Below are positions 1 through 64,000 of a stretch of 64,000 nucleotides of DNA, one piece after another. The stretch is taken from positions 558,001 through 622,000 of the forward strand of contig NZ_CALSBP010000003.1 of NCBI RefSeq assembly GCF_943373825.1, written 5' to 3'. Position numbers and translations under genes: made by a program. This DNA comes from Aquimarina spinulae (lineage in GTDB: Bacteria > Bacteroidota > Bacteroidia > Flavobacteriales > Flavobacteriaceae). The notes below the pieces were generated by a model. It was not told the origin of the DNA. It saw nothing but the letters and a program-made list of their open reading frames with translations, and made no database searches. Numbering within the stretch: the first letter of the stretch is position 1; every line of letters starts with the position of its first letter.

Positions 1-1
1 G

Positions 2-772
2 GCAGGGAATATACCATTAGTAGGTTTTCATGATTTTCTTTCTGTATTAATTTCTGGGCATCATGTTTTGGTAAAACAATCTTCTAATGATAACCAGTTG
101 TTACCTTTTTTGGCTTCGTATCTAATAGCAATAGAACATCGATTTGAGGCATCTATTAAATTTACTTCAGAAAAATTTAAAAATTTTGATGCAGTAATTG
201 CTACCGGAAGCGATAATACTTCTCGGTATTTTGAATATTACTTTGGTAAAGTACCCAACATCATACGCAAAAACAGAAATTCTGTTGCCATTTTAACGGG
301 AAATGAAACCAAAGAACAACTCGAGGTACTAGGCAAAGATATTTTTAGATATTATGGATTGGGATGTAGAAGTGTTTCAAAATTAATGGTCCCAAAAGAG
401 TATAATTTTGATTCTTTTTTTAAAGCCATTTATCCATATCATGATGTCGTTAATAGTGCAAAGTATGCTAATAATTATGATTACAATAAAGCAGTTTACC
501 TAATGAGTAATTACAAATTGTTTGAAAACGGCTTTTTAATGCTCAAAGAAGACGAAGGCTATGCTTCTCCTATTGCGACTCTATTTTATGAAACCTATGA
601 TTCTAAAGACCAGTTAAACAAAAAAATTAAGAGTGACAGCGAAAAGATCCAGTGTGTTGTAGGCCTTGATTTTTCTCCAGAATGTATTGAATTTGGAGAA
701 ACGCAAAGCCCTCAACTTTCAGATTATGCAGATGGTATAGATATTATTGAGTTTTTGACAAAAATTAATTAA
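2..772 (+). CDS. Acyl-CoA reductase, LuxC family (5' end outside window)
   Basis: The reading frame is open from base 2, so the gene begins upstream of the window; the TTG at 68 is not a convincing start. The visible 256 residues resemble the LuxC acyl-CoA reductase family, which reduces acyl-CoA to aldehyde with NADPH. Supporting signs are the GNIPLVGFHDFL stretch followed by VLVKQSSND, an aldehyde-dehydrogenase-like NAD(P) region around 'VIATGSDNTSRYF', and a 'GLGCRSVSKL' segment around the catalytic cysteine. In Bacteroidetes a LuxC-like gene often lies beside serC, as here (inference from memory). Its physiological substrate is unknown; it need not be involved in luminescence. Confidence 0.75.
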   Translation, partial: AGNIPLVGFHDFLSVLISGHHVLVKQSSNDNQLLPFLASYLIAIEHRFEASIKFTSEKFKNFDAVIATGSDNTSRYFEYYFGKVPNIIRKNRNSVAILTGNETKEQLEVLGKDIFRYYGLGCRSVSKLMVPKEYNFDSFFKAIYPYHDVVNSAKYANNYDYNKAVYLMSNYKLFENGFLMLKEDEGYASPIATLFYETYDSKDQLNKKIKSDSEKIQCVVGLDFSPECIEFGETQSPQLSDYADGIDIIEFLTKIN

Positions 773-1000
773 ATAATTTATCATTTTGATAATGATTTTG
801 TATCATATTATTAGCACCTTTGTAGCGTTTTTTCTAACGCTGTTTTTAGAGTAAAGAAAAAACAACGAAACCATACTATTTAACAACAATAAAACTACTA
901 ATGAAACTGATACAATTAGATAACCGTTAACGTAAATAGTTATACTAATTTTAATTGTTGAAGATTCCATGTGGCCATTAAAAACAACAAACATTAGCAC

Positions 1001-2065
1001 ATGAAAAAGCATAATTTTAGCGCTGGACCCTGTATTTTACCACAAGAAGTATTTAAAGAAGCATCACAAGCAGTGTTAGATTTTAACAACTCTGGTCTTT
1101 CTATTCTGGAGATATCGCATCGTAGTAAGGATTTTGTAGATGTTATGGAAGAAGCCCGCAGTTTGGTTTTAGAATTACTAGGTTTAGAAGGAAAAGGGTA
1201 TAAAACACTTTTTCTTCAAGGTGGAGCAAGTACTCAATTTCTTATGACTGCCTATAATTTATTACAAACAAAAGCCGGGTATCTAAATACAGGAACCTGG
1301 AGTGATAAAGCTGTAAAAGAAGCTAAGCTTTTTGGTGAGATCGTAGAAGTTGCTTCTTCAAAAGATTCAAATTTTAATTTTATTCCCAAAGGGTATAATA
1401 TTCCTAAAGGATTAGATTATTTACACCTAACCAGTAATAATACTATTTTTGGTACACAACTTAAAGATTTTCCTTCTACCGATACGACTCTTGTATGTGA
1501 TATGAGTAGCGATATCTTTTCTAGACAGATGGATTTTTCTCAATTTGATTTAATTTATGCTGGTGCTCAAAAAAATATGGGCCCTGCAGGAGCTACTGTT
1601 GTAGTAATTAAAGAAGATATTTTAGGAAAAGTAAACAGACAAATTCCTTCTATGCTTGATTATCAAACACATATTAGCAAAAGTAGTATGTTTAATACTC
1701 CGCCTGTGTTTTCGGTATACACATCAATGCTAACCTTAAAATGGATTAAAAAATTAGGTGGTATTTCGGCTATAGAAGAACTTAATGAAAAGAAAGCTAA
1801 GCTTATTTACTCTGAAATAGATGTAAATCCATTATTCGAAGGTTTTGCTGCAAAAGAAGATAGATCAATGATGAATGCTACATTTAAACTTTTAAATGAT
1901 GATCTTAAAGAAACTTTTGATGCTATGTGGAAAGAAGCAGGAATTAACGGAATTAACGGTCACAGAAGTATTGGAGGATATAGAGCTAGTATGTATAACG
2001 CATTAAGCCTTGAAAGTGTTGCTACTCTTGTAGATGTAATGGGTGATCTAGAACGTAAAGCGTAA
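1001..2065 (+). CDS. serC: Phosphoserine aminotransferase
   Basis: This 354-residue protein is a class V PLP aminotransferase that converts 3-phosphohydroxypyruvate and glutamate to phosphoserine, the second step of serine synthesis; it also acts in pyridoxal phosphate synthesis in many bacteria. Evidence: N-terminal HNFSAGPCILP, the GGAS substrate/PLP loop (LFLQGGASTQF), the PLP-lysine motif YAGAQKNMGPAG and the C-terminal GHRSIGGYRASMYNA. The length matches the family. A serA-like gene follows after 72 bp on the same strand, so both serine-pathway steps are probably co-transcribed. ATG at 1001 fits the family N-terminus. Confidence 0.95.
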   Translation: MKKHNFSAGPCILPQEVFKEASQAVLDFNNSGLSILEISHRSKDFVDVMEEARSLVLELLGLEGKGYKTLFLQGGASTQFLMTAYNLLQTKAGYLNTGTWSDKAVKEAKLFGEIVEVASSKDSNFNFIPKGYNIPKGLDYLHLTSNNTIFGTQLKDFPSTDTTLVCDMSSDIFSRQMDFSQFDLIYAGAQKNMGPAGATVVVIKEDILGKVNRQIPSMLDYQTHISKSSMFNTPPVFSVYTSMLTLKWIKKLGGISAIEELNEKKAKLIYSEIDVNPLFEGFAAKEDRSMMNATFKLLNDDLKETFDAMWKEAGINGINGHRSIGGYRASMYNALSLESVATLVDVMGDLERKA

Positions 2066-2137
2066 AATATTCTAACAATAATCATTTAAGACAAGTCAAA
2101 TTAATAGGACTTAATATTCAAAATTTAAAACTTGAAA

Positions 2138-3088
2138 ATGAAAGTATTAGCAAACGACGGAGTATCTCAAAGCGGAATTGAAGCTTTAGAAAAAAAAGGC
2201 TTCGAGGTTTTAACAACTACAGTAGCTCAAGATCAATTGGTTAATTATATTAACGAAAATGAAATTTCTGTACTACTTGTGCGTAGCGCAACAAAAGTAA
2301 GAACAGATATTATTGATAATTGTCCTTCTCTTAAGATTATTGGCCGTGGTGGTGTAGGAATGGATAATATTGATGTAGCATACGCTAGAGAAAAAGGATT
2401 ACATGTAATTAATACTCCGGCAGCTTCTTCTGGGTCTGTAGCAGAGTTAGTTTTTGCACATTTATATGGTAGTGTACGTTTTTTACATGATTCTAACCGT
2501 AATATGCCTCTCGAAGGAGATAGTAAATTCAAAAACCTAAAAAAAGCATACGGTAGTGGTATCGAATTAAGAGGAAAAACCCTTGGAGTAATAGGTATTG
2601 GGCGAATCGGACAGGCAACTGCAAAAATTGCAATTGGAGTTGGAATGAATGTTATTGCTTATGATCCTTTTATTGAGGAAGTAGAAATACCATTAGAGTT
2701 CTTTGATGGGCAATCATTAAAGTTCAAAATTAAAACGGTATCCAAAGAAGAGGTGCTTAAAAATTCTGATTTTTTCACACTACACGTTCCTGCACAAAAA
2801 GAATATGTGATCGGTAGTTCTGAAATCGAACAAATGAAAGATGGTGCAGGAATCATTAATGCTGCAAGAGGTGGCGTAATCGATGAAGTAGCATTGGTAG
2901 AAGCCTTAGAAAAAGAGAAATTAGGTTTTGCAGGACTTGATGTATTTGAGAATGAACCTAGCCCGGCAATCAAAGTATTGATGAATAATAAAATATCGCT
3001 AACACCACATATTGGTGCAGCTACAGGAGAGGCACAAGATCGTATTGGCCAAGAATTAGCTGAGCAAATTATTAAGATTCTAAACTAG
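2138..3088 (+). CDS. serA: D-3-phosphoglycerate dehydrogenase (short form)
   Basis: A 316-residue D-isomer-specific 2-hydroxyacid dehydrogenase. It has the Rossmann motif GVIGIGRIGQATAKIA near the middle, the catalytic Arg in INAARGGVID, a Glu in the FENEPSP segment and the His in LTPHIGAATGEAQ. It lacks a C-terminal ACT domain, as short-form enzymes do. The serC gene just upstream argues for phosphoglycerate as substrate (first step of serine synthesis). I place the start at ATG 2138; a TTG two codons earlier is less likely. A strong terminator follows at 3116. Confidence 0.88.
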   Translation: MKVLANDGVSQSGIEALEKKGFEVLTTTVAQDQLVNYINENEISVLLVRSATKVRTDIIDNCPSLKIIGRGGVGMDNIDVAYAREKGLHVINTPAASSGSVAELVFAHLYGSVRFLHDSNRNMPLEGDSKFKNLKKAYGSGIELRGKTLGVIGIGRIGQATAKIAIGVGMNVIAYDPFIEEVEIPLEFFDGQSLKFKIKTVSKEEVLKNSDFFTLHVPAQKEYVIGSSEIEQMKDGAGIINAARGGVIDEVALVEALEKEKLGFAGLDVFENEPSPAIKVLMNNKISLTPHIGAATGEAQDRIGQELAEQIIKILN

Positions 3089-3115
3089 GATGTAAAAATA
3101 TAAATTGCATAATAA

Positions 3116-3152
3116 AAGAGCTGTTTCAATGATTGAGACGGCTCTTTTTTTT
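3116..3152 (+). terminator. Rho-independent terminator after serC-serA
   Basis: GAGC-x-GTTTCAA pairs with TTGAGAC-x-GCTC and is followed by a run of eight T. It closes the serine operon. Confidence 0.85.
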
Positions 3153-3266
3153 ACTTTTCATCCTGTAAAATGGTTTTTTATCCCATTTTCATCAAAATAA
3201 AATGAGTTAATAATTCTAATTCTGGTATTAAAAATGTAAATTTAGATTCATTAAAAAATATTTACA

Positions 3267-3899
3267 ATGTCAGGAATTTTAGATCTATTAAATAGCCCAA
3301 TGGGCAAGCAAATTATCAACGGTGTGAGCTCACAAACGGGCCAATCCCAAGATAAAACTGGAGACCTATTAAGTATGGCTATGCCGGTACTTATGGGTGC
3401 AATGCAACGAAATGCATCTACACCTGAAGGAGCTTCGGGATTATTAGGAGCATTAACTGGTAAGCATACAGGTGGGATTTTAGATAATTTAGGAGGTTTA
3501 TTTGACGGTGGTGTTGATCAAAGTGTTACTAATGATGGGGCTGGTATTCTAGGTCATATTCTTGGAAATAAACAACCTGCAGTAGAAAATGCTTTAAGTC
3601 AAAAATCAGGAATCGATGCTGGTTCTGTGGCTCAAATACTAAAAGTTGCTGCTCCAATTCTTTTAGGAGTATTAGGAAAACAAGCTAAACAGAATAATGT
3701 AAACGATGCTAATGGATTATCAGGTTTACTAGGTGGTATGTCTGGTGGTGGTACCAAGCAACAATCATTGATAGAATCTTTCTTAGATGCAGATGGTGAC
3801 GGAAGTATTCTTGATGATGTTGCCGGAATGTTATTAAGTAGTGGAGGAAAGAAAAAAGGAGGTCTTGGAGGGCTGCTTGGTGGTCTTTTTGGAAAATAA
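3267..3899 (+). CDS. DUF937 family protein
   Basis: A 210-residue Gly/Leu-rich protein starting SGILDLLNSPMGKQII, the typical start of DUF937 (YidB-like) proteins, with repeated small hydrophobic helices such as SGLLGAL and GLGGLLGGLFGK. Residues around 170-180 (DADGDGSILDD) form an EF-hand or dockerin-like Asp loop that could bind calcium. It has no signal peptide. Function is unknown. It is monocistronic, with terminators upstream (3116) and downstream (3961). Confidence 0.75.
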   Translation: MSGILDLLNSPMGKQIINGVSSQTGQSQDKTGDLLSMAMPVLMGAMQRNASTPEGASGLLGALTGKHTGGILDNLGGLFDGGVDQSVTNDGAGILGHILGNKQPAVENALSQKSGIDAGSVAQILKVAAPILLGVLGKQAKQNNVNDANGLSGLLGGMSGGGTKQQSLIESFLDADGDGSILDDVAGMLLSSGGKKKGGLGGLLGGLFGK

Positions 3900-3960
3900 T
3901 ACTCCTATCCAATAAGTCAAATAATATAATTTTTATTATTTTGATATATCAAAAGAAAGG

Positions 3961-3999
3961 GCTTATTAAAGTTGTATGACTTTAATAAGCTTTTATTTT
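3961..3999 (+). terminator. Rho-independent terminator after DUF937 gene
   Basis: A perfect 12-bp stem GCTTATTAAAGT / ACTTTAATAAGC with a 6-nt loop is followed by TTTTATTTT. Confidence 0.85.
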
Positions 4000-4016
4000 A
4001 ACCAACGATCTTCAAT

Positions 4017-4529
4017 ATGAAAAAATTACTAATTTTAGTAGTGTTTCTATATTACACAAGCACTATTGCTCAAATCGATGCTAATGCACTACTAGGGTTG
4101 CCAGGAGCTACTACAACCGATATTAATAGTATTAGTACAGCTACAATACAAGAAGGGTCTTTAGTCTTTGATACAGTTAAAAAAAAGGTGTTTCAATTTA
4201 ATGGAACAGAATGGAAAGAATTACTCGAATCCCCATCTGTATTCGCTAAAACCGGAAATTATACTCTTGTAGATACTGACAATCATAATATACTAACTTT
4301 TAATAGTACTACAGATGTTACATTAACAGTTCCTGCAGGACTTCCTATAGGGTATAATGTTAGTATCTATCAACTGGGAGCAGGAAAAGTAACTGTCACA
4401 GGAGTCGCGGGGGTTACTATAAAAAATAGATTATTACGGTTTAAGACAGCAGGATTAGATGCAGGAGCCGGTATCGTATGCACAGCAACCAATACATTTC
4501 ATATCACTGGGGATTTAAAAAGAAATTAA
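4017..4529 (+). CDS. Secreted protein of unknown function
   Basis: A 170-residue protein with a clear signal peptide (MKKLLILVVFLYYTSTIAQ, cleavage after about residue 19). Residues 25-60 contain 'GSLVFDTVKKKVFQFNGTEWKEL', a segment common in Flavobacteria surface or adhesin-like proteins; the rest looks beta-rich (TLTVPAGLPIGYNVSIYQLG). The stop is 4 bp before the next gene, which is also secreted, so the two are probably co-expressed. I do not recognise a family with a known role. Confidence 0.6.
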   Translation: MKKLLILVVFLYYTSTIAQIDANALLGLPGATTTDINSISTATIQEGSLVFDTVKKKVFQFNGTEWKELLESPSVFAKTGNYTLVDTDNHNILTFNSTTDVTLTVPAGLPIGYNVSIYQLGAGKVTVTGVAGVTIKNRLLRFKTAGLDAGAGIVCTATNTFHITGDLKRN

Positions 4530-4533
4530 TGAC

Positions 4534-5430
4534 ATGGCAAGATTATTACTTTACATAGGCCTGTTTTTTTCTGGCCTTGGTTATTGTCAAATTGGTCAAT
4601 ACAATAACTTCCCTACGATGAGACCATCTCATATCCTAGATGAAAAACTTACCAATATTAGCTTTGCTTTTTCATTAAGGGTACTAGAATCTGATTATAA
4701 TGGTCCTCTTATACGCCTAAGAAGAGATAGTGATAATGCCCAACAAGATTTTGGATGGGCCGATAATGATATTGTGGATGTAGCAGCAATAGATACCTGG
4801 AGAGGTACTGCAAATGTATTTGTAGTCATATGGTATGATCAAAGTGGATTAGGCAGGAATGCTATTCAGAACACCAATGCTTTTCAACCTCGGTTTATAA
4901 CCGATCCTGCCAGACCTTATTTTTTTGGAGATGGTAACAACGATCGGTTAGATATCAATACGAGTATCCAAATTCTTACTAACGCAGGAGTTAACGGTTC
5001 TGTTTTTACAGTTTTATACTCTACTTCTAATAATCAGTTTTCATTCGGTACCAGGCAACCAGGGGTTAATAGAAATCGATGGTCTATTCATGTAAACTGG
5101 ACAAACAATAGAGTTTATTTTGATTCTGGAATTTGTTGTAGTGAACCTGTACGGTGGGCTTCAAACGGTAATAATCAATGGCAACAATTCTCTTTTATTC
5201 GCGCTAATGTTGTACAGACAATTCGACGATCAGGTACTATTCTTAGAACCGGAAACTATACTTTGGGTCGTTGTACTGCAACAAATGGAGCCGGTATCCT
5301 ATATTCTAATGGAGCCAATCGCGAATTTGCCACGAATCGATTTACCGAATTAGTTATGTATAGCATGGATATTAATCTCACCGACATTCAGGAAATTGAA
5401 CAAGACCAGGTTGATTTCTGGAATTTATAA
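4534..5430 (+). CDS. Secreted protein related to the GH54 arabinofuranosidase-type fold
   Basis: 298 residues with a signal peptide (cleavage near GLGYCQ). The core FSLRVLESDYNGPLIRLRR and the motif VVIWYDQSG-GRNA resemble the catalytic/concanavalin-like domain of alpha-L-arabinofuranosidase B ('SLRxL...Y.G...VRR...D.G', 'WYDQSG'). That domain occurs widely in Bacteroidetes secreted proteins without proven arabinofuranosidase activity. It starts 4 bp after the preceding secreted gene. Surface glycan binding or hydrolysis is a reasonable inference; catalytic residues were not verified. Confidence 0.6.
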   Translation: MARLLLYIGLFFSGLGYCQIGQYNNFPTMRPSHILDEKLTNISFAFSLRVLESDYNGPLIRLRRDSDNAQQDFGWADNDIVDVAAIDTWRGTANVFVVIWYDQSGLGRNAIQNTNAFQPRFITDPARPYFFGDGNNDRLDINTSIQILTNAGVNGSVFTVLYSTSNNQFSFGTRQPGVNRNRWSIHVNWTNNRVYFDSGICCSEPVRWASNGNNQWQQFSFIRANVVQTIRRSGTILRTGNYTLGRCTATNGAGILYSNGANREFATNRFTELVMYSMDINLTDIQEIEQDQVDFWNL

Positions 5431-5605
5431 TTTCTACAACACTATCATATTCTTTTTTTAGATATATTTATAAGATTATGAAATGAGCGTAAACAAATTT
5501 CATCATTGCATACCAACCGATATGATTATATTTTTTGTGCGAATTCCTGAATGTGCAGAAATTTTTAGTTTCTTCATTTTTAGTAAACTATAAAATTTTA
5601 AACAG

Positions 5606-6034
5606 ATGAAAAATTGTATTTATATATTAATCATAGGAATATTCATTTATAGCTGTTCTACAACCAAAAACAGAAAAATGGATGTAGCTACTACCGATAT
5701 TGCTTCGGATACCATAAGGATCGCAAATGATAGCCTGGAATACGAAATTATTATTATAGAGCCTGGATTTAATGCATGGTTGGTTACTCAAAGACCCAGG
5801 GGGTTTTATTCTGAAACATTTTTAGAAACCAGAAATCGTATCTATGTTACAGAATATAATCAAAGAGTGATGCAACCACAACGATTTGATCCTAATTTAT
5901 ATCTTCAGCGAATCAATTATGAATACGCAACTCATTATGGTTATGAAGTAAACTATCTTCTATATAATTACTTTCTATATTTTGAGCAGCGATATCGACA
6001 ACGATTTATTGCAACAAGGGGGCGACGATTTTGA
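5606..6034 (+). CDS. Small lipoprotein, probably DUF6146 family
   Basis: 142 residues beginning with a lipoprotein signal (lipobox FIYSC, lipidated Cys about residue 17). The body has YEIIIIEPGFNAWL and a Tyr/Arg-rich tail (RQRFIATRGRRF). The pattern matches a small Flavobacteria lipoprotein family I recall as DUF6146, typically beside the DUF6787-like gene that follows. Anchored in a membrane with the body in the periplasm; function unknown. Confidence 0.6.
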   Translation: MKNCIYILIIGIFIYSCSTTKNRKMDVATTDIASDTIRIANDSLEYEIIIIEPGFNAWLVTQRPRGFYSETFLETRNRIYVTEYNQRVMQPQRFDPNLYLQRINYEYATHYGYEVNYLLYNYFLYFEQRYRQRFIATRGRRF

Positions 6035-6065
6035 TTTCCATTCTTTTTAGTTGTATTTTTGTAAC

Positions 6066-6587
6066 ATGCAAAAATTTAAGGAACGTTGGGAAATAAAGGA
6101 TAATTGGCAATTAATCTTTCCTATATTAGGACTGCTAAGTCTAGTATTCTCGTCTTATCTGATTGGAAAATATATTCTAAAATTATTACCAATTGCCCAA
6201 AACGATAGCATTTATATTGGTGTACTATCTGCGATAATAATTTTTCTATCTTCATTATTTCTTTTTATTACCTTAAAACTTTTTAATGTTCTCGAAACAA
6301 AATGGAACGTTTCTTATCGATGGGAACTTATTGCCATTTTTATTGCGTTTGCTGTAACGGGTTCTACTGCTGCCCGTGTTTCTGATCCTATACTTACTTT
6401 TATAGGGCTACACAGGGATACAACAAACGGTTGGTTGTATTGGCCTGCAAGAATATTATTGATATTTCCAGTATATCAAATATTACTTATTATAGTAGGG
6501 TGGCTCTTTGGGCAGTTTAAATTTTTCTGGGATTTTGAAAAAAAGATGTTAAGTAGAATGGGATTTGCTCGTTTCTTTAAAGATTAA
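6066..6587 (+). CDS. Integral membrane protein, probably DUF6787 family
   Basis: 173 residues from the ATG at 6066; an upstream TTG in frame would add five unlikely residues. Four hydrophobic segments are visible (about residues 16-38, 50-74, 85-105, 125-152). The N-terminus MQKFKERWEIKDNWQL is typical of a Flavobacteria membrane family, and it follows a lipoprotein gene commonly found with it. Function unknown. It converges with and overlaps the next gene by 3 bp at the stop codons. Confidence 0.6.
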   Translation: MQKFKERWEIKDNWQLIFPILGLLSLVFSSYLIGKYILKLLPIAQNDSIYIGVLSAIIIFLSSLFLFITLKLFNVLETKWNVSYRWELIAIFIAFAVTGSTAARVSDPILTFIGLHRDTTNGWLYWPARILLIFPVYQILLIIVGWLFGQFKFFWDFEKKMLSRMGFARFFKD

Positions 6588-6883
6588 GAAATATCTACAT
6601 CAATAATATCTTTTACTTTTTCTTTTTTAACCACATACGTATATACCCACATAATAGTAAACGTTGGTATAATATCTAAACCTGGTAAAGCTTCTTCTAC
6701 AAAGGTAAATACCCCAGCAGCCTTACCAACATTACCTTTATACATTCTGGTCATTAACCAACCCGCTAAAGGAGCCCATATCACATCTGCAAACTCCCCT
6801 ACTCCAGGAATCACATAGGTAATCATCCCTAAGCCATCGAAAAGTAAACTTAATCCAAGTTTTTTATATTTATCTTTTGCCAT
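6584..6883 (-). CDS. Small membrane protein of unknown function
   Basis: 99 residues with two or three hydrophobic stretches (LGLSLLFDGLGMITYVIPG, VIWAPLAGWLMTRMY, IIPTFTIMWVYTYVV) and a charged C-terminus. It lies just downstream of folE on the same strand (63 bp gap), so it may be read through from folE and msrA. No family with a known function was recognised. Confidence 0.6.
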   Translation of the reverse strand: MAKDKYKKLGLSLLFDGLGMITYVIPGVGEFADVIWAPLAGWLMTRMYKGNVGKAAGVFTFVEEALPGLDIIPTFTIMWVYTYVVKKEKVKDIIDVDIS

Positions 6884-6946
6884 ATTTAATACATAATTTA
6901 TAGTTTAATATACAATAAATAAAGCAAAGAGTATTCCAAAAATTTG

Positions 6947-7543
6947 TTATCCCAGATCTGCTGTAATTAATCTCAAAAACTCTGATCGGGTCTCTATTTT
7001 TTCAAATTGTCCTCTAAAACCAGAAGTAGTTGTTACAGAATTTTGTTTCTGTACTCCACGCATCATCATACACATATGAGAAGCTTCAATTACCACAGCA
7101 ACACCTTTAGGTTTTAAGGTTGTATTGATACATTCCAAAATATCATGAGTAAGTCGTTCTTGCACTTGTAATCGTCTGGCAAAAACATCAACAATTCTAG
7201 GTAGCTTACTTAGTCCAACTATATAACCATCGGGAATGTAAGCAATATGTGCCTTACCAAAAAATGGTAGCATATGATGTTCACATAACGAATACAATTC
7301 AATATCCTTAACTATTACCATATCGTCATAGCCTTCCTTAAACATAGCGCTCTTAAGAATTTCGGCAGGATCCTGATGATATCCTTGTGTAAGAAATTGC
7401 ATTGCCTTTGCTGCTCGCTCAGGAGTCTTAACTATCCCCTCTCTTTTTGTGTCTTCACCCAGATCTTCAATAATAGATTCAAATTTCTCTTTTACTTCTT
7501 CGGTTACTTTTATGTTATATTCCTCAAAATTTTTATATAGCAT
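6947..7543 (-). CDS. folE: GTP cyclohydrolase I
   Basis: 198 residues matching FolE, which converts GTP to 7,8-dihydroneopterin triphosphate for tetrahydrofolate or related pterins. Zinc ligands are visible in [18 protein letters not shown] (Cys and His) and in [12 protein letters not shown] (second Cys), with the family signature [20 protein letters not shown]. Length is typical. The gene starts 11 bp after the msrA stop, on the same strand, so the two probably form one transcript. Confidence 0.95.
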
Positions 7544-7554
7544 AGCAATTAATT

Positions 7555-8106
7555 CTATTTTTCTTTTTTCAATTTGTTTTTAAAGGTAGTATTTAATTTA
7601 TTAAGTTTTGGATTTATTACAAATTGACAATATCCCTGGCTACTGTTTTGGTTATAATAATCCTGATGATATGTTTCGGCATTATAAAATGCTCCTAATG
7701 CCGTTACCTCTGTAACAATGGGATTATCAAAAACAGATTCATCTTCAAGTGTTCTAATTACTTGTTCTGCCATCTGCTGCTGCTGTTCATTAATATAAAA
7801 TATAGCGCTTCGATATTGTGTGCCACGATCTGCTCCCTGGCTATTTAAGGTTGTAGGATCATGTGTAGCAAAAAACACTTCAAGTAATTCTTGATAGCCG
7901 ATACATTTGGGATCATATTCAATTTTAATTGCTTCGGCATGCCCTGTTCTTCCTGTTGTTATTTCGCGGTATGCGGGATTTTTAATTGATCCTCCTGTAT
8001 ACCCAGATACCACTTTTACGACTCCTTCTAAACGCTGAAAAACTGCTTCTGTACACCAAAAACAGCCGCCAGCAAACACTGCTGTTTCAAAATTATTTTC
8101 TTCCAT
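7555..8106 (-). CDS. msrA: Peptide methionine-S-sulfoxide reductase
   Basis: 183 residues with the catalytic [11 protein letters not shown] motif (Cys about 15 and 18), the VVSGYTGG and [12 protein letters not shown] blocks and [19 protein letters not shown], all diagnostic of MsrA. It repairs the S-epimer of oxidised methionine using thioredoxin. No signal peptide, so it is cytoplasmic. No MsrB domain is fused. It is first in a probable msrA-folE unit. Confidence 0.95.
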
Positions 8107-8249
8107 AACTATTTAGTCGTCTTTTTTTCAACGAAAATACATATATGAGGCTCTATTTTTTGCTTTTTAACTTTTCGTTAGTACCACATCTCCTAATACA
8201 AGCCTAGTTTTGCAATTAATCAAAAAAGTAAGGTTTTTATTACAATTTT

Positions 8250-10685
8250 ATGAATATACAATTACATTCAAAAGCTTATGTTATACTTTTACTTTTCATT
8301 ACATTACAATCTTTTGCTCAAGAAAGAAAGGAAATTATAGCAGAAAGAATAAATAATCCTCCAAAAATTGATGGTGTTCTTGATGATGATGTATGGAAAA
8401 CCATCCCGGCTCATGGTAATTTTCAGATGTGGCAACCCGGAAACGAGGGTGAAATACCAAAAGAGATACAATCTGAAGTAAAAATGGCGTATGACAATAA
8501 AGCTGTTTATTTTGGAGTCTACCTATATGACGATCAACCCGATGCAGTATTACGTCAATTTAGCCAGCGAGATGATATATTTGTTCAGACCGATCATTTT
8601 AGTATCGCGATAAATACCTACAATGATGGAGTTAATGAAACCCGTTTTTATATCACCAGTGCTGGTACTATTGGTGATGCCAGAGCAGATCAATTCAATG
8701 AAGATTTTAGTTATAATGTAGTTTTTGATGCTAAAGTTTCTTTTGATAACCAAGGATGGTATGCAGAGTTCAAAATACCATATAATGCATTACGCTTCCC
8801 AGAAGTGAATATACAGGATTGGAGTATCAACTTTTATAGAAGATCTCTAAGTCGAAATCAGACGCATACCTGGAACTTTATTGATAATAAAATTGGACAA
8901 CGTACACAATATAATGGTTTGGTTAAAGGCGTAGAGAATGTTAACCCTCCTGTAAGACTTACTTTTTTTCCATTTGTACAAGGTCTGGTATCACACTCTG
9001 ATGGAGATACCGAAACCGATTTTAGTGCAGGGATGGATGTAAAATACGGGTTAAGTGATAGCTTTACATTAGATGCAACTCTAATCCCCGATTTTGGGCA
9101 AGCAGCTTTTGATGAAGTTCGTCTTAATTTAGGACCGTTCGAACAAACTTTTGGAGAAAACAGGCAATTCTTTACTGAAGGTACAGAATTATTTAATAAA
9201 GGAAATATTTTCTTTTCCAGAAGAGTTGGCGGTAAACCCTCTACATCTATATCAGACGATGACCTTAATACAAATGAAGTTGCAGAAGATGCTCCTTCTA
9301 AAGTAAATCTCCTTAATGCCTTAAAAATTTCGGGAAGAACAAAAGGAAACCTGGGTATCGGTTTTTTTAATGCAATTACAGAAAAAACAGAAATTCAAAT
9401 TACCGACACTATCACTGGCGCTGTGCGCAAAGAAGTAGTTGAACCTATATCGAATTATAATATTTTTGTATTAGACCAACAGTTTAATAAAAATTCTTCT
9501 GTTTCCTTAATTAATACCAATGTAACGCGTAGTGGTAGCAAGTTTAGAAATGCAAATGTAACTGGGTTGGTTTGGAATCTTGCCAATAAGGCAAACTCTT
9601 ATCGCGTGACTGGAAGATCTTTGGTTAGTCACGTAAATTCTCCAGGAGATAATATTGGTGGTTTTGCGTCAGAGCTTGATTTTGATCGTATTAAGGGTAA
9701 ATTTAGGTATGGTTTTGGCCATGATTTGGCAAATACGACATATAACATTAATGATTTAGGAGTAAATTTCAGAAATAATTTTAATAATTTTAGAGTAAGT
9801 GCTTCTTATCAAATTTTTGAACCTAAAGGATTATTTAATACCTACCGTATTAATGTTTTTGCAAGACATCGACGACTATATGACCCTAGTATCCAAACAC
9901 AAAATTCTATAGGTGCAGATTGGTTTTTTGTGACCAGAAAACGTTTTGGTTTTGGTGGAAGAGGATCTTATAACTCTAAAAATCAAAACTATTTTGAACC
10001 TCGTGTAGACGGAAGGTTTGTTACTTTTAGTCGAAGTATTGGTGGCAGAATGTTTGTTTCTTCTGATTATCGAAAAAAGTTCGCCTATGATATTAGTGCA
10101 GGAACAAGACAATGGTTTGGCGATGGACAAAAGATATATAGAATAGAAATTTCTCCCAGATATCGATTTTCTGATAAATTATTAGTGATATGGAGATCAG
10201 AATACTATAATCGCCCAAATAATTTTGGATATGTTGATGATGATGGCACAGATGTATTTCTAGGGCAACGAGATATTATTTCGCTAGAAAACTCTCTAAG
10301 TGCAAGCTATAATTTTGACCCATACAAAGCTGTAAATTTACGTTTCCGAAACTTCTGGAGTACTGCCGATTATTCTGATAATGTATTTTACATTTTGAAC
10401 GAAAACGGATCCAGAACTCAAATTGATTATGATATTTCAGAAGATAATCCCAATACTAATTTTAACATTTGGAATCTGGACTTAAGTTTTAATTGGAGAT
10501 TCGCTCCTGGCAGTGAAGCTACTCTACTCTATCGCAATCAAATTTTTAATGATGATGAGTTATCTACCTTAAATTACACACAAAGCCTTGATAATTTGTT
10601 TAACAAGCCTATTAAGCATACACTATCGCTAAGAGTAGTCTATTTTCTTGATGTGAATAATTTAAAGCGTTCTTCTAAAGGATAA
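8250..10685 (+). CDS. Outer-membrane DUF5916 protein with CBM9-like N-terminal domain
   Basis: 811 residues with a signal peptide (cleavage after ...LQSFAQ). Residues 25-215 form a family-9 carbohydrate-binding-like domain: '[14 protein letters not shown]', '[18 protein letters not shown]', '[15 protein letters not shown]'. The remaining 600 residues match DUF5916: '[34 protein letters not shown]' type sequence followed by many alternating beta strands, probably an outer-membrane barrel. Substrate unknown; role in surface glycan or peptide handling is inferred. It is monocistronic. Confidence 0.8.
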
Positions 10686-10740
10686 TCTTGGGGATTCTAA
10701 TGATATTGATTACTTTCACTCCTTCAAGTATAGAAAACGG

Positions 10741-11403
10741 ATGATCAAAGCTAATAATATTCATAAAAATTATGGAGACCTTCATGTTCTTAAAGGGGTA
10801 GATCTTCATATCAAACAAGGAGAAATTGTTTCTATTGTTGGTGCTTCTGGTGCAGGAAAAACGACATTGTTACAAATTTTGGGCACATTAGATCGTGTTA
10901 GCGAAAAAAAAGATTGTGAGTTATCGATTAATGAATCCAATATTAATACATTATCTCAGAAACAGCTTTCAAAATTTAGAAACGAACAACTTGGTTTTAT
11001 TTTTCAATTCCACCAGTTGTTACCAGAATTTACTGCTCTAGAAAATGTATGTATTCCTGCTTTCATAAAAAAAACTCCAAAAGCCAAGGTAGAAAAAAGA
11101 GCCAAAGAACTCTTAGATTTCTTAGGACTTTCTCATCGATATGATCATAAACCTAGTGAATTGTCGGGAGGAGAACAACAACGAGTTGCAGTGGCCAGAG
11201 CACTAATCAATAATCCAAAAGTGATTTTTGCTGATGAGCCATCTGGAAATTTGGATAGTGAAGCTGCAGAAAATTTACATCAATTATTTTTTAAACTTAG
11301 AGATGAATTTGGGCAAACCTTTGTTATTGTAACGCATAATCAAGAGTTAGCCGATATGGCTGATAGAAAGCTGGTTATGGTAGATGGTAAGATTGTAGGG
11401 TAA
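10741..11403 (+). CDS. ABC transporter ATP-binding protein, LolD-like
   Basis: 220 residues. Walker [11 protein letters not shown]-loop [14 protein letters not shown], signature [15 protein letters not shown] and Walker [15 protein letters not shown] are all intact, with the H-loop in [15 protein letters not shown]. The composition places it in the LolD/MacB-type group that powers lipoprotein release or efflux. No permease gene is adjacent, so the partner is encoded elsewhere. It ends just before a bidirectional terminator. Confidence 0.88.
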
Positions 11404-11470
11404 ATCCGGTGGCATATAACAGACCATATCTATACTATGAATATTATTTCAGGACGGGACAAAAAAAATA

Positions 11471-11502
11471 AAAAGGCTGCATAATTAATTATACAGCCTT
11501 TT
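11471..11502. terminator. Bidirectional terminator
   Basis: A 32-bp nearly perfect palindrome (AAAAGGCTGCATAATT and its complement) ends in T runs on both strands. It would stop the ABC gene from the left and the zinc-peptidase gene from the right. Confidence 0.8.
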
Positions 11503-11536
11503 CTTAATAAATTTCAAAGTTCTTAATAATTTTATA

Positions 11537-12370
11537 TTAGTATATATACTGGAGAGCGGCTACATCCCCACTACTAAAACGACCAGTAGCTCCAAATGCT
11601 CCACATGAAATCATGATTGATGATCTATCTACGCCTGTTGGAGTTCCTGGAATATGAATTGCACCATCTTGTCCTTGTCCTTCATTTTGACCATTATCAC
11701 ATGATCTAGCAAACCAGTCTGTATGACGTAAACCAATACAGTGTCCCATTTCGTGAGCAATTACATGTTTAGAATAAGTTACACCTCTACTACCTACATT
11801 AGGTCCGATTCTTGCCCACTTGTAAGGTCTTCCTCCTGAAGGAAATCCAGCTAATCCACCAGCACCTAGGTCTCCACGTACATAAACTACTATATCTGCT
11901 GCTCGATAATTAGTACCAAAACTAAGACTCATTCTAATCGTTAACCCTAAACTGTTATAGCTGTTTACCGCTTGCCTTAAACCTTGTTGTGCAGCTTGGT
12001 TTAATCCATTACCACCACCACCTGTGTATCCTAATACTGTGATTGTACGGGCAGAAACAAGATTTCTTGTTCTATATTGCTTCATTCCATTATCCAAAGA
12101 CTCTAAACTTGGCTGATCCGCAAGTCCAGCAACTGGTATCCCTAAATCTGTACCATTAACGAAGTAATCTTCACTACTTCCATCCAAATCTGTAACCGTT
12201 TTAACAGTCACATTATTTGTATTAACCCCCATGCTTTCTAACTTAAGAAGTTGTTCTTTTGTAGGAGTATTATTTATTTCATTTACTTCTGCAGCAACTT
12301 CTTCTTTTTGACAAGAAGTAATGCATCCTGCCACGATAGCGCTAAGCGCTAATAATTTGATAGTTTTCAT
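11537..12370 (-). CDS. Dual-action HEIGH-type zinc metallopeptidase lipoprotein, copy 1
   Basis: 277 residues. The N-terminus (SAIVAGCITSCQKEE) is a lipoprotein signal with the lipidated Cys about residue 20. The zinc site is HVIAHEMGHCIGLRHTDW, an extended HExxHxxGxxH motif with the third His, typical of metzincin-like M57 peptidases of Bacteroidetes. The pro-region (residues 25-95) is followed by TVLGYTGGGGNGL and the catalytic domain. It is the left copy of a tandem duplication with 13069-13911, which also includes the upstream leader. Substrate unknown; probably an extracellular protease. Confidence 0.85.
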   Translation of the reverse strand: MKTIKLLALSAIVAGCITSCQKEEVAAEVNEINNTPTKEQLLKLESMGVNTNNVTVKTVTDLDGSSEDYFVNGTDLGIPVAGLADQPSLESLDNGMKQYRTRNLVSARTITVLGYTGGGGNGLNQAAQQGLRQAVNSYNSLGLTIRMSLSFGTNYRAADIVVYVRGDLGAGGLAGFPSGGRPYKWARIGPNVGSRGVTYSKHVIAHEMGHCIGLRHTDWFARSCDNGQNEGQGQDGAIHIPGTPTGVDRSSIMISCGAFGATGRFSSGDVAALQYIY

Positions 12371-13005
12371 ATTATTAAGTTTGTTAATTTGTGTGAGTCA
12401 ACAAAAACCAAAAGGTTTTCTATCATCTCGATTAAAAAAATTAGGTATTAAGAACCTTGAAATCTTAATACTAGTTAGAGTATGTAATCTGTATTGTTCT
12501 AAATGAAGCTGTTTAAGCATATCGCTAAACAACAAAGTATAAACCGGATAGAGGCTAAAACGACCTCATATGAATCAAAATTTGGAAAGTTACTTTTTGA
12601 TTGTTCCTCAATAAGAATTTTTAAATCTCAACTTTTAGGTTTTCAAAATGGTCCCTAAGAATCCTAAAATTATATTTAAAAAAAATATTCCGGTTTATAA
12701 CTTTGTAGCAACCAAGAATTTAATCTATAGCTATCCTATAGACTATTGTTTATATTAGTAAAAACAAAACTGGAATACTGTTGAATAGTGTTTTCATAAG
12801 TTGAATGTTTGTGTAAATTAGTTGATGCTAAATTCCACAAAAAAAGAACTCAAATCAATAATTAGATGTCTTTAATCGTGATTTAAGACATCCTAAATCA
12901 CGATTAAAGACATTCGTAAAAAAGCATTAAACATAGTAAAAACAAGAGGTAGCAGAGTTTTGACTAATTACAATAAGCTTATGAAAAGGGGAAAAAATTA
13001 AGACA
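12371..13005. other. Long duplicated leader upstream of peptidase copy 1
   Basis: No gene is visible. Most of the stretch is similar to 13912-14459 upstream of copy 2, for example 'aacaacaaagtataaaccgga' blocks (12528-12548 region) and 'ctatcatctcgatt'. On the minus strand TATACTTTG near 12533-12543 resembles a -7 promoter element for the peptidase gene with an unusually long leader. A plus-strand TAACTTTG at 12698-12705 is also conserved in the second copy. A large hairpin sits at 12866-12913. Confidence 0.5.
12866..12913. repeat. Long perfect hairpin (20-bp stem, 8-nt loop)
   Basis: Bases 12866-12885 (ATGTCTTTAATCGTGATTTA) are the exact reverse complement of 12894-12913. No T run follows on either strand, so it is not a classical terminator. 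The equivalent place upstream of copy 2 (about 14390-14440) has only a degraded version. Confidence 0.85.
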
Positions 13006-13006
13006 C

Positions 13007-13029
13007 GAAAAGACTGCCTTTTCAGGCAG
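13007..13029 (-). terminator. Terminator of peptidase copy 2
   Basis: Read on the minus strand, CTGCCT-GAAA-AGGCAG is followed by TCTTTTC. It lies 40 bp after the stop of the 13069-13911 gene. Confidence 0.7.
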
Positions 13030-13068
13030 CCCCTTCTAAAAAAAATCAAAGTTCTTAATAACTTTATA

Positions 13069-13911
13069 TTAATACATGTACTCTAATGCAGTAACGTCAT
13101 TTCTATTTAGAGTCCCATTTTGAGGGTTTCCTTGTGCTGGGCAAGAAATCATTAAAGATGTGATATCAACACCTCTTGGAGTTCCAGGAATATGAATAGC
13201 TCCATCTGCACCTTGACCTTCATTTTGACCATTACATACTCTACGCTGCCAATCTGTATGACGTAATCCTATACAGTGTCCCATTTCATGAGCAATAACA
13301 TGTTGAGTATACGCAACTCCTCTGTTTTTAACACTAGGCCCGATTCTTGCCCACTTGTATGGTCTTCCACCAGAAGGAAATCCCGCTAATCCGCCAGCTC
13401 CCAAATCACTTCTTACATACACTACTAAATCAGCAGCCTGATAATTGGTACCAAAAGTAAGTCTCATGTTAAGAGAAGTATTTAAACTATTGTATCTATT
13501 TACAGCTCTCTGTAATGCCTGTCTTCCAGTATTTGACAGTCCATTACCACCACCACCTGTATAACCTAATACATTAATTGTACGGTTATTACTAGAAACA
13601 AGGTTTCTTGTTCTATACTGCTTCATTCCGTTATCCATAACCCCTAAGCTTGGCTGATCTGCAAGTCCAGCAACTGGTATCCCTAGATCCGTTCCATTAA
13701 CGAAGTAGTCTGCACTACTCCCATCTAGGTCGGTTACCGCTTTTACAGATACATCTTCTGTATTAACTCCCATACTTTCTAACTTAAGAAGTTGTTCTTT
13801 TGTAGGAGTATTATTTATTTCATTTACTTCTGAAGCAACTTCTTCTTTTTGGCAAGAAGTAATGCATCCTGCCACTATAGCGCTAAGCGCTAATAATTTA
13901 ATAGTTTTCAT
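13069..13911 (-). CDS. Dual-action HEIGH-type zinc metallopeptidase lipoprotein, copy 2
   Basis: 280 residues, closely similar to the gene at 11537-12370 over the whole length (same lipoprotein signal SCQKEE, same HVIAHEMGHCIGLRHTDW zinc site). Differences cluster in the middle of the catalytic domain (LNTSLNMRLTFGTNYQAADLV) and at the C-terminus (CPAQGNPQNGTLNRNDV), suggesting divergence in substrate contacts after duplication. A terminator lies downstream at 13007 and a long conserved leader upstream. Confidence 0.85.
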   Translation of the reverse strand: MKTIKLLALSAIVAGCITSCQKEEVASEVNEINNTPTKEQLLKLESMGVNTEDVSVKAVTDLDGSSADYFVNGTDLGIPVAGLADQPSLGVMDNGMKQYRTRNLVSSNNRTINVLGYTGGGGNGLSNTGRQALQRAVNRYNSLNTSLNMRLTFGTNYQAADLVVYVRSDLGAGGLAGFPSGGRPYKWARIGPSVKNRGVAYTQHVIAHEMGHCIGLRHTDWQRRVCNGQNEGQGADGAIHIPGTPRGVDITSLMISCPAQGNPQNGTLNRNDVTALEYMY

Positions 13912-14459
13912 ATTTTAAGTTTGTTAATTTGTGTGAGTAATAAAAACCTAAAGGTTTTCTATCATCTCGATTAAAAAAAATAGATATTAAGAACTTTGAA
14001 ACCTTAATACAATTAAGAATACGTAATCTATATTGTTCTAAATAGGGCTATTTAAGCTATAGCCAAACAACAAAGTATAAACCGGATCGAGGCTAAAAAG
14101 ACCTCATATGAATCAAAATTTGAAAAGCATTTTGATTGTCACTCACTCAATAAGAAATTTTAAATCTCAACTTTCAGGCTTTCAAAATGGTCACTAAGAA
14201 TCCTAAAATTATATTTAAAAAAATTCCGGTTTATAGCTTTGTAGAAATCAATAATATAACCTGCTAGTTATCTTGATATTTTTTTGCTAAAAACAAGAAT
14301 TGGAATAGTGCTGGATAATGTTTTCATAAGTCGATTGTTTGTGTAAAATTAGTTGATGCTAAATTCTACAAAAAAAACGCACCAACCAACAAACAGGTGT
14401 CCCCTAACATGATATAGGATGTCTTAAATCATAATAAGAAACATGTAAAAACAAGATAA
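13912..14459. other. Long duplicated leader upstream of peptidase copy 2
   Basis: No gene is visible. The stretch is the second copy of the 12371-12960 leader, with the same blocks in the same order. It includes a plus-strand TAGCTTTG (14234-14241) matching the -7-like motif of copy 1. It separates the peptidase gene from the AraC-type regulator gene. Confidence 0.5.
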
Positions 14460-15518
14460 TCAACCATCTACATTTTTCGCATATGATGAAGGAGAGACTC
14501 CAACAATATCTTTGAAATTTTTGTAAAAAGATGCTCTAGAATTAAAACCAACTTCGTTAGCTATTGCAGAAATGCTAAATTTTTTATGTCTATCCATAGA
14601 CAAAAGTTGTTTAAATTCCTCTATTCTATAATAATTGATATAATTATTGAAATTTTTATGCTCTATTTTATTAATCGCTTTAGAGATCAGCCTTTCTGGC
14701 AACTTTACCTCTTTGGCAAATGTTTTTAGAGTAATTGAAGGATTTAAATACGCTTTGGTTTCCATCATATATTCTTCAATAATCTTTACAATGTTTTCTA
14801 ATTCTGCCTTAGTTTCTTTTTCTTCTACTTTGGGGGAAATCATATTTATAATATTAATCTGTACCAGACTCGCAATGGTAACATAATAGAGAGAAAGTAG
14901 AAGAATAGTATTCATCAAATATTGATAAGACTTTTCACTAATAAACAAGTTTAATGAGTTCCCCGAAAGATTAAACAGGATACAGATAATACAAAAAACA
15001 GTTAACCAATTTAATGATTTGTTTTTGGTCACTTCATAATAATAAGGTAACCGTTTCCTATGCTTATTATTAATTTTAATAATCATAACAGACATCGTTA
15101 CGATATAGATAGCACCAACAATGTTCATTATTTTACCAAAATGCATTTCTTTTAAAGTGGTATGTATTTCTGGGTTTTGCAACACTAAAAGAAAAAATAC
15201 TGATAAAAACAAAAACTCAAAGATTGCAGGAATATAGTAATAGAATTTTCGCTTTATATAAATTCCCGCCGTTTCTACTGCGTAGAAAAATAAAAAACTC
15301 ATACTTAACAAATTGAATCGAAACGGATGATAATAAATAGCTGGATGCTTAACATATTTAAAAACAAAATACATTGTCATCTCAACACATAAAGTAACAA
15401 AAAACAAGCCCAGATATCTATTAATATGTACTTTTTTAGATCGGTAAAAAAGAAGAATAATAGTAATAACTAACGTTTGTAAGCCACTTATTAAAAATAA
15501 ATAATCTATAATTTTCAT
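14460..15518 (-). CDS. Membrane-bound AraC-family transcriptional regulator
   Basis: 352 residues from the ATG at 15518; an in-frame start ten codons upstream (15548) is less likely because it precedes a charged residue run and the hydrophobic helix begins right after MKIIDYLF. Six or seven transmembrane helices fill residues 1-225. The C-terminal 110 residues are an AraC helix-turn-helix pair, ending GFNSRASFYKNFKDIVGVSPSSY. Such proteins sense a signal in or outside the membrane and regulate nearby genes. The neighbouring peptidase genes are an obvious candidate target, though this is inference. Confidence 0.85.
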   Translation of the reverse strand: MKIIDYLFLISGLQTLVITIILLFYRSKKVHINRYLGLFFVTLCVEMTMYFVFKYVKHPAIYYHPFRFNLLSMSFLFFYAVETAGIYIKRKFYYYIPAIFEFLFLSVFFLLVLQNPEIHTTLKEMHFGKIMNIVGAIYIVTMSVMIIKINNKHRKRLPYYYEVTKNKSLNWLTVFCIICILFNLSGNSLNLFISEKSYQYLMNTILLLSLYYVTIASLVQINIINMISPKVEEKETKAELENIVKIIEEYMMETKAYLNPSITLKTFAKEVKLPERLISKAINKIEHKNFNNYINYYRIEEFKQLLSMDRHKKFSISAIANEVGFNSRASFYKNFKDIVGVSPSSYAKNVDG

Positions 15519-15773
15519 CTCAAAAATCTTTAAATAACAAAAAACCACTGACTGTTATTAATATAGATCAATAGAAATGCCTATATGTCCTGTAACATAA
15601 TAAAAACTATCTTGTTAATGGTATTAAAATAGATAAACTTTTTAACACATAAATTTATTGTACATAAAACTCAAATCTGTGTTTTATTTAACCTTTTTCT
15701 TAAATATTAATAGATATTCATTAAAATTATCATCTTTGTTGATGATAAAACAATAAAATGATAATATATCCTC

Positions 15774-16547
15774 GTGAAGAAATTTAACCAAATCGAACTC
15801 AAAGATTTTCTGGATGAAAAGGTATTTTACTACGAACGACCAAAATTTATTGAAACAGATCCGATACAGATTCCTCATTTATATACCGGAAAAGAAGATA
15901 TTGAAATCTCAGGATTTCTTACTGCCACTATTTCCTGGGGGAATCGAAAAAGCATCTTAACCAATTCTCACAAATTAATGTCACTTTTGGGAAATAGCCC
16001 ATATGATTTTATAATGAATCATACCGAGATAAATCTTCAAGATTTTAATGGTTTTGTACATAGAACTTTTAATAGTACCGATCTCTCCTACTTCATCACA
16101 GCACTACGGCATATATATACTAAATATGATGATATGGAAGCTTTTTTTAAATTGTATAAAGAAGAAGACAACTTTCAAACCGCAATTCATAACTTTAAAA
16201 AAGAATTCTTTTCCTTACCGCATCCGATTAGAACAGAAAAACATGTTAGTGACCCTCATAAAAACTCTGCTGCCAAACGAATCAATATGTTTCTACGGTG
16301 GATGGTAAGGGATGCTTCTGCCGGAGTTGATTTAGGTATTTGGCGTAACCTCTCCCCTGCTCAATTATCATGCCCCTTAGACGTACACTCGGGAAATGTT
16401 GCTCGTAAATTGGGATTGCTTACGCGCAAACAAAATGATGGAAAAGCATTGTTAGAGCTTGATACAAAACTGAGGAACTTAGATCCCACAGACCCAGTTA
16501 AGTATGATTACGCATTATTTGGACTTGGAGTTTTTGAAAAATTTTAA
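15774..16547 (+). CDS. TIGR02757/DUF2400 family protein
   Basis: 257 residues starting at GTG 15774; an in-frame TAA twelve bases upstream excludes a longer version. The sequence LKDFLDEKVFYYERPKFIETDPIQIPH, GFLTATISWGNRKSI and the C-terminal LDVHSGNVARKLGLL are characteristic of the DUF2400 family, helical proteins reminiscent of HhH DNA glycosylases (the 'LDVH' helix). Function not established. Cytoplasmic and monocistronic. Confidence 0.85.
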   Translation: MKKFNQIELKDFLDEKVFYYERPKFIETDPIQIPHLYTGKEDIEISGFLTATISWGNRKSILTNSHKLMSLLGNSPYDFIMNHTEINLQDFNGFVHRTFNSTDLSYFITALRHIYTKYDDMEAFFKLYKEEDNFQTAIHNFKKEFFSLPHPIRTEKHVSDPHKNSAAKRINMFLRWMVRDASAGVDLGIWRNLSPAQLSCPLDVHSGNVARKLGLLTRKQNDGKALLELDTKLRNLDPTDPVKYDYALFGLGVFEKF

Positions 16548-16658
16548 GTTTAGAACCATTCTAAAGAGTAATCTTAACTTTACATTCTAAACATTTAGAT
16601 GATATTTCTTTAATAAACATAAAACATCTTCATAAAGTTATTGAGGTATGCCTTAGGC

Positions 16659-16666
16659 TAAATTTG
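16659..16666 (+). promoter_or_regulatory. Promoter -7 element TAAATTTG
   Basis: An exact match to the Bacteroidetes TAnnTTTG consensus 24 bp before the ATG at 16690. It supports that ATG over the GTG at 16666. Confidence 0.6.
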
Positions 16667-16689
16667 TGGAAACAAAAATCCACACAATC

Positions 16690-18159
16690 ATGAAAAATCA
16701 TCTTATTATTGCCTCTCTAGGTGCTGCATTACTATTGGCTTCTTGCAACCTAGACGATTACACAGGAGGTCCTATTAAACCACCAACAGGAAAAATCGAA
16801 CTGAAAAATCATTCTATCTCTCCTGTTTTATTAGAAAAGACTTCTGAATTTTCTGATATAGAAATATACAATCTACTTTCATCTGAAGACACCTATATTC
16901 CTGATTTCACCTACGGTTCTATGGCTGATGGTGCAGGATTACTTCGTAATAAAAACGGAACATTTACTTTAATTAATAATATAGAAGCTGATTATTCTAT
17001 TGCCAGAATCACATTAGACGAAACTTTTAAACCAATTAAAGGAGAACATATCCTTAATGCTGTGGCTACAGCAAATACTGCCCAGTGTTCTGGTTCACTA
17101 ATTACTCCATCCATACATGGTTTCGGCCCTTTATATCTTTCTGGTGGTGAATGGGGAGGAAATTCTAAAGGTGTTTTTGCAACGAACCCATATAAGAATG
17201 TATCAGAAGCTTCTGCTCCAAGAATGTTGACTGCACTAGGGCAATGGTCTACCGAGAATGCAGTAGCGCTAAGCAGACGCGCATACCCAGGTAAAACTGT
17301 CGTTTTCATTGGTGATGATAATAGTAATAACGAAGTTCCTTCGGGGCAATTAGGAATGTATGTTGGCAGACAAGGTGATCTTGAAAGAGGTAAATTATAC
17401 GGATTGAAAGTAACCTCTCCAGAAGTAACCTACGAAGTAGATATGAAAGAAGGAGTTTCTTATGATATGGAGTTTGTAGAATTAACCGAAAAAGATATTG
17501 ATTTATTAGATGCTGAAGCCAAAGAAAAAGGAGTAATGGGATTTTCTAGATTAGAAGATATAGATTGGAGAAGAGGGCGTAGCAGAAAGAATAACCAAGA
17601 AGTATACTTTGCTGTAACAGGAAGAGATAAACCTGGATTAATAGGAAAAGGAACACGTTCTGGAAGAATTTACAAAGTAGAACTAAATAATAGAAATCCA
17701 TATGGTCCTGGTAAAATAACTTGTGTATTAGATGGTGACAAAATTGGTGGTACCGCCGAAGCTTTTCACAGTCCTGATAATATTTTGGTAACCAAAAATT
17801 ACGCTTACATACAAGAAGATCCAAATGGGATTCAAGATTTTAAACCTGCTGCAAATCATTATTCGAGATTGTATCAATACAATTTAAACACCAGAGAATT
17901 AAAAGTAGTATTAGAATGTGATCAGCCTAAAGCAGCAGCATCTGGATACGGTAGTTTAAATAAGATATGGGAAATAACAGGTATGATTGATATATCAGAC
18001 GTTATCGGTGTTGATGAAACTTTTCTTATGATTACTCAAAATCATGGATGGGAAAGAGCAGACGGAACACCTTTTACCGATCCTACAGCAAACCCTGATG
18101 TAGCAAATAGTCGTAAAGAAGGTAGTATGCTTTATGTAATTAAAGGTTTAGAACGATAA
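16690..18159 (+). CDS. PhoX-like (DUF839) lipoprotein
   Basis: 489 residues from ATG 16690. The lipoprotein signal ends ALLLASCN. The body has features of the PhoX/DUF839 beta-propeller family: FSRLEDIDW and YFAVTGRDKPG in the middle, and HSPDNILVTKNYAYIQEDPNG, comparable to the 'SPDN...IQEDG' block of PhoX phosphatases. PhoX enzymes are Fe/Ca phosphomonoesterases; whether this divergent protein keeps all metal ligands is not verified. A di-haem peroxidase gene starts 4 bp after the stop, so they form an operon. Periplasmic or surface location is expected. Confidence 0.7.
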   Translation: MKNHLIIASLGAALLLASCNLDDYTGGPIKPPTGKIELKNHSISPVLLEKTSEFSDIEIYNLLSSEDTYIPDFTYGSMADGAGLLRNKNGTFTLINNIEADYSIARITLDETFKPIKGEHILNAVATANTAQCSGSLITPSIHGFGPLYLSGGEWGGNSKGVFATNPYKNVSEASAPRMLTALGQWSTENAVALSRRAYPGKTVVFIGDDNSNNEVPSGQLGMYVGRQGDLERGKLYGLKVTSPEVTYEVDMKEGVSYDMEFVELTEKDIDLLDAEAKEKGVMGFSRLEDIDWRRGRSRKNNQEVYFAVTGRDKPGLIGKGTRSGRIYKVELNNRNPYGPGKITCVLDGDKIGGTAEAFHSPDNILVTKNYAYIQEDPNGIQDFKPAANHYSRLYQYNLNTRELKVVLECDQPKAAASGYGSLNKIWEITGMIDISDVIGVDETFLMITQNHGWERADGTPFTDPTANPDVANSRKEGSMLYVIKGLER

Positions 18160-18163
18160 ACAT

Positions 18164-19966
18164 ATGGTTTTATTTAAATACAACAAAGAGGCTTATTTTG
18201 TGATAAGCCTCTTTATCATATTCGGTTTTTTTTCTTCTTGTTCAGAAAAGAAAGAAGTAAAAACAGAAAAAGCACCATTCAATATCCAAATGAAAGAACA
18301 ATTCATAACCGATATCACAATGGCAATTAATCACCTGGACAGCGCTAAAACTGATACGAGTAATGTCAAAAAGCATTTTCTTCAATCCAGGAAGTATTTC
18401 AAAAAAACCGAACCCATTTTGGCTTCTCTGGATATTGAAAACTATGGTTTCTTAAACCAACCTAATATTTTAAAGGTTGAAGAAGATGACTTTACTGATA
18501 TAAAAACTAAACAACCAAGTGGATATCAAGTTCTCGAAGAAGAGATTTTTACAGAAGAAATGAATGCTGCACTTGTGAACAAACATTTGAACCTGGTATC
18601 AAATAGATTAAAATTAATTAAGAAAAACACCAGTTTTAATCATCTAAAGACATATCATTTTTTGTGGCTATTTAGAAAATCAATAGTTCAAATAGCACTT
18701 ACAGGAATAACAGGTTTTGATTCTCCTGTCTTAGAAAACTCTTTAGAAGAGTCTAAAATAGTATACCAAAGTTTAAAGACCTATTTATCTATCTTTAAAA
18801 ATGAATTTAACGACGTAGCACTTTTAAAAAAATGGAATTACGAAATAGATGCATCAATTAAAGATCTAAATGCTGATTTTAATACGTTTAACCGATATGA
18901 TTTCATTAAAAATCATACGCATAAACAATTAAAATTATGGAATCAGGTCGTAGATGATTGGCATGTGAGCTTTCCTTTTGAGTTAGCAATAAAAAATGAT
19001 GCTACTTCTCTTTTTTCTAAGGATACTTATAATCACACCTATTTTGCAGATAGAAATTCTGGAGAAATGACTTCAGAAAAAATAGCATTGGGGAAAAAGT
19101 TATTTTACGATACTAACTTATCTTCGAATAAAAAAATTAGTTGTGCAACCTGCCATCATCCAGATAAAGCATTTACAGATGGGTTGAAAATTGGAGCAAA
19201 AGTTACACGTAATACTCCTACATTATTTTATGCTGGTCTGCAAAAGGCATTTTTCTATGATAAAAGAGCCGGTAGTTTAGAAGGTCAGATCATTGCTGTG
19301 ATAGAAAATAAAAATGAATTTCATACAGATTTAGAAACGCTGAGACAAGTTGTTACACAAGATAGTACATACACAAAAAGTTTTGCCGAAGTTTTTGAAA
19401 ACCAAAAGATTGGTAATGCAGAAATTAGGAATGCTATAGCCAGTTATATAAGAAGTTTAGCACCTTTTAACTCTAAATTTGATAGAAACATAAACACTCT
19501 GGAGAATACGCTTACTCAAAATGAAATTAATGGTTTTAATCTTTTTAATGGTAAAGCCAAATGTGCTACATGTCATTTTGCTCCTGTTTTTAATGGTACT
19601 GTACCTCCTAACTATAAAGAATCAGAAATCGAATTGATCGGAGTTCCAGAACAAAATGACACTATTAATGCTACTATTAGTGCAGATTTAGGGAGGTATT
19701 ATGTGTATAAAACCCCCGAAAGGAAACATTTTTTTAAGACTCCCACGGTTAGAAATGCCGGGAAAACTGCTCCTTATATGCATAATGGAGTATATACTAC
19801 TCTAGAAGGTGTTATGGATTTTTATAACCGTGGAGGCGGTATTGGTATAGGTATCCAGAATGAATATCAAACCTTACCTCCCGACCCGTTACATCTCACT
19901 AATCAGGAAATAGAGGATATTATTTCGTTTATACATACATTAGAAGATGATATTAAAACCTATTAA
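18164..19966 (+). CDS. Di-haem cytochrome c peroxidase (MauG/CcpA family) lipoprotein
   Basis: 600 residues with a lipoprotein signal (FGFFSSCSEKKE). Two haem c motifs are visible: CATCHH at about residue 326 and CATCHF at about 466, with the C-terminal KTPTVRNAGKTAPYMHNGVYTTLEGVMDFYNRGGG typical of bacterial cytochrome c peroxidases. The first 290 residues form a helical extension that resembles the imelysin-like N-terminal part seen in some Bacteroidetes peroxidases (tentative). It follows the PhoX-like gene after 4 bp; the pair may work together on a periplasmic redox or metal-dependent task. Confidence 0.88.
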   Translation: MVLFKYNKEAYFVISLFIIFGFFSSCSEKKEVKTEKAPFNIQMKEQFITDITMAINHLDSAKTDTSNVKKHFLQSRKYFKKTEPILASLDIENYGFLNQPNILKVEEDDFTDIKTKQPSGYQVLEEEIFTEEMNAALVNKHLNLVSNRLKLIKKNTSFNHLKTYHFLWLFRKSIVQIALTGITGFDSPVLENSLEESKIVYQSLKTYLSIFKNEFNDVALLKKWNYEIDASIKDLNADFNTFNRYDFIKNHTHKQLKLWNQVVDDWHVSFPFELAIKNDATSLFSKDTYNHTYFADRNSGEMTSEKIALGKKLFYDTNLSSNKKISCATCHHPDKAFTDGLKIGAKVTRNTPTLFYAGLQKAFFYDKRAGSLEGQIIAVIENKNEFHTDLETLRQVVTQDSTYTKSFAEVFENQKIGNAEIRNAIASYIRSLAPFNSKFDRNINTLENTLTQNEINGFNLFNGKAKCATCHFAPVFNGTVPPNYKESEIELIGVPEQNDTINATISADLGRYYVYKTPERKHFFKTPTVRNAGKTAPYMHNGVYTTLEGVMDFYNRGGGIGIGIQNEYQTLPPDPLHLTNQEIEDIISFIHTLEDDIKTY

Positions 19967-20152
19967 AAAAGAATTTGATTGCTATTAACCCGCTCATCAA
20001 TTGGGGTATAGATGGTCGCATATCTTTTTTGAATCATATTACGGTTATCACGTAAAATTGTTATGTGATGCTAATTAATTCGTAATATCTGGGTTATTTT
20101 TGTTAATTTTATTAGGAATTGATTCTTATATAAATCAATTCTTTGTAAGAGG

Positions 20153-21361
20153 ATGATATCGAATGCTATACCCATAAACGAAAACTTTAGGTTAGAAGCT
20201 TTAAAATCATTAGACATTCTGGATACCGAATCACAGAAGGAGTTTGATGAAATTACTGCTCTTGCCGCGTATATCTGTGAAACAGATATGGCACTAATCT
20301 CATTGGTAGATAATGATAGACAATGGTTTAAGTCTAAACACGGCTTAGAAACGTGTGAGACTCCTCGTAATAATTCACTTTGCTCTCATGTTGTTTTACA
20401 ACCTCATACTCCTTTAATAATTAAAGATACCCGAGAAGATAAGCGTTTTAATGACAACCCAATTATTCTAGAAGAAAAACCTATTATTTTTTATGCCGGA
20501 ATTCCTTTGATAGATAAAGATGGTTTTGCTTTGGGGTCCTTATGTGTGATGGATAGCGTTCCCAGAGAACTTTCTGATAAGCAACTAGAATCCCTTAACG
20601 CTCTGGCAAAGCAGGTGATTATTCTTTTTGAGCTTAACAAAAAGAATAATGATCTTCAAATAATTCAAAACAAGTTAAAAAAACATAACGAATCTTTAAG
20701 AGAATTTGCTAGAGTGATATCGCATGATCTCAAAATGCCATTAGCCAATGTTATTACATCTACAGATTTGTTAAAACTTAAACTGGAAGATAAACTCGAT
20801 AATGAAAGTTTAGAATATTTTGAATACATCAAAACTTCTTCTTTCTCTATGAGTAGTTATATTAGTGATGTACTTGATCATTATGAGAGTGAAAGTTTAA
20901 TACATAATGAACCCGAAGAATTTTACTTAAACCACTTATTGAGTAAAATTGTTGATTTACTTACGATGAAACCGGATTTTACTATCTATTTCCCAGAAGA
21001 AGATCCAATCATACAATGTAATAAACTAGCATTAAAACAAATTTTCTTTAATCTTATCGGAAACAGTATTAAATATAATGACAAAGATCAGATCATTATA
21101 TCAATAGAAACTAACGAAGATGAAAATTTCTACTATTTCAGAATAACAGATAACGGAATGGGGATTCCGAATGATAAGTTAGCTACTATTTTTGAGCTTT
21201 TCACTACTGCTAATACTACAGATAGAAGTGGTAATAAAGGTAATGGTATAGGGCTTTCTACAGTAGAAAAATTAGTTAAGAACCTAGGGGGGGATATTAA
21301 AGTATCTTCTAAAGAAAAAATTCAGACCACTTTTGAGTTCTCTATAAAGAAATCTATTTAA
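20153..21361 (+). CDS. GAF-domain sensor histidine kinase
   Basis: 402 residues, no membrane segment. GAF domain about residues 20-165 (CETDMALISLVDNDRQWFKS, SLCSHVV, FYAGIPLIDKDGFALGSLCVMD). A coiled linker leads to the HisKA helix with the phospho-acceptor His in FARVISHDLKMPLANV, then the HATPase domain with N box NLIGNSIKYND, G1 DNGMGIP and G2 NGIGLSTVEKL. A soluble sensor with no cognate regulator next to it. The end overlaps by 4 bp with the converging FAD dehydrogenase gene. Confidence 0.9.
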   Translation: MISNAIPINENFRLEALKSLDILDTESQKEFDEITALAAYICETDMALISLVDNDRQWFKSKHGLETCETPRNNSLCSHVVLQPHTPLIIKDTREDKRFNDNPIILEEKPIIFYAGIPLIDKDGFALGSLCVMDSVPRELSDKQLESLNALAKQVIILFELNKKNNDLQIIQNKLKKHNESLREFARVISHDLKMPLANVITSTDLLKLKLEDKLDNESLEYFEYIKTSSFSMSSYISDVLDHYESESLIHNEPEEFYLNHLLSKIVDLLTMKPDFTIYFPEEDPIIQCNKLALKQIFFNLIGNSIKYNDKDQIIISIETNEDENFYYFRITDNGMGIPNDKLATIFELFTTANTTDRSGNKGNGIGLSTVEKLVKNLGGDIKVSSKEKIQTTFEFSIKKSI

Positions 21362-22926
21362 ACTGTTTTAGATAGTATTTTTGCTACACAAGCCTGAGCA
21401 CATTTTTCACCATCGATAGCTGCAGAAATTATACCTCCGGCGTATCCTGCTCCTTCACCACAAGGATATAATCCTTTAATTTGTGTATGTTCTAATGTTT
21501 TCCAGTCTCTGGGAATACGAACAGGTGATGATGTTCTGGACTCGGGAGCGTGCACTACAGCATCATTGGTAAGATATCCTTTCATGCTTTTACCAAATGC
21601 TTTAAAACCATCTTGTAATGTTTGATGGATAAATTTGGGGAATACTACCCCCATATCGGCAGATGTTAAACCTGGTTTATACGAAGTTTCTGGAAGATGT
21701 GTTGATATTTTTCCTTCAGCCATATCTACTAGTCTTTGTGCGGGAACCTTTTGAGTCTTCCCTCCTACTTGCCACGCGTGCTGCTCTATATATTTCTGAA
21801 AATACATCCCCGATAAAGGGCCATATTTAGAAAATTCCTTAAAATCTTCTATCCGCAATTCTATAACAATACCACTATTGGCGGTAGGTTGATCTCTTTT
21901 AGAAGGAGACCAGCCATTTGTTACCACTTCCCCCGGACTAGTAGCACAGGGAGCAATCACACCGCCGGGGCACATACAGAAAGAATACATTCCTCTGCCG
22001 GTTACCTGTTTTACGATACTATATGGTGAAGGAGGTAAATAAGGTCCTCGAACTTCACAAGAATACTGAATCTGATCTATGAGTTTTTGTGGGTGTTCTA
22101 CTCGTACTCCCAAAGCAAACGGTTTTGCTTCGATTTCTATTTTTTTATCATACAATAGCGTAAATATATCTCTTGCAGAATGTCCTGTGGCCAGAATAAC
22201 TTTATTAGTAGCAATAGTACTTCCATCCAATAGAGTGACTCCATTGATTTCAGAATTTCTAATTTCAAAATCAATTACACGAGTATTAAAATGTACTTCT
22301 CCTCCTCTTTCAACAATTTTCTCTCGTATTGCAGTTATAATACTAGGTAATTTATTTGTCCCAATATGTGGATGTGCTTCGACCAAAATCTGATCGGTAG
22401 CTCCAAATCCAACCAAAAGCTCTAAAATACGATGTACATCTCCTCTTTTCTTAGATCGGGTATATAATTTACCATCACTATATGTGCCTGCTCCACCTTC
22501 TCCAAAACAATAATTAGAATCTTCGTTAACAATATGATCTCTGGTAATAGCTTTAAGATCTCTACGACGTGCCTGTACATCTTTTCCTCGTTCTAAAACA
22601 ATGGGTTTACAACCCAATTCGATACAGCGTAATGCTGCAAACAAGCCTGCAGGGCCAGCTCCAATGATAACGACCTCTGGTGCATTAGAAACATCTGGAT
22701 ATTCTGGTAATGCAATGGGCTGATCTATATAATCTTCCTGTACATATACTTTTAGCTTCAAATTGACCTTAATTGCCCGTTGTCGAGCATCTATAGAACG
22801 TTTTAAAACCTGAATATGTCTAATTTCATCCAAAGGGATCCCGTTTTTATGTGCTACCTTACTTTTTAATTGATCGGGATGTGCCGCAATTTCTGGTGAA
22901 ACTTGTATCGTGAATTCGTATTGCAA
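21358..22926 (-). CDS. FAD-dependent dehydrogenase, COG2509 type
   Basis: 522 residues. The first 75 residues form a small alpha/beta domain (IRHIQVLKRSIDARQRAIKVNLKLKVYV), then the dinucleotide motif VVIIGAGPAGLFAALRCIELG with ERGKDVQARRRD, and NYCFGEGGAGTYSDGKLYTRSKKRG, characteristic of the uncharacterised COG2509 dehydrogenases. The C-terminus has the second FAD contact GLYPCGEGAGYAGGIISAAIDG. Cytoplasmic; substrate unknown. It is convergent with the histidine kinase gene and overlaps it by 4 bp. Confidence 0.85.
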   Translation of the reverse strand: MQYEFTIQVSPEIAAHPDQLKSKVAHKNGIPLDEIRHIQVLKRSIDARQRAIKVNLKLKVYVQEDYIDQPIALPEYPDVSNAPEVVIIGAGPAGLFAALRCIELGCKPIVLERGKDVQARRRDLKAITRDHIVNEDSNYCFGEGGAGTYSDGKLYTRSKKRGDVHRILELLVGFGATDQILVEAHPHIGTNKLPSIITAIREKIVERGGEVHFNTRVIDFEIRNSEINGVTLLDGSTIATNKVILATGHSARDIFTLLYDKKIEIEAKPFALGVRVEHPQKLIDQIQYSCEVRGPYLPPSPYSIVKQVTGRGMYSFCMCPGGVIAPCATSPGEVVTNGWSPSKRDQPTANSGIVIELRIEDFKEFSKYGPLSGMYFQKYIEQHAWQVGGKTQKVPAQRLVDMAEGKISTHLPETSYKPGLTSADMGVVFPKFIHQTLQDGFKAFGKSMKGYLTNDAVVHAPESRTSSPVRIPRDWKTLEHTQIKGLYPCGEGAGYAGGIISAAIDGEKCAQACVAKILSKTV

Positions 22927-23062
22927 TCTTAGCTTAGGTTTTGAATTTAGGGCGAAGATACAACTTTCTTTGTTTCAAAATGACACCTAAAAAACATCAA
23001 AATAATACTAGCAAACAAGCTGAATCTTTCTAGATTTAACCTTTTCTTAAGATATTAGTCCC

Positions 23063-23070
23063 TATCTTTG
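23063..23070 (+). promoter_or_regulatory. Promoter -7 element TATCTTTG
   Basis: Exact TAnnTTTG match 29 bp before the ATG of the porin-family gene. Confidence 0.6.
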
Positions 23071-23098
23071 ACCTCAAACAAACCTTAAATTTACAATT

Positions 23099-23620
23099 AT
23101 GAAAAAGCTTTTTTTATTAGCAATTGCGGTAATCGGTTTTTCAATTTCTTCAAATGCACAGGACATCAAACTTGGTTTTAAGGGTGGGGTAAACTTTGCT
23201 ACATTAAATGGAGACAATGTGAATGATAATTTAGATGGACGTACAGGATATCATATTGGTGCTGTAGTTCAAATAGGATTATCAGATATGTTTGCTGTAC
23301 AGCCAGAACTTATATATTCTGCACAGGGAATTGAAAATACAGACATAGATTATTTAAATCTTCCTGTTTTGGTAAAATTTAAATTCGCTAAATTTTTTAG
23401 TGCAGAAGCAGGACCTCAATTTGGTTTTGTAGTTAATGACAATTATCCTGCAGGTACTGATCCAGAAAGTTTTGATCTAAGTGCAGCTGTAGGTGCCGGA
23501 GTAGAATTTGGTTCTTTTTTCGGTCAATTACGATATAATATTGGATTTACTGATATTGTAGATAATGTAGAAGCTAAAAATTCTGTATTTCAAGTTTCTG
23601 TTGGATACTATATCTTTTAG
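23099..23620 (+). CDS. Outer-membrane beta-barrel porin-family protein
   Basis: 173 residues with a signal peptide (cleavage after ISSNAQ). Alternating strands such as LGFKGGVNFATLNGD, GYHIGAVVQIGLSDMFAVQPELIYS and the C-terminal VFQVSVGYYIF (terminal aromatic residue) fit an eight-strand OMP barrel (OmpW/PF13568-like). It has its own promoter and a strong terminator. Function unknown. Confidence 0.8.
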   Translation: MKKLFLLAIAVIGFSISSNAQDIKLGFKGGVNFATLNGDNVNDNLDGRTGYHIGAVVQIGLSDMFAVQPELIYSAQGIENTDIDYLNLPVLVKFKFAKFFSAEAGPQFGFVVNDNYPAGTDPESFDLSAAVGAGVEFGSFFGQLRYNIGFTDIVDNVEAKNSVFQVSVGYYIF

Positions 23621-23644
23621 TAAACAAAAGATTTATATAGAAAG

Positions 23645-23671
23645 AGCGGAAGTAAAACTTCCGCTTTTTTT
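23645..23671 (+). terminator. Rho-independent terminator
   Basis: AGCGGAAGT-aaa-ACTTCCGCT followed by seven T, 25 bp after the porin-family gene. Confidence 0.9.
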
Positions 23672-23782
23672 AGACATAAAAAAATAATGCTCCCTTCCCT
23701 TACTACTCCATCCTTTTTCTAATTTTTGACTGATAATTTGTGAATTGATAATTTTGAAATTCATAAATCCCAAATCTTATAG

Positions 23783-23790
23783 TATATTTG
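23783..23790 (+). promoter_or_regulatory. Promoter -7 element TATATTTG
   Basis: Exact TAnnTTTG match 18 bp before the BatA-like gene; TTTG at 23753-23756 may be the -33 element, though the spacing of 26 bp is long. Confidence 0.5.
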
Positions 23791-23807
23791 ACAAACCTTA
23801 CTAAGGA

Positions 23808-25736
23808 ATGCAGTTTAAACACCCAGAATTTCTTTACGCTCTCTTTGCACTTATAATTCCTATTCTAGTTCATTTATTTCAATTACGACGTTTTCAGAAG
23901 GTTAATTTTACAAATGTTCAGTTTCTAAAAGCGGTTACGGTACAAACTCGAAAAAGTTCTCAGATCAAAAAATGGCTGACGCTTCTTGCTCGATTATTAG
24001 CTATGGCAGCTATCATTTTTGCTTTTGCACAACCATTTCTGGCATTAGAAGAAATTGTTGGTAAAAAAAGTAAAACCGTATTATACCTTGATAATTCGTT
24101 TAGTATGCAGGCCAAAGGTTCTAAAGGGCCTCTACTAAAACGTGCTGTACAAGAAATCCTTAGTGATCTTCCTGAAGAGGAAACCATATCTCTTTTTACC
24201 AATACAGAAACTTTTATTGATGTTTCTAAACAAGATATTCAAAACGACTTGTTACAAATCGAGTACTCGTCTAATCAACTTTCGTATTCCGCAGCTTATC
24301 TTAAAGCTAAACAATTAGTAGGAATATCTTCAGAAACCAATAAACGTATCATAATGGTTTCAGATTTTCAACAAAAAGAAAATGCCTTTAGTATACAAAA
24401 AGATACAGATACAAAAACACACCTTGTTCAGCTACAACCTGTCACCAGGCAAAATATTGCTATCGACAGCCTGTATTTAAGGCATAACACCAATAATGAC
24501 CTCACTCTTAATGTAGTATTAAGCAATACGGATACTAATGCAGAAAACACTTCTATTGCGCTATATAATGACGATAAATTGATTGCCAAAACTGCAGTTT
24601 CTATTCCGGAAAATGGCACAGCCGAAACTGAATTCCGTTTAGATGAGAATATAAAAATTAACGGTCGGGTAACTATAGAAGATCCCGTAATAACCTTTGA
24701 TAATTCAAGGTTTTTTACCATAAATGCTCCAGAAAAAATAAAAGTTGTTGCTATTAATGAAACAGATGATAATTTTATAAAAAATATTTTTACTTCAGAT
24801 GAATTTGTAGTGCTAAGCAGCTCTGCCGAAAGGCTTAATTATAATAATATTAGTAATGCAAACCTGGTGATCATTAATGAGGTTAAACAAATTCCGGTAT
24901 CACTTATCAATGCATTAAAGCCTTTTGTTGATCAAGGAGGTACTATTTGTTTTATTCCTGCCACAAATGGAGATTTGGTTTCGTATCAACAGTTTATAAG
25001 CGGATATTCGACACAAGGGTTATTGGCAGAAACAACACGTGAAAAGAAAATCACTGCTATTAACTTCTCACATCCATTATATCGTGGGGTTTTTGATAAA
25101 AAGATTACCAATTTTCAATATCCAAAGGTAAATAGTTATTATCAGGCAAATGCATCCAATATCATATTATCTTTTGAAGATAGTAGCCCTTTCTTATACA
25201 AAACAAATAATTTATATGTATTTACATCGGCTATAAATCAGGAAAATTCTAATTTTAAGAATTCCCCTTTGATCGTTCCTACATTATATAATATTGGTAA
25301 ACAAAGTCTACAGCTTACCGATATATCATATACTATTGGGCAGATTAATTCTTATGATATTCCTATATCTCTCGGACAAGATGGAATATTGTCTTTGGTT
25401 TCTGATCAAGAAAATATTATACCATTGCAACAGAGTTTTTCTACAAAAGTGAGTATAACGACAGACGAAGTTCCTACACGAGCAGGGATTTACAGGGTAC
25501 AAGATAAAAACAACAGTGTTCAACAACATGTAAGTTATAATTATAATAGTGCAGAGAGTGATTTACAATACTATAACTTAACTACTACAGAAGATTATCA
25601 AGTAAGCCAATCAGTCACAGAGCTTTTTGACCAAATAAAAGAAGAGACTAGTGTTAACGAACTTTGGAAATGGTTTGTTATTTTTGCGTTGATATTCTTG
25701 CTAATTGAAATACTACTATTAAAATATCTAAAATGA
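23808..25736 (+). CDS. BatA-domain, vWA-containing membrane protein
   Basis: 642 residues. The N-terminus MQFKHPEFLYALFALIIPILVHLFQLRRF is the aerotolerance (BatA, PF07584) membrane segment, followed by a second helix near residue 60. A von Willebrand A domain starts at TVLYLDNSFSMQ, with an intact DxSxS metal site. A long periplasmic region and a C-terminal membrane helix follow (WKWFVIFALIFLLIEILLLKYLK). Its stop overlaps the start of the dihydroorotase-like gene by 4 bp, so they are translationally coupled. Role in envelope stress is suggested by the family only. Confidence 0.85.
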   Translation: MQFKHPEFLYALFALIIPILVHLFQLRRFQKVNFTNVQFLKAVTVQTRKSSQIKKWLTLLARLLAMAAIIFAFAQPFLALEEIVGKKSKTVLYLDNSFSMQAKGSKGPLLKRAVQEILSDLPEEETISLFTNTETFIDVSKQDIQNDLLQIEYSSNQLSYSAAYLKAKQLVGISSETNKRIIMVSDFQQKENAFSIQKDTDTKTHLVQLQPVTRQNIAIDSLYLRHNTNNDLTLNVVLSNTDTNAENTSIALYNDDKLIAKTAVSIPENGTAETEFRLDENIKINGRVTIEDPVITFDNSRFFTINAPEKIKVVAINETDDNFIKNIFTSDEFVVLSSSAERLNYNNISNANLVIINEVKQIPVSLINALKPFVDQGGTICFIPATNGDLVSYQQFISGYSTQGLLAETTREKKITAINFSHPLYRGVFDKKITNFQYPKVNSYYQANASNIILSFEDSSPFLYKTNNLYVFTSAINQENSNFKNSPLIVPTLYNIGKQSLQLTDISYTIGQINSYDIPISLGQDGILSLVSDQENIIPLQQSFSTKVSITTDEVPTRAGIYRVQDKNNSVQQHVSYNYNSAESDLQYYNLTTTEDYQVSQSVTELFDQIKEETSVNELWKWFVIFALIFLLIEILLLKYLK

Positions 25737-26986
25737 ACTTCTTATTAAAGGCTGCTACTGTAATTGACCAAAAATCTCCCTTTCATCGTCAAACAGTTGA
25801 TATATTAATCGAAAACGGAATAATTACAGATATAAAGAAGACAATCAAAGCCCCCGATCATGTTGAAGAAGTTACATTAGATAACTTACACATCTCACAA
25901 GGATGGTTTGATAGTAGTGTAAGTTTTGGTGAACCAGGATATGAAGAACGTGAGACTATTGATCATGGTTTACAAGTGGCTGCAAAAAGTGGTTTCACAG
26001 CTATAGCGTTACACCCAAATACATTACCAGTAACCGATAATAGCACTTCTGTAGGTTTTCTGAAAGGAAAGTCTCAAAATAGCGCAGTATCATTATATCC
26101 TATCGGAGCGTTGACAATACAGTCTAAGGGCGTAGATATGGCAGAATTATATGATATGCAACAGGCAGGTGCTATTGCTTTTGGTGACTATAAAAAAGCC
26201 ATTCAAAACCCTAATCTATTAAAGATTGCTCTTCTCTATGCACAAAATTTTGACGGATTGGTCCTATCTTTTCCTCAAGAAAATAATATTGCCGGAAAAG
26301 GAATGGTTAATGAAGAAGAACAAAGTACTTTACTTGGATTGAAAGGAATTCCTGCCCTAGCAGAAGAATTACAGATTGCGCGAGACTTGTTTCTACTAGA
26401 ATATACCGGTGGCACCTTACACATCCCTACAATTTCGACAGCGAAATCGGTAGCATTAATTCGGGATGCTAAAGCAAAAGGATTACAAATTAGTTGTAGT
26501 ACTACCGTTCATCATTTAACCCTAACCGATAAAGAGCTAGTTACATTTGACACTAATTATAAAGTACTCCCCCCATTAAGAACACAAAAAGATGTAGATG
26601 CCTTGGTAAAAGGTATAAATGACGGTACAATTGATATGATCACCAGTGATCACCAACCTATAGATGTAGAACATAAAAAGGTAGAGTTTGATCACTCAAA
26701 ATACGGTACTACCGGTTTAGAAAGTGCTTTCGGAACTCTTAATACACTATTAGATATTGAACAAACCATAGCAATGCTTACCAGTGGTAAATCTATTTTC
26801 AAAATAGAAAGTGAAAGTATTGAAAAAGGTAATAAAGCAGATTTATCTTTATTTAACCCTATAGGTAATGCTACTTTTAGCGAAGAGCATGTTATATCTT
26901 CTTCAAAAAATAGTGCTTTTATAGGGAAATCTACAAAAGGAGCTCCTTATGGTATTATCGCTAACGGAAAAATGATATTAAAATAA
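25733..26986 (+). CDS. Dihydroorotase homologue without the N-terminal metal ligands
   Basis: 417 residues of the dihydroorotase (amidohydrolase) family: FLLKAATVIDQKSP, SGFTAIALHPNTLPV, LLEYTGGTLHIPTIST and the late MITSDHQP. The family motif D-x-H-x-H-x-R-x-P-G reads D60-S-S62-V-S64-F-G66-E-P-G69 here, so both metal-binding His and the substrate Arg are lost, while Asp and His in TSDHQP remain. It may be a non-catalytic partner like the inactive PyrC' subunits known in other bacteria, or have a changed activity. Coupled by a 4-bp overlap to the BatA-like gene, an arrangement I recall in Flavobacteria. Confidence 0.82.
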   Translation: MNFLLKAATVIDQKSPFHRQTVDILIENGIITDIKKTIKAPDHVEEVTLDNLHISQGWFDSSVSFGEPGYEERETIDHGLQVAAKSGFTAIALHPNTLPVTDNSTSVGFLKGKSQNSAVSLYPIGALTIQSKGVDMAELYDMQQAGAIAFGDYKKAIQNPNLLKIALLYAQNFDGLVLSFPQENNIAGKGMVNEEEQSTLLGLKGIPALAEELQIARDLFLLEYTGGTLHIPTISTAKSVALIRDAKAKGLQISCSTTVHHLTLTDKELVTFDTNYKVLPPLRTQKDVDALVKGINDGTIDMITSDHQPIDVEHKKVEFDHSKYGTTGLESAFGTLNTLLDIEQTIAMLTSGKSIFKIESESIEKGNKADLSLFNPIGNATFSEEHVISSSKNSAFIGKSTKGAPYGIIANGKMILK

Positions 26987-27052
26987 GTATATTACTAAAC
27001 TAATTCTTCATTACGATCTAGTGTAGTAATAAAATAAAATAATACAACAATT

Positions 27053-27382
27053 ATGCAATCTGACTACGCAAAACAAGGAAAAACGGCAGCTATTGTTTCA
27101 TATATTACCATTATTGGTACAATTATAGCTTTTTTCATGAATCAGGAAAGTAAAAATCAGTTTGCAAGTTTTCATATCAGACAAGCACTGGGTTCATGGA
27201 TTAGTTTCTATCTCTTAATAGCTTTGGCTAATATTTTTGACTCACTAATGATTCATATTGCTTTCTATATCTTCTGTATCGTGCTAATTGTTTTTGGACT
27301 TATCCTGGCAATACGAGAAGAGCAAAAAACAGTTCCTATTTTGGGGCCTTACTTTCAGGAATGGTTTAGTTTCATTAAATAG
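27053..27382 (+). CDS. Small membrane protein, DUF4870/Tic20-like
   Basis: 109 residues with three hydrophobic helices (TAAIVSYITIIGTIIAFFM, WISFYLLIALANIFDSLM, IAFYIFCIVLIVFGLILAI). The motif 'NQFASFHIRQALGSW' after helix 1 is typical of DUF4870/Tic20-like proteins. It is followed at 21 bp by a second membrane protein gene. Function unknown. Confidence 0.7.
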   Translation: MQSDYAKQGKTAAIVSYITIIGTIIAFFMNQESKNQFASFHIRQALGSWISFYLLIALANIFDSLMIHIAFYIFCIVLIVFGLILAIREEQKTVPILGPYFQEWFSFIK

Positions 27383-27403
27383 AAGATTATAACGAACTAT
27401 TTT

Positions 27404-28213
27404 ATGTTTAAAAAAATAGCAAAACTAGTTCTTAAACTTTTATTATTTCTTTTTTTAACGGCTCTAACGCAAATTGGGGGAGTGATATATATTCTTACAG
27501 AATTACTTGTTAAAAGAAACATACACAAGTATAGACTTAAAAAAACGGCCATATTTCTTATCACTTATGTATGTCTAACATTTTTGATTATACCCTATAT
27601 CGCCCCATTATTTGGTAGAGAAAAAATTAAAGATACTACACAAATAAAAACGCATAGCTTCGTAACAAAACTTCTAAATCGAAATTATGTACGTCCCGAG
27701 CTTCATATTGCATTAGAGGAAATTGCAAATTCATTTCATCGATCTAATCCTGATATCGCATTAGTATATCTGGATGCTAACTTTCCATTTATAGATGGTT
27801 TTTCATTGCTTCCGCATTTGAGTCATGATGATGGAAAAAAGATTGACATCTCATTTATTTATCAAGATCATAATAATCAGACGACCAACAAAAAACCTTC
27901 AATTAGTGGCTATGGAATATTTGCCCCCCCTACCCAACAAGAATATAATCAAACCTTAATTTGTAAACAAAAAGGAAATTGGCAATACGATTTTACCAAA
28001 TACATAACTTTTGGAATCGTAAACAAAGGGTTAAAATTTTCTGAAAAAGCTACAAAAGATTTACTTTTGGCAATCGTAAAACAAAAACAGATAGAGAAGG
28101 TTTTTATAGAACCACATCTAAAGAATAGATTAAAGATACAGAGTACCAAAATACGATTTCATGGATGCCAGGCAGTACGGCATGATGATCATATACATAT
28201 ACAATTAAAATAA
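27404..28213 (+). CDS. Membrane-anchored LAS-type metallopeptidase candidate
   Basis: 269 residues. Two N-terminal hydrophobic helices (about residues 8-32 and 46-68) anchor a C-terminal domain. That domain contains LSHDDGKKIDISF (His-x6-Asp) and DDHIHIQ (His-x-His), the zinc-ligand pattern of the LAS group (MepA, VanX, M15/M74). A nearby FHGCQAVRHDDH resembles the MepA C-terminal block. Peptidoglycan cleavage is inferred from the motif only. The esterase gene follows after 4 bp. Confidence 0.6.
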   Translation: MFKKIAKLVLKLLLFLFLTALTQIGGVIYILTELLVKRNIHKYRLKKTAIFLITYVCLTFLIIPYIAPLFGREKIKDTTQIKTHSFVTKLLNRNYVRPELHIALEEIANSFHRSNPDIALVYLDANFPFIDGFSLLPHLSHDDGKKIDISFIYQDHNNQTTNKKPSISGYGIFAPPTQQEYNQTLICKQKGNWQYDFTKYITFGIVNKGLKFSEKATKDLLLAIVKQKQIEKVFIEPHLKNRLKIQSTKIRFHGCQAVRHDDHIHIQLK

Positions 28214-28217
28214 AACT

Positions 28218-28877
28218 ATGCAAACCAAACCACTATCCCTATACCATATTATAAAAGAACCAACAATAAAAAAAGACAAGACTCCTGTTCTATTTATGTT
28301 TCATGGATATGGTAGTGATGAAAATGATCTTTTTTCTTTTGCTACAGAATTACAAGAAGAATTATTCGTTATTTCGGTTCGAGCACCTTATCCAATGCAA
28401 CCTTATGGTAATGCATGGTATGCAATTTACTTTGATGCTGCCCAGGGAAAATTTAGTGATGATAAACAAGCTATCGAATCCAGAGATAAAATTGCTGGTT
28501 TTATTGATGAAGCGATCAATGCTTATGATTTGGATAAGGATAATGTTACTCTTCTTGGATTTAGCCAGGGAACGATCCTTAGTTATGCGGTAGCACTCTC
28601 CTATCCGAAAAAAGTAAAAAATGTAATTGCGTTAAGTGGGTATATAAATGAAGATATTCTGACAGATAATTACAAAACAAATGATTTTTCTAAGCTTAAT
28701 CTATATTGTTCTCATGGTAGTGTAGATCAAGTAATTCCTGTAGATTGGGCCCGTAAAGCTCCTATGCTACTTTCAGAACTTGGTATAACAAGTTCCTTAA
28801 ATGAATTTGAGGTAGGTCATGGTGTCGCACCCCAAAATTTTTATCAATTTAAAGAATGGTTGAGTACTCACATTTAA
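28218..28877 (+). CDS. Alpha/beta hydrolase, phospholipase/carboxylesterase family
   Basis: 219 residues. LFMFHGYGSDENDLF carries the oxyanion region; the nucleophile elbow is LLGFSQGTIL (Ser); the Asp is in CSHGSVDQVIP and the His in EVGHGVAP, completing a Ser-Asp-His triad. This is the short YpfH/carboxylesterase-2 type. Cytoplasmic. It begins 4 bp after the LAS-type gene and converges with the histidine kinase gene 2 bp away. Confidence 0.88.
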   Translation: MQTKPLSLYHIIKEPTIKKDKTPVLFMFHGYGSDENDLFSFATELQEELFVISVRAPYPMQPYGNAWYAIYFDAAQGKFSDDKQAIESRDKIAGFIDEAINAYDLDKDNVTLLGFSQGTILSYAVALSYPKKVKNVIALSGYINEDILTDNYKTNDFSKLNLYCSHGSVDQVIPVDWARKAPMLLSELGITSSLNEFEVGHGVAPQNFYQFKEWLSTHI

Positions 28878-28879
28878 CA

Positions 28880-30142
28880 TTAGAATTTAAGTGTAATCGT
28901 ATGCCAAATATCAGTATTTTTATAACTTATTGAGAAGTCGTAGTAATCAACAATTCGATATACTAGTGATAAACCAAGACCACTAGAATCAAGCTTGTTT
29001 CCAGATTTCTTAAAACGTCCGAATAATTCTTCTTCTGACATTTCTAATGGTTCTCCCGTATTTTTAATCTCAAAATATGCATTGGTAAGTGTCATTATGA
29101 TTTTCCCTGATTCTATATTATGTTTTATAGCATTACTAATCAAATTATTAAAGAGCACATAGGCCATTGTTTCATTAATCGCTATCGACGGATTTTCTTT
29201 AAGATCAAGAGTTACCTCTATATTTTTAATATCAAGTAATTCTTTTACTCTTCCAATTTTCTTTTTAAGATATTCTGCCACGATTAGCTTTGATGTATCT
29301 ATAAATTGATTATTATCAATTTTTGATAGTAAGGAAAGATTATCTTTAAGCTTTGATAACCTTCCTGTAGACTCATATACTTGTCCTAAAATGGATATTT
29401 GCTGTTCAGAAAGATTTTTATCCTGCATCAAAAGTTCCATTTTATTTTTAATAATTGCTAATGGTGTTTGTATCTCATGAGAAGTATTCTCGGTATATTC
29501 TTTCAAATTCTTATAATCCTTTACAACTTGATTTGTCATAAGTTCGAGTGTAGAATTTAACTCTTCAAATTCTACTATATTAGTTTCACTAAAAGATAAA
29601 GGCTTCGGCTTTTTAACATTAAAATCTTTTATCTGGTTTAGCGTATTATAAAAAGGTATCCAAATTCGTTGCGAAACGATATTACTCAATACAAGCATCG
29701 TGATAAAAAATAATGCAGTAATCAAAGCAATAACCTGTGTAACACCTCGTATTAAATCTTCTGTAGAAAGTAATGATTTGGTTATCGAAAAGATATAGAA
29801 ATTATTTCTCACTTTGTCAGAGAAGGTGATCTGTCTATAGTTCATCTGCTCATTTTGGTATTCATTAAATAATATCGTGTCTTTTATAAATGTTTGGATT
29901 TTTGGGTCTTTATCAACTTTTTGGATAGTAATATTATCCCCAATATTTAGGCTATAACTACTTAATAACTCATCATGCCTATACAATTCATCAATCAATT
30001 CTTCTTTTGCTGCAAATAATTTATCATTAAACTCACTATTTACAGTACGTCTAATAACAAAGTAAGAAGATAAACCTCCCACAAGAGATACAATAAATAA
30101 TCCTGTAAAATAATAACGATTAGATAAGCTTAGTAGTTTCAT
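28880..30142 (-). CDS. Sensor histidine kinase
   Basis: 420 residues. Two transmembrane helices (about residues 10-30 and 130-155) flank a 95-residue periplasmic sensor. HisKA contains the acceptor His in TSHEIQTPLAIIKN; the HATPase domain has NNLISNAIKHN and DSSGLGLSLVYRI, but a short divergent G1 region (FEIKNTGEPLEMSE). It follows the response regulator gene with a 4-bp overlap, forming a standard pair of OmpR type. The pair is divergent from the secreted genes at 31136-32376, its probable targets. Confidence 0.9.
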   Translation of the reverse strand: MKLLSLSNRYYFTGLFIVSLVGGLSSYFVIRRTVNSEFNDKLFAAKEELIDELYRHDELLSSYSLNIGDNITIQKVDKDPKIQTFIKDTILFNEYQNEQMNYRQITFSDKVRNNFYIFSITKSLLSTEDLIRGVTQVIALITALFFITMLVLSNIVSQRIWIPFYNTLNQIKDFNVKKPKPLSFSETNIVEFEELNSTLELMTNQVVKDYKNLKEYTENTSHEIQTPLAIIKNKMELLMQDKNLSEQQISILGQVYESTGRLSKLKDNLSLLSKIDNNQFIDTSKLIVAEYLKKKIGRVKELLDIKNIEVTLDLKENPSIAINETMAYVLFNNLISNAIKHNIESGKIIMTLTNAYFEIKNTGEPLEMSEEELFGRFKKSGNKLDSSGLGLSLVYRIVDYYDFSISYKNTDIWHTITLKF

Positions 30143-30816
30143 TGATCAGAAAATTTATACCCTACACTATATACCGTCTGTATATAATCTTTACCACCAT
30201 GTTCGAGAATTTTTTTTCTAAGGTTTTTTAAATGAGAATAGATAAAATCATAAGAATCTGCAATCCCCATTTCGTCTCCCCATAAATGTTCTGCAATAGA
30301 TCCTTTGGGGATTACACGGTTTGGATTCGAGATAAAATATAACATTAGATCGTACTCCTTTTTAGTAAGTTTTAAAATTTTGTTATGTACTTTAACACTC
30401 ATTTCATAAGGGCACACTTCAATTTCATTAAAGGTAATTGTATTTTGGGCATCAAAATTTCTTCTACGTATAATCGCCTTTATACGTGCGTTTAGTTCTG
30501 CAAGATCAAATGGTTTTGTAAGGTAATCATCTGCTCCAATATCAAGGCCGTAAATTCTATCATCGATAGCATTGCGTGCAGATACAATGATGATTCCCGA
30601 TTTTGATCTCATTCCTTTAATCTGTTTAATAACATCAAGACCACTACCATCAGGAAGGTTAATATCAACAACGAGGCAATCATATTCATAATCCCAGCTT
30701 TTTTCTTTTGCCTCTGCTAGATTATCTGTCCATTCACAATGGTACCCTTCTCTCCCAAGGTATTGTACCATCGATTCGGCAAGCATATGTTCGTCTTCTA
30801 TAATTAGAATTTTCAC
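30139..30816 (-). CDS. OmpR-family response regulator
   Basis: 225 residues. The receiver domain has acidic residues in LIIEDEH, the phospho-acceptor Asp in CLVVDINLPDGSG, SAR and the Lys in DYLTKPFDLAEL. The C-terminal winged helix includes LTKKEYDLMLYFISNPNRVIPKGSIAEHLWG and YSHLKNLRKKI. It overlaps its kinase gene by 4 bp. OmpR-type regulators bind direct repeats about 11 bp apart, and such repeats occur upstream of the divergent gene at 31136. Confidence 0.93.
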   Translation of the reverse strand: MKILIIEDEHMLAESMVQYLGREGYHCEWTDNLAEAKEKSWDYEYDCLVVDINLPDGSGLDVIKQIKGMRSKSGIIIVSARNAIDDRIYGLDIGADDYLTKPFDLAELNARIKAIIRRRNFDAQNTITFNEIEVCPYEMSVKVHNKILKLTKKEYDLMLYFISNPNRVIPKGSIAEHLWGDEMGIADSYDFIYSHLKNLRKKILEHGGKDYIQTVYSVGYKFSDQ

Positions 30817-31001
30817 TTCTTTCAGATTAAATTTAATACTCCAATTACCTTTAATTAAAGAAACAAATAATTATCAGAAAGCAAAAGTTTTCGCAAACAA
30901 TATTCATCTTCAAAAATAGAATTGATTTTCAACTTAAAAACAACTACATAACAAGCTGTTTTACAAATATTTACCTTAAAAAAAAGGAATCTAAACAACT
31001 T

Positions 31002-31058
31002 CTACAGATTTCCTACAGATTCTCCACAAATTCTCTACAGATTCTAATTCTACTTTCG
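31002..31058 (+). promoter_or_regulatory. Four 11-bp direct repeats plus -7 element (OmpR-type operator candidate)
   Basis: CTACAGA occurs at 31002, 31013 and 31035, and the variant CCACAAA at 31024, so the phase is exactly 11 bp. TACTTTCG at 31051-31058, similar to TAnnTTTG, follows directly. The layout matches an activator array overlapping the -33 region of the 31136 gene. The whole 30817-31135 stretch has no gene. Confidence 0.65.
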
Positions 31059-31135
31059 CACCCAATAAAACAAACTGGTTACAAAACAACAATTTAACCA
31101 TAATTAAAAGATGTTTTAACCGCAATTAAAATATT

Positions 31136-31492
31136 ATGAAAAAAATACTTAGTCTAATCTTATTTCTTTTTTTACAAATGAGTTTTTCACAAACCCAAGA
31201 AGACTATCAAAAAATAATTAGCGAAGTAACTGATGCATATAACGCAAAAGATGCTGATAAGATTTTTAACTCGTTCTCACCTCATTTACAATCGACATTT
31301 ACGATCGAAAAAGTAAAGCAATTCGTTTCTGAAAACCAGTCAAAAAAAGGACCAATGGGAACTTCTTTTTTTTTATTAGATGAAGACAAAGCAAAAAGAT
31401 ACCTAACAGAATTCGAAAATACTTCTATGATTCTAATTCTGGGACTATCTCCCGATAAGAAAATTACAACATTAATTCTTGAAGAATACTAA
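31136..31492 (+). CDS. Small secreted protein, DUF3887-like
   Basis: 118 residues with a signal peptide (cleavage after MSFSQ). The segment DAYNAKDADKIFNSFSPHLQSTFTIEKVKQFV resembles DUF3887-type NTF2-like small domains. First gene behind the 11-bp repeat promoter and followed after 26 bp by the PilJ-like gene. Probably controlled by the divergent two-component system (inference). Confidence 0.65.
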   Translation: MKKILSLILFLFLQMSFSQTQEDYQKIISEVTDAYNAKDADKIFNSFSPHLQSTFTIEKVKQFVSENQSKKGPMGTSFFLLDEDKAKRYLTEFENTSMILILGLSPDKKITTLILEEY

Positions 31493-31518
31493 TATATAAA
31501 TACTTAAAAATAATAGAA

Positions 31519-32376
31519 ATGAGAAATAATTATTTAACTGCTAAATCAGTGTATATACTCTTTATACTGGGAATAACGACATTTAGTATCAATGCCCAGT
31601 CTAAGCCCAAATATGGCGTAATGACCTATAATAAAGCCATCAATATATCTGAGAAACAAGGTATGCTAATTCAGAAAATGGCTAAAGATTATCTATATAT
31701 GGTAGAAAATTCTGATGATGACAAGGCGTCAAGAGATCTCATGACAAGTAAAATTATTTTTGAAAAACAAAATGAAATTTTGTCTAAAAACTCTAGCAAT
31801 AAGGTAACAAAGAGTAAAATAAAAAAAGTAGGAAATCTATGGGTAGTATTTAAAAAACATATAGAAAGTACTCCCAATTTTGATGATGCTAAAAAAATTC
31901 TGAACCTAAATACAGATTTACTTAAAGAAACAGAAAGTGTTGTACGCTCGATTGTGATAGAATCCAAAAATGCTAATAAAACTATAAAAGGACTGGCCAA
32001 TGATGACTCTTATAACGAAAAAGATATAGAACTGAAAAAAATCATAACCGTCTCGGGAAGACAGCGTATGCTTGCACAAAGACTGGCGTTATATTATTTA
32101 GCAAATCACCCAACACTGAAAGACAAAAATTCTGAACAAATGTTGAAAAACATATACAATGAAATAGATGGAATGAATACCCCATTACTTCTTTCAGACT
32201 TTGATAATGCCGAAATAGACGAAAAAATTGCAAATGCATTAACCATCTGGGAACTTATCAAACAAAATAAACTTGGAAAACAAGGATACAAGCATAAAGA
32301 AATCTATGATATTTCTAATAAACTCACCAGAGCATATAATGAAATAACAACTTTATACGAGCATACCAAACTATAA
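31519..32376 (+). CDS. Secreted PilJ/NarX-type sensor-domain protein
   Basis: 285 residues with a signal peptide (cleavage after FSINAQ). It has two copies of the PilJ-N type helix: AINISEKQGMLIQKMAKDYL and TVSGRQRMLAQRLALYYLA, the P-box-like motif (S-x-R-Q-R-M-L-x-Q) of nitrate-type and MCP sensor domains. Here the domain is free in the periplasm with no signalling module, so it may be a ligand-binding partner of the neighbouring kinase (inference). Confidence 0.7.
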   Translation: MRNNYLTAKSVYILFILGITTFSINAQSKPKYGVMTYNKAINISEKQGMLIQKMAKDYLYMVENSDDDKASRDLMTSKIIFEKQNEILSKNSSNKVTKSKIKKVGNLWVVFKKHIESTPNFDDAKKILNLNTDLLKETESVVRSIVIESKNANKTIKGLANDDSYNEKDIELKKIITVSGRQRMLAQRLALYYLANHPTLKDKNSEQMLKNIYNEIDGMNTPLLLSDFDNAEIDEKIANALTIWELIKQNKLGKQGYKHKEIYDISNKLTRAYNEITTLYEHTKL

Positions 32377-32623
32377 CAGACCTCCTCCCCTGGTTTTGTA
32401 GACAACATATCAAAATCTAAGCTAATCCCCCTACACATTCATACCCTTTCGAACTAATTAATGTGCCTTATCCCCAGGGCACTGCTTCGAAAAATTCTAA
32501 AGATTAGTTTCTATACCCACTCTTAAACCTAACCATAAAATATCACCTATTTCGAGTACAAAGTAGTGTATTAGAATGTAGAGATGTAAAAGAATAAATT
32601 AAATATTTTAAGAACACTAACGC

Positions 32624-33265
32624 ATGAAAAAAATACTTTTAATGACTACAGCAATGGCATCTTTCGCTTTTGTAAATGCTCAAGAACATCATAATAATGC
32701 TACAAAAGAGCATCATTTTGCTAAAGATTATGATAAAAAAGGAGAATTTGAACAAGGAAATATATTTGTTTCTGCTTTGTTTGGATTTGATTCTAAAACA
32801 ATTAAAGATGAAGGAGAAGAACATAAAGATATTATGCTAGATGTATTTACCAGAGTCGGTTACCTCATTTCTAATACTGTAACTGGTGGTGTGAAATTTG
32901 GATACGAAAGTGAAAAAGAAGAAGAAGGAGAAACAGAAATTAGATCTCATCATGGACTTATCGGAGTATTTGGACGATATGATTTTACGCCAGGTCATAA
33001 ATTCTCTCTTTTTGGTGAACTTGGAGTAGATTACCTTACAGCTGATGTAGAAAGAAATGGTATAAAAAATAAAGAAAAAGGGTATAAAATCGGGCTTATC
33101 CCTGGATTAACCTATTTCCTAAATGATCACTTTGCCATTGAAGCTTTATGGGGAGCTATATCTTATGAATCTATGAAAGCTGATGAAGGAGAAAAATCTA
33201 CTGACGAAATTATTGTAGGGTTTGATTTTGAGCATATCAATTTTGGATTAGCATACAAATTCTAA
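32624..33265 (+). CDS. Outer-membrane beta-barrel protein
   Basis: 213 residues with a signal peptide (cleavage after FVNAQ), a His-rich start (EHHNNATKEHHF) and amphipathic strands ending in HINFGLAYKF, the C-terminal aromatic typical of barrels. Probably an OmpA/OmpW-like 8-strand barrel; the His stretch could bind metals. Unknown role. Confidence 0.7.
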   Translation: MKKILLMTTAMASFAFVNAQEHHNNATKEHHFAKDYDKKGEFEQGNIFVSALFGFDSKTIKDEGEEHKDIMLDVFTRVGYLISNTVTGGVKFGYESEKEEEGETEIRSHHGLIGVFGRYDFTPGHKFSLFGELGVDYLTADVERNGIKNKEKGYKIGLIPGLTYFLNDHFAIEALWGAISYESMKADEGEKSTDEIIVGFDFEHINFGLAYKF

Positions 33266-33374
33266 AAACAACATCCGTTATAGCCTACTATAGCAGCTAC
33301 CCTAAAATCAACTATACATTACGGTTGTATTGTTATATAACTAAAAATAATTATAATTAAAATAATAACATACA

Positions 33375-33869
33375 ATGAAACTGGTTTTAAAAAAATATGT
33401 TTATGTGATCGTTGGATTTTTATTATCCACAATTGGGTATTTATATTGCATCATAGGAAATATAAATTTAGCAGAACAAATAGATATATACTTTAATTTT
33501 ATTAAATCATCAAAAATCGATGAATTGATATTTCTATGGTTTAAGTTCTTTACTTTATTTATTATGCTGAATATCATAGTGATTTTAGAAAAAAAGCGAA
33601 ACATTGAAAAGAGAAAAATATATCACTCAATGTTATATGCAAGTAATCATATTATACGAAATTTCTTATATCAGTCTCACATATTAAAAATGGAAGCCGA
33701 AGAAAATATCACATTTAATAAGAGCACTATAAATATGTTTGAGGAAAGTAAAGATGAAGCAATGCTATTACTCAAAAAGTTATCTTCGATAACTAAGATT
33801 GATGATACGAATATTTACAACTCGATAAAAGAAGAAGTTGAAAACAAAAACGGTACAGTACAATCTTAG
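33375..33869 (+). CDS. Membrane protein with C-terminal helical domain
   Basis: 164 residues. Two membrane helices (about residues 8-28 and 52-72) followed by a charged, mostly helical cytoplasmic part (EAEENITFNKSTINMFEESKDEAMLLLKKL). No known family was recognised. A strong hairpin follows. Confidence 0.55.
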   Translation: MKLVLKKYVYVIVGFLLSTIGYLYCIIGNINLAEQIDIYFNFIKSSKIDELIFLWFKFFTLFIMLNIIVILEKKRNIEKRKIYHSMLYASNHIIRNFLYQSHILKMEAEENITFNKSTINMFEESKDEAMLLLKKLSSITKIDDTNIYNSIKEEVENKNGTVQS

Positions 33870-33884
33870 GTATACAAAAAATAC

Positions 33885-33929
33885 CACAAAACCTTTATTC
33901 TCAGATAAACTAAGAATAAAGGTTTTGTG
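33885..33929 (-). terminator. Terminator downstream of the TIG lipoprotein gene
   Basis: A 17-bp perfect stem (CACAAAACCTTTATTCT and complement) with an 11-nt loop. On the minus strand it is followed by TATTTTTTG, so it mainly serves 33990-35798; it may also block transcription from the left. Confidence 0.75.
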
Positions 33930-33989
33930 ATAGTATAACGAAATCTTATATTGTCTGATAGACTAACTAATAAAGTTTCATTAGAATTT

Positions 33990-35798
33990 TTAAAATTTAT
34001 CTGCTGCTAAAGCAGCAATTTCACTATCGGTTAACGTTCTATTATAAAACAATATGTCATCCATACTACCTTCAAGTGTATTAGTAAAACCCTCATCTTG
34101 CGATCCTATGGCAATAATTTCCTGACTTAAAGTATTAATAGTAGCTACACTATTAGATGAGCCTATTTCTTTACTTTCTCCATTAACATATATTTTAATT
34201 GTTGATCCATTTTGTATAGTTAGTACTAGATGAACCCATTCATTAATAGGGGTGACATTGACACCTGTATTAGTAACTACAGCAGGAAAAGTCCCAGGGG
34301 AAGCTAATGATTCCTGATAATATGCTCTTAAACTATTTTCGCTAGACCCTGCTCCTGCCACATACCAATTATATGCAGGAAAACTTCCATTTGATTTATC
34401 TATTAGTAAACCAAAAGAAGCTCTATCTCTTTTCACCCACATTGAAATTGTAAATGATAAATTTGAACCCGGAAGTATATTAGGAATTGTAAAATAACCT
34501 TGTAGAAAATCATTTACCCTAAATTGATATGCTCCATTAGTTATTCCGTGTCTATCTGTAACACTAGTTAATGTTCCTTTCTCAGTACCATGATTTCCAT
34601 TGGTTGTTGCATCCTGTAAATTACCATCTAATTTGTATTCTGCTATCAAACCGGTTTGATCTACTTTTAGATCATTTAAGTTTATGGTAATAGTAGATTG
34701 ACTTGTAGACTGGCCTACAGAAGCTGTATAGGTTGCTGTTACTGTTGTATTTCTTTCATAATCAAACAGATTTGCATCTGTAACAGTTAACACTCCAGTA
34801 GAAGCATCTATAGCTAATGCTCCAGATGGCGTCTGACTAGATAACGCGTAGGCAATAGCACCATCTGTGGTTGTAGCCGATACGGTTCCCAGATTTTGAT
34901 TAGCTGTCGGGTTTTCATCTATAGTCATTATAAAATCTTGAGTAGTGACCACTTGTTCTACTCCAAAATTAGTACTACTAACCCCTATTTGACCATTAAC
35001 TTCTACCGAAATCTTACCAGTAGTAGCTCCCGCTGGAACATTAACGGTTAATGATGTAGCGGTAGCAGCACTTATCGTAGCGATAGTTTCATTAAATTTC
35101 ACTTCATTATCCGCTGCCGTAGTACTAAAATTTGTACCTGTAATAATTACTTCTGTATCTTTTGCACCTACCTCTGGAGAGAATGAGCTTATAGTTGGTG
35201 GAAAGATTACAGTAAAATCCGTAGCACTCATTACTTCCTGTCCATCAACTTTTATTACTATTTTCCCTGTAGTAGCTCCCGCCGGAACAGTTACTGTTAA
35301 TGAATTTGATGTAGCCGCACTTACAGTAGCTGCTATACCATTAAATTTCACTTCATTATCCGCTGCCGTAGTGCTAAAATTTGTACCGGTTATAACTACT
35401 TCTGTACCTATTATGCCTTCTTTTGGAGAAAATGAAGTGGCTGTTGGCGGTAACACTACAGTAAAATCAGTAGCAGTTGTCACCTCTAGTTCTCCAACTT
35501 TCACTGCGATTTTTCCTGTAGTAGCTCCTTGAGGAACCGTTACACTTAGAGAAGTTGCTGTAGCTTTACTCACAGTAGCAGCCACACCATTAAAATTCAC
35601 CTTATTATTTGTTGCTATAGTACTAAAACCACTTCCAGTTATAGTAACTTCCTCTCCCACTTTTGCCAGAGCTGGAGTAAAACTACTAATCTTTGGCGGG
35701 AGGATTACATCATCATCATCACTTTTGCAAGATAATACGCATATGATTGAAAACAAGGTGATCATTGCTAGCCATACTTTGTTTTGTCTTTTTTTCAT
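33990..35798 (-). CDS. Surface lipoprotein with three IPT/TIG domains, a cadherin-like segment and a LamG domain
   Basis: 602 residues. Lipoprotein signal (ICVLSCKSDDDD). Three TIG repeats follow (starting SSFTPALAKVGEEVTITGSGFS, then TSFSPKEGIIGTEV and SSFSPEVGAKDTEV), each about 85 residues with 'KVNFNGVAATVS' cores. Residues 285-375 are a cadherin-like region (ASTGVLTVTDANLFDYE). The last 210 residues are a laminin-G/concanavalin-like domain (GLIAEYKLDGNLQDATTNGNHG, WVHLVLTIQNGSTIKIYVNG). Likely surface adhesin or glycan-binding protein. Confidence 0.85.
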   Translation of the reverse strand: MKKRQNKVWLAMITLFSIICVLSCKSDDDDVILPPKISSFTPALAKVGEEVTITGSGFSTIATNNKVNFNGVAATVSKATATSLSVTVPQGATTGKIAVKVGELEVTTATDFTVVLPPTATSFSPKEGIIGTEVVITGTNFSTTAADNEVKFNGIAATVSAATSNSLTVTVPAGATTGKIVIKVDGQEVMSATDFTVIFPPTISSFSPEVGAKDTEVIITGTNFSTTAADNEVKFNETIATISAATATSLTVNVPAGATTGKISVEVNGQIGVSSTNFGVEQVVTTQDFIMTIDENPTANQNLGTVSATTTDGAIAYALSSQTPSGALAIDASTGVLTVTDANLFDYERNTTVTATYTASVGQSTSQSTITINLNDLKVDQTGLIAEYKLDGNLQDATTNGNHGTEKGTLTSVTDRHGITNGAYQFRVNDFLQGYFTIPNILPGSNLSFTISMWVKRDRASFGLLIDKSNGSFPAYNWYVAGAGSSENSLRAYYQESLASPGTFPAVVTNTGVNVTPINEWVHLVLTIQNGSTIKIYVNGESKEIGSSNSVATINTLSQEIIAIGSQDEGFTNTLEGSMDDILFYNRTLTDSEIAALAADKF

Positions 35799-36424
35799 TT
35801 TAGGTTTTCTTATAATTTATATATTCCGAATTATACAATGAATTTGAGGTGACGAAATTAGATATATACAAGCGTAGTAAATTGACTATTTGTCATTCGT
35901 TGAACTTTAGAAGATATTCGACGCTACTTATTTGATATTTGAAATTAACACACTTATTTTCATATAAAGGAAGATTGCCTAAATAAATAGATGTTGGTAT
36001 AGCTCAATATATACTTGAGCAAATCATAATATAATATTTCAAGAATTTTATCCCTTATCAGGAAGATTGTGTGAACGACTCTACTACTCTTTTCAGAATT
36101 ATAAAATAGAGTCAAAATGATTGATATATCTATTATGAGAGGAGCATCCTATTGGGCCATCACCGTATAGGAAATAACAAAATCATTATCCATACAAATC
36201 TCATCTGATTTTTTGCATAAGCTGTTTGAAATCACCCCAATGTGGTATAAAACTATCGGTTTACAAGCATAAAAGTGCAATAAAACACCTATAAATGTTA
36301 CATTTTAAATATTAGCAATTACTTAATTTCGACATCAAAACAATATATAAATCTTAATCGTATTCCTCACAAATAACAAAGCATATGTAAAAAAAATACT
36401 ATCTCTTAAAACCAAACTCAACAC
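35799..36424. other. 626-bp gap without a recognisable gene
   Basis: Between two divergent genes. All frames are broken and no RNA gene or strong hairpin was recognised. It presumably contains promoters for both sides. An ORF-less stretch this long may hold regulation specific to the 36425-39698 genes. Confidence 0.5.
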
Positions 36425-37540
36425 ATGTCAAGTTCTCAGGAAATCATTTATTCTGATACAGCCGGAGTCTCGAGGATTCAACCTTCGGTGATTAGTGCAA
36501 TAAATAACTACTATTGTACCCACGCTACTGAAGGGAAAGTCGGTATAAAAAATAGTACTCAGAATACCATACCGTCTTTAAAAAATGAGATTTCTACATT
36601 AATCAACTGCTCATCAGAAGAAATAGCAATTACCAAAAACACCACTGAAGGTATAAATATCATTGCGCAAGGATATCCCTGGCAACCAGGAGATAGAATT
36701 CTTATTCCTGATAATGAGTATCCAGCTAATGTATATCCCTGGTTATTTCTTAAAAACAAAGGAGTTATAATTGATTATATCCCAACAAAAAATGGAGTAA
36801 TAGCTCTAGAAGATATAAATCAATTAATACACTCTAATACCAAAATATTAGCTCTAAGTCATGTAGGGTACTTATCTGGTTACACAGCCCCGTTAAATAA
36901 GCTAGGTGAACTATGTAAGCAAAATGACATTCACTTTTTTGTTGATGCAGCGCAAAGTGCAGGTGTACTCCCAATAGATGTAAAAAAATCCAATATAACT
37001 GCCCTGTCCACATGTGGATGGAAATGGATCATGGCACCTGTAGGTGTGGGTTTTTTATACTGCTCAAAAGCACTTTTAAAAAACATAACACCAGTATATG
37101 TAGGAGCCGATGCATTAGATGAAGTAAATATTTATTCCCCAAAATATCCTTTTACTTTTTTTCAAGATTCACGAAAATTTGAATACAGTTCTTCTACACT
37201 TAGCGTCGCTATAGGACTTAATAAAGCTCTTGAAATTATTAACACCATCTCTGTTAAGAAAATAGAAAAACAGACTACTGCGCATATCAAATACCTGGAT
37301 GAGGCATTAAAAAACATTGGTTTTAATTCATATCTAAAACATAAAGAAGAGCCAATAACAAGATCAGGGATTTTATCTGTAAAACACAAAAAAATAACCT
37401 CAGAGGAGTTACATCAAAAATTGCTCAGTCATAATATTCATACAGCATTATGGCATGGGTATATCCGTTTTTCCCCATCATATCTTAATTCTAAAGAAGA
37501 GTCTTCAGAAATAGTACACTGCTTAACCAAGTATCTCTGA
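36425..37540 (+). CDS. Class V PLP-dependent enzyme (cysteine desulfurase / epimerase-like)
   Basis: 371 residues. Early IIYSDTAGVSRIQPSVI, PLP contact ITKNTTEGINIIAQG, Asp/Gln block FFVDAAQSAGVLPIDV and the PLP-lysine in LSTCGWKWIMAPVGVGFLY place it in the class V aminotransferase fold that includes cysteine desulfurases and isopenicillin N epimerase. The catalytic cysteine loop of group II desulfurases was not identified. First gene of a three-gene set with a radical SAM enzyme and threonine aldolase. Confidence 0.8.
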   Translation: MSSSQEIIYSDTAGVSRIQPSVISAINNYYCTHATEGKVGIKNSTQNTIPSLKNEISTLINCSSEEIAITKNTTEGINIIAQGYPWQPGDRILIPDNEYPANVYPWLFLKNKGVIIDYIPTKNGVIALEDINQLIHSNTKILALSHVGYLSGYTAPLNKLGELCKQNDIHFFVDAAQSAGVLPIDVKKSNITALSTCGWKWIMAPVGVGFLYCSKALLKNITPVYVGADALDEVNIYSPKYPFTFFQDSRKFEYSSSTLSVAIGLNKALEIINTISVKKIEKQTTAHIKYLDEALKNIGFNSYLKHKEEPITRSGILSVKHKKITSEELHQKLLSHNIHTALWHGYIRFSPSYLNSKEESSEIVHCLTKYL

Positions 37541-37602
37541 TTGTTTTCAAAATTGCATTAACAAATTATCTAAGACAAAAACTAACTCGTAAAAACAAAC
37601 TC

Positions 37603-38643
37603 ATGAAAAAACCAATTATTTATGACGATCACACAGATCCATCAAAAACAGAACTTCACTACTACTTAGACACAAGGCTAGGAAAAAAAACTTGCAAAGC
37701 TTTATGCGAATTTTGTTGGTTAAAAAGAGATCATCTAAGTGAACATGTTGAAGAGCCAGAAATCGCTATCAAAAGAATTAGAGGTTTAGCTGCTAAAGGG
37801 TATACCGTTTTACCCATGGTATCAGATACATTTGCCGAAAACGGAAAATACCTAAAAACAGAATTATTTTATCAAAATGACGAATGGTATTTTGAAAATG
37901 CTGCCTGGTCTAGTGGTAGACCTCTACTACAAGATAATTATGAAGAACTTCTTTTATTATGTGTAAAAAATAAAATTGATACCATAATTATGACTAGCCA
38001 CGGAACCGAAGATAAAGCCAAAGACTTTAAAGGATTAACTCAGCCTTCTGTAGTTATAAAAGCAATAGAGAATATACGCCGGTTTGAAGAAAAATTTGGA
38101 TATCCATTCAAGATCATCCTCACCTTTACTTTAAATAAAGAAAACATGTCTGTAAAAACCCTGACATCGTATTTTGAGCATTGTGAAAACCTGGGGGTAG
38201 ATATTATACGAGTAAATCGATTCGCAGATGTACAAGATCAATATCCAGAATTACGAATGACTAAAGAGGATACTATCGAAGCTTATAAGATTATGAAAAA
38301 AGTGTATGATGAACACGAAGGCCCTCTTCAATTAAGTGTAAGTGAAGATTTTGGTAATTGGGGAGTAGAAATAATGAATTTCCCTGAAGGTGTAGGAAGT
38401 TGTGTAGCTGGTGAGCAATTATTTGGTGTTGTATACCCTAATGTGTATGTATGTCCTGTAAATCTAACTCTAAAAGTAGGAGAAATTGATGATGACTATA
38501 ACATTATTTGGGATCAGGATGTAATAGATTCACTAATGGATGCAAAAAAACATCCTGATTTTGGAGGATGTATTGGTGTCGCCTATCCGCATTTTAAGGA
38601 GATCAGAGATTATTTTAGTGACTTAGTAAAACATGGTGTGTAA
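37603..38643 (+). CDS. Radical SAM enzyme with C-terminal cysteines
   Basis: 346 residues. C31-x3-C35-x2-C38 ([14 protein letters not shown]) is the [4Fe-4S] site that binds S-adenosylmethionine. The following partial TIM barrel contains [15 protein letters not shown] and [12 protein letters not shown]. Extra cysteines at the C-terminus ([31 protein letters not shown]) could hold an auxiliary cluster as in SPASM-type enzymes. The substrate is unknown. Its stop codon overlaps the start of the threonine aldolase gene (TAATG), showing tight coupling. Confidence 0.85.
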
Positions 38644-39698
38644 TGATAGTAAAAAAAGTAATCGATCTAAGATCTGATACCGTAACTAAACCAACCTTAG
38701 CTATGCGGCAAGCAATTGCTAATGCAGAGGTTGGTGATGATATGTATAGAGAAGATCCTACTGTAAACGAATTAGAAGAAACAGTAGCAAACCTTTTAGG
38801 CAAAGATAAAGCACTATATCTTCCTACAGGGAGTATGGCGAATCAGATTGCAATCAAAGCTCAAACCCAACCTGGCGATGATATTTTAGTTGGACAAAAC
38901 GCTCATAACTGGATGTTTGAGTCTGGCGCTGCAGGGTTTATATCTTCTATACAGCTAACTGTTCTTCCTGGAGATGGAAGATTTACTGCAGAAGCAGTAA
39001 AAGCACATTATAAACCAGATAATGTACACTTTGCTCCTACTACTTTGGTATCTATAGAAAATACGCATAATGTTAGCGGAGGAGTAACCTGGGATAGAAA
39101 AGAAATGAATAAGGTGCTAAAAATGGCCGATGACCTAAATCTATCCAAACATCTGGATGGTGCCAGAATCTGGAATGCCGCAATCTATCATAACCTCCCT
39201 TTAAAAGAATTAACAAAAGGATTTGATACCGTATCTGTATGTTTATCCAAAGGCCTTGGGGCTCCAGTGGGTTCTTTGTTAGCCGGCAATTCTGAAACAA
39301 TGAAAAAAGCGTATCGATTACGTAGAATCTTAGGTGGCTCTATGCGGCAAGCAGGAATTATTGCTGCAGGAGGGCTTTATGCGATTAGAAATCACTTCGA
39401 AAGACTAAAAGATGATCACCATAATGCAAAAATATTAGCAAATGGATTTAATGAAATTGATGGAATATCAGTAAATATTGAAAAAACCCATACCAACATG
39501 GTTATTCTGGATGTAATTCACGATACTATTAATGCACACCAATTAGAAAGTGAAGCCAGAAAAGAAGGTTTGCTATTTCTTTGTACATCAGATAAACGAA
39601 TACGATTAGTAACTCATCTGGATGTTACCAAAGAAGATTGTGAAAAAGCGGTCGAAATAGTATCCAAAATATGTACCAATACTATAGCTACCATTTAA
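38643..39698 (+). CDS. Threonine-aldolase family PLP enzyme
   Basis: 351 residues starting at ATG 38643 inside the previous stop. Features of the low-specificity L-threonine aldolase family: [31 protein letters not shown], the active-site His/Asp block [12 protein letters not shown], and PLP-lysine in [13 protein letters not shown]. It would cleave or form beta-hydroxy amino acids. Last gene of the three-gene set, followed by a terminator at 39762. Confidence 0.88.
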
Positions 39699-39761
39699 CC
39701 CAAATATTTTATTTTATTCACAAATAAGTTATTATTAGAGATTAAAATTCTTCAAAATAAG

Positions 39762-39796
39762 AAAAGAGGTGTTTTAAAAATCAAACACCTCTTTTT
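39762..39796 (+). terminator. Rho-independent terminator
   Basis: AAAGAGGTGTTT pairs with AAACACCTCTTT and is followed by a T run; it ends the 36425-39698 set. Confidence 0.9.
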
Positions 39797-39837
39797 ATTA
39801 ATATAATGTCTTGTAACACACCATTTATCGATACCTG

Positions 39838-39963
39838 TCATTCAACCCAATACAACCCTACTTCTTTATCACTCTCAATAATATGAGGTTTATTTAAGCT
39901 TTCTAGTTTAGACTCCAACTTGTCTATGAGGTTATCTATTGTACTCAAAAACCTTGTGTTTTC
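39838..39963 (-). pseudogene. Remnant of a coding frame
   Basis: On the minus strand an open frame without a start encodes a charged, helical tail (STIDNLIDKLESKLESLN...) that ends GLYWVE. It looks like the C-terminus of a decayed helical or DNA-binding protein. It sits in the 450-bp gap before the sigma factor gene; nothing else was recognised there. Low confidence. Confidence 0.3.
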
Positions 39964-40148
39964 TTATATATTGTTATCTTTTGTAGTGATACGTAACAGT
40001 TACATCCAAGTGATGTCCATCTGCGCAAACTAACTAAAAAATTTGTTGTAATGAAAAGTCTTCAGTTGTTGATTTAAAAAAAATAATATACTAAAGTGTC
40101 ATATTTTGAAAACTATGGTAACTAAAATAGTAGAGACAAGCTTTAACA

Positions 40149-40655
40149 ATGAGAAAAGAACGTGAAACTATATTTCTTAATGCCTTAGAAGAGAATCAGG
40201 AGAAACTATTTAGAATTTGTTCGATTTATTCCAAAGATGATGAAGATACGAAAGACCTTTTTCAAGAGGTTTTGATTCATGTTTGGAAATCGATGAACGC
40301 CTTTAAAGGTAATTCATCTATTGGTACTTGGATGTTTAGAGTTGCCTTAAATGTTTGCCTTCGTTTCAAGTCTAAACATACTAAGAATCAAAATCGAATG
40401 ATAAGGTTAGATAGTATTACTGTTTCCAACTTTAGGTCAGAAGTAAATAATGAAGACGGAAATGAAAAACTAAAAGCTCTAAGAAAGTGTGTTAAAAAAT
40501 TGAATGAAGGTGATAAAGCTATAGTTGCTCTGTACTTGGAAGGGCTAGTCTATAGGGAAATTTCAAATATTCTGGGATTGTCTGAAAACCATGTAGCAGT
40601 AAAAATCAAACGAATTAAATCAAAATTGTTGAACTGTATAAATGAATTATTATGA
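40149..40655 (+). CDS. ECF-type RNA polymerase sigma factor
   Basis: 168 residues with region 2 (DDEDTKDLFQEVLIHVWKSMNAFKGNSSIGTWMFRVALN) and region 4 (LNEGDKAIVALYLEGLVYREISNILGLSENHVAVKIKRIKSKL). Size is typical of extracytoplasmic-function sigma factors. The next gene, overlapping by 4 bp, encodes a membrane protein that probably controls it. It lies 26 bp plus one gene from the distal end of the cassette array; functional link unknown. Confidence 0.9.
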   Translation: MRKERETIFLNALEENQEKLFRICSIYSKDDEDTKDLFQEVLIHVWKSMNAFKGNSSIGTWMFRVALNVCLRFKSKHTKNQNRMIRLDSITVSNFRSEVNNEDGNEKLKALRKCVKKLNEGDKAIVALYLEGLVYREISNILGLSENHVAVKIKRIKSKLLNCINELL

Positions 40656-41242
40656 TAGAAGATGAATTGGTTAAAATCTGGCAATCGTCCAGTAATCAGG
40701 AACGTATAAAATTCGAGAAATCGAAATTGATGATAGAATTACAATCAAGTTTAGGCCGGTTGTATAGATGGTGGAAATATCTAGAACTTGTAGAGGTAAT
40801 TTCTGCAACTATTTGTATTCTGTCATTTGGTTTTATCGCTTATTGGGCTCCGTTCACTACCACCAAAATTGCTTCTGTCCTATTAATTATCTTTTCGATT
40901 AATATATTACTTCAGGTGCTTGGCATAAAAAAAATTAAACCAAATGATTTGGAAGAAAACTACCTTGAATATCTCAAAAAAACTATGAAATATCTTAACG
41001 CCCAAAAGAAATTGCTTGAAACTTCCGTTTATTGGGTAGTTTTACCTATTTATCCAATATTGCTGCTCTTTTTTATTGGCTTTTGGCACATACCTGCAAA
41101 ACGATATGTAATAGTCATTACTTTTTTGGTTGCAATTGGATTGGGGGTTTACGGATATTTTCTAAATAAAAAAAGAGTAAAAAATGAAATTAATCCAAGA
41201 TTAGAAAGGGTTGATAAATTAATAGAAACCTTAAGAAATTAA
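40652..41242 (+). CDS. Membrane partner of the ECF sigma factor (anti-sigma candidate)
   Basis: 196 residues. The N-terminal 45 residues are cytoplasmic (MIEDELVKIWQSSSNQERIKF, comparable to short sigma-binding segments), followed by four membrane helices (about residues 47-65, 70-90, 125-145, 150-168). Overlaps the sigma gene by 4 bp. The role as anti-sigma factor is inferred from the arrangement. The array begins 32 bp after its stop. Confidence 0.7.
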   Translation: MIEDELVKIWQSSSNQERIKFEKSKLMIELQSSLGRLYRWWKYLELVEVISATICILSFGFIAYWAPFTTTKIASVLLIIFSINILLQVLGIKKIKPNDLEENYLEYLKKTMKYLNAQKKLLETSVYWVVLPIYPILLLFFIGFWHIPAKRYVIVITFLVAIGLGVYGYFLNKKRVKNEINPRLERVDKLIETLRN

Positions 41243-41274
41243 TAGTAGCAAGAATTTTTTGAGTTATTGAAGAT

Positions 41275-41439
41275 AACGCTAAATATATGAATCGGAACAA
41301 GGTAAGTATGCTTAAAGTAATTGATTTATCAGCGCATTTTTATTTCTTTTTAAACTTATAAAAATTTAGTGCCTCTGCAAAAAGGAATTTAACCTTTCGA
41401 TTTGACATTAAACTTTGCTCTGATTTCATATATCATGTT
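41275..41439 (-). repeat. attC-like site S1 (family D)
   Basis: 165 bp, from GATAAC to GTTAACT. Inner arms AAATATATGAATCGGAACAA and TTGCTCTGATTTCATATAT are complementary with bulges. Strongly similar to S16. It is the array's distal end. The stop codon of the C1 gene is inside the GTTA core. Confidence 0.8.
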
Positions 41440-42034
41440 AACTACAGTCTTTTTTTACTCCTTTAATAATGCTCTCATATTGATTTTTTAACTTCATATC
41501 ATTTTTTATGAACACGGATTTTTTTGAAGACTCTCTTGCTTTTTCACAATCTAATACTCCGTTTGTATAGATGTAAGTCAAATAAAGATTAGCATAAGCT
41601 CTCCAATATTCAGATTCGCATTTAAGTAACATATTTCTTAAAGTTTTCTCTGCACTATCGAAGTGGTTTGCTAAGATAAATACTCTTGATTTATTAATGT
41701 GACTTGGCCAATAATTTAAATCTTGTTTTATACTGTCATCGAAATAGCTAATGGCTTCTTGATATTTTTTTTCAGTTAATGCAATTGTTCCAAGTTCATC
41801 TATTACGATTGAGTTCTTTTCTATTTCTAGAGATTTATTCAAATAAATTTTTGCAGAATCCAAGTTTCTTTGTTCAAATAATTTAGTGCCCTTATGATAG
41901 AACTCAGTAGCTTTTTCGTTTTTAATCTTCTGGTTTATGTGTTTTGAATGATCGTGGTTTTCTAGAAAATTATCTTGCTTGTCGGATTTGCAGTATACTA
42001 AAATTATAAAAGAGAATAATAATATATTTTTCAT
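41438..42034 (-). CDS. C1: TPR-containing lipoprotein
   Basis: 198 residues. Lipoprotein-like signal (LFSFIILVYCKSDKQ). Three or more tetratricopeptide-like repeats from residue 45 on (YHKGTKLFEQRNLDSAKIYLNKSLEIE, LGTIALTEKKYQEAISYFDDSIKQ, RVFILANHFDSAEKTLRNML), indicating a scaffold for protein contacts. The TAA stop is formed by the site core at 41438. Unlike other cassettes it has a 100-bp gap between its start and the next site, so its own promoter could fit. Confidence 0.7.
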   Translation of the reverse strand: MKNILLFSFIILVYCKSDKQDNFLENHDHSKHINQKIKNEKATEFYHKGTKLFEQRNLDSAKIYLNKSLEIEKNSIVIDELGTIALTEKKYQEAISYFDDSIKQDLNYWPSHINKSRVFILANHFDSAEKTLRNMLLKCESEYWRAYANLYLTYIYTNGVLDCEKARESSKKSVFIKNDMKLKNQYESIIKGVKKDCS

Positions 42035-42134
42035 CAGTGTTTCAATTTAGATAAAGCAGGATAATTTGATTTTCCTCTCAAATTATACCTTAAAAAGTGT
42101 AAACGGTGTGCCTTTAACGTACCTAATTGGTGGT

Positions 42135-42281
42135 AACGTTTAATATATGTGTCGTAGCAGAGCAAAATGTTACCCCGCCTTTCGATTTTTCTGCGCATTG
42201 GTTGCTAACTTTTACTTTTGCAAGCATTGCGCCTGCATAAAAATATAATAACCTTTCGATTCAATAATTAGCTGCTATAAC
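42135..42281 (-). repeat. attC-like site S2a (family B, truncated)
   Basis: Begins GGTAACGTTTAATATATGTG like S13 and shares the whole left two thirds with S11-S13, but stops at AGCTGCTATAAC instead of a full right arm. There it runs directly into S2b with no gene between. Confidence 0.7.
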
Positions 42282-42403
42282 GGCTCGGCTATGACCTCGT
42301 TGCGGACATTTCCAGCGGAAATTGTCCGTATGAAATGCAGCCGTGTTAATGGTTAATAGGTTTAAAGTTAGTAAGAAAGTTGCAATGAATTATACCCCTT
42401 GTT
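42279..42403 (-). repeat. attC-like site S2b (family F)
   Basis: 125 bp from ATAACGGCTCGGC to GTTGGCA. The centre has an apical hairpin, CGGACATTTCC-agc-GGAAATTGTCCG. Related to S9. Confidence 0.7.
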
Positions 42404-42415
42404 GGCACCAGTTAT

Positions 42416-43183
42416 TTACAGGTCATACGTTGTAACAAAACTTTGATGTTCACCCTCAGTACCATAGAAATAAATCCCAACAGTAATTTCTGAAGATTTT
42501 GGAATTTTCGATTCGTCATTCATGTATAGTTCAAAACTTTCCATGAAACATTGAGTTACAATTCCATTAAGTGTCTCGTTTTGCAGTCCTTTTATGCTGG
42601 TAACTTTTTTGACTTTTAATTTTTTACTTACCCTAATTTTAAAAAGTCCAAAAGCCCCTTCTTCTAGTTCAAATCCCTTTCCATTGTCAAGACAATCGTT
42701 CAGAAAGGTGTAATCCAATCGAAAGTCGTTTTTAATGTTTAGTTCCTTCTCTTTTATGTAGCGAAGTACGTTAAGTTTTCTATAATTGCTTAATTCGATT
42801 TTTTTAGTGAGTCCTGGGTATTTCTCCTCGTTCACTTTTCTGTCCAGTTGAATTGCCCCAGAACATGAACCAAAGACTAGTTCTTTTTCGTTATCCTCAT
42901 AAGCAAAAATCAACCAGTTCGACCCCTCAGGAGTATAGAATGCACAGGATGAATTCAAGATACTTTTGATTTTCAATTTAGATACTTTTGAGCCTTTGAA
43001 AATCTCGTCGATTTTTATTTCAAGATTGTGATAGTGATTTCCATCAGGAGTAATTTTTTGAATTTCAGCTGTAGCGACAAAATCTGCTTTTTCATATCCG
43101 TCAATAAGTCGGATGATTGCACAATCACACGCAAAAGAATTAGTAAAAAACAGAATAAAAAATATTAGAATTAGAGTTTTCAT
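42416..43183 (-). CDS. C2: secreted protein with a possible NTR/TIMP-like domain
   Basis: 255 residues from the ATG at 43183; a GTG three codons earlier falls inside the site core and is unlikely. Signal peptide ends NSFACDC. The cysteine pattern ACDC...SSCAFYTPEGSNWLIFAYED...GSCSGAIQLD resembles netrin-like (tissue-inhibitor-of-metalloproteinase-like) domains found in Bacteroidetes secreted proteins (tentative). Residues 150-255 are unrecognised. The start codon is 11 bp from the AAC core of S3. Confidence 0.55.
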   Translation of the reverse strand: MKTLILIFFILFFTNSFACDCAIIRLIDGYEKADFVATAEIQKITPDGNHYHNLEIKIDEIFKGSKVSKLKIKSILNSSCAFYTPEGSNWLIFAYEDNEKELVFGSCSGAIQLDRKVNEEKYPGLTKKIELSNYRKLNVLRYIKEKELNIKNDFRLDYTFLNDCLDNGKGFELEEGAFGLFKIRVSKKLKVKKVTSIKGLQNETLNGIVTQCFMESFELYMNDESKIPKSSEITVGIYFYGTEGEHQSFVTTYDL

Positions 43184-43194
43184 AATTGGCACCT

Positions 43195-43317
43195 AACGGT
43201 CTTGTGTATGATTTGTTGCGTGTTTAAACATCTAATTTAGCAAATAAAAACCGAATAGAAAATCCTCACGGATTTTCGTTAGTAGGTTAGAACTAGCAAT
43301 AAATTATACACGTTGTT
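43195..43317 (-). repeat. attC-like site S3 (family A)
   Basis: 123 bp from CCTAACGG to GTTGTATGC. Outer arms GTCTTGTGTATGATT and ATTATACACGTTG pair. Apex hairpin GAAAATCC-tcac-GGATTTTC. Confidence 0.8.
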
Positions 43318-43328
43318 GTATGCAGTTA

Positions 43329-43625
43329 TTAATATGGTTTTATATCTTCTATTTCAAATTCAACAGGATTATTATCTTTTACGACAACAATTACTCTCAA
43401 GTCATCTGAATCCTCTTTGTAATTGTTTTTCGTTTTATAGATGAATTGAACTATGTAAATAGATTTTTTTGAGTCATCTTCATCTTTTCTTAAGAATTTG
43501 CAGGATAATTCTGTTCCAGCTGCTTTTTCGTTTTTATCTCTAGCTTTAAGCATAGATGTTAATTTTTCATCTGTGAACAGAAATTCAATGATTTTTAGAT
43601 TTAAAATTGACGTTGGTTTTCTCAT
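43329..43625 (-). CDS. C3: small protein of unknown function
   Basis: 98 residues, no signal peptide, charged and beta-rich (SIYIVQFIYKTKNNYKEDSDDLRVIVVV). No family recognised. It shares a cassette with the next gene; no attC-like core was found in the 33-bp gap between them, so both move as one unit. Confidence 0.5.
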   Translation of the reverse strand: MRKPTSILNLKIIEFLFTDEKLTSMLKARDKNEKAAGTELSCKFLRKDEDDSKKSIYIVQFIYKTKNNYKEDSDDLRVIVVVKDNNPVEFEIEDIKPY

Positions 43626-43658
43626 TTTTATAAATTTTAGTTGAATAACAGCTCTTTA

Positions 43659-44057
43659 TTACGAATTATCGAAATGATAAATTTGTACTTCACTGACTTG
43701 ATAACTCTCAAAATTATTTAGCCAACACAACAAGTCGGTAAATATTTCAAATTTTGCTTCGTTGTATATTCCTATAACTGCGTTAAATTCATTGAATAGT
43801 GTATTATCTTTTTTGATTAAACGTTCTAAGTGACTTCCATCTCTTAAAGTCTCATTTTTATAAAAAATACCTTTTTCGTCCACTACTATATTCAAGTAAT
43901 CACGAGCAGTAGTATGGTTTTTTAATTCCCATTTTGCGGTTTCTCTACTAAGGAAAGTTACTTGTAGTTTTTCAGAGCAGTTATTCTTCTTCGTATTTTG
44001 AGAAAATAATTGAAAGTTGATTGCTAAGAACAATAGAAGTAGTATAATTTTTTTCAT
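43659..44057 (-). CDS. C3: secreted protein of unknown function
   Basis: 132 residues with a signal peptide (cleavage after LFSQ). The segment 'KWELKNHTTARDYLNIVVDEKGIFYKNE' suggests a small beta domain. Unknown. First gene of the two-gene cassette C3 in reading order. Confidence 0.5.
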   Translation of the reverse strand: MKKIILLLLFLAINFQLFSQNTKKNNCSEKLQVTFLSRETAKWELKNHTTARDYLNIVVDEKGIFYKNETLRDGSHLERLIKKDNTLFNEFNAVIGIYNEAKFEIFTDLLCWLNNFESYQVSEVQIYHFDNS

Positions 44058-44152
44058 CAGTTTGGTTTTTGAAAATTTTGATTTAAAATTAACTCTAAGT
44101 TCTGTTCAATCAAATACCTAATATTGGGTATTCTGACGGCAAAATGGTCTAC

Positions 44153-44274
44153 AACGGTCTTGTATATGAAAAGTAGCGGATTTTACACACTAATTTTTCA
44201 GATTATAACTGACCTTATTTTATTATTTATCTTTTGTCTAAACACTAAGATTGCTATTTTTTATATACGTTGTT
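44153..44274 (-). repeat. attC-like site S4 (family E)
   Basis: 122 bp from CTACAACGG to GTTGTACAC. Contains AGTAGCGGATTTTACACACTAA, shared with S8. Confidence 0.75.
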
Positions 44275-44342
44275 GTACACTATTATTATATAGATTTATT
44301 TGCAAAAATCAAATTAATTACATCATCGATGATTAGTTTTAT

Positions 44343-45329
44343 TTAACCAAAAAAGTCAATTCCAGCAATATTTGGTTCGTTTTTTAATTTTTTATATATA
44401 AATGCAGCACAAGCAATATCTTGAATAGCTGTTCCTGTTGAGTCATAAACAAATATTTCTTTATCATTAGTGCGTCCTTTTATTTTGCCTGTAATTAACT
44501 CCCCTAATTCACCATAAATATCTTTAGGAAGTATCAAATTGCTTTTAATGGCATGCTGAGACTCACCCACCTTTATAATTTGGTTCTTAATATCGCCAAT
44601 AATTTTTGAGTTTTGTATAATTTTTGGATCCAACTCATTTTTTCCAGGGCTATCAGCTCCAATAGCTCCAATAAAAGTTCCTGGTTGTATCCATTCATGA
44701 TTAACGAATGGCTTAGTAGATGGAGTACAGGTAATTATAATATTAGAATTTTTACATGTGTTTTCTAAACTACTTGTATTTACAGGAATGAATAGTTCAT
44801 CTTTTATTTTTTTAGCAAACTCAATCAGTTTTTGCTGATTCCTACCTGAAATTTTTATGGATTTTACATCACATACACATAGCAAGGCTTCTATTTGTGC
44901 TTCGGCTTGATTACCATAGCCAATAATTCCTAAATGAATAGGATCTTTAGGTTGCAAGTATCTTGCGGCAACTGCCGTAGCTGCAGCTGTTCTCATTTTA
45001 GAAATTAACGAAGATTCAAAAATAGCCAACGGATAAGCATTTTCGGCGTCTGATAAATATATAATTCCTAAAATATTAGGCAGGTTATATCTATTCTGAT
45101 TATTAAAAAATCCACCATTTGCTTTAAGCCCATAATATGATTTTTCTCCTATTATGCCTCCAGATTTTATATGATATTCTCCATTTGGGGCATCTGCATG
45201 TATAAGGTTGGTTTCAATTATATTTCCTTCAGCATGTAATTGATGAGCATAAGATACTGCCTGAATATAATCGTTCATATCTAATTGCTTTTCAAATGAA
45301 GAGCGGTTAAATAGTAGTGTTTTTTTCAT
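44343..45329 (-). CDS. C4: ornithine cyclodeaminase / mu-crystallin family enzyme
   Basis: 328 residues. Family features: HIKSGGIIGEKSYYGLKANGG, AIFESSLISKMRTAAATAVAARYL, Rossmann HLGIIGYGNQAEAQIEAL and GAIGADSPGKNELDP. Members include ornithine cyclodeaminase, alanine dehydrogenase and iminosuccinate reductase (BhcD). It begins 6 bp from the upstream gene's stop, so the two are one operon. Exact substrate unknown; see the D-threonine-aldolase-like partner. Confidence 0.85.
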   Translation of the reverse strand: MKKTLLFNRSSFEKQLDMNDYIQAVSYAHQLHAEGNIIETNLIHADAPNGEYHIKSGGIIGEKSYYGLKANGGFFNNQNRYNLPNILGIIYLSDAENAYPLAIFESSLISKMRTAAATAVAARYLQPKDPIHLGIIGYGNQAEAQIEALLCVCDVKSIKISGRNQQKLIEFAKKIKDELFIPVNTSSLENTCKNSNIIITCTPSTKPFVNHEWIQPGTFIGAIGADSPGKNELDPKIIQNSKIIGDIKNQIIKVGESQHAIKSNLILPKDIYGELGELITGKIKGRTNDKEIFVYDSTGTAIQDIACAAFIYKKLKNEPNIAGIDFFG

Positions 45330-45335
45330 GATAAG

Positions 45336-46415
45336 CTATAGTCTTGTGATTACTTTATTATTAATATCTAGATACGATTTCATTAAATTTGCTGTCATAC
45401 AAGAATGAATAGGTAGAATTAACAAGCAATCTCCAATTTTGTAATTGTTTATTTCAGATTTTGGAACCGAAATGATACCATGTTCCTGAGACAGACTGTT
45501 TACATACATTCCGAGAATGATATTTCCCCAACCCATTTCGGTTTTCTCAACAACTCTTCCAAAAATAGTCCCTTCTTTATCTTCTAATCGATCTTTAGAA
45601 AAATGAACACCACCACCATAAACCACAATTTCAGAACGGTCTTCATGAATAGCAACAATAGGACAAGTCATAGCAACAGCGATTTGTGAAATACTATTGG
45701 AACCAATTTTATGTTGGGTTAAATCATAAAAAACAAAATTACCTGGGCGTATTTCATTAACACCTGTAAAGTCTTCAGCAACACTACAACTAGGCGTGTC
45801 TCCTAACGAAACAATTAAGTTTGGATATTGAGATTTATACTGAACTTTTAAACTTGTCATAATTTCTAAACTAATATGATGTATTTCCTTAATGGCTTCT
45901 TGTGTTCTACATTTGTATGTATGCCCAGCGTGACCTAAAAAACCTACAAAAGTTAAATAATGATTAGCATTAATAACTTTAAGAATAGTATCCATTAAGT
46001 TTTTATCTTTTGGATTAATACCTGTACGGTGATATCCTACATCTATTTTTAGAAAGACGTTTACATTTGAAATTAAGTGTTCTGATAGGAAAGAAATACT
46101 CTCAACATTTTCAACTACCAGGTTTATAATGATTTTTGAAGCTAAATCATTAATAGATTGAATTTCTAGAATATTAACAGGAAAGGCGATAGTAATATTT
46201 TTCCAATCTTCTGAAAAGTATTTTGCCATATCAACTGATGAAACCGTAATCTTATTTACCCCCAGCTCTTTATACCATGAACCAATTTCTAATGATTGAT
46301 GAGATTTAAAATGCGGTCTGAAGTCTAAATTATGATATTTTGCCTTGTTAAACATTCGATTGATGTTTTCTCTGCATTTCTGCTGGTCTATTATAAGCGT
46401 TGGTTTAGTAATCAT
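45336..46415 (-). CDS. C4: D-threonine aldolase / D-serine dehydratase-like PLP enzyme
   Basis: 359 residues from ATG 46415; the longer frame to 46496 runs through the operators and is not used. An alanine-racemase-fold barrel: PLP-lysine in LDFRPHFKSHQSLEIG, GHAGHTYKC, SLGDTPSCSVAEDF, and the C-terminal metal-binding H-x-C in LPIHSCMTANLM, which marks D-threonine aldolase, D-serine dehydratase and beta-hydroxyaspartate aldolase. First gene of a minus-strand operon divergent from a MarR regulator. Own promoter between two operators. Confidence 0.82.
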   Translation of the reverse strand: MITKPTLIIDQQKCRENINRMFNKAKYHNLDFRPHFKSHQSLEIGSWYKELGVNKITVSSVDMAKYFSEDWKNITIAFPVNILEIQSINDLASKIIINLVVENVESISFLSEHLISNVNVFLKIDVGYHRTGINPKDKNLMDTILKVINANHYLTFVGFLGHAGHTYKCRTQEAIKEIHHISLEIMTSLKVQYKSQYPNLIVSLGDTPSCSVAEDFTGVNEIRPGNFVFYDLTQHKIGSNSISQIAVAMTCPIVAIHEDRSEIVVYGGGVHFSKDRLEDKEGTIFGRVVEKTEMGWGNIILGMYVNSLSQEHGIISVPKSEINNYKIGDCLLILPIHSCMTANLMKSYLDINNKVITRL

Positions 46416-46450
46416 GTCGATATTCTTTAAGTTATCTATCGTGTTAAATA

Positions 46451-46505
46451 TATCTTCACATGAAGATACTTTTACAAATATACAATATATCTTCATGTGA
46501 AGATA
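46451..46505. promoter_or_regulatory. Two MarR operators and divergent promoters
   Basis: TATCTTC-ACAT-GAAGATA (46451-46468) and TATCTTC-ATGT-GAAGATA (46488-46505) are palindromes 37 bp apart, centre to centre. Between them lies a minus-strand -7 element TATATTTG (46475-46482). Binding would repress both genes. Confidence 0.75.
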
Positions 46506-46543
46506 TATTTTCGTATTTTCACCTCAAAATCAACACTTTAAAA

Positions 46544-47038
46544 ATGAAGAATAGCGACTTAATTGATTTATTGCAATCCGAATGGAAGAATGAACGACCA
46601 GAACTAAATACATCTGGAATGCAAATAGTTGGACGTATCTTAATGCTGGGTAAAATTCTAGAAAGAAGAGCAGGTGTGGCTGTAGTAGGTTTTAATATTC
46701 ACTATACCGATTTAGATGTGATGGCTACCATTAGACGTTCTGGCAATCCCTATGAATTAACACCTTCACAACTAATGAAGTCGGTTCTTATTAGTTCAGG
46801 TGCTATGACAGCCTTAATAAACAGGCTAACCAAATTAGAATTAGTTTACCGCTCTTCTAATTCAAAAGACGGTAGAATGAAATTAGTAGGCTTGACTGAA
46901 AAGGGATTAAAAATAATAGATGAAGCTATTGAATGGAGAATGATAGAGGCTAGCGAATCTATAAAAACTTTGAGTGAATCAGAAAAGAAAGAGCTTTCTG
47001 AATTATTAAAGAAACTATTAATTTCTTTAGATTCGTAA
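46544..47038 (+). CDS. C4: MarR-family regulator
   Basis: 164 residues from ATG 46544; the longer frame from 46460 lies on top of the operators. Winged helix features: TDLDVMATIRRSGNPYELTPSQLMKSVLISSGAMTALINRLTKLELVYRSSNSKDGRMKLVGLTEKG. It is the only plus-strand gene in the whole array. Two palindromic operators upstream suggest autoregulation and control of the divergent operon. Confidence 0.9.
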   Translation: MKNSDLIDLLQSEWKNERPELNTSGMQIVGRILMLGKILERRAGVAVVGFNIHYTDLDVMATIRRSGNPYELTPSQLMKSVLISSGAMTALINRLTKLELVYRSSNSKDGRMKLVGLTEKGLKIIDEAIEWRMIEASESIKTLSESEKKELSELLKKLLISLDS

Positions 47039-47057
47039 CATCTTGATAATGGTGTGC

Positions 47058-47288
47058 AACGTCTCGACTATGGTTAGTATGGGATTAAAAGTAACTAAAC
47101 TTTCGATTAAGCACTTAGCCAAAACTTTTTGTTTTGTTTTATATTTTTCTCTAAAGCCCACCGAAGGACTACAACTATCAAAATTAAAATAAAAACCACA
47201 ATTGTAAATCAAAAGATTTGGCGGACTTGGTTAAAAACACTAAAATTTTGGGTAAGCACCAAAACCCGTATTAACTATAGCCATTGTT
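47058..47288 (-). repeat. attC-like site S5 (family C)
   Basis: 231 bp from GTGCAACG to GTTACCA; shares CTTTCGATTAAGCACTTAGCCAAAAC with S6, S18 and S19. Longest of its family. Confidence 0.8.
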
Positions 47289-47302
47289 ACCAACTGGCTT
47301 TT

Positions 47303-48520
47303 TCACTTGAGCTTGGTTTCATATTCGCCTAAAATGTTATAAATTTTATCTAAGGTCGGTCGAACTTCTTCATCAAAATCTGTGTCGGTGTTTATTAAAA
47401 CTATTTTACCGATCAAGCTTTCAGGATTAAAATACATATACGCCATAACACCTGGGTCATAACCATTATAACCAATTCCCCTTTTCGAATAATCCATAAA
47501 AATACCTGTGTTTGCGTCAACTCCTTCTGGAAGCTGACTTTTAATCAATTGCTTTTTAAAAATCTCATTATAACTTTCTTTTGATAATAAACTTCCGTTT
47601 CCTGAATAGCCCTTTATTAACTCAGACAAATATTTTCCCAAATCGGTGCTTGATGTAATTAGTCCACTTGCAGGAAACCCCACCGTTGTATAATCCGCCA
47701 TAATTTGTTCGTTAGTTGCATATAATGTCGAACGGTTCTTTGATTCGATATATTTAGCAGTCCAGCTTGATGAGTTCATTTGTAAAGGTTCAAGAATGTA
47801 TTTTGTAGTAAATGTTTGATAAGGAATTCCAGTTGCCGATTCAATTACAAGTGCGCATAGGTTTGACCCAACATTTGAATAATCAAATTTTGCAGACGGT
47901 TTGTTTACGGAATAACTTTTGCCATTGTTCAGGGCGCCTTTTTCGGTCAATAAACTTTTTAAAAAATCGGCAAGTGATATTTTGGTTTTAGGCTCATTGA
48001 AATAATCTGGTATTCCTGTGCCTTTTTTATGGTCTTTATTAATAAGTATGTAATCGCTTTCCCAAAAACTATCTGAATCGGTTATTGAGGACGTGTGGAT
48101 GGCCAATTGTCTTATTGTAATAAGTGTCTCTGGAAAGTTTGGGTTTGATACTTTAAATGGAAGATATTTATTTATGGGTTCATCAAGATTAAGTTTGCCC
48201 ATTTCTTGGGCTTTAAACAATGAAAGCCCAATCAAGGTCTTTGAAATTGAGGCAATGGGTTGAACAGTTTGGATCGAATATGGTTTTTGGGTTGTGGAGT
48301 CTGCCAAACCAAATCCTTCATTATAGAGAATCCCAGTAGAATTCACCATTGCGACAGAAAATCCAACTATTTTTCCTTTCTCATTGATTTTGCTAATATG
48401 AGCAGTCAATGTATCTTTAATTTCCGAATAGTCCTTTGTGTTCTTTTTCTTAGAGTTGTTTTTTTGTCCGCAAGCAACTACCAAAATGAAAATTGAGAGG
48501 ACTAGGATTATTTTATTCAT
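47303..48520 (-). CDS. C5: beta-lactamase-family serine hydrolase lipoprotein
   Basis: 405 residues from ATG 48520, which gives a good lipoprotein signal (ILVVACGQKNN); 28 extra residues from 48604 would come from the site. Class C/DD-peptidase-like fold: S91-I-S-K94 (SxxK nucleophile), Tyr-x-Asn-type YSNVGSNLCAL, and a late GYNGYDPGVMAYMYF in the KTG position without an obvious KTG. Probably an esterase or peptidase in the periplasm. C6 carries another member of this fold. Confidence 0.82.
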   Translation of the reverse strand: MNKIILVLSIFILVVACGQKNNSKKKNTKDYSEIKDTLTAHISKINEKGKIVGFSVAMVNSTGILYNEGFGLADSTTQKPYSIQTVQPIASISKTLIGLSLFKAQEMGKLNLDEPINKYLPFKVSNPNFPETLITIRQLAIHTSSITDSDSFWESDYILINKDHKKGTGIPDYFNEPKTKISLADFLKSLLTEKGALNNGKSYSVNKPSAKFDYSNVGSNLCALVIESATGIPYQTFTTKYILEPLQMNSSSWTAKYIESKNRSTLYATNEQIMADYTTVGFPASGLITSSTDLGKYLSELIKGYSGNGSLLSKESYNEIFKKQLIKSQLPEGVDANTGIFMDYSKRGIGYNGYDPGVMAYMYFNPESLIGKIVLINTDTDFDEEVRPTLDKIYNILGEYETKLK

Positions 48521-48547
48521 TAAACTTTGTTTTTTTAGCTTGTTGGT

Positions 48548-48737
48548 AACGTATCGGCTATGGTTAGTACGGGAATTAAAAGTAGTGAACTTTCGATTAA
48601 GCACTTAGCCAAAACTTTTTATTTTTTGTTTTTAACTTATCAATCTTAAAAGCCAAATTAAAAAATTTGGCGGTTTTTAAAAATAAGCACGAACCTTTCG
48701 GTTTAACCTTTATTAACTATGTTTTATACACCGTGTT
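48548..48737 (-). repeat. attC-like site S6 (family C, unusual right end)
   Basis: 190 bp from TGGTAACG to GTTACAG. The left arm is family C (CGGCTATGGTTAGTACGGG), but the right end CTATGTTTTATACACCGTGTTAC is shared with S12, not with its family. Confidence 0.75.
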
Positions 48738-48778
48738 ACAGCCAGTATTTATTTTAATTCATTGTTATCGTTTAATTT

Positions 48779-49993
48779 CTAATTCAAGAGTAAAGCAACA
48801 TTCCATAAATCAAAATCACCACTATAATATTGAAGTGAATTACCACAGTGAACAATTATAGTTTCTTTATGCGGGATAATATAAATATTCTGTCCAAGAT
48901 TTCCGTTTGCATAAAAATGGAAAGTACCGTCTTTATTTGCATGACCCCACCATTGATAATTATAATAAATTCTTTTGTCGCTTCTTCCAAACCATCTTGG
49001 ATAAACATCTCGAGGAATTGATTTGTTTTCTAGAGTAGACTCCTGGACCCAATCTTTTGATATAATTTGATTACCATACCAATTTCCTTCATTGAGCATA
49101 AGCTGACCAAAACGTGCATAATCAATCGCCCGAGCAATCAAACGACTTGGCATATATTCAAAATTAGATTCTTCGCTATCTATAGAAAAGAGTGCATCAT
49201 ACTCCATTATTTTTGACCACAATTTCTGCTCTAGATAATTAGATACAGTTAAATTAGTAGCTCTTTCAAGAATCAATCCCAGATAGCTTGTATTGTAATT
49301 AGAATATTGAAAGTCTTTTCCTGATTCAGATGAAATTTCTACATTTTCAAGTAGCAGCTTTCGAACATTAGGGTGGTAATATCCAACTGCTTCATCATGC
49401 CAAGGAGAATGAATATTAGTGGATGGTATGAGGCTTGTATTGTATTCAAGCCCTGAACGCATTTCAAGTAAATCTTTGATGGATATTTTTTTAAAGCGTT
49501 GATCACGCTCCAAAAGTTCAGGAACATAATTTGTTATTGGCTCTTCTATACTTTTGATTAGACCATCATCAATAGCAGCACCAATTAAAAACGATATAAA
49601 CGACTTTGCCATAGATTGAGAATGAAAATAGGAATCCCTACTAAAACCATTAAAGTATTTCTCATAAATGATTGTATCTTTTTTTATAACAATTAGTGCA
49701 GTAGTTTGAGACTCAATAGCCCACTCTTCAAAGCTATTAAATCCAGTTTTAGTTACCAGCTCCCCAAATAGTGACTCAACATATTTCTCTTTAGGATTAG
49801 AAACGAATGTATTGGTATTTTTTGCTCCCTGAATCTCATGATTTTTAAAGTTCTTATAATCATGAACATCCGCTACATTCATTGTTATAAGTCGATAAAC
49901 ATAGGTAGGTGTATATTGAATAGAAAGAAGTACTAAGAGGAATAGAACAAATGAAAGTATTGTAAGAAATATAATTTTTAGTTTTTTTCTCAT
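48779..49993 (-). CDS. C6: membrane-anchored beta-lactamase-family serine hydrolase
   Basis: 404 residues. An N-terminal membrane helix (residues 5-25) leads to a periplasmic domain with S127-M-A-K130 (SxxK) and YSNYNTSYLGLILERATN (YxN), and YQWWGHANKDGTFHFYANGNLGQ in the third motif region. Class C beta-lactamase-like fold, likely an esterase or peptidase. Different in sequence from C5, so not a recent duplicate. Confidence 0.82.
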   Translation of the reverse strand: MRKKLKIIFLTILSFVLFLLVLLSIQYTPTYVYRLITMNVADVHDYKNFKNHEIQGAKNTNTFVSNPKEKYVESLFGELVTKTGFNSFEEWAIESQTTALIVIKKDTIIYEKYFNGFSRDSYFHSQSMAKSFISFLIGAAIDDGLIKSIEEPITNYVPELLERDQRFKKISIKDLLEMRSGLEYNTSLIPSTNIHSPWHDEAVGYYHPNVRKLLLENVEISSESGKDFQYSNYNTSYLGLILERATNLTVSNYLEQKLWSKIMEYDALFSIDSEESNFEYMPSRLIARAIDYARFGQLMLNEGNWYGNQIISKDWVQESTLENKSIPRDVYPRWFGRSDKRIYYNYQWWGHANKDGTFHFYANGNLGQNIYIIPHKETIIVHCGNSLQYYSGDFDLWNVALLLN

Positions 49994-50037
49994 TTAATGT
50001 TTTTGACTATTTGTAAAGTGTTTCGATTATTGGCTGT

Positions 50038-50124
50038 AACGTGTTTGTGTATGGTTAGTTGCGTGGTTAAGCAACTAATTTAGTAAACAAATACTTGCCA
50101 GAGAAATTAATTATACACGTTGTT
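50038..50124 (-). repeat. attC-like site S7 (family A)
   Basis: 87 bp from CTGTAACGTG to GTTAGCA. Arms GTGTTTGTGTATGGTTAG and TTAATTATACACG; short, without a long apical hairpin. Confidence 0.8.
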
Positions 50125-50132
50125 AGCATTAG

Positions 50133-50798
50133 TTATTTGTTTTTGATAAGCAATGGGTATACTTCTCCAGAGTCGTGTTCATCAATTAAGAACATAAAAT
50201 TATTCATATAATTTAGGGATTCAAATTCATTATTTGAATTAAGTTTTGATAGAACATCGTGAATTGCAATCATTCCCTCGAATTTATGTAACTCAATCAG
50301 TTCATTAGAACCCTCAATATCTTCTATATCATCAACTTCAGAATAATTATCAGTGTATTTTTCTGGCAGATTAGAATGGTCCAAAGCCTCAAGACTATCA
50401 AAGAAGTTTAATTTTATTCCAGGGCAAGAGTAAAACTCTGTTGTGAAATCATAGTCAAATCCCATATCAAACTTGTCCGTTTGTGCTTGATAATCTTTCC
50501 ATTCCCCAATTCCGTATGCGGTTGCTTCTACATTTTTCTGAAAGAAATAATCATATTCAAAAAGAATTGCAAATAACTGCTCTTCTTTTTTAATCCCTTG
50601 GTTAGGGTTTGTCCACCATTCCTTTAAATTTTCAAGAATTTCATTTTCTAAATTCTGTTTGTAGTTTTCAAAATCGAATTCACTTAAATTCTTAAAAATG
50701 TTTTTCAGATAACTATCTAGGTTTGAAATAGAATTAAGAATAGACAAACAAGACTCTTTTCTTTTTGTCAGATTCTTTCTTATTAATTCATTGGTCAT
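50133..50798 (-). CDS. C7: acidic cytoplasmic protein of unknown function
   Basis: 221 residues, no signal peptide or membrane helix. Acidic and aromatic (FDMGFDYDFTTEFYSCPGIKLNFFDSLEALDHS). The size and composition remind one of immunity proteins of polymorphic toxins, but no family was identified. Start is 21 bp from the S8 core, stop 11 bp from the S7 core. Confidence 0.55.
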   Translation of the reverse strand: MTNELIRKNLTKRKESCLSILNSISNLDSYLKNIFKNLSEFDFENYKQNLENEILENLKEWWTNPNQGIKKEEQLFAILFEYDYFFQKNVEATAYGIGEWKDYQAQTDKFDMGFDYDFTTEFYSCPGIKLNFFDSLEALDHSNLPEKYTDNYSEVDDIEDIEGSNELIELHKFEGMIAIHDVLSKLNSNNEFESLNYMNNFMFLIDEHDSGEVYPLLIKNK

Positions 50799-50819
50799 AG
50801 TTTTGGGTTAATTAATGCT

Positions 50820-50941
50820 AACGGTTAGTATAAGAATAGTAGCGGATTTTACACACTAACTTTTCGGTTAAACTCAGACTTTTTTTAGATTTACTTACTT
50901 TCAATTTAACGATTAAACCGCTATTATTTTTATACATTGTT
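50820..50941 (-). repeat. attC-like site S8 (family E)
   Basis: 122 bp from GCTAACGG to GTTACCA, with GTAGCGGATTTTACACACTAAC like S4. Confidence 0.75.
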
Positions 50942-51007
50942 ACCAAACGTGAGTATAATTATTATCCGATTTATTTGTTTCATGATTTATCAACTCTTAG
51001 TGCCTGT

Positions 51008-51298
51008 TTAGTTAGCTATTTTTAACCATACGGTATGTGTACCATGTTCTATAATTTTCTTTTTCGAAGAACCATCTTTGTTCATCATGTAGATATTCGG
51101 TTTTCCATCTACTTTACTCATAAATATCAGTTTAGAATCGTCTAGGGCCCCATGATGGATACCAGTCTTCAACAGTGTTATGGGTCAACCGTTTTTGATT
51201 AGACCCATCTATAGATTTCATATTTTCCGTCCATATCAACATAAAAGCGATTTGCATGCCATTAGGTGAAACCGCAGGGCTTCATTATTTGGTCCTGG
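51008..51298 (-). pseudogene. C8: broken 3' part of a second TolB-like gene
   Basis: The minus-strand frame ends KDGSSKKKIIEHGTHTVWLKIAN and aligns with the end of the intact neighbour at 51299 (KDGSSVKKILSHGRKATFLR), but has frameshifts and a stop further upstream. It is a decayed paralogue copy lying in the 356-bp stretch before S8. Confidence 0.7.
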
Positions 51299-52186
51299 CT
51301 AACGCAGAAATGTCGCTTTTCTACCATGAGAGAGAATCTTTTTTACTGAAGAACCATCCTTATTCATAATATAAATATGTGATTTTTTATCCTTGTTGGT
51401 TGATGAAAAAATTATTTTAGAACCATCAGGGGACCAGGATGGGTGCCAATTACCAACATTATTAAATGTTAATCGTTTTTGATTAGAACCATCAATATTC
51501 ATCACATAAATTTCAAAATTTCCATCTCTATTAGACATAAAAACGATTTGCTTACCATCAGTAGAAACTTCAGGATGCCATTCTTCAGCTTCATTATCTG
51601 TCAAATGGATAATGTTGGTGCCATCAATATCTGCTATGCTTATCTCACCTTTTTTATCTTTGTAATCCGAAGTAAATACTATTCTTCCATCTGGAGTAAA
51701 ATAAGGGTTACTGCCTTTCAGTGATTCTATTTGAGTTCTTTCGCTACCATCTTGATTCATAATCCAAATTTCTGCCTGCCAAACGTCTTCCGAATCTTTA
51801 TATTCTCTTGCAAAAGCAATTTTTTTTCCATCGGGAGTCCATTCAGGTGCACTATCCCATTTGTTTTTTGCATGAGTTAATCGTTTGCTATTCGTACCAT
51901 CACTGTTCATTGTATGAATAGACCAAGTCTTTCCGTCATCATGATATACTCGAAAAGCAAATGTTTTTCCATTAGGAGACAACGCTAAGTAATCACCCTT
52001 CGTATTTATACTTTTAATATTTGATTTACCTTCTTTATCGATTGAATAAATTTTTGCTACTCCCTTTGAAGTATAGGCAATTGCATGGGACGATGATTTA
52101 GATTTGTCATTTTCCTTATTTTCTTGAGCAAAGATTGTGTTTAGCGATAAAACACATGTCAATATTAATAACTTTGTAGCTTTCAT
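51299..52186 (-). CDS. C8: secreted TolB/PD40 beta-propeller protein
   Basis: 295 residues with a signal peptide (cleavage after NTIFAQ). Five or six PD40-type repeats (SPNGKTFAFRVYHDDG, TPDGKKIAFAREYKD, TPDGRIVFTSDYKDK, STDGKQIVFMSNRDGNFEIYVMNIDGSNQKRLT, SPDGSKIIFSSTNKDKKSHIYIMNKDG), giving a beta-propeller. Probably binds a protein or glycan; no catalytic site visible. Remains of a second copy flank it on both sides. Confidence 0.8.
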   Translation of the reverse strand: MKATKLLILTCVLSLNTIFAQENKENDKSKSSSHAIAYTSKGVAKIYSIDKEGKSNIKSINTKGDYLALSPNGKTFAFRVYHDDGKTWSIHTMNSDGTNSKRLTHAKNKWDSAPEWTPDGKKIAFAREYKDSEDVWQAEIWIMNQDGSERTQIESLKGSNPYFTPDGRIVFTSDYKDKKGEISIADIDGTNIIHLTDNEAEEWHPEVSTDGKQIVFMSNRDGNFEIYVMNIDGSNQKRLTFNNVGNWHPSWSPDGSKIIFSSTNKDKKSHIYIMNKDGSSVKKILSHGRKATFLR

Positions 52187-52262
52187 GTTTTTTTCCTTTA
52201 TTTATAAATGTGTTGATTTCTCATTGATTTAATTAAGAAAGCAAATGTACTTCTTGAGAGAA

Positions 52263-53054
52263 TTACAAGTCTTGTAAAATCTTGCTATTCCTTTTATAAT
52301 TACCAGGAGTTACTCCAACGTATTTTTTGAAACTATGCGTAAAATGACTTTGGTCATAAAACCCTGATTCAAGTGCAATTTCTACCAAAGGAACATCTGT
52401 ATAAAAAAGCTTTTTTGAGTTTTCTATTCTAATGGTAGTTAGATATTCCAAAGGTGTTAAACCAATGTTCTTTTTAAAGCTTTTTTGTAGTTTAAATTTA
52501 TTCACTTTAAACTTTTGTTGTAGTATTTCTAAAGTGATTGATTGATTATAATTTAGAAACAAGTAATTAAGGATATCGTCAAAAGGTTCGTTAGCATTTT
52601 TTTGAGAATATGATTGCTCATCGTCATTCAAAGTATCCAAAAAAAGGTTTTCAATGATTTTAAAAATTGATGCTTCGTTTATGTAGAACCCACTGTTACA
52701 GTAGGATAGAAAATAGGGAAAGCTTGCCAGGTGAGAATAATCGGCATTTATTTTTTTTGAAATACTTTTGATTACATCATCGCTTATATAAAGAGCCTTA
52801 TAAGTCCAAGGATTGTTTTTATTACCCCAGTTTTTATGAATTGAATAAGGTGGGATTAATTGTATTGCATTCTTACTGACCAAAAAACCTGAATTGTCAA
52901 ATGCAATGTTTTCGCTTCCGTATTCTATATGAGCCAGACTCCAAGATTGATGAAAATGCGAAGGAAAATTTTTATCGATGAACATGGCAGACTTTAGCTC
53001 AATACCGTCAAGCATTGATAGTTTTATTGTCTTTACTTTGTTTATTTCTATCAT
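52263..53054 (-). CDS. C8: AraC-family regulator
   Basis: 263 residues. N-terminal cupin-like sensor (SHFHQSWSLAHIEYGSENIAF, PPYSIHKNWG) followed by two AraC helix-turn-helix motifs (KVNKFKLQKSFKKNIGLTPLEYL, SGFYDQSHFTHSFKKYVGVTPGNYKR). It probably controls the TolB-like gene 77 bp downstream. One of two DNA-binding regulators carried by the array. Confidence 0.88.
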   Translation of the reverse strand: MIEINKVKTIKLSMLDGIELKSAMFIDKNFPSHFHQSWSLAHIEYGSENIAFDNSGFLVSKNAIQLIPPYSIHKNWGNKNNPWTYKALYISDDVIKSISKKINADYSHLASFPYFLSYCNSGFYINEASIFKIIENLFLDTLNDDEQSYSQKNANEPFDDILNYLFLNYNQSITLEILQQKFKVNKFKLQKSFKKNIGLTPLEYLTTIRIENSKKLFYTDVPLVEIALESGFYDQSHFTHSFKKYVGVTPGNYKRNSKILQDL

Positions 53055-53150
53055 TTATATTTGCAATTAGGTACTTGTTTTTTTTGAGCAAAGGAAGTAT
53101 TTAGCGATACGATTGTCAATATTAATAATTTTAATAGTTCTTGAATTTGG
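53055..53150 (-). pseudogene. C8: remnant of the 5' end of a TolB-like gene
   Basis: On the minus strand, the frame KLLILTIVSLNTSFAQKK matches the signal peptide of the intact gene (KLLILTCVLSLNTIFAQEN), but the ATG is lost and the frame stops after a few residues. It sits upstream of the AraC gene. Confidence 0.6.
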
Positions 53151-53174
53151 ACTTCTTTTTTTAATATGTTTGGT

Positions 53175-53298
53175 AGCGGTTGGGCTATGGTTTCGTTGTG
53201 GAATTGTCCGCTAGGACCATTCCGCGAGAACCAAGCCATTATTTAAAGATAGGAATTTTCCGTAGAAAATTCCGCCACAATGAATTATAGCCATTGTT
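53175..53298 (-). repeat. attC-like site S9 (family F)
   Basis: 124 bp from GGTAGCGG (core AAC changed to AGC) to GTTACCT. Apex GGAATTTTC-cgta-GAAAATTCC. The C9 gene's coding frame runs into it and ends at 53239. Confidence 0.75.
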
Positions 53299-53919
53299 AC
53301 CTGCTTTTCTTTCTTTTAATTCCTTGTCAAGCCACAATTCATACCAATTTAAAAAAGTCACACGCCCTTCTGTGTCAAAATATGGGTTAGGATAAATCCC
53401 TTGATCATTACATCGGTCATCAACCCACATATTCCCGTATTCTTTCCCGTTTACCACTAGATTCAATGAAACTCCACACCCAAAATTTGAAACTCTTAAA
53501 ATTCCATTGGTCCATTTATTTTGAAAATATTCTTTATCCTTTTTCCTAAAATATTCGTCCTCATTTTCACTAGTTACTTCTCCAAAATCTAGATTCCAAT
53601 GTTGGGTATGAGGAAATGGCTTAGATAAGTCATTCAAATGATCTGCATTTTTATAATCTAGGTCAGCATAAATTCCGTTTTCAATCGGCTCTAATCCGAA
53701 ATATGGTCCCGCACCGCCATTTCCAATTTGTTTAATAAATTCTCTATATCCAGTTGGTAGAGTAATTTTATGCTCTTTCTCAAAGTTAGTTAGTTCTCTT
53801 TCAGATTTTATTTTATTCAGCTTGTATTTATGTTTTTCAGCGCCAAATGCGTGCAAACTTCTATCCAGCTTTTTCAATCGGTCGAGTTTCTCTTTAATTT
53901 GGTTTAATTGATCTGTCAT
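53239..53919 (-). CDS. C9: SMI1/KNR4-family protein
   Basis: 226 residues from ATG 53919; the longer frame to 54033 comes from S10. Coiled N-terminus, then SMI1/KNR4 features: ELTNFEKEHKITLPTGYREFIKQIGNGGAGPYFGLEPI and GILRVSNFGCGVSLNLVVNGKEYGNMWVDDR. Proteins of this family often serve as immunity to contact toxins. The last about 20 residues (after KERKAG) are encoded by site S9 itself, across the recombination core, so the C-terminus depends on the neighbour site. Confidence 0.82.
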   Translation of the reverse strand: MTDQLNQIKEKLDRLKKLDRSLHAFGAEKHKYKLNKIKSERELTNFEKEHKITLPTGYREFIKQIGNGGAGPYFGLEPIENGIYADLDYKNADHLNDLSKPFPHTQHWNLDFGEVTSENEDEYFRKKDKEYFQNKWTNGILRVSNFGCGVSLNLVVNGKEYGNMWVDDRCNDQGIYPNPYFDTEGRVTFLNWYELWLDKELKERKAGNNGYNSLWRNFLRKIPIFK

Positions 53920-53942
53920 TTGCGCTTTGTCGAATTGCTGGT

Positions 53943-54068
53943 AACGTGTTTGTGTATGGTTAGTTGCGTAAGCAACTAAGATAGCAAAAGGGGACGGAAC
54001 TGAGGAATATTCGGAGAATATTCCGATTAGCACATACGATACTCAAGCAATTAATTATACACGTTGTT
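53943..54068 (-). repeat. attC-like site S10 (family A)
   Basis: 126 bp from TGGTAACGTG to GTTGTCACAC. Arms GTTTGTGTATGGTTAG and TTATACACG; apex GGAATATTC-gga-GAATATTCC. Confidence 0.8.
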
Positions 54069-54079
54069 GTCACACGTTT

Positions 54080-55054
54080 TTATTCATCAGGTAATAAATC
54101 AGATGTAAATCCGCTGTCTTTTCCCCATTCTTTAATTTGTTTCATTTTCTTTGTTTCCAAGAATTCTCTTGTCCAAGGATTAAATGAATAAACATTGAAC
54201 TTGTAAGTTATTCTCGAACGACCTTCTTTTTTAATTTCGTCTATTTGGTCTATTAATTCGGTAATATGATATTTAAACTGTCCATCATAAAAAGTTGCTT
54301 TATTAAACCTTTCCCATTTTAAAAATTCGGAAACATTTTCTCCTTTCAATCCGTGTTTTTTTGCAACTGAAATAGCTTTCGTTTTGTCAATTTCAAAAGT
54401 TCTGTTTTTTGAGTTTAGTTTTTCAAATCCGTTGTTGTTAAATCTATCGTGACTCGGAATGTAGTTGCCTTTTTCGTCAAGACTAATTCCAATCATTTCG
54501 CTTTGCCAATCCGAGTTCTTAAGTCTGACTTGATATCTAAAAAGAAATTCAGTAGGTTTTCTTTTCATAGATTCTGTCCAACTACCTACATAACCATCTT
54601 TATCATAAGCGTAACAGTTAAAATCAAAACGTACTTGGTTATCAAAAAACTCTTGACCATAATTAGAAATAATCAAGCTGTCAGCCGTTTTTTTCATTCC
54701 TTCAAGTATTTCGTGATGTGGAAATAGTTTTTTGTTAACTTCACAAATTGCATTGTCATAATCTCGAGTGAATAATAACTGTTTATTGAAGTTATACTCT
54801 TTCCAAATTCCGATTCTCTTTCCGCTTTTTTTTGTCCAACCTTCTGTATTTAATCTTGTAGTATCTTTTATAAAATGTACACTTCTCCAAACAGAATCCT
54901 TGTTTTTGAAGCTTTCTTCATAAATGTGATAAACAGAATTTCTAATAATTTCAATTTCTGACGAATCTGTGGAAATGTTTTCACGACTAAACTGTCCAAA
55001 GACAGATAGTCCTGAAATGAGAGTGAAAAATGTAAGCAGAAATTTAATGTTCAT
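54080..55054 (-). CDS. C10: secreted protein of unknown function
   Basis: 324 residues with a signal peptide (cleavage after LSVFGQ). MORN/antitoxin-like words (TKKSGKRIGIWKEYNFNKQLLFTRDYDNAIC) suggest a MORN-type repeat at residues 75-105; the rest is not recognised. Start 23 bp from S11 core, stop 12 bp from the S10 core. Confidence 0.55.
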   Translation of the reverse strand: MNIKFLLTFFTLISGLSVFGQFSRENISTDSSEIEIIRNSVYHIYEESFKNKDSVWRSVHFIKDTTRLNTEGWTKKSGKRIGIWKEYNFNKQLLFTRDYDNAICEVNKKLFPHHEILEGMKKTADSLIISNYGQEFFDNQVRFDFNCYAYDKDGYVGSWTESMKRKPTEFLFRYQVRLKNSDWQSEMIGISLDEKGNYIPSHDRFNNNGFEKLNSKNRTFEIDKTKAISVAKKHGLKGENVSEFLKWERFNKATFYDGQFKYHITELIDQIDEIKKEGRSRITYKFNVYSFNPWTREFLETKKMKQIKEWGKDSGFTSDLLPDE

Positions 55055-55077
55055 CGGGTTTTTCTCAAATGTGTGGC

Positions 55078-55243
55078 AACAATATATATGTGTCGTAGCA
55101 GGGCAAAATGTTACCTAGCTTTTCGGTTTTTCTGAGCATTGATTGCTAACTTTTCTTTTTCTTTTAGCAAACATTGCACCATCATAAATATACAAGAACC
55201 ATTCGATTTATCACTTAGCTGCTATGAATACATATATATTGTT
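55078..55243 (-). repeat. attC-like site S11 (family B)
   Basis: 166 bp from TGGCAACA to GTTGTAGCAC. Arms AATATATATGTGTCGTAGCA and TGCTATGAATACATATATATTG pair with bulges. Confidence 0.85.
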
Positions 55244-55258
55244 GTAGCACGTTTTTAT

Positions 55259-55543
55259 TTACGTAACACTAAAAATATTTATCAATCCTCCAATCGTTAT
55301 TAAAAAGAACATTGTCAAGTAACTTCGTTTGTTGGATGTTTTTCCGGACATTAATTTTATTCCAAAGTATAGATTTATAATACTTAAAATAACATTTGAA
55401 AATATGACCCAATTCGGATACATAAATGCAAAAAGTATATCTGTATAATGATATTTGTAATAGAGTTCAATCATTTGATATATCCAGACAACAGATAATA
55501 TTATTTGAATTAAGCCTAAAACATTATTAATTTTCCTTTTCAT
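55259..55543 (-). CDS. C11: small membrane protein
   Basis: 94 residues with three hydrophobic helices (LGLIQIILSVVWIYQMIELYY, FAFMYPNWVIFSNVILSIINLYF, YLTMFFLITIGGLINIFSV). No family recognised. It overlaps the upstream C11 gene by 17 bp, so the two are coupled and move together. Confidence 0.55.
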   Translation of the reverse strand: MKRKINNVLGLIQIILSVVWIYQMIELYYKYHYTDILFAFMYPNWVIFSNVILSIINLYFGIKLMSGKTSNKRSYLTMFFLITIGGLINIFSVT

Positions 55544-55967
55544 TTTTAGAAATCAATTCATAATAGTTTAGTAAGTCATTAATCATTGTCGCCTCAATTC
55601 CGCTACAATAACTGTGTTGATAGTCAACAGAATTGAATAATGAACCTATTCTGATATATTCACTAGAAGTACAACCTCCATAATTTTCTTTCCCGATTTT
55701 TGTTTTCAGATAGTTTTTAAGTGAGTCCATTTTAATTTTTGAAACTAAATGGCTTTTTCCTGTTCTTTTTGATTTTAATAAGAATCCATTGTTTTTAACA
55801 GTAACATTAAAATGTTCTTCACTTCCTCCAAAACATCCCCAATTCTGAATTTCAATATCAAAGTCCGACATAGCAAAAACTTTCTCCAAAGTTTCTGGAT
55901 TGTTTTTTATTCTTGGTTTACAAGAATAAATCAGTCCAATTATTAATATCAAAATGAGTTTTTTCAT
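55527..55967 (-). CDS. C11: lipoprotein of unknown function
   Basis: 146 residues from ATG 55967, which gives a lipoprotein signal (LIIGLIYSCKP); 33 codons upstream are site sequence. The body has 'FDIEIQNWGCFGGSEEHFNVTVKNNGF' and an NYGGCTSSEYIR block. Start is 9 bp from the S12 core. Confidence 0.6.
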   Translation of the reverse strand: MKKLILILIIGLIYSCKPRIKNNPETLEKVFAMSDFDIEIQNWGCFGGSEEHFNVTVKNNGFLLKSKRTGKSHLVSKIKMDSLKNYLKTKIGKENYGGCTSSEYIRIGSLFNSVDYQHSYCSGIEATMINDLLNYYELISKNEKEN

Positions 55968-55976
55968 ATGTGCTAC

Positions 55977-56138
55977 AACGTTAAAAATATGTGTCGTAGC
56001 TGTGCAAAATGTTACCTTACTTTTTAATTTTTCTGCGCATTGGTTGCTAACTTTTCCTTTCTGCAAGCATTGCGCCTTATCAAAAATACAACAACCATTT
56101 GATTGATCACTTAGCTGCTATGTTTTATACACCGTGTT
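55977..56138 (-). repeat. attC-like site S12 (family B, unusual right end)
   Basis: 162 bp from CTACAACG to GTTACCT. Family B on the left; the right end TATGTTTTATACACCGTGTTAC is the same as S6. Confidence 0.8.
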
Positions 56139-56146
56139 ACCTACAG

Positions 56147-56881
56147 TTAATATTCATGATTACTTTCATATTCTAATTTCCATTCTTCATTTGTAATTTC
56201 ATAAATCATTGTAAAATTTGCTCCTTCGCCTTTTATTTCAAATTCAATTTCTATACTATCTTTATTTTGATTTATTTCAACAAATTCAATGTAGAATTTA
56301 GGTAAATCATTTTGTTGAAATTCTACGGTCTTATTTCCAATTTTTAAATCGGGGAAATTTGATTGATTTAATCCAAAATAAGGTTTAAAAATTAGTTTTC
56401 TCTCGGGTAATTCATCAAAATGGAGATAGTTAACGACTTTGGGATTGGTAAATGCAGAATTTAAAACGGTTTTTAAATCTGATATAATTTTAGGATTATC
56501 AGTTTTTGTTTGAGGAAATTTAAAATTCCGTTTCTTAGAATTTAGAAATTCACTATTTCTCGACTTGCAATAATCATATCTCATACGCAAATCAATTATA
56601 CAAGAATCTTTATCAATCAGCATTCTTCTTCTAACGTCCAAAGTACCTTTTCCTGTTTTCTTTGCTTTCAAATAAACTGTGTCTCCTTTGATTTCATATT
56701 TTCCTTTAGTATTTGTAAATCCAAAATGACCAGTTGTCACATATTCAAAATTTCCATTGCCATCAAAAATATAACTCCATTTTGTCGAAGCCCAATATCC
56801 AGAATAATTTCCTTTCAGATTCTGTCCAAATACGAATGAACTTAATATTAGAAAAAATATTAATATGGTGGTGTTTTTCAT
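56147..56881 (-). CDS. C12: secreted protein of unknown function
   Basis: 244 residues with a signal peptide (cleavage after FVFGQ). Residues 20-95 form a lipocalin-like beta-rich start (LKGNYSGYWASTKWSYIFDGNGNFEYVTTGHFG). Unknown otherwise. Start 10 bp from the S13 core and stop 9 bp from the S12 core: the gene fills the cassette. Confidence 0.55.
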   Translation of the reverse strand: MKNTTILIFFLILSSFVFGQNLKGNYSGYWASTKWSYIFDGNGNFEYVTTGHFGFTNTKGKYEIKGDTVYLKAKKTGKGTLDVRRRMLIDKDSCIIDLRMRYDYCKSRNSEFLNSKKRNFKFPQTKTDNPKIISDLKTVLNSAFTNPKVVNYLHFDELPERKLIFKPYFGLNQSNFPDLKIGNKTVEFQQNDLPKFYIEFVEINQNKDSIEIEFEIKGEGANFTMIYEITNEEWKLEYESNHEY

Positions 56882-56891
56882 AATTGTAGGT

Positions 56892-57055
56892 AACGTTTAA
56901 TATATGTGTCGTAGCAGAGCAAAATGTTACCAAGCCACCGATATTTTCTGCGTAGATTTTATACATTTATAGAGTTTTAAAATCACTGCGCCATCATAAA
57001 TATACAAGAACCAATCGATTAATCACTAATCAGCTATGATCACATATATGTTGTT
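56892..57055 (-). repeat. attC-like site S13 (family B)
   Basis: 164 bp from AGGTAACG to GTTGTAACAC, with TTTAATATATGTGTCGTAGCA on the left and CACATATATGTTG on the right. Confidence 0.85.
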
Positions 57056-57066
57056 GTAACACGTTT

Positions 57067-57459
57067 TTATTCCGACATTTTTTCGTCCGTCCGTTTTACC
57101 TCGACTGTTTTTTGATTGTAATTGTAGATAGCAAGTCCAGCTGAGAATATTAATACATTCAAGATCAACTTCCCTATTCCGTCCGTTATATCATCTCCAA
57201 TAAATAATTTTATTAGCTTTCCAAGAATTACAAGTCCGCCTCCCAGCATTAGTATTACGGCCGAGACATTAATTCCCATTTTAGCATGCTTATGTCTCAT
57301 CAAAACTAAGACTAGAACTATTATTTGAATTAAAGTAGGAATGAGCGCAATCAAACTTTTAGAAATCAAAAATGTGTATAGATTCCAGCAAATTAAAAGT
57401 CCGAGTGTAGCTATTATTAAAACTTGAAATGTTTGGTTTTTGAAAAATGTTTTTTCCAT
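57067..57459 (-). CDS. C13: four-helix membrane protein
   Basis: 130 residues with four hydrophobic helices (VLIIATLGLLICWNLYTFLI, LIALIPTLIQIIVLVLVLM, INVSAVILMLGGGLVILGKLI, LILNVLIFSAGLAIYNYN). No family recognised. Stop 12 bp from the S13 core. Confidence 0.55.
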   Translation of the reverse strand: MEKTFFKNQTFQVLIIATLGLLICWNLYTFLISKSLIALIPTLIQIIVLVLVLMRHKHAKMGINVSAVILMLGGGLVILGKLIKLFIGDDITDGIGKLILNVLIFSAGLAIYNYNQKTVEVKRTDEKMSE

Positions 57460-57484
57460 TGGTTGGTTTTGGTAAATGTGTTAC

Positions 57485-57596
57485 AACGTGTTTGTGTATG
57501 GTTAGGACTAAGTTAGTAAACAAAAACGAACCAGAGGAAAATCCGTAGGATTTTCCGAGTACACACAGAACAAGCAATTAAATATACACGTTGTTG
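57485..57596 (-). repeat. attC-like site S14 (family A)
   Basis: 112 bp from TTACAACGTG to GTTGTGTAC. Apex GGAAAATCC-gtag-GGATTTTCC; outer arms as in S3 and S10. Confidence 0.85.
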
Positions 57597-57614
57597 TGTA
57601 CAGTGCTTTTTATT

Positions 57615-58034
57615 CTAATTTTCAATTATTTCCTTTGTTTTAATATATTCAAAGTCATTTCCACCTAAATAGTTTATTGTTCCCAAATAGACAGAACAGT
57701 TCAAGGTTAAATGGATTTGATTTGCTATTTCTTCTAAAAGTCCGTCAGAGGGTTCGATATTCTCATACATTAACATTATTGAAATCGGTTCTTTTAAATT
57801 TTCTTTTTTTTGTTCAACACTCCCTTCTTTAAAATCACTCCAATAAGAATGTTTTCTAGAAATATTGAATTCATAGGACAAGTCAATTGAATGCGCCTCA
57901 ATCCATTCAAAAACATTTTCATAATCGTATTGAAATTCCTCGATTAGTTTTTTATTATAAAATTCGGTTGCGATATCTTCAAGAGGTTTTTCTGAATAAA
58001 ACCATAGTTTATAATTCTTTCTATTTGTTTTCAT
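57615..58034 (-). CDS. C14: small cytoplasmic protein of unknown function
   Basis: 139 residues, no signal peptide. Acidic and aromatic (YKLWFYSEKPLEDIATEFYNK, LNCSVYLGTINYLGGNDFEYIKT). Composition is like small immunity or antitoxin proteins; no family identified. Start 14 bp from S15 core. Confidence 0.55.
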   Translation of the reverse strand: MKTNRKNYKLWFYSEKPLEDIATEFYNKKLIEEFQYDYENVFEWIEAHSIDLSYEFNISRKHSYWSDFKEGSVEQKKENLKEPISIMLMYENIEPSDGLLEEIANQIHLTLNCSVYLGTINYLGGNDFEYIKTKEIIEN

Positions 58035-58048
58035 AGGGCATTGTATAC

Positions 58049-58108
58049 AACGTTTAGTGTAAAATGCGTTTGCATCCCAAAAGGTGCATATGCATTATAC
58101 AAATTGTT
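58049..58108 (-). repeat. attC-like site S15 (short type)
   Basis: 60 bp from ATACAACG to GTTATGT. Centre AATGCGTTTGCATCCC-AAAA-GGTGCATATGCATT forms one long bulged hairpin. Confidence 0.75.
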
Positions 58109-58117
58109 ATGTATTTT

Positions 58118-58642
58118 TCATTTTTTATTTAGCGTAGAATAAATTTTCATCAATTTATCCAAGTCATTTTTAGTTGTTGCATTTCCAAAAGCATGAATCT
58201 TTTCGTTCCAAATTTCATTACTTTCATTGATTATAATAGATTGCATTGAAAATTCACCATTACAATCATAAATTCTCCATTTTCTTTGCTTATTAAAAAC
58301 TTCACTTTCCGAAAATTCTGTTTTACAGTCATCATTATCTGGTGCAAATTCACTCGGATGATAACCAAGATAAAAACCGCCTGAGAGATTTTGTACGCTA
58401 TTTGTATCTATATGCTTGAAATGGTACACTTTAAAGTCAGGACCCAAATTTTCCTCAATCTTGTAATTCGTTGGTAAGGAAATGTACAAGTTACTCCCCC
58501 CGATTTTGGTTTCAATTAAGTTTTTTTTAAATAAATCAATAACAGGATCAGAATTAGGCTTGCTCTTCGATTCCTTTTTATTACAAGAGTATAATAAAAC
58601 TACAGTCAAAAACATAGAGAGTAATACTTTTTTTTCATTCAT
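58118..58642 (-). CDS. C15: lipoprotein of unknown function
   Basis: 174 residues from ATG 58642 (lipoprotein signal TVVLLYSCNKKES); ATG 58657 would add MSFQN and is an alternative. The body has 'KIGGSNLYISLPTNYKIEENLGPDFKVYHFKHID', resembling a PsbP/SMI-like small alpha-beta fold seen in secreted unknowns. Stop 12 bp from the S15 core. Confidence 0.55.
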   Translation of the reverse strand: MNEKKVLLSMFLTVVLLYSCNKKESKSKPNSDPVIDLFKKNLIETKIGGSNLYISLPTNYKIEENLGPDFKVYHFKHIDTNSVQNLSGGFYLGYHPSEFAPDNDDCKTEFSESEVFNKQRKWRIYDCNGEFSMQSIIINESNEIWNEKIHAFGNATTKNDLDKLMKIYSTLNKK

Positions 58643-58670
58643 ATTTTGAAAACTCATTTTAATTATACAC

Positions 58671-58835
58671 AACGCCAAATATATGAATCGGAGCAAGGCA
58701 AGTATACCTTAACCAATCGATCTATCTGCGCATTTTTATTTCTTGTTTAATTTATAAAAATTTAGCGCCACCACAAAAAGGAAATAACCTTTCGATCTAG
58801 CACTAAAACTTTGCTCTGATTTCATATATAATGTT
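58671..58835 (-). repeat. attC-like site S16 (family D)
   Basis: 165 bp from ACACAACGCC to GTTAGAC. Arms ATATATGAATCGGAGCAA and TTGCTCTGATTTCATATAT; close match to S1, 17 kb away. Confidence 0.85.
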
Positions 58836-58844
58836 AGACACAGG

Positions 58845-59612
58845 CTATTTTTCCCATATCTTCCGTATTAATTTGATTATTGGTAGTTTGCCAGGAGAGT
58901 TTTTTTTCTCTTCCTTAGGCTCATCACTTATGGTAACTTTTTTGTAATTTTTCTCAATATAATCCCATTCATCCATATCAGGTTGTTTTAGGTCTGATCC
59001 ACCTCTATGAGGATGTTGAACATAATCTTCAGGAGGTTTTGGTAAACTTTTTTTGCAAGAATCTGAACAAACATTTACTAACAAAGGAACTATATCGGTA
59101 GCTACACCTAATGTTATCCAATATTGACTATTGTCGATAAAAGACATTTCTCTTTTACAAATACTACAATTAATTATATCAGAAGTGTATTTTACAGGAT
59201 TATGATTTAATCTAGGGAATCCCTTTCTGTTTTTATAGTTCCCGTATAATGCTCTAGTACTTATTCTGCTGTCTTTTAGGTTTTTACAATTAGTTATTTC
59301 ATAAGGAAGCCAATTTAAATCGTAAGAACCGTAAGGGTCAAAATATTCAAGAGATTCCATTTCTCCAATTTCAGGAGGTATTCTTTTTAAGTTACTTCCA
59401 TAAAGCCCGATTTTTTTCACTCTTTTGAGTTTGGATATAGATTTTGGAAGGGTATATATTTGAGAGAATAATTCATCACCTAGATACTCTTTGGGAACAA
59501 ATTCATCAGATCCGTTTTTAGCTATCAGTTCAACATATTCACATAATTTTTGCCAAGCGACAGAATCTCTATTTTGAAAATTGTTTGGAATTTTTGAGAT
59601 TGTATTAGTCAT
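58845..59612 (-). CDS. C16: leucine-rich-repeat-like protein with a Cys cluster
   Basis: 255 residues from ATG 59612; the 15 codons before it belong to S17. Residues 45-105 hold LRR-like turns (LPKSISKLKRVKKIGLYGSNLKRIPPEIGEMESLEYF, LPYEITNCKNLKDSRI). A later C-x2-C and C-x3-C set (IINCSICKREMSF, NVCSDSCKKSL) could bind zinc. No signal peptide. Function unknown; possibly an immunity or binding protein. Confidence 0.6.
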   Translation of the reverse strand: MTNTISKIPNNFQNRDSVAWQKLCEYVELIAKNGSDEFVPKEYLGDELFSQIYTLPKSISKLKRVKKIGLYGSNLKRIPPEIGEMESLEYFDPYGSYDLNWLPYEITNCKNLKDSRISTRALYGNYKNRKGFPRLNHNPVKYTSDIINCSICKREMSFIDNSQYWITLGVATDIVPLLVNVCSDSCKKSLPKPPEDYVQHPHRGGSDLKQPDMDEWDYIEKNYKKVTISDEPKEEKKNSPGKLPIIKLIRKIWEK

Positions 59613-59631
59613 ATTATTTGTGCTTGTGTCT

Positions 59632-59690
59632 AACGTTAAGTATATGAAGCGTAACATCCCGTAGGGTGTTATGATTTCATATACAGTGTT
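59632..59690 (-). repeat. attC-like site S17 (short type, 59 bp)
   Basis: From GTCTAACG to GTTAGGT. GTATATGAA and TTCATATAC pair exactly; CGTAACATCCC and GGGTGTTATG pair with one extrahelical base; apex GTA. This looks like a classical attC hairpin with bulges. The TAA stop of the C17 gene lies inside its GTTA core. Confidence 0.85.
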
Positions 59691-60687
59691 AGGTGCTTTT
59701 TATTTTATTTTTCACTAATTCCGCCGCAGTTTTGGCAAAGGATTTAGTAATTAGTTTCAATTCCTTCTTTTCTAATTCATTAGTTATTTGGTTATAGTCT
59801 TTTAAAAAATCCTCGACTACATCTTTATTAAACATACCCAATACTCTTCCGAAATCCTTTTGAGAAATTTCTCCAATTTTACTCACAACATTATTCAATC
59901 TATTTTCAGTCACATATGTAAGAATAGCTTCTTGAAGTTTAATTACTTTATCAGAAAGTTCATCTTCCAATTTTATAGATTTATGATACTTTTTATTTTC
60001 AGACCATTTCTCATTTTTGTTCTTAAGAATAACTCGGACACCATTATTAAAGTGTCGTGTCTTTGATGGTTTAATAACCACTCCTTCCACAACATTTGGA
60101 GTTAAATCAGGAAGGTTAAGTTCTTTTGGCAGAGTTGAATTAAAATCATTTGGATAATCTAGACATTCTTTTAAATCTCCTCTGAAAATTGTTTTAGCGT
60201 GAAGTATTTTTTGTTTTTCAAAATGACTATTCACTACATCAACATCTAAATATGTTTCTGAATTGATTAAAATATCAAAAGCATAGAAGTGATTTTTAGG
60301 GCTATAAAAAATTCCTTTTTGAACCATTATTGCTTTTCTATCAATTTCAACTTCTTTGTGAGGATAATCACCTCCAATAATTTCTCCGAAAATTGTTAGT
60401 TGCTTTAAATTCTCAATTTCATTTTTTAAATCTGACCAAATGTTTTTAAGCTTTGGTTTTAACTCCTTTAGAATTAAATCGTGATTGAAAAATTTTTCTT
60501 CATTAGTAATTTGGTCAGTTCTTTTTGCAGAAAAATAATCATCACCATTCGTCGACCAATAACTTAGATTCGCTCCATGTACCTTTTCTTGAACAATAAA
60601 TTCATCATTCCAAAATTCATGACCCTTTATTCTGTCAATAAATTCGTCGCGGTAAGTGTTTTCTATAGAAGTGTATTTTTTGAACAT
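59689..60687 (-). CDS. C17: RNA ligase, T4 Rnl2 family
   Basis: 332 residues from ATG 60687 (T4 Rnl2 has 334). MFKKYTSIEN matches the T4 start, and the nucleotidyl lysine is K35 in EKVHGAN (motif I, KxxG), the same position as in T4 Rnl2. Further motifs: FGEIIGGDYP, FYAFDILI (III), GVVIKPS (IV), VILKNKNEKWSE (V), and the C-terminal VISKIGEI-like NNVVSKIGEISQKDFGRVLGM helix block. It joins 3'-OH and 5'-phosphate RNA ends, probably at nicks. The stop TAA falls in the attC core. Confidence 0.92.
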   Translation of the reverse strand: MFKKYTSIENTYRDEFIDRIKGHEFWNDEFIVQEKVHGANLSYWSTNGDDYFSAKRTDQITNEEKFFNHDLILKELKPKLKNIWSDLKNEIENLKQLTIFGEIIGGDYPHKEVEIDRKAIMVQKGIFYSPKNHFYAFDILINSETYLDVDVVNSHFEKQKILHAKTIFRGDLKECLDYPNDFNSTLPKELNLPDLTPNVVEGVVIKPSKTRHFNNGVRVILKNKNEKWSENKKYHKSIKLEDELSDKVIKLQEAILTYVTENRLNNVVSKIGEISQKDFGRVLGMFNKDVVEDFLKDYNQITNELEKKELKLITKSFAKTAAELVKNKIKST

Positions 60688-60709
60688 TTCCTTTTTTCTA
60701 ATTGCACCT

Positions 60710-60896
60710 AACGGCTCGGCTATGGTTAGTGCGGAAATTAAAAGTAACGAACTTTCGATTAAGCACTTAGCCAAAACTTTTTATTTTGTTTTATCTTTTT
60801 TGTTCTAAAGCCAAATCAAAAGATTTGGCGGACTTTATAAAAATACACTAAACTTTGGATTAAGAATCAACCCCCGTATTAATTATAGCCTATGTT
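60710..60896 (-). repeat. attC-like site S18 (family C)
   Basis: 187 bp from CACCTAACGGCTCGGCTATGG to GTTAGCA; contains TTCGATTAAGCACTTAGCC and CAAATCTTTTGATTTGG-type inner arms. Confidence 0.85.
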
Positions 60897-60903
60897 AGCA
60901 ACT

Positions 60904-61800
60904 TTAATTTATATTCAATTCAGTCGAAATATTAACTTCTTTCTTTGAATTTTTATCTTTCAGTTTTGCAGTCAATCTGCAAGGGTTATTTATCTCTCCT
61001 TTTGTAAAAGTAAGTTTAGCGGTTACTTGACTTTTCAAATCTTTAGGATTTACTCCGACGTCTTCATAAGCACTTAAAAGATTTGAATTCGAAAGTATTT
61101 TGTTTCCATTGTTATCGGTTAAGTCAACTGAGAAAATTGGAAAAACCTTATCATCGGTTAATTCTAAACCTTCAATGTCATTAAGTATCAAAATAAAAAG
61201 ATGTTCAGAACTTATATTACTTTTAAAAACAGGTTGTTTTAGAGTTTCATTCCATAAATAAATAGTTGAATATTCAATTCCATTGCTTTTCACATCTAAT
61301 AAGTCGTTTTCCTTAACAGTAAATGGCAGTTCATAATTAAATGTTCCGTCTCCTTTTTTATCGGTAATCTCAACGAGCACTTTATACTTTTCATCATTTT
61401 GATTTGGTAAAGCAGAAATAAAATTCGCTTGTAATTGAAGAGGCGAAAGATCAGTTCCGTTATTTAAGCTTTTCAGTAGGTTTTGATTAGAGAAAACCGT
61501 GTCTTTATCATTTTTGACAATGTACATTGATAATTCTGGATAGGTTTTTCCATTGGAATGGGTTAATCCAGAAACATTGTTAAATATCAGGTTTACGTCT
61601 TCGCCAAAAACAAATTTATTTCTATTGTCGGTTTCTCCGTTAACCTCTATTGCAATATCATCAACTCCAATTCCATCACCTCTGGAATATGCTCCTGTAG
61701 TCAAATCTTTGTTTACTGATTGATTAAATTGACAAGAACTAAATGTTACAATTACTATTAATAGAATAAGTATTCTAATTTTCTGCATTTGGTTTTTCAT
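60904..61800 (-). CDS. C18: lipoprotein of unknown function
   Basis: 298 residues. Lipoprotein signal (VIVTFSSCQFNQ). Beta-rich body with two similar halves (GIGVDDIAIEVNGETDNRNKFVFGEDVNLIFNNVSGLT and KSNGIEYSTIYLWNETLKQPVFKSNISSEHLFILILNDIEGLE), suggesting two immunoglobulin-like domains. Start 10 bp from S19 core, stop 9 bp from S18 core. Confidence 0.6.
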   Translation of the reverse strand: MKNQMQKIRILILLIVIVTFSSCQFNQSVNKDLTTGAYSRGDGIGVDDIAIEVNGETDNRNKFVFGEDVNLIFNNVSGLTHSNGKTYPELSMYIVKNDKDTVFSNQNLLKSLNNGTDLSPLQLQANFISALPNQNDEKYKVLVEITDKKGDGTFNYELPFTVKENDLLDVKSNGIEYSTIYLWNETLKQPVFKSNISSEHLFILILNDIEGLELTDDKVFPIFSVDLTDNNGNKILSNSNLLSAYEDVGVNPKDLKSQVTAKLTFTKGEINNPCRLTAKLKDKNSKKEVNISTELNIN

Positions 61801-61810
61801 TATTGTTGCT

Positions 61811-61992
61811 AACGTTTAGCTATGCGTAGTGCGGGAGCAAAAAATCACAGGTTTTCGATCTAGCACTTAGCCAAAGTTTATGTTTTGTTTTTATCTTTTC
61901 TAAAATACTAAATTTAAATCTTTGGCGACATACCAAATAAGCAACAATCTTTGAATTAAACCAAAACCCCGCATTATCGTATAGGTGTTGTT
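61811..61992 (-). repeat. attC-like site S19 (family C)
   Basis: 182 bp from TGCTAACG to GTTAGGC. Left arm TTTAGCTATGCGTAGTGCGGG, right arm CCCCGCATTATCGTATAGGTG: they pair with few mismatches. Confidence 0.85.
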
Positions 61993-62000
61993 AGGCAACG

Positions 62001-62588
62001 TTAATAACCGAGTATTTCTTTTCGTTCAGGGCAATCCTCAGTTTTACATAAAATTTTGCCATCGTGATTCTTACTCTTATCATAAACTTTTAGAATGTTG
62101 AACAACTTATGTTTTATATAATCGTATTCAAATGTTTTTTCGTTAAAGATAGAGTCAATTTCTTGTGATTTAAAAAAATCTTCGTGATTTCCATTATTCT
62201 GTTTCATATAATTTGTCAACCTGCCAAAGATTGAGTTTTCAAAATCTTTATGACTCCTGATTACTAAAGGACAATCTAAAACTCCTTCGAATTCTAAACC
62301 ATTTATACTATCGAGAAAGGAATATTGATTTTCCAAATAGATGTAATCATAATTATTATCAGATAATTCAAAGAAAAAATCCTTATAACTCTTGCCAGTT
62401 GAGTCTTTTAATAATCTGCTTTTTATAAGTTCGTTTTCAAATCCTTTTATATAACGTCTGATAGATTTTCCGTCAACAGTCACATTTTCAGAATAGCATT
62501 TATTATAAATGTCAGATATTTTCTCGTTTTGACAACTAAAAAGTAAGATTGAAATTAATGATATTATCAAGTATGATTCTTTTTTCAT
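62001..62588 (-). CDS. C19: lipoprotein of unknown function (recombinase-proximal cassette)
   Basis: 195 residues from ATG 62588 (lipoprotein signal SILLFSCQNEK); ten codons upstream belong to the junction. Body is charged, with FENSIFGRLTNYMKQNNGNHEDFF. Unknown. As the first cassette after the recombinase it would be the most recently captured in an ordinary integron. Confidence 0.55.
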   Translation of the reverse strand: MKKESYLIISLISILLFSCQNEKISDIYNKCYSENVTVDGKSIRRYIKGFENELIKSRLLKDSTGKSYKDFFFELSDNNYDYIYLENQYSFLDSINGLEFEGVLDCPLVIRSHKDFENSIFGRLTNYMKQNNGNHEDFFKSQEIDSIFNEKTFEYDYIKHKLFNILKVYDKSKNHDGKILCKTEDCPERKEILGY

Positions 62589-62598
62589 AATGTTGCCT

Positions 62599-62640
62599 AA
62601 CAACAGAATATACGACATATGTCCTATATATTCTATTTAT
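62599..62640 (-). other. attI-like recombination junction
   Basis: The first cassette's core (GTTGCCTAAC, 62592-62601) abuts a 30-bp near-palindrome, 62605-62634: AGAATATA, then GACATATGTC in the middle, then TATATTCT. No long attC-like hairpin follows. In position and simplicity it fits an attI site with two recombinase-binding arms around a core. About 140 bp to the recombinase stop contain no gene. Confidence 0.55.
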
Positions 62641-62778
62641 TATATTCCCACTTTGGGGATATTTATGTTTTTTGATCTATAATTTACAAAAATAAAGTCT
62701 TTATTCTCTGTTTTGGTACTATTGCTATAAAATGTGATGAAATCAATTGTTTTTGTGACGATTTTGTAAGATATATTT

Positions 62779-63906
62779 TTACTCATCTAATGGATTTTTG
62801 ATGGCTTTGAATTTGTTTATAGATACTTGAGTATAAATTTCTGTAGTTCTTGTGCTACTATGTCCTAATAAAGTTTGGATATATCTTAGATCGGTTCCAC
62901 TTTCTAATAGATGGGTGGCAAACGAATGTCTGAGTATATGTGGAGTGACCTTTCTTTTGATATATGCTTTTGTTGCTGCTCTGTTTACAATTGCCCCTAC
63001 ACTTTTTCCTGAATATTTCATCCCATTTGGGGATTCAAATAAGTATTCTTTGGGTTTCCATTGTCTATAATAGATTCTTAAATCTTTTACTACCTTTTCT
63101 GATAGTAAGGAATATCGATCTTTATTGTTTTTTGCATTCCTAATGTGAATCAGCATTCGTTTGCTATCTATATCAGTTAGTTTTAGATCTAATAATTCGC
63201 TTCTGCGTAATCCAGAAGAATATAATAGACTTACTATGCAACGATGTTTTATGTTATTGGTATTGGCAATTATAGAACGTATTTCTTCTTTTGATAACAC
63301 TTGTGGGAGTTTCTGTTCTTTTCTGGGCCTTTCGATACTATAAAACCTGTTAGGCATTCCCATGACCACCTCATAATAGAACTTAATACTATTAATGGCC
63401 TGGTTAATATAACTATTAGATTTGTTTTGACTAATGAGATGCTGTAAATAGCTTCGGATTTCCTCCTCTGACAAGGCCACAATATCATTATCACAATAGT
63501 GATTAATGAATTTTTCAAATTGTATTATATAGGTTTTACAGGTATTTAAGGCATATCGTTTGAGTTCTAATTTTCTCAGGTATTCTTCAGGAACATACTT
63601 GTAAGAAGTCGTTTTACTTCGGTTTCGATACCAGTTAATATCCACAGGTTGATTGTCACGTATTGGCTTTTCTTTAAAAAAAGAATTACCGTTTATCCAC
63701 GCTACTCCTCTAAATTTTTCAAAAACTTCGGCGAGATTTTCTTTAGTGTTTGCAATATATACCATCGAAAACCCCTTACTCCATTTAGGGTTTGGAAGTT
63801 CCTTTATCAATGCCTGGATCACCTTATCAGGATAAAACTGTAACCCAATCATCTTTTGATTGCCAATCAATAAGTGTTTTAATGTGATATGTTTAGTAAG
63901 GTTCAT
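62779..63906 (-). CDS. Tyrosine recombinase of the cassette array
   Basis: 375 residues. Residues 1-90 form an N-terminal domain unlike XerC/D (FYPDKVIQALIKELPNPKW, MVYIANTKENLAEVFEKF). Residues 105-190 are the SAM-like DNA-binding domain (RYALNTCKTYIIQFEKFINHY). The catalytic domain has R234 (SSGLRRSELLDL), K259 (NAKNNKDRY), H323 and R326 (PHILRHSFATHLLESG), H349 (LLGHSS) and Y358 (TEIYTQV). The stretch between R234 and H323 is XerD-like in length and lacks the insertion of IntI integrases. It lies on the same strand as the cassettes and transcribes toward them. Four 11-bp repeats lie upstream of its start. Confidence 0.88.
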   Translation of the reverse strand: MNLTKHITLKHLLIGNQKMIGLQFYPDKVIQALIKELPNPKWSKGFSMVYIANTKENLAEVFEKFRGVAWINGNSFFKEKPIRDNQPVDINWYRNRSKTTSYKYVPEEYLRKLELKRYALNTCKTYIIQFEKFINHYCDNDIVALSEEEIRSYLQHLISQNKSNSYINQAINSIKFYYEVVMGMPNRFYSIERPRKEQKLPQVLSKEEIRSIIANTNNIKHRCIVSLLYSSGLRRSELLDLKLTDIDSKRMLIHIRNAKNNKDRYSLLSEKVVKDLRIYYRQWKPKEYLFESPNGMKYSGKSVGAIVNRAATKAYIKRKVTPHILRHSFATHLLESGTDLRYIQTLLGHSSTRTTEIYTQVSINKFKAIKNPLDE

Positions 63907-63946
63907 TGTACAAAAATGCGGTATTTAAAAATCATAGTAGTATTTT

Positions 63947-63990
63947 AGTCGAATAACATTCGAATAGGATTCGACTACTATTCGATTCAT
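63947..63990 (-). promoter_or_regulatory. Four 11-bp direct repeats upstream of the recombinase
   Basis: TCGA occurs at 63949, 63960, 63971 and 63982, an exact 11-bp phase, within ATTCGAATAGG-like units. Parts also form an inverted repeat (TAGTCGAAT 63946-63954 / ATTCGACTA 63969-63977). The first unit is 40 bp before the recombinase ATG, so it is a candidate operator or promoter control element. Confidence 0.65.
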
Positions 63991-64000
63991 TAGAAATTAT

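Follow-up and report, generated by a model that had tools for sequence, protein, structure and literature searches.

The window analysed here, a stretch of 64,000 nucleotides from a marine Aquimarina genome, contains a gene-cassette array at positions 41275–62629 of the minus strand, in which 19 cassettes occupy approximately 20 kb. On sequence grounds, the array is very probably an integron-like platform for cassettes, with a tyrosine recombinase other than an integron integrase (IntI) as its driver. It is bounded by hairpin sites with AAC...GTT ends, 19 attC-like and one attI-like, all reading on the minus strand, and the recombinase gene (62779–63906) adjoins it. These counts bear out the initial annotation, which described many palindromic AAC...GTT sites between compact genes on one strand beside a recombinase; the sole plus-strand gene of the array encodes a MarR-like regulator (46460–47038, within cassette 16). 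From the core to the end box, the cassettes measure 432–2786 nt. The features are as follows.

62779–63906, minus: tyrosine recombinase, 375 aa, with an N-terminal extension of ~105 aa, a SAM-like core-binding domain (PF13495) and a catalytic domain (PF00589), without the I2 region (profiles, alignment, predicted model)
62599–62629, minus: attI-like site, palindromic (arms of 11 nt), its GTT core 6 nt further on with the G at 62601; 3' of the recombinase gene, same direction
61993–62601, minus: cassette 1 (ORF 62001–62618, no Pfam family, start inside the cassette; own start/end complementarity 7/7)
61811–61992, minus: attC-like site 1 (own-end comparison, scanner)
60710–60896, minus: attC-like site 2, after cassette 2 (ORF 60904–61800; a unit in another Aquimarina) (own-end comparison, scanner)
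59632–59690, minus: attC-like site 3, short (59 nt), after cassette 3 (Rnl2-type RNA ligase 59689–60774) (own-end comparison)
58671–58835, minus: attC-like site 4, after cassette 4 (ORF 58845–59657; a unit in another Aquimarina) (own-end comparison, scanner)
58049–58108, minus: attC-like site 5, short (60 nt), after cassette 5 (ORF 58118–58696) (own-end comparison)
57485–57595, minus: attC-like site 6, after cassette 6 (ORF 57615–58034) (own-end comparison)
56892–57055, minus: attC-like site 7, after cassette 7 (ORF 57067–57459) (own-end comparison, scanner)
55977–56138, minus: attC-like site 8, after cassette 8 (ORF 56147–56881) (own-end comparison; missed by the scanner)
55078–55243, minus: attC-like site 9, after cassette 9 (ORFs 55259–55543, 55527–56066) (own-end comparison, scanner)
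53943–54068, minus: attC-like site 10, after cassette 10 (ORF 54080–55054) (own-end comparison, scanner)
53175–53298, minus: attC-like site 11, core GCT, after cassette 11 (SUKH/SMI1 immunity-like ORF 53239–54033) (own-end comparison; missed by the scanner)
50942–53177, minus: cassette 12 (AraC-type regulator 52263–53054, beta-propeller ORF 51299–52186), a unit in common with the same-species genome G091 at 98.7%
50820–50941, minus: attC-like site 12 (own-end comparison, scanner)
50038–50124, minus: attC-like site 13, after cassette 13 (ORF 50133–50798) (own-end comparison, scanner)
48548–48737, minus: attC-like site 14, after cassette 14 (beta-lactamase-fold hydrolase 48779–49993; in eight other listed Aquimarina genomes) (own-end comparison; missed by the scanner)
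47058–47288, minus: attC-like site 15, after cassette 15 (beta-lactamase-fold hydrolase 47303–48604; a unit in another Aquimarina) (own-end comparison, scanner)
44153–44274, minus: attC-like site 16, after cassette 16 (D-serine-dehydratase-like 45336–46496, ornithine-cyclodeaminase-like 44343–45329 and the plus-strand MarR-like gene) (own-end comparison, scanner)
43195–43317, minus: attC-like site 17, after cassette 17 (ORFs 43329–43625, 43659–44057; weaker own-end match) (scanner)
42135–42403, minus: compound attC-like site 18, after cassette 18 (ORF 42416–43192, common to G091) (own-end comparison, G091 comparison)
41275–41439, minus: attC-like site 19, array end, after cassette 19 (ORF 41438–42034, repeat-like by eye; gene common to G091) (own-end comparison, scanner)

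The GCT core lies at 53177, and the compound site contains the remnants of two sites. Pfam families were assigned to nine of 20 scanned cassette proteins and the other 11 had none, four array ORFs (41438–42034, 43329–43625, 43659–44057 and 55259–55543) being outside the scan. Rfam gave no match at E 0.1 across 38000–64000, and PADLOC, run on 10 proteins, gave a single weak match (E 0.0045). The several site families proposed earlier appear, among 150 sites, as length classes of approximately 60, 124, 163, 187 and 240 nt.

The first bases of a cassette are complementary to its own last bases. With boundaries set by eye, the mean match in the window is 5.84 of 7 positions, compared with 2.53 for other pairings, and this mean was reached in 0 of 100,000 permutations. 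The automatic boundaries used for relatives provide a fairer test: the own end is matched at 6 or more of 7 positions in 92 of 129 cassettes, and the partner at the same junction in only 4 of 129. The remaining 37 relatives' cassettes lie below this mark, and in the window cassettes 17–19 have a weak own-end match. Nineteen loci entered the automatic test, retrieved mainly on the 3' side of the recombinase, so that the side was preset there; 16 loci from 15 genomes yielded cassette intervals, and L048, L049 and L052 yielded none. A scanner with the pattern AAC-spacer-stem...stem-spacer-GTT was built post hoc from the window sites and is hence biased toward them; it finds 16 of the 19, the one at 42403 with an inner GTT. 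At a score of at least 14, it gives 15 matches on the array strand, all of them sites, whereas ten dinucleotide shuffles average 1.4; three further matches lie on the opposite strand of the array, and two and one on the strands of the rest of the window.

In common with integrons (site definitions in the available part of PMC2727003), the array has one-site cassettes, AAC/GTT cores, an R'' box complementary to the start of its own cassette, R and L boxes with an unpaired spacer, a variable terminal part and a bottom-strand bias. It also shares growth from an attI beside the recombinase with the sedentary chromosomal type. There are also differences in detail. In the array, the R boxes continue beyond the seventh base, and the eighth base after GTT is a constant A, found in all 177 cassettes that are end-matched or from the window and in 124 of 129 when the relatives' cassettes are left unfiltered. 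Just 6 of 92 cassette starts fit GTTRRRY. The site lengths reach ~240 nt, unlike the 57–142 quoted for attC. Further site rules are a C before GTT and an A after AAC. Single-strand folding, a check proposed in the initial annotation, came out in its favour in silico: the bottom strand has the better predicted fold at 127 of 150 sites, by a mean of 2.07 kcal/mol, compared with 65 of 150 in shuffles. Unlike integrons, the predicted folds of 27 short sites have an excess of unpaired bases on the R''-L'' arm in only 7 (equal in 11, reverse in 9), and most of these short sites therefore lack the conserved extrahelical base to which I2 docks.

The attI-like site is a palindrome situated 3' of the recombinase gene, which also differs from integrons. 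Its palindrome score is at least 8 in 23 of 28 loci, versus 4.3% of shuffles, scored over a hand-set 55-nt stretch in the window and the first 60 nt at other loci. The site is near-identical among relatives, yet different cassettes stand next to it. In the same-species genome G091, both flanks, the recombinase and the insertion site are in common with the window, but the array measures 38.9 kb there and 20.6 kb here, its recombinase-side end is replaced, and homology stops 1–2 nt beyond the attI-like core. Only cassettes 12, 18 and 19 are retained in both, with breaks at the cores; the cassette-sized gains and losses with GTT breakpoints that had been predicted thus occur. Cassettes common to different species likewise have edges at or near cores. 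Shared flanks, differing arrays, breaks at cores and own-end complementarity together argue that the array works like an integron. A fixed gene block with chance palindromes was also considered and is ruled out by the own-end complementarity and the same-species turnover.

The reading frame of the recombinase is intact, and R234, K259, H323, R326, H349 and Y358, which we take to be its catalytic residues, are invariant in 16 aligned sequences. The best family match is NF040815 ('site-specific tyrosine recombinase/integron integrase'), at 224 bits just above the cut-off of 220, and the best sequence match among solved structures is XerA (5hxy). The NF040815 profile, with 263 positions, spans residues 107–368 only; unlike XerA of NF040815, the recombinase possesses an N-terminal extension outside it. 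The XerA family functions in chromosome dimer resolution at dif, and its members are, to our knowledge, dimer resolvases without cassettes. The N-terminal domain (residues 5–77) has a weak fold match, to be taken as a lead only, to XPB (XPB-DRD) and HARP. Within the simple tyrosine recombinases, PMC8138268 has an 'integron-like subgroup' to which the recombinase family may belong; the available part of that source describes no cassette arrays for those members that lack the insertion.

Of 295 Bacteroidia genomes, one has a canonical IntI and 143 have the Aquimarina-type recombinase family; elsewhere in the phylum, true IntI exists in 84 of 296 genomes. A like arrangement is observed in other Flavobacteriales and in Cytophagales. 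Among 80 named recombinase loci, 13 contain own-matched cassettes, 44 in number, all on the recombinase strand and on its 3' side with none upstream; intervals on the opposite strand at named loci gave 0 of 6 own-matched. The other 67 loci have no own-matched cassette, with many contigs ending near the gene and the scanner made on Aquimarina sites. The initial annotation had held that sites scattered away from the recombinase would count against it. This objection applies in part, since such sites do exist: the window's own genome has more site clusters, partly decayed, with no recombinase close by, and all 13 Aquimarina genomes without a recombinase match at 1e-40 carry 1 to 16 site-model matches; but where the recombinase is present, in the 13 named loci, all 44 own-matched cassettes are codirectional with it and on its 3' side. 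Conversely, G027 and G039 have a recombinase match and zero site-model matches at 1e-4. This decoupling at the genome level may derive from arrays that are relics, from loss or from gaps in the assemblies.

A canonical integron whose IntI has merely diverged past the usual profile is an unlikely explanation. The AAC/GTT cores, own-end complementarity, a stem whose terminal part varies and the bias toward the bottom strand are common to attC, true IntI is present in the phylum, and the IntI profile TIGR02249 still gives the recombinase 192 bits. This score is below the cut-off of 265, which no protein of the genome passes, and in place of profile positions 178–243 the recombinase has 24 residues, a replacement resembling that in two further Xer-like genes of its genome; membership of the recombinase in IntI is ruled out by these two observations. 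Furthermore, the AlphaFold2 model has no helix at residues 284–299, and the IntI insert is present in 11 aligned IntI rows and in no recombinase-family row shown (the L101 row yielded no motif to show). In the tree, nine IntI form a group apart with 100% SH-aLRT; most inner branches are unstarred, and the tree is compatible with both independent origin and loss of I2. The scarcity of excess unpaired bases on the L'' arm likewise speaks against a diverged IntI. Nine genomes with true IntI served as an array control; a strict threshold gave no cassette, and under the loosened rule a clear array was found only in G133, the other eight being near shuffle level or without any. G133, which in this respect favours a canonical integron, contains two near-identical cassettes, downstream of IntI and codirectional as in the window, with an own-end match of 13 bases and T instead of A at base eight, too few to generalise. 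The earlier claim that the recombinase differs from IntI is right and can be sharpened to a recombinase without the I2 region and below the profile cut-off.

Movement of pdif-like modules by the host dimer-resolution enzymes XerC/XerD, with the adjacent recombinase incidental, would fit the two Xer-like genes and the sites in Aquimarina genomes without a recombinase match. It is very unlikely, given the side and strand of the 44 cassettes, the break of same-species homology directly after the recombinase gene and the form of the sites, which are long hairpins with a single GTT core each. A modest chance is left to the same platform acting on double-stranded or cruciform sites by ordinary two-strand exchange, without single-strand chemistry: the attI is strongly palindromic, and the recombinase lacks I2, an element held to permit single-strand recombination (available part of PMC7790495). 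Against this stand the greater stability of the bottom strand and the long, similarly built hairpin that ends every defined cassette, which such exchange would not need. Scattered REP- or MITE-like palindromes amid a fixed gene block have a negligible probability; similar elements do occur elsewhere in the genome, but own-end complementarity and the polarity of strand and side oppose them, and the same-species comparison refutes them.

For the integron-like platform, nucleotide and protein sequences show what forms a cassette, where the core and the attI-like site lie, the polarity of the array, the exchange of whole cassettes between close genomes, the association with the recombinase and the absence of I2. 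The adjacent recombinase would be the agent of movement, and energy predictions suggest the folded bottom strand as an integron-like substrate. Cassettes would exist as circles with one attC-like site apiece, which the recombinase would insert into the attI-like palindrome just 3' of its own gene, with strand cutting within the GTT core. Since cutting would occur beside the recombinase gene, new cassettes would enter there, and older ones would be pushed toward the far end. The role that I2 and the extrahelical bases play for IntI may fall here to the N-terminal domain, to the long R boxes and their fixed A, or to both. More tentatively, and with somewhat less than even confidence, single-strand cassette capture in Bacteroidia may have evolved or persisted without I2 in a non-IntI lineage, which would rely instead on an N-terminal domain with a fork-binding-like fold and on long R boxes, strand choice being set by the fixed A/G distortion of these boxes. 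Integrons would then come in a second kind, whose recombinase family is present in roughly half of the Bacteroidia genomes and which searches based on IntI would miss.

By the protein criterion (IntI-specific domain or I2 helix, and profile cut-off), the system is not an integron: the recombinase lacks I2, carries the extra N-terminal domain and falls in a separate tree group. Integron traits it does possess are AAC/GTT bounds with own-start complementarity, an in silico bottom-strand fold bias and an attI beside the recombinase. With turnover and recurrence in Flavobacteriales and Cytophagales, these features substantiate the Bacteroidetes cassette-capture platform first suggested. According to PMC7790495, as far as its available text goes, cassette capture requires I2, which no other protein contains; class-wide attC-like cassettes without I2 make this claim directly testable. 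Surveys of complete integrons demand the IntI-specific domain (available text of PMC9668308) and for that reason would omit a Bacteroidia cassette reservoir, or see loose attC clusters at most. For the Bacteroidetes, Salinibacter ruber M1 is reported by IntegronFinder 2.0 to carry a complete integron, in addition to those of Chlorobi and Ignavibacteriae (PMC9024848, available part). No account of such an IntI-less attC-like cassette system was found in the accessible text of the open-licence literature, and a gene-capture system of a whole bacterial branch may have been overlooked. The own-end match, the A at base eight after GTT, the C before GTT and the A after AAC provide a simple detector.

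The own genome (6.24 Mb), placed in Aquimarina by its protein matches, is assembled in three contigs, and the window corresponds to C3:558001-622000. The recombinase gene stands directly upstream of the array and shares its reading direction. The parts of the array and the cassettes found again in other genomes are listed by window coordinates, G091 being another genome of the same species.

Array parts and recurring cassettes
62779-63906, minus strand: recombinase gene
62629 down to 41275, minus strand: attI-like palindromic site, then 19 cassettes, each with a terminal attC-like hairpin site
60903-61812: cassette 2, in another species at 77%, among the matches listed
58654-59636: cassette 4, in another species at 96%, among the matches listed
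50940-53175: cassette 12, common to G091 at 98.7%
47276-48552: cassette 15, in another species at 88%, among the matches listed
42274-43211: cassette 18, common to G091 at 95%
to 42037: gene of cassette 19, common to G091

Cassette 3 carries an unusual cargo, an Rnl2-type RNA ligase (59689-60774; TIGR02307, over the cut-off). Cassette 16 (44274-47060) departs from the one-gene rule, being a 2.8-kb unit with two amino-acid enzymes and a divergent MarR-like regulator. The left flank contains two self-similar stretches of ~370 bp at 35011-35628.

Movement as circles would require the start of each cassette to be complementary to the bases just ahead of its own site, since both meet in the site of the circle. 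In the window, with cassette boundaries drawn by eye, comparing the seven bases that follow GTT with the reverse complement of the seven that precede AAC in the same cassette gives a mean of 5.84 matching positions, compared with 2.53 in all other pairings, and the own-end sum is reached in 0 of 100,000 permutations. An automatic scanner was applied to 19 recombinase loci in the genomes of 17 relatives, of which 16 loci in 15 genomes yielded cassette intervals. Own ends match at 6/7 or more in 92 of these 129 intervals, whereas the partners at the same junction match in 4/129; the own-end total is 691, against a maximum of 365 in 20,000 permutations. The 37 unmatched intervals may reflect a missed site merging cassettes, or decayed cassettes.

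Judged by sequence comparison, the array behaves like a cassette platform within the species, and the parts such a platform needs are present. G091, one of 52 Aquimarina genomes set against window 42700-62601, has flanks colinear with those of the window (28212-42037 at 95%, and from 62598 onward at 88 to 96%), but the length between the shared flanks is 20.6 kb in the window genome and 38.9 kb in G091. Only cassettes 12 and 18 and the gene of cassette 19 are held in common over stretches of at least 300 bases, in the same order. The recombinase-side alignment stops 1-2 bases beyond the attI GTT, and that of cassette 12 starts directly after its core and ends inside its AAC. Replacement of the near end with conservation of the far end is the prediction of growth from attI. 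Across the 52 genomes, single window cassettes recur in other species with edges near the cores, among the matches listed. Cassette 14 (48548 and 50040 with its site) is matched there in at least eight genomes at 84-91%, with outer edges at 48528-48771 and 49917-50068. Many further listed matches take in just one of the genes in cassette 12, at numerous loci and in the own genome too, or just a site-like stretch of ~200 bases. Among relatives, the arrays of G047 and G032 have a common cassette starting at a core in both, and those of G025 and G013 are 93% alike over 5.7 kb, until 12 bases past a core.

The attC-like sites run in the order R''(...AAC), 3 nt, stem, variable part, stem, 5 or 6 nt, GTT. 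Lengths of the 150 sites scoring 15 or more cluster near 60, 124, 163, 187 and 240 nt; the bottom strand is predicted to fold more stably at 127/150 (window 11/13), compared with 65/150 for shuffles. New site rules are an A at the eighth base after GTT, a C before GTT and an A after AAC. The eighth-base A occurs in all end-matched cassettes of the relatives (92/92) and of other Bacteroidia (66/66) and in 19/19 of the window, while all CGTTR in the relatives' loci, the sites themselves included, give 230/350. Without the end-match filter the relatives' count is 124/129; in G091 it is 14/14 end-matched cassettes and 3/6 others. This A lies opposite G, read on the other arm, in 131/177 cassettes, which makes a mismatch in the top strand and, in the bottom strand, a G-T wobble; past this A the complementarity of the cassette ends picks up again. 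The C before GTT, which the scanner rewarded, is found in 92/92 relatives' cassettes, 17/19 of the window and 65/66 of other Bacteroidia; the A after AAC, which it did not reward, is found in 177/177. The eighth-base A and the unequal spacers (3 versus 5/6 nt) are candidates for guiding the recombinase to the bottom strand. In predicted folds, an extrahelical base on the L'' arm appears in 7 of 27 short sites. The double absence, of I2 from the enzyme and mostly of this base from the sites, is as expected if the two features are coupled in IntI integrons and neither is present in this system.

Downstream of the recombinase stop codon, 23/28 loci contain an inverted repeat with a score of at least 8, compared with 4.3% of shuffles. 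Its symmetry is kept across groups while its sequence varies, a GTT follows within a few bases in nearly all such loci, and different cassettes follow near-identical attI-like sites.

Canonical IntI exceeds the cut-off in 84/296 genomes of the phylum, as against 1/295 of the class Bacteroidia. The recombinase family is matched at 1e-50 in 143/295 Bacteroidia genomes, the own genome counted; some of these matches span the core alone, and the enzyme may not serve cassettes in every case. Among the best 80 named loci of the matches listed, 13 carry own-matched cassettes (Winogradskyella, Seonamhaeicola, Algibacter, Lutibacter, Zunongwangia, two Flavobacterium, Arundinibacter, Aquiflexum and Algoriphagus among them). 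All 44 such cassettes lie on the recombinase strand and 3' of the gene, with 0 in the 5 to 10 kb covered upstream per locus. With the scanner, which was derived from Aquimarina sites, loci outside Bacteroidota among these 80 gave 0 own-matched cassettes. Elsewhere in the phylum, G133 has a canonical IntI with two near-identical cassettes (L210-L211, ~21.0-23.6 kb of both stretches), downstream and codirectional, the same layout as in the window array.

Sites are matched in 50/52 Aquimarina genomes at 1e-4, including 13/13 of those with no recombinase match at 1e-40, which have between 1 and 16 site matches apiece, and two genomes (G027 and G039) have a recombinase match with no site match at 1e-4. 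The two are therefore not linked at the genome level. Integrons likewise have recombinase-free attC clusters (CALIN), and cassettes here too can stand far from a recombinase; sites without one could be such distant cassettes, or the enzyme could have been lost or left unassembled there. The own genome has further, partly decayed site clusters, best around C2:2.748-2.790 Mb. There, a second cluster on the minus strand (C2:2747990-2789826, L055-L057) has no recombinase match near and looks decayed, since own-end matches survive in few of its cassettes. At C2:1588310 and 1593437 (L060 and L005), a site lies ~5 kb from a recombinase fragment of 38 aligned residues with one stop.
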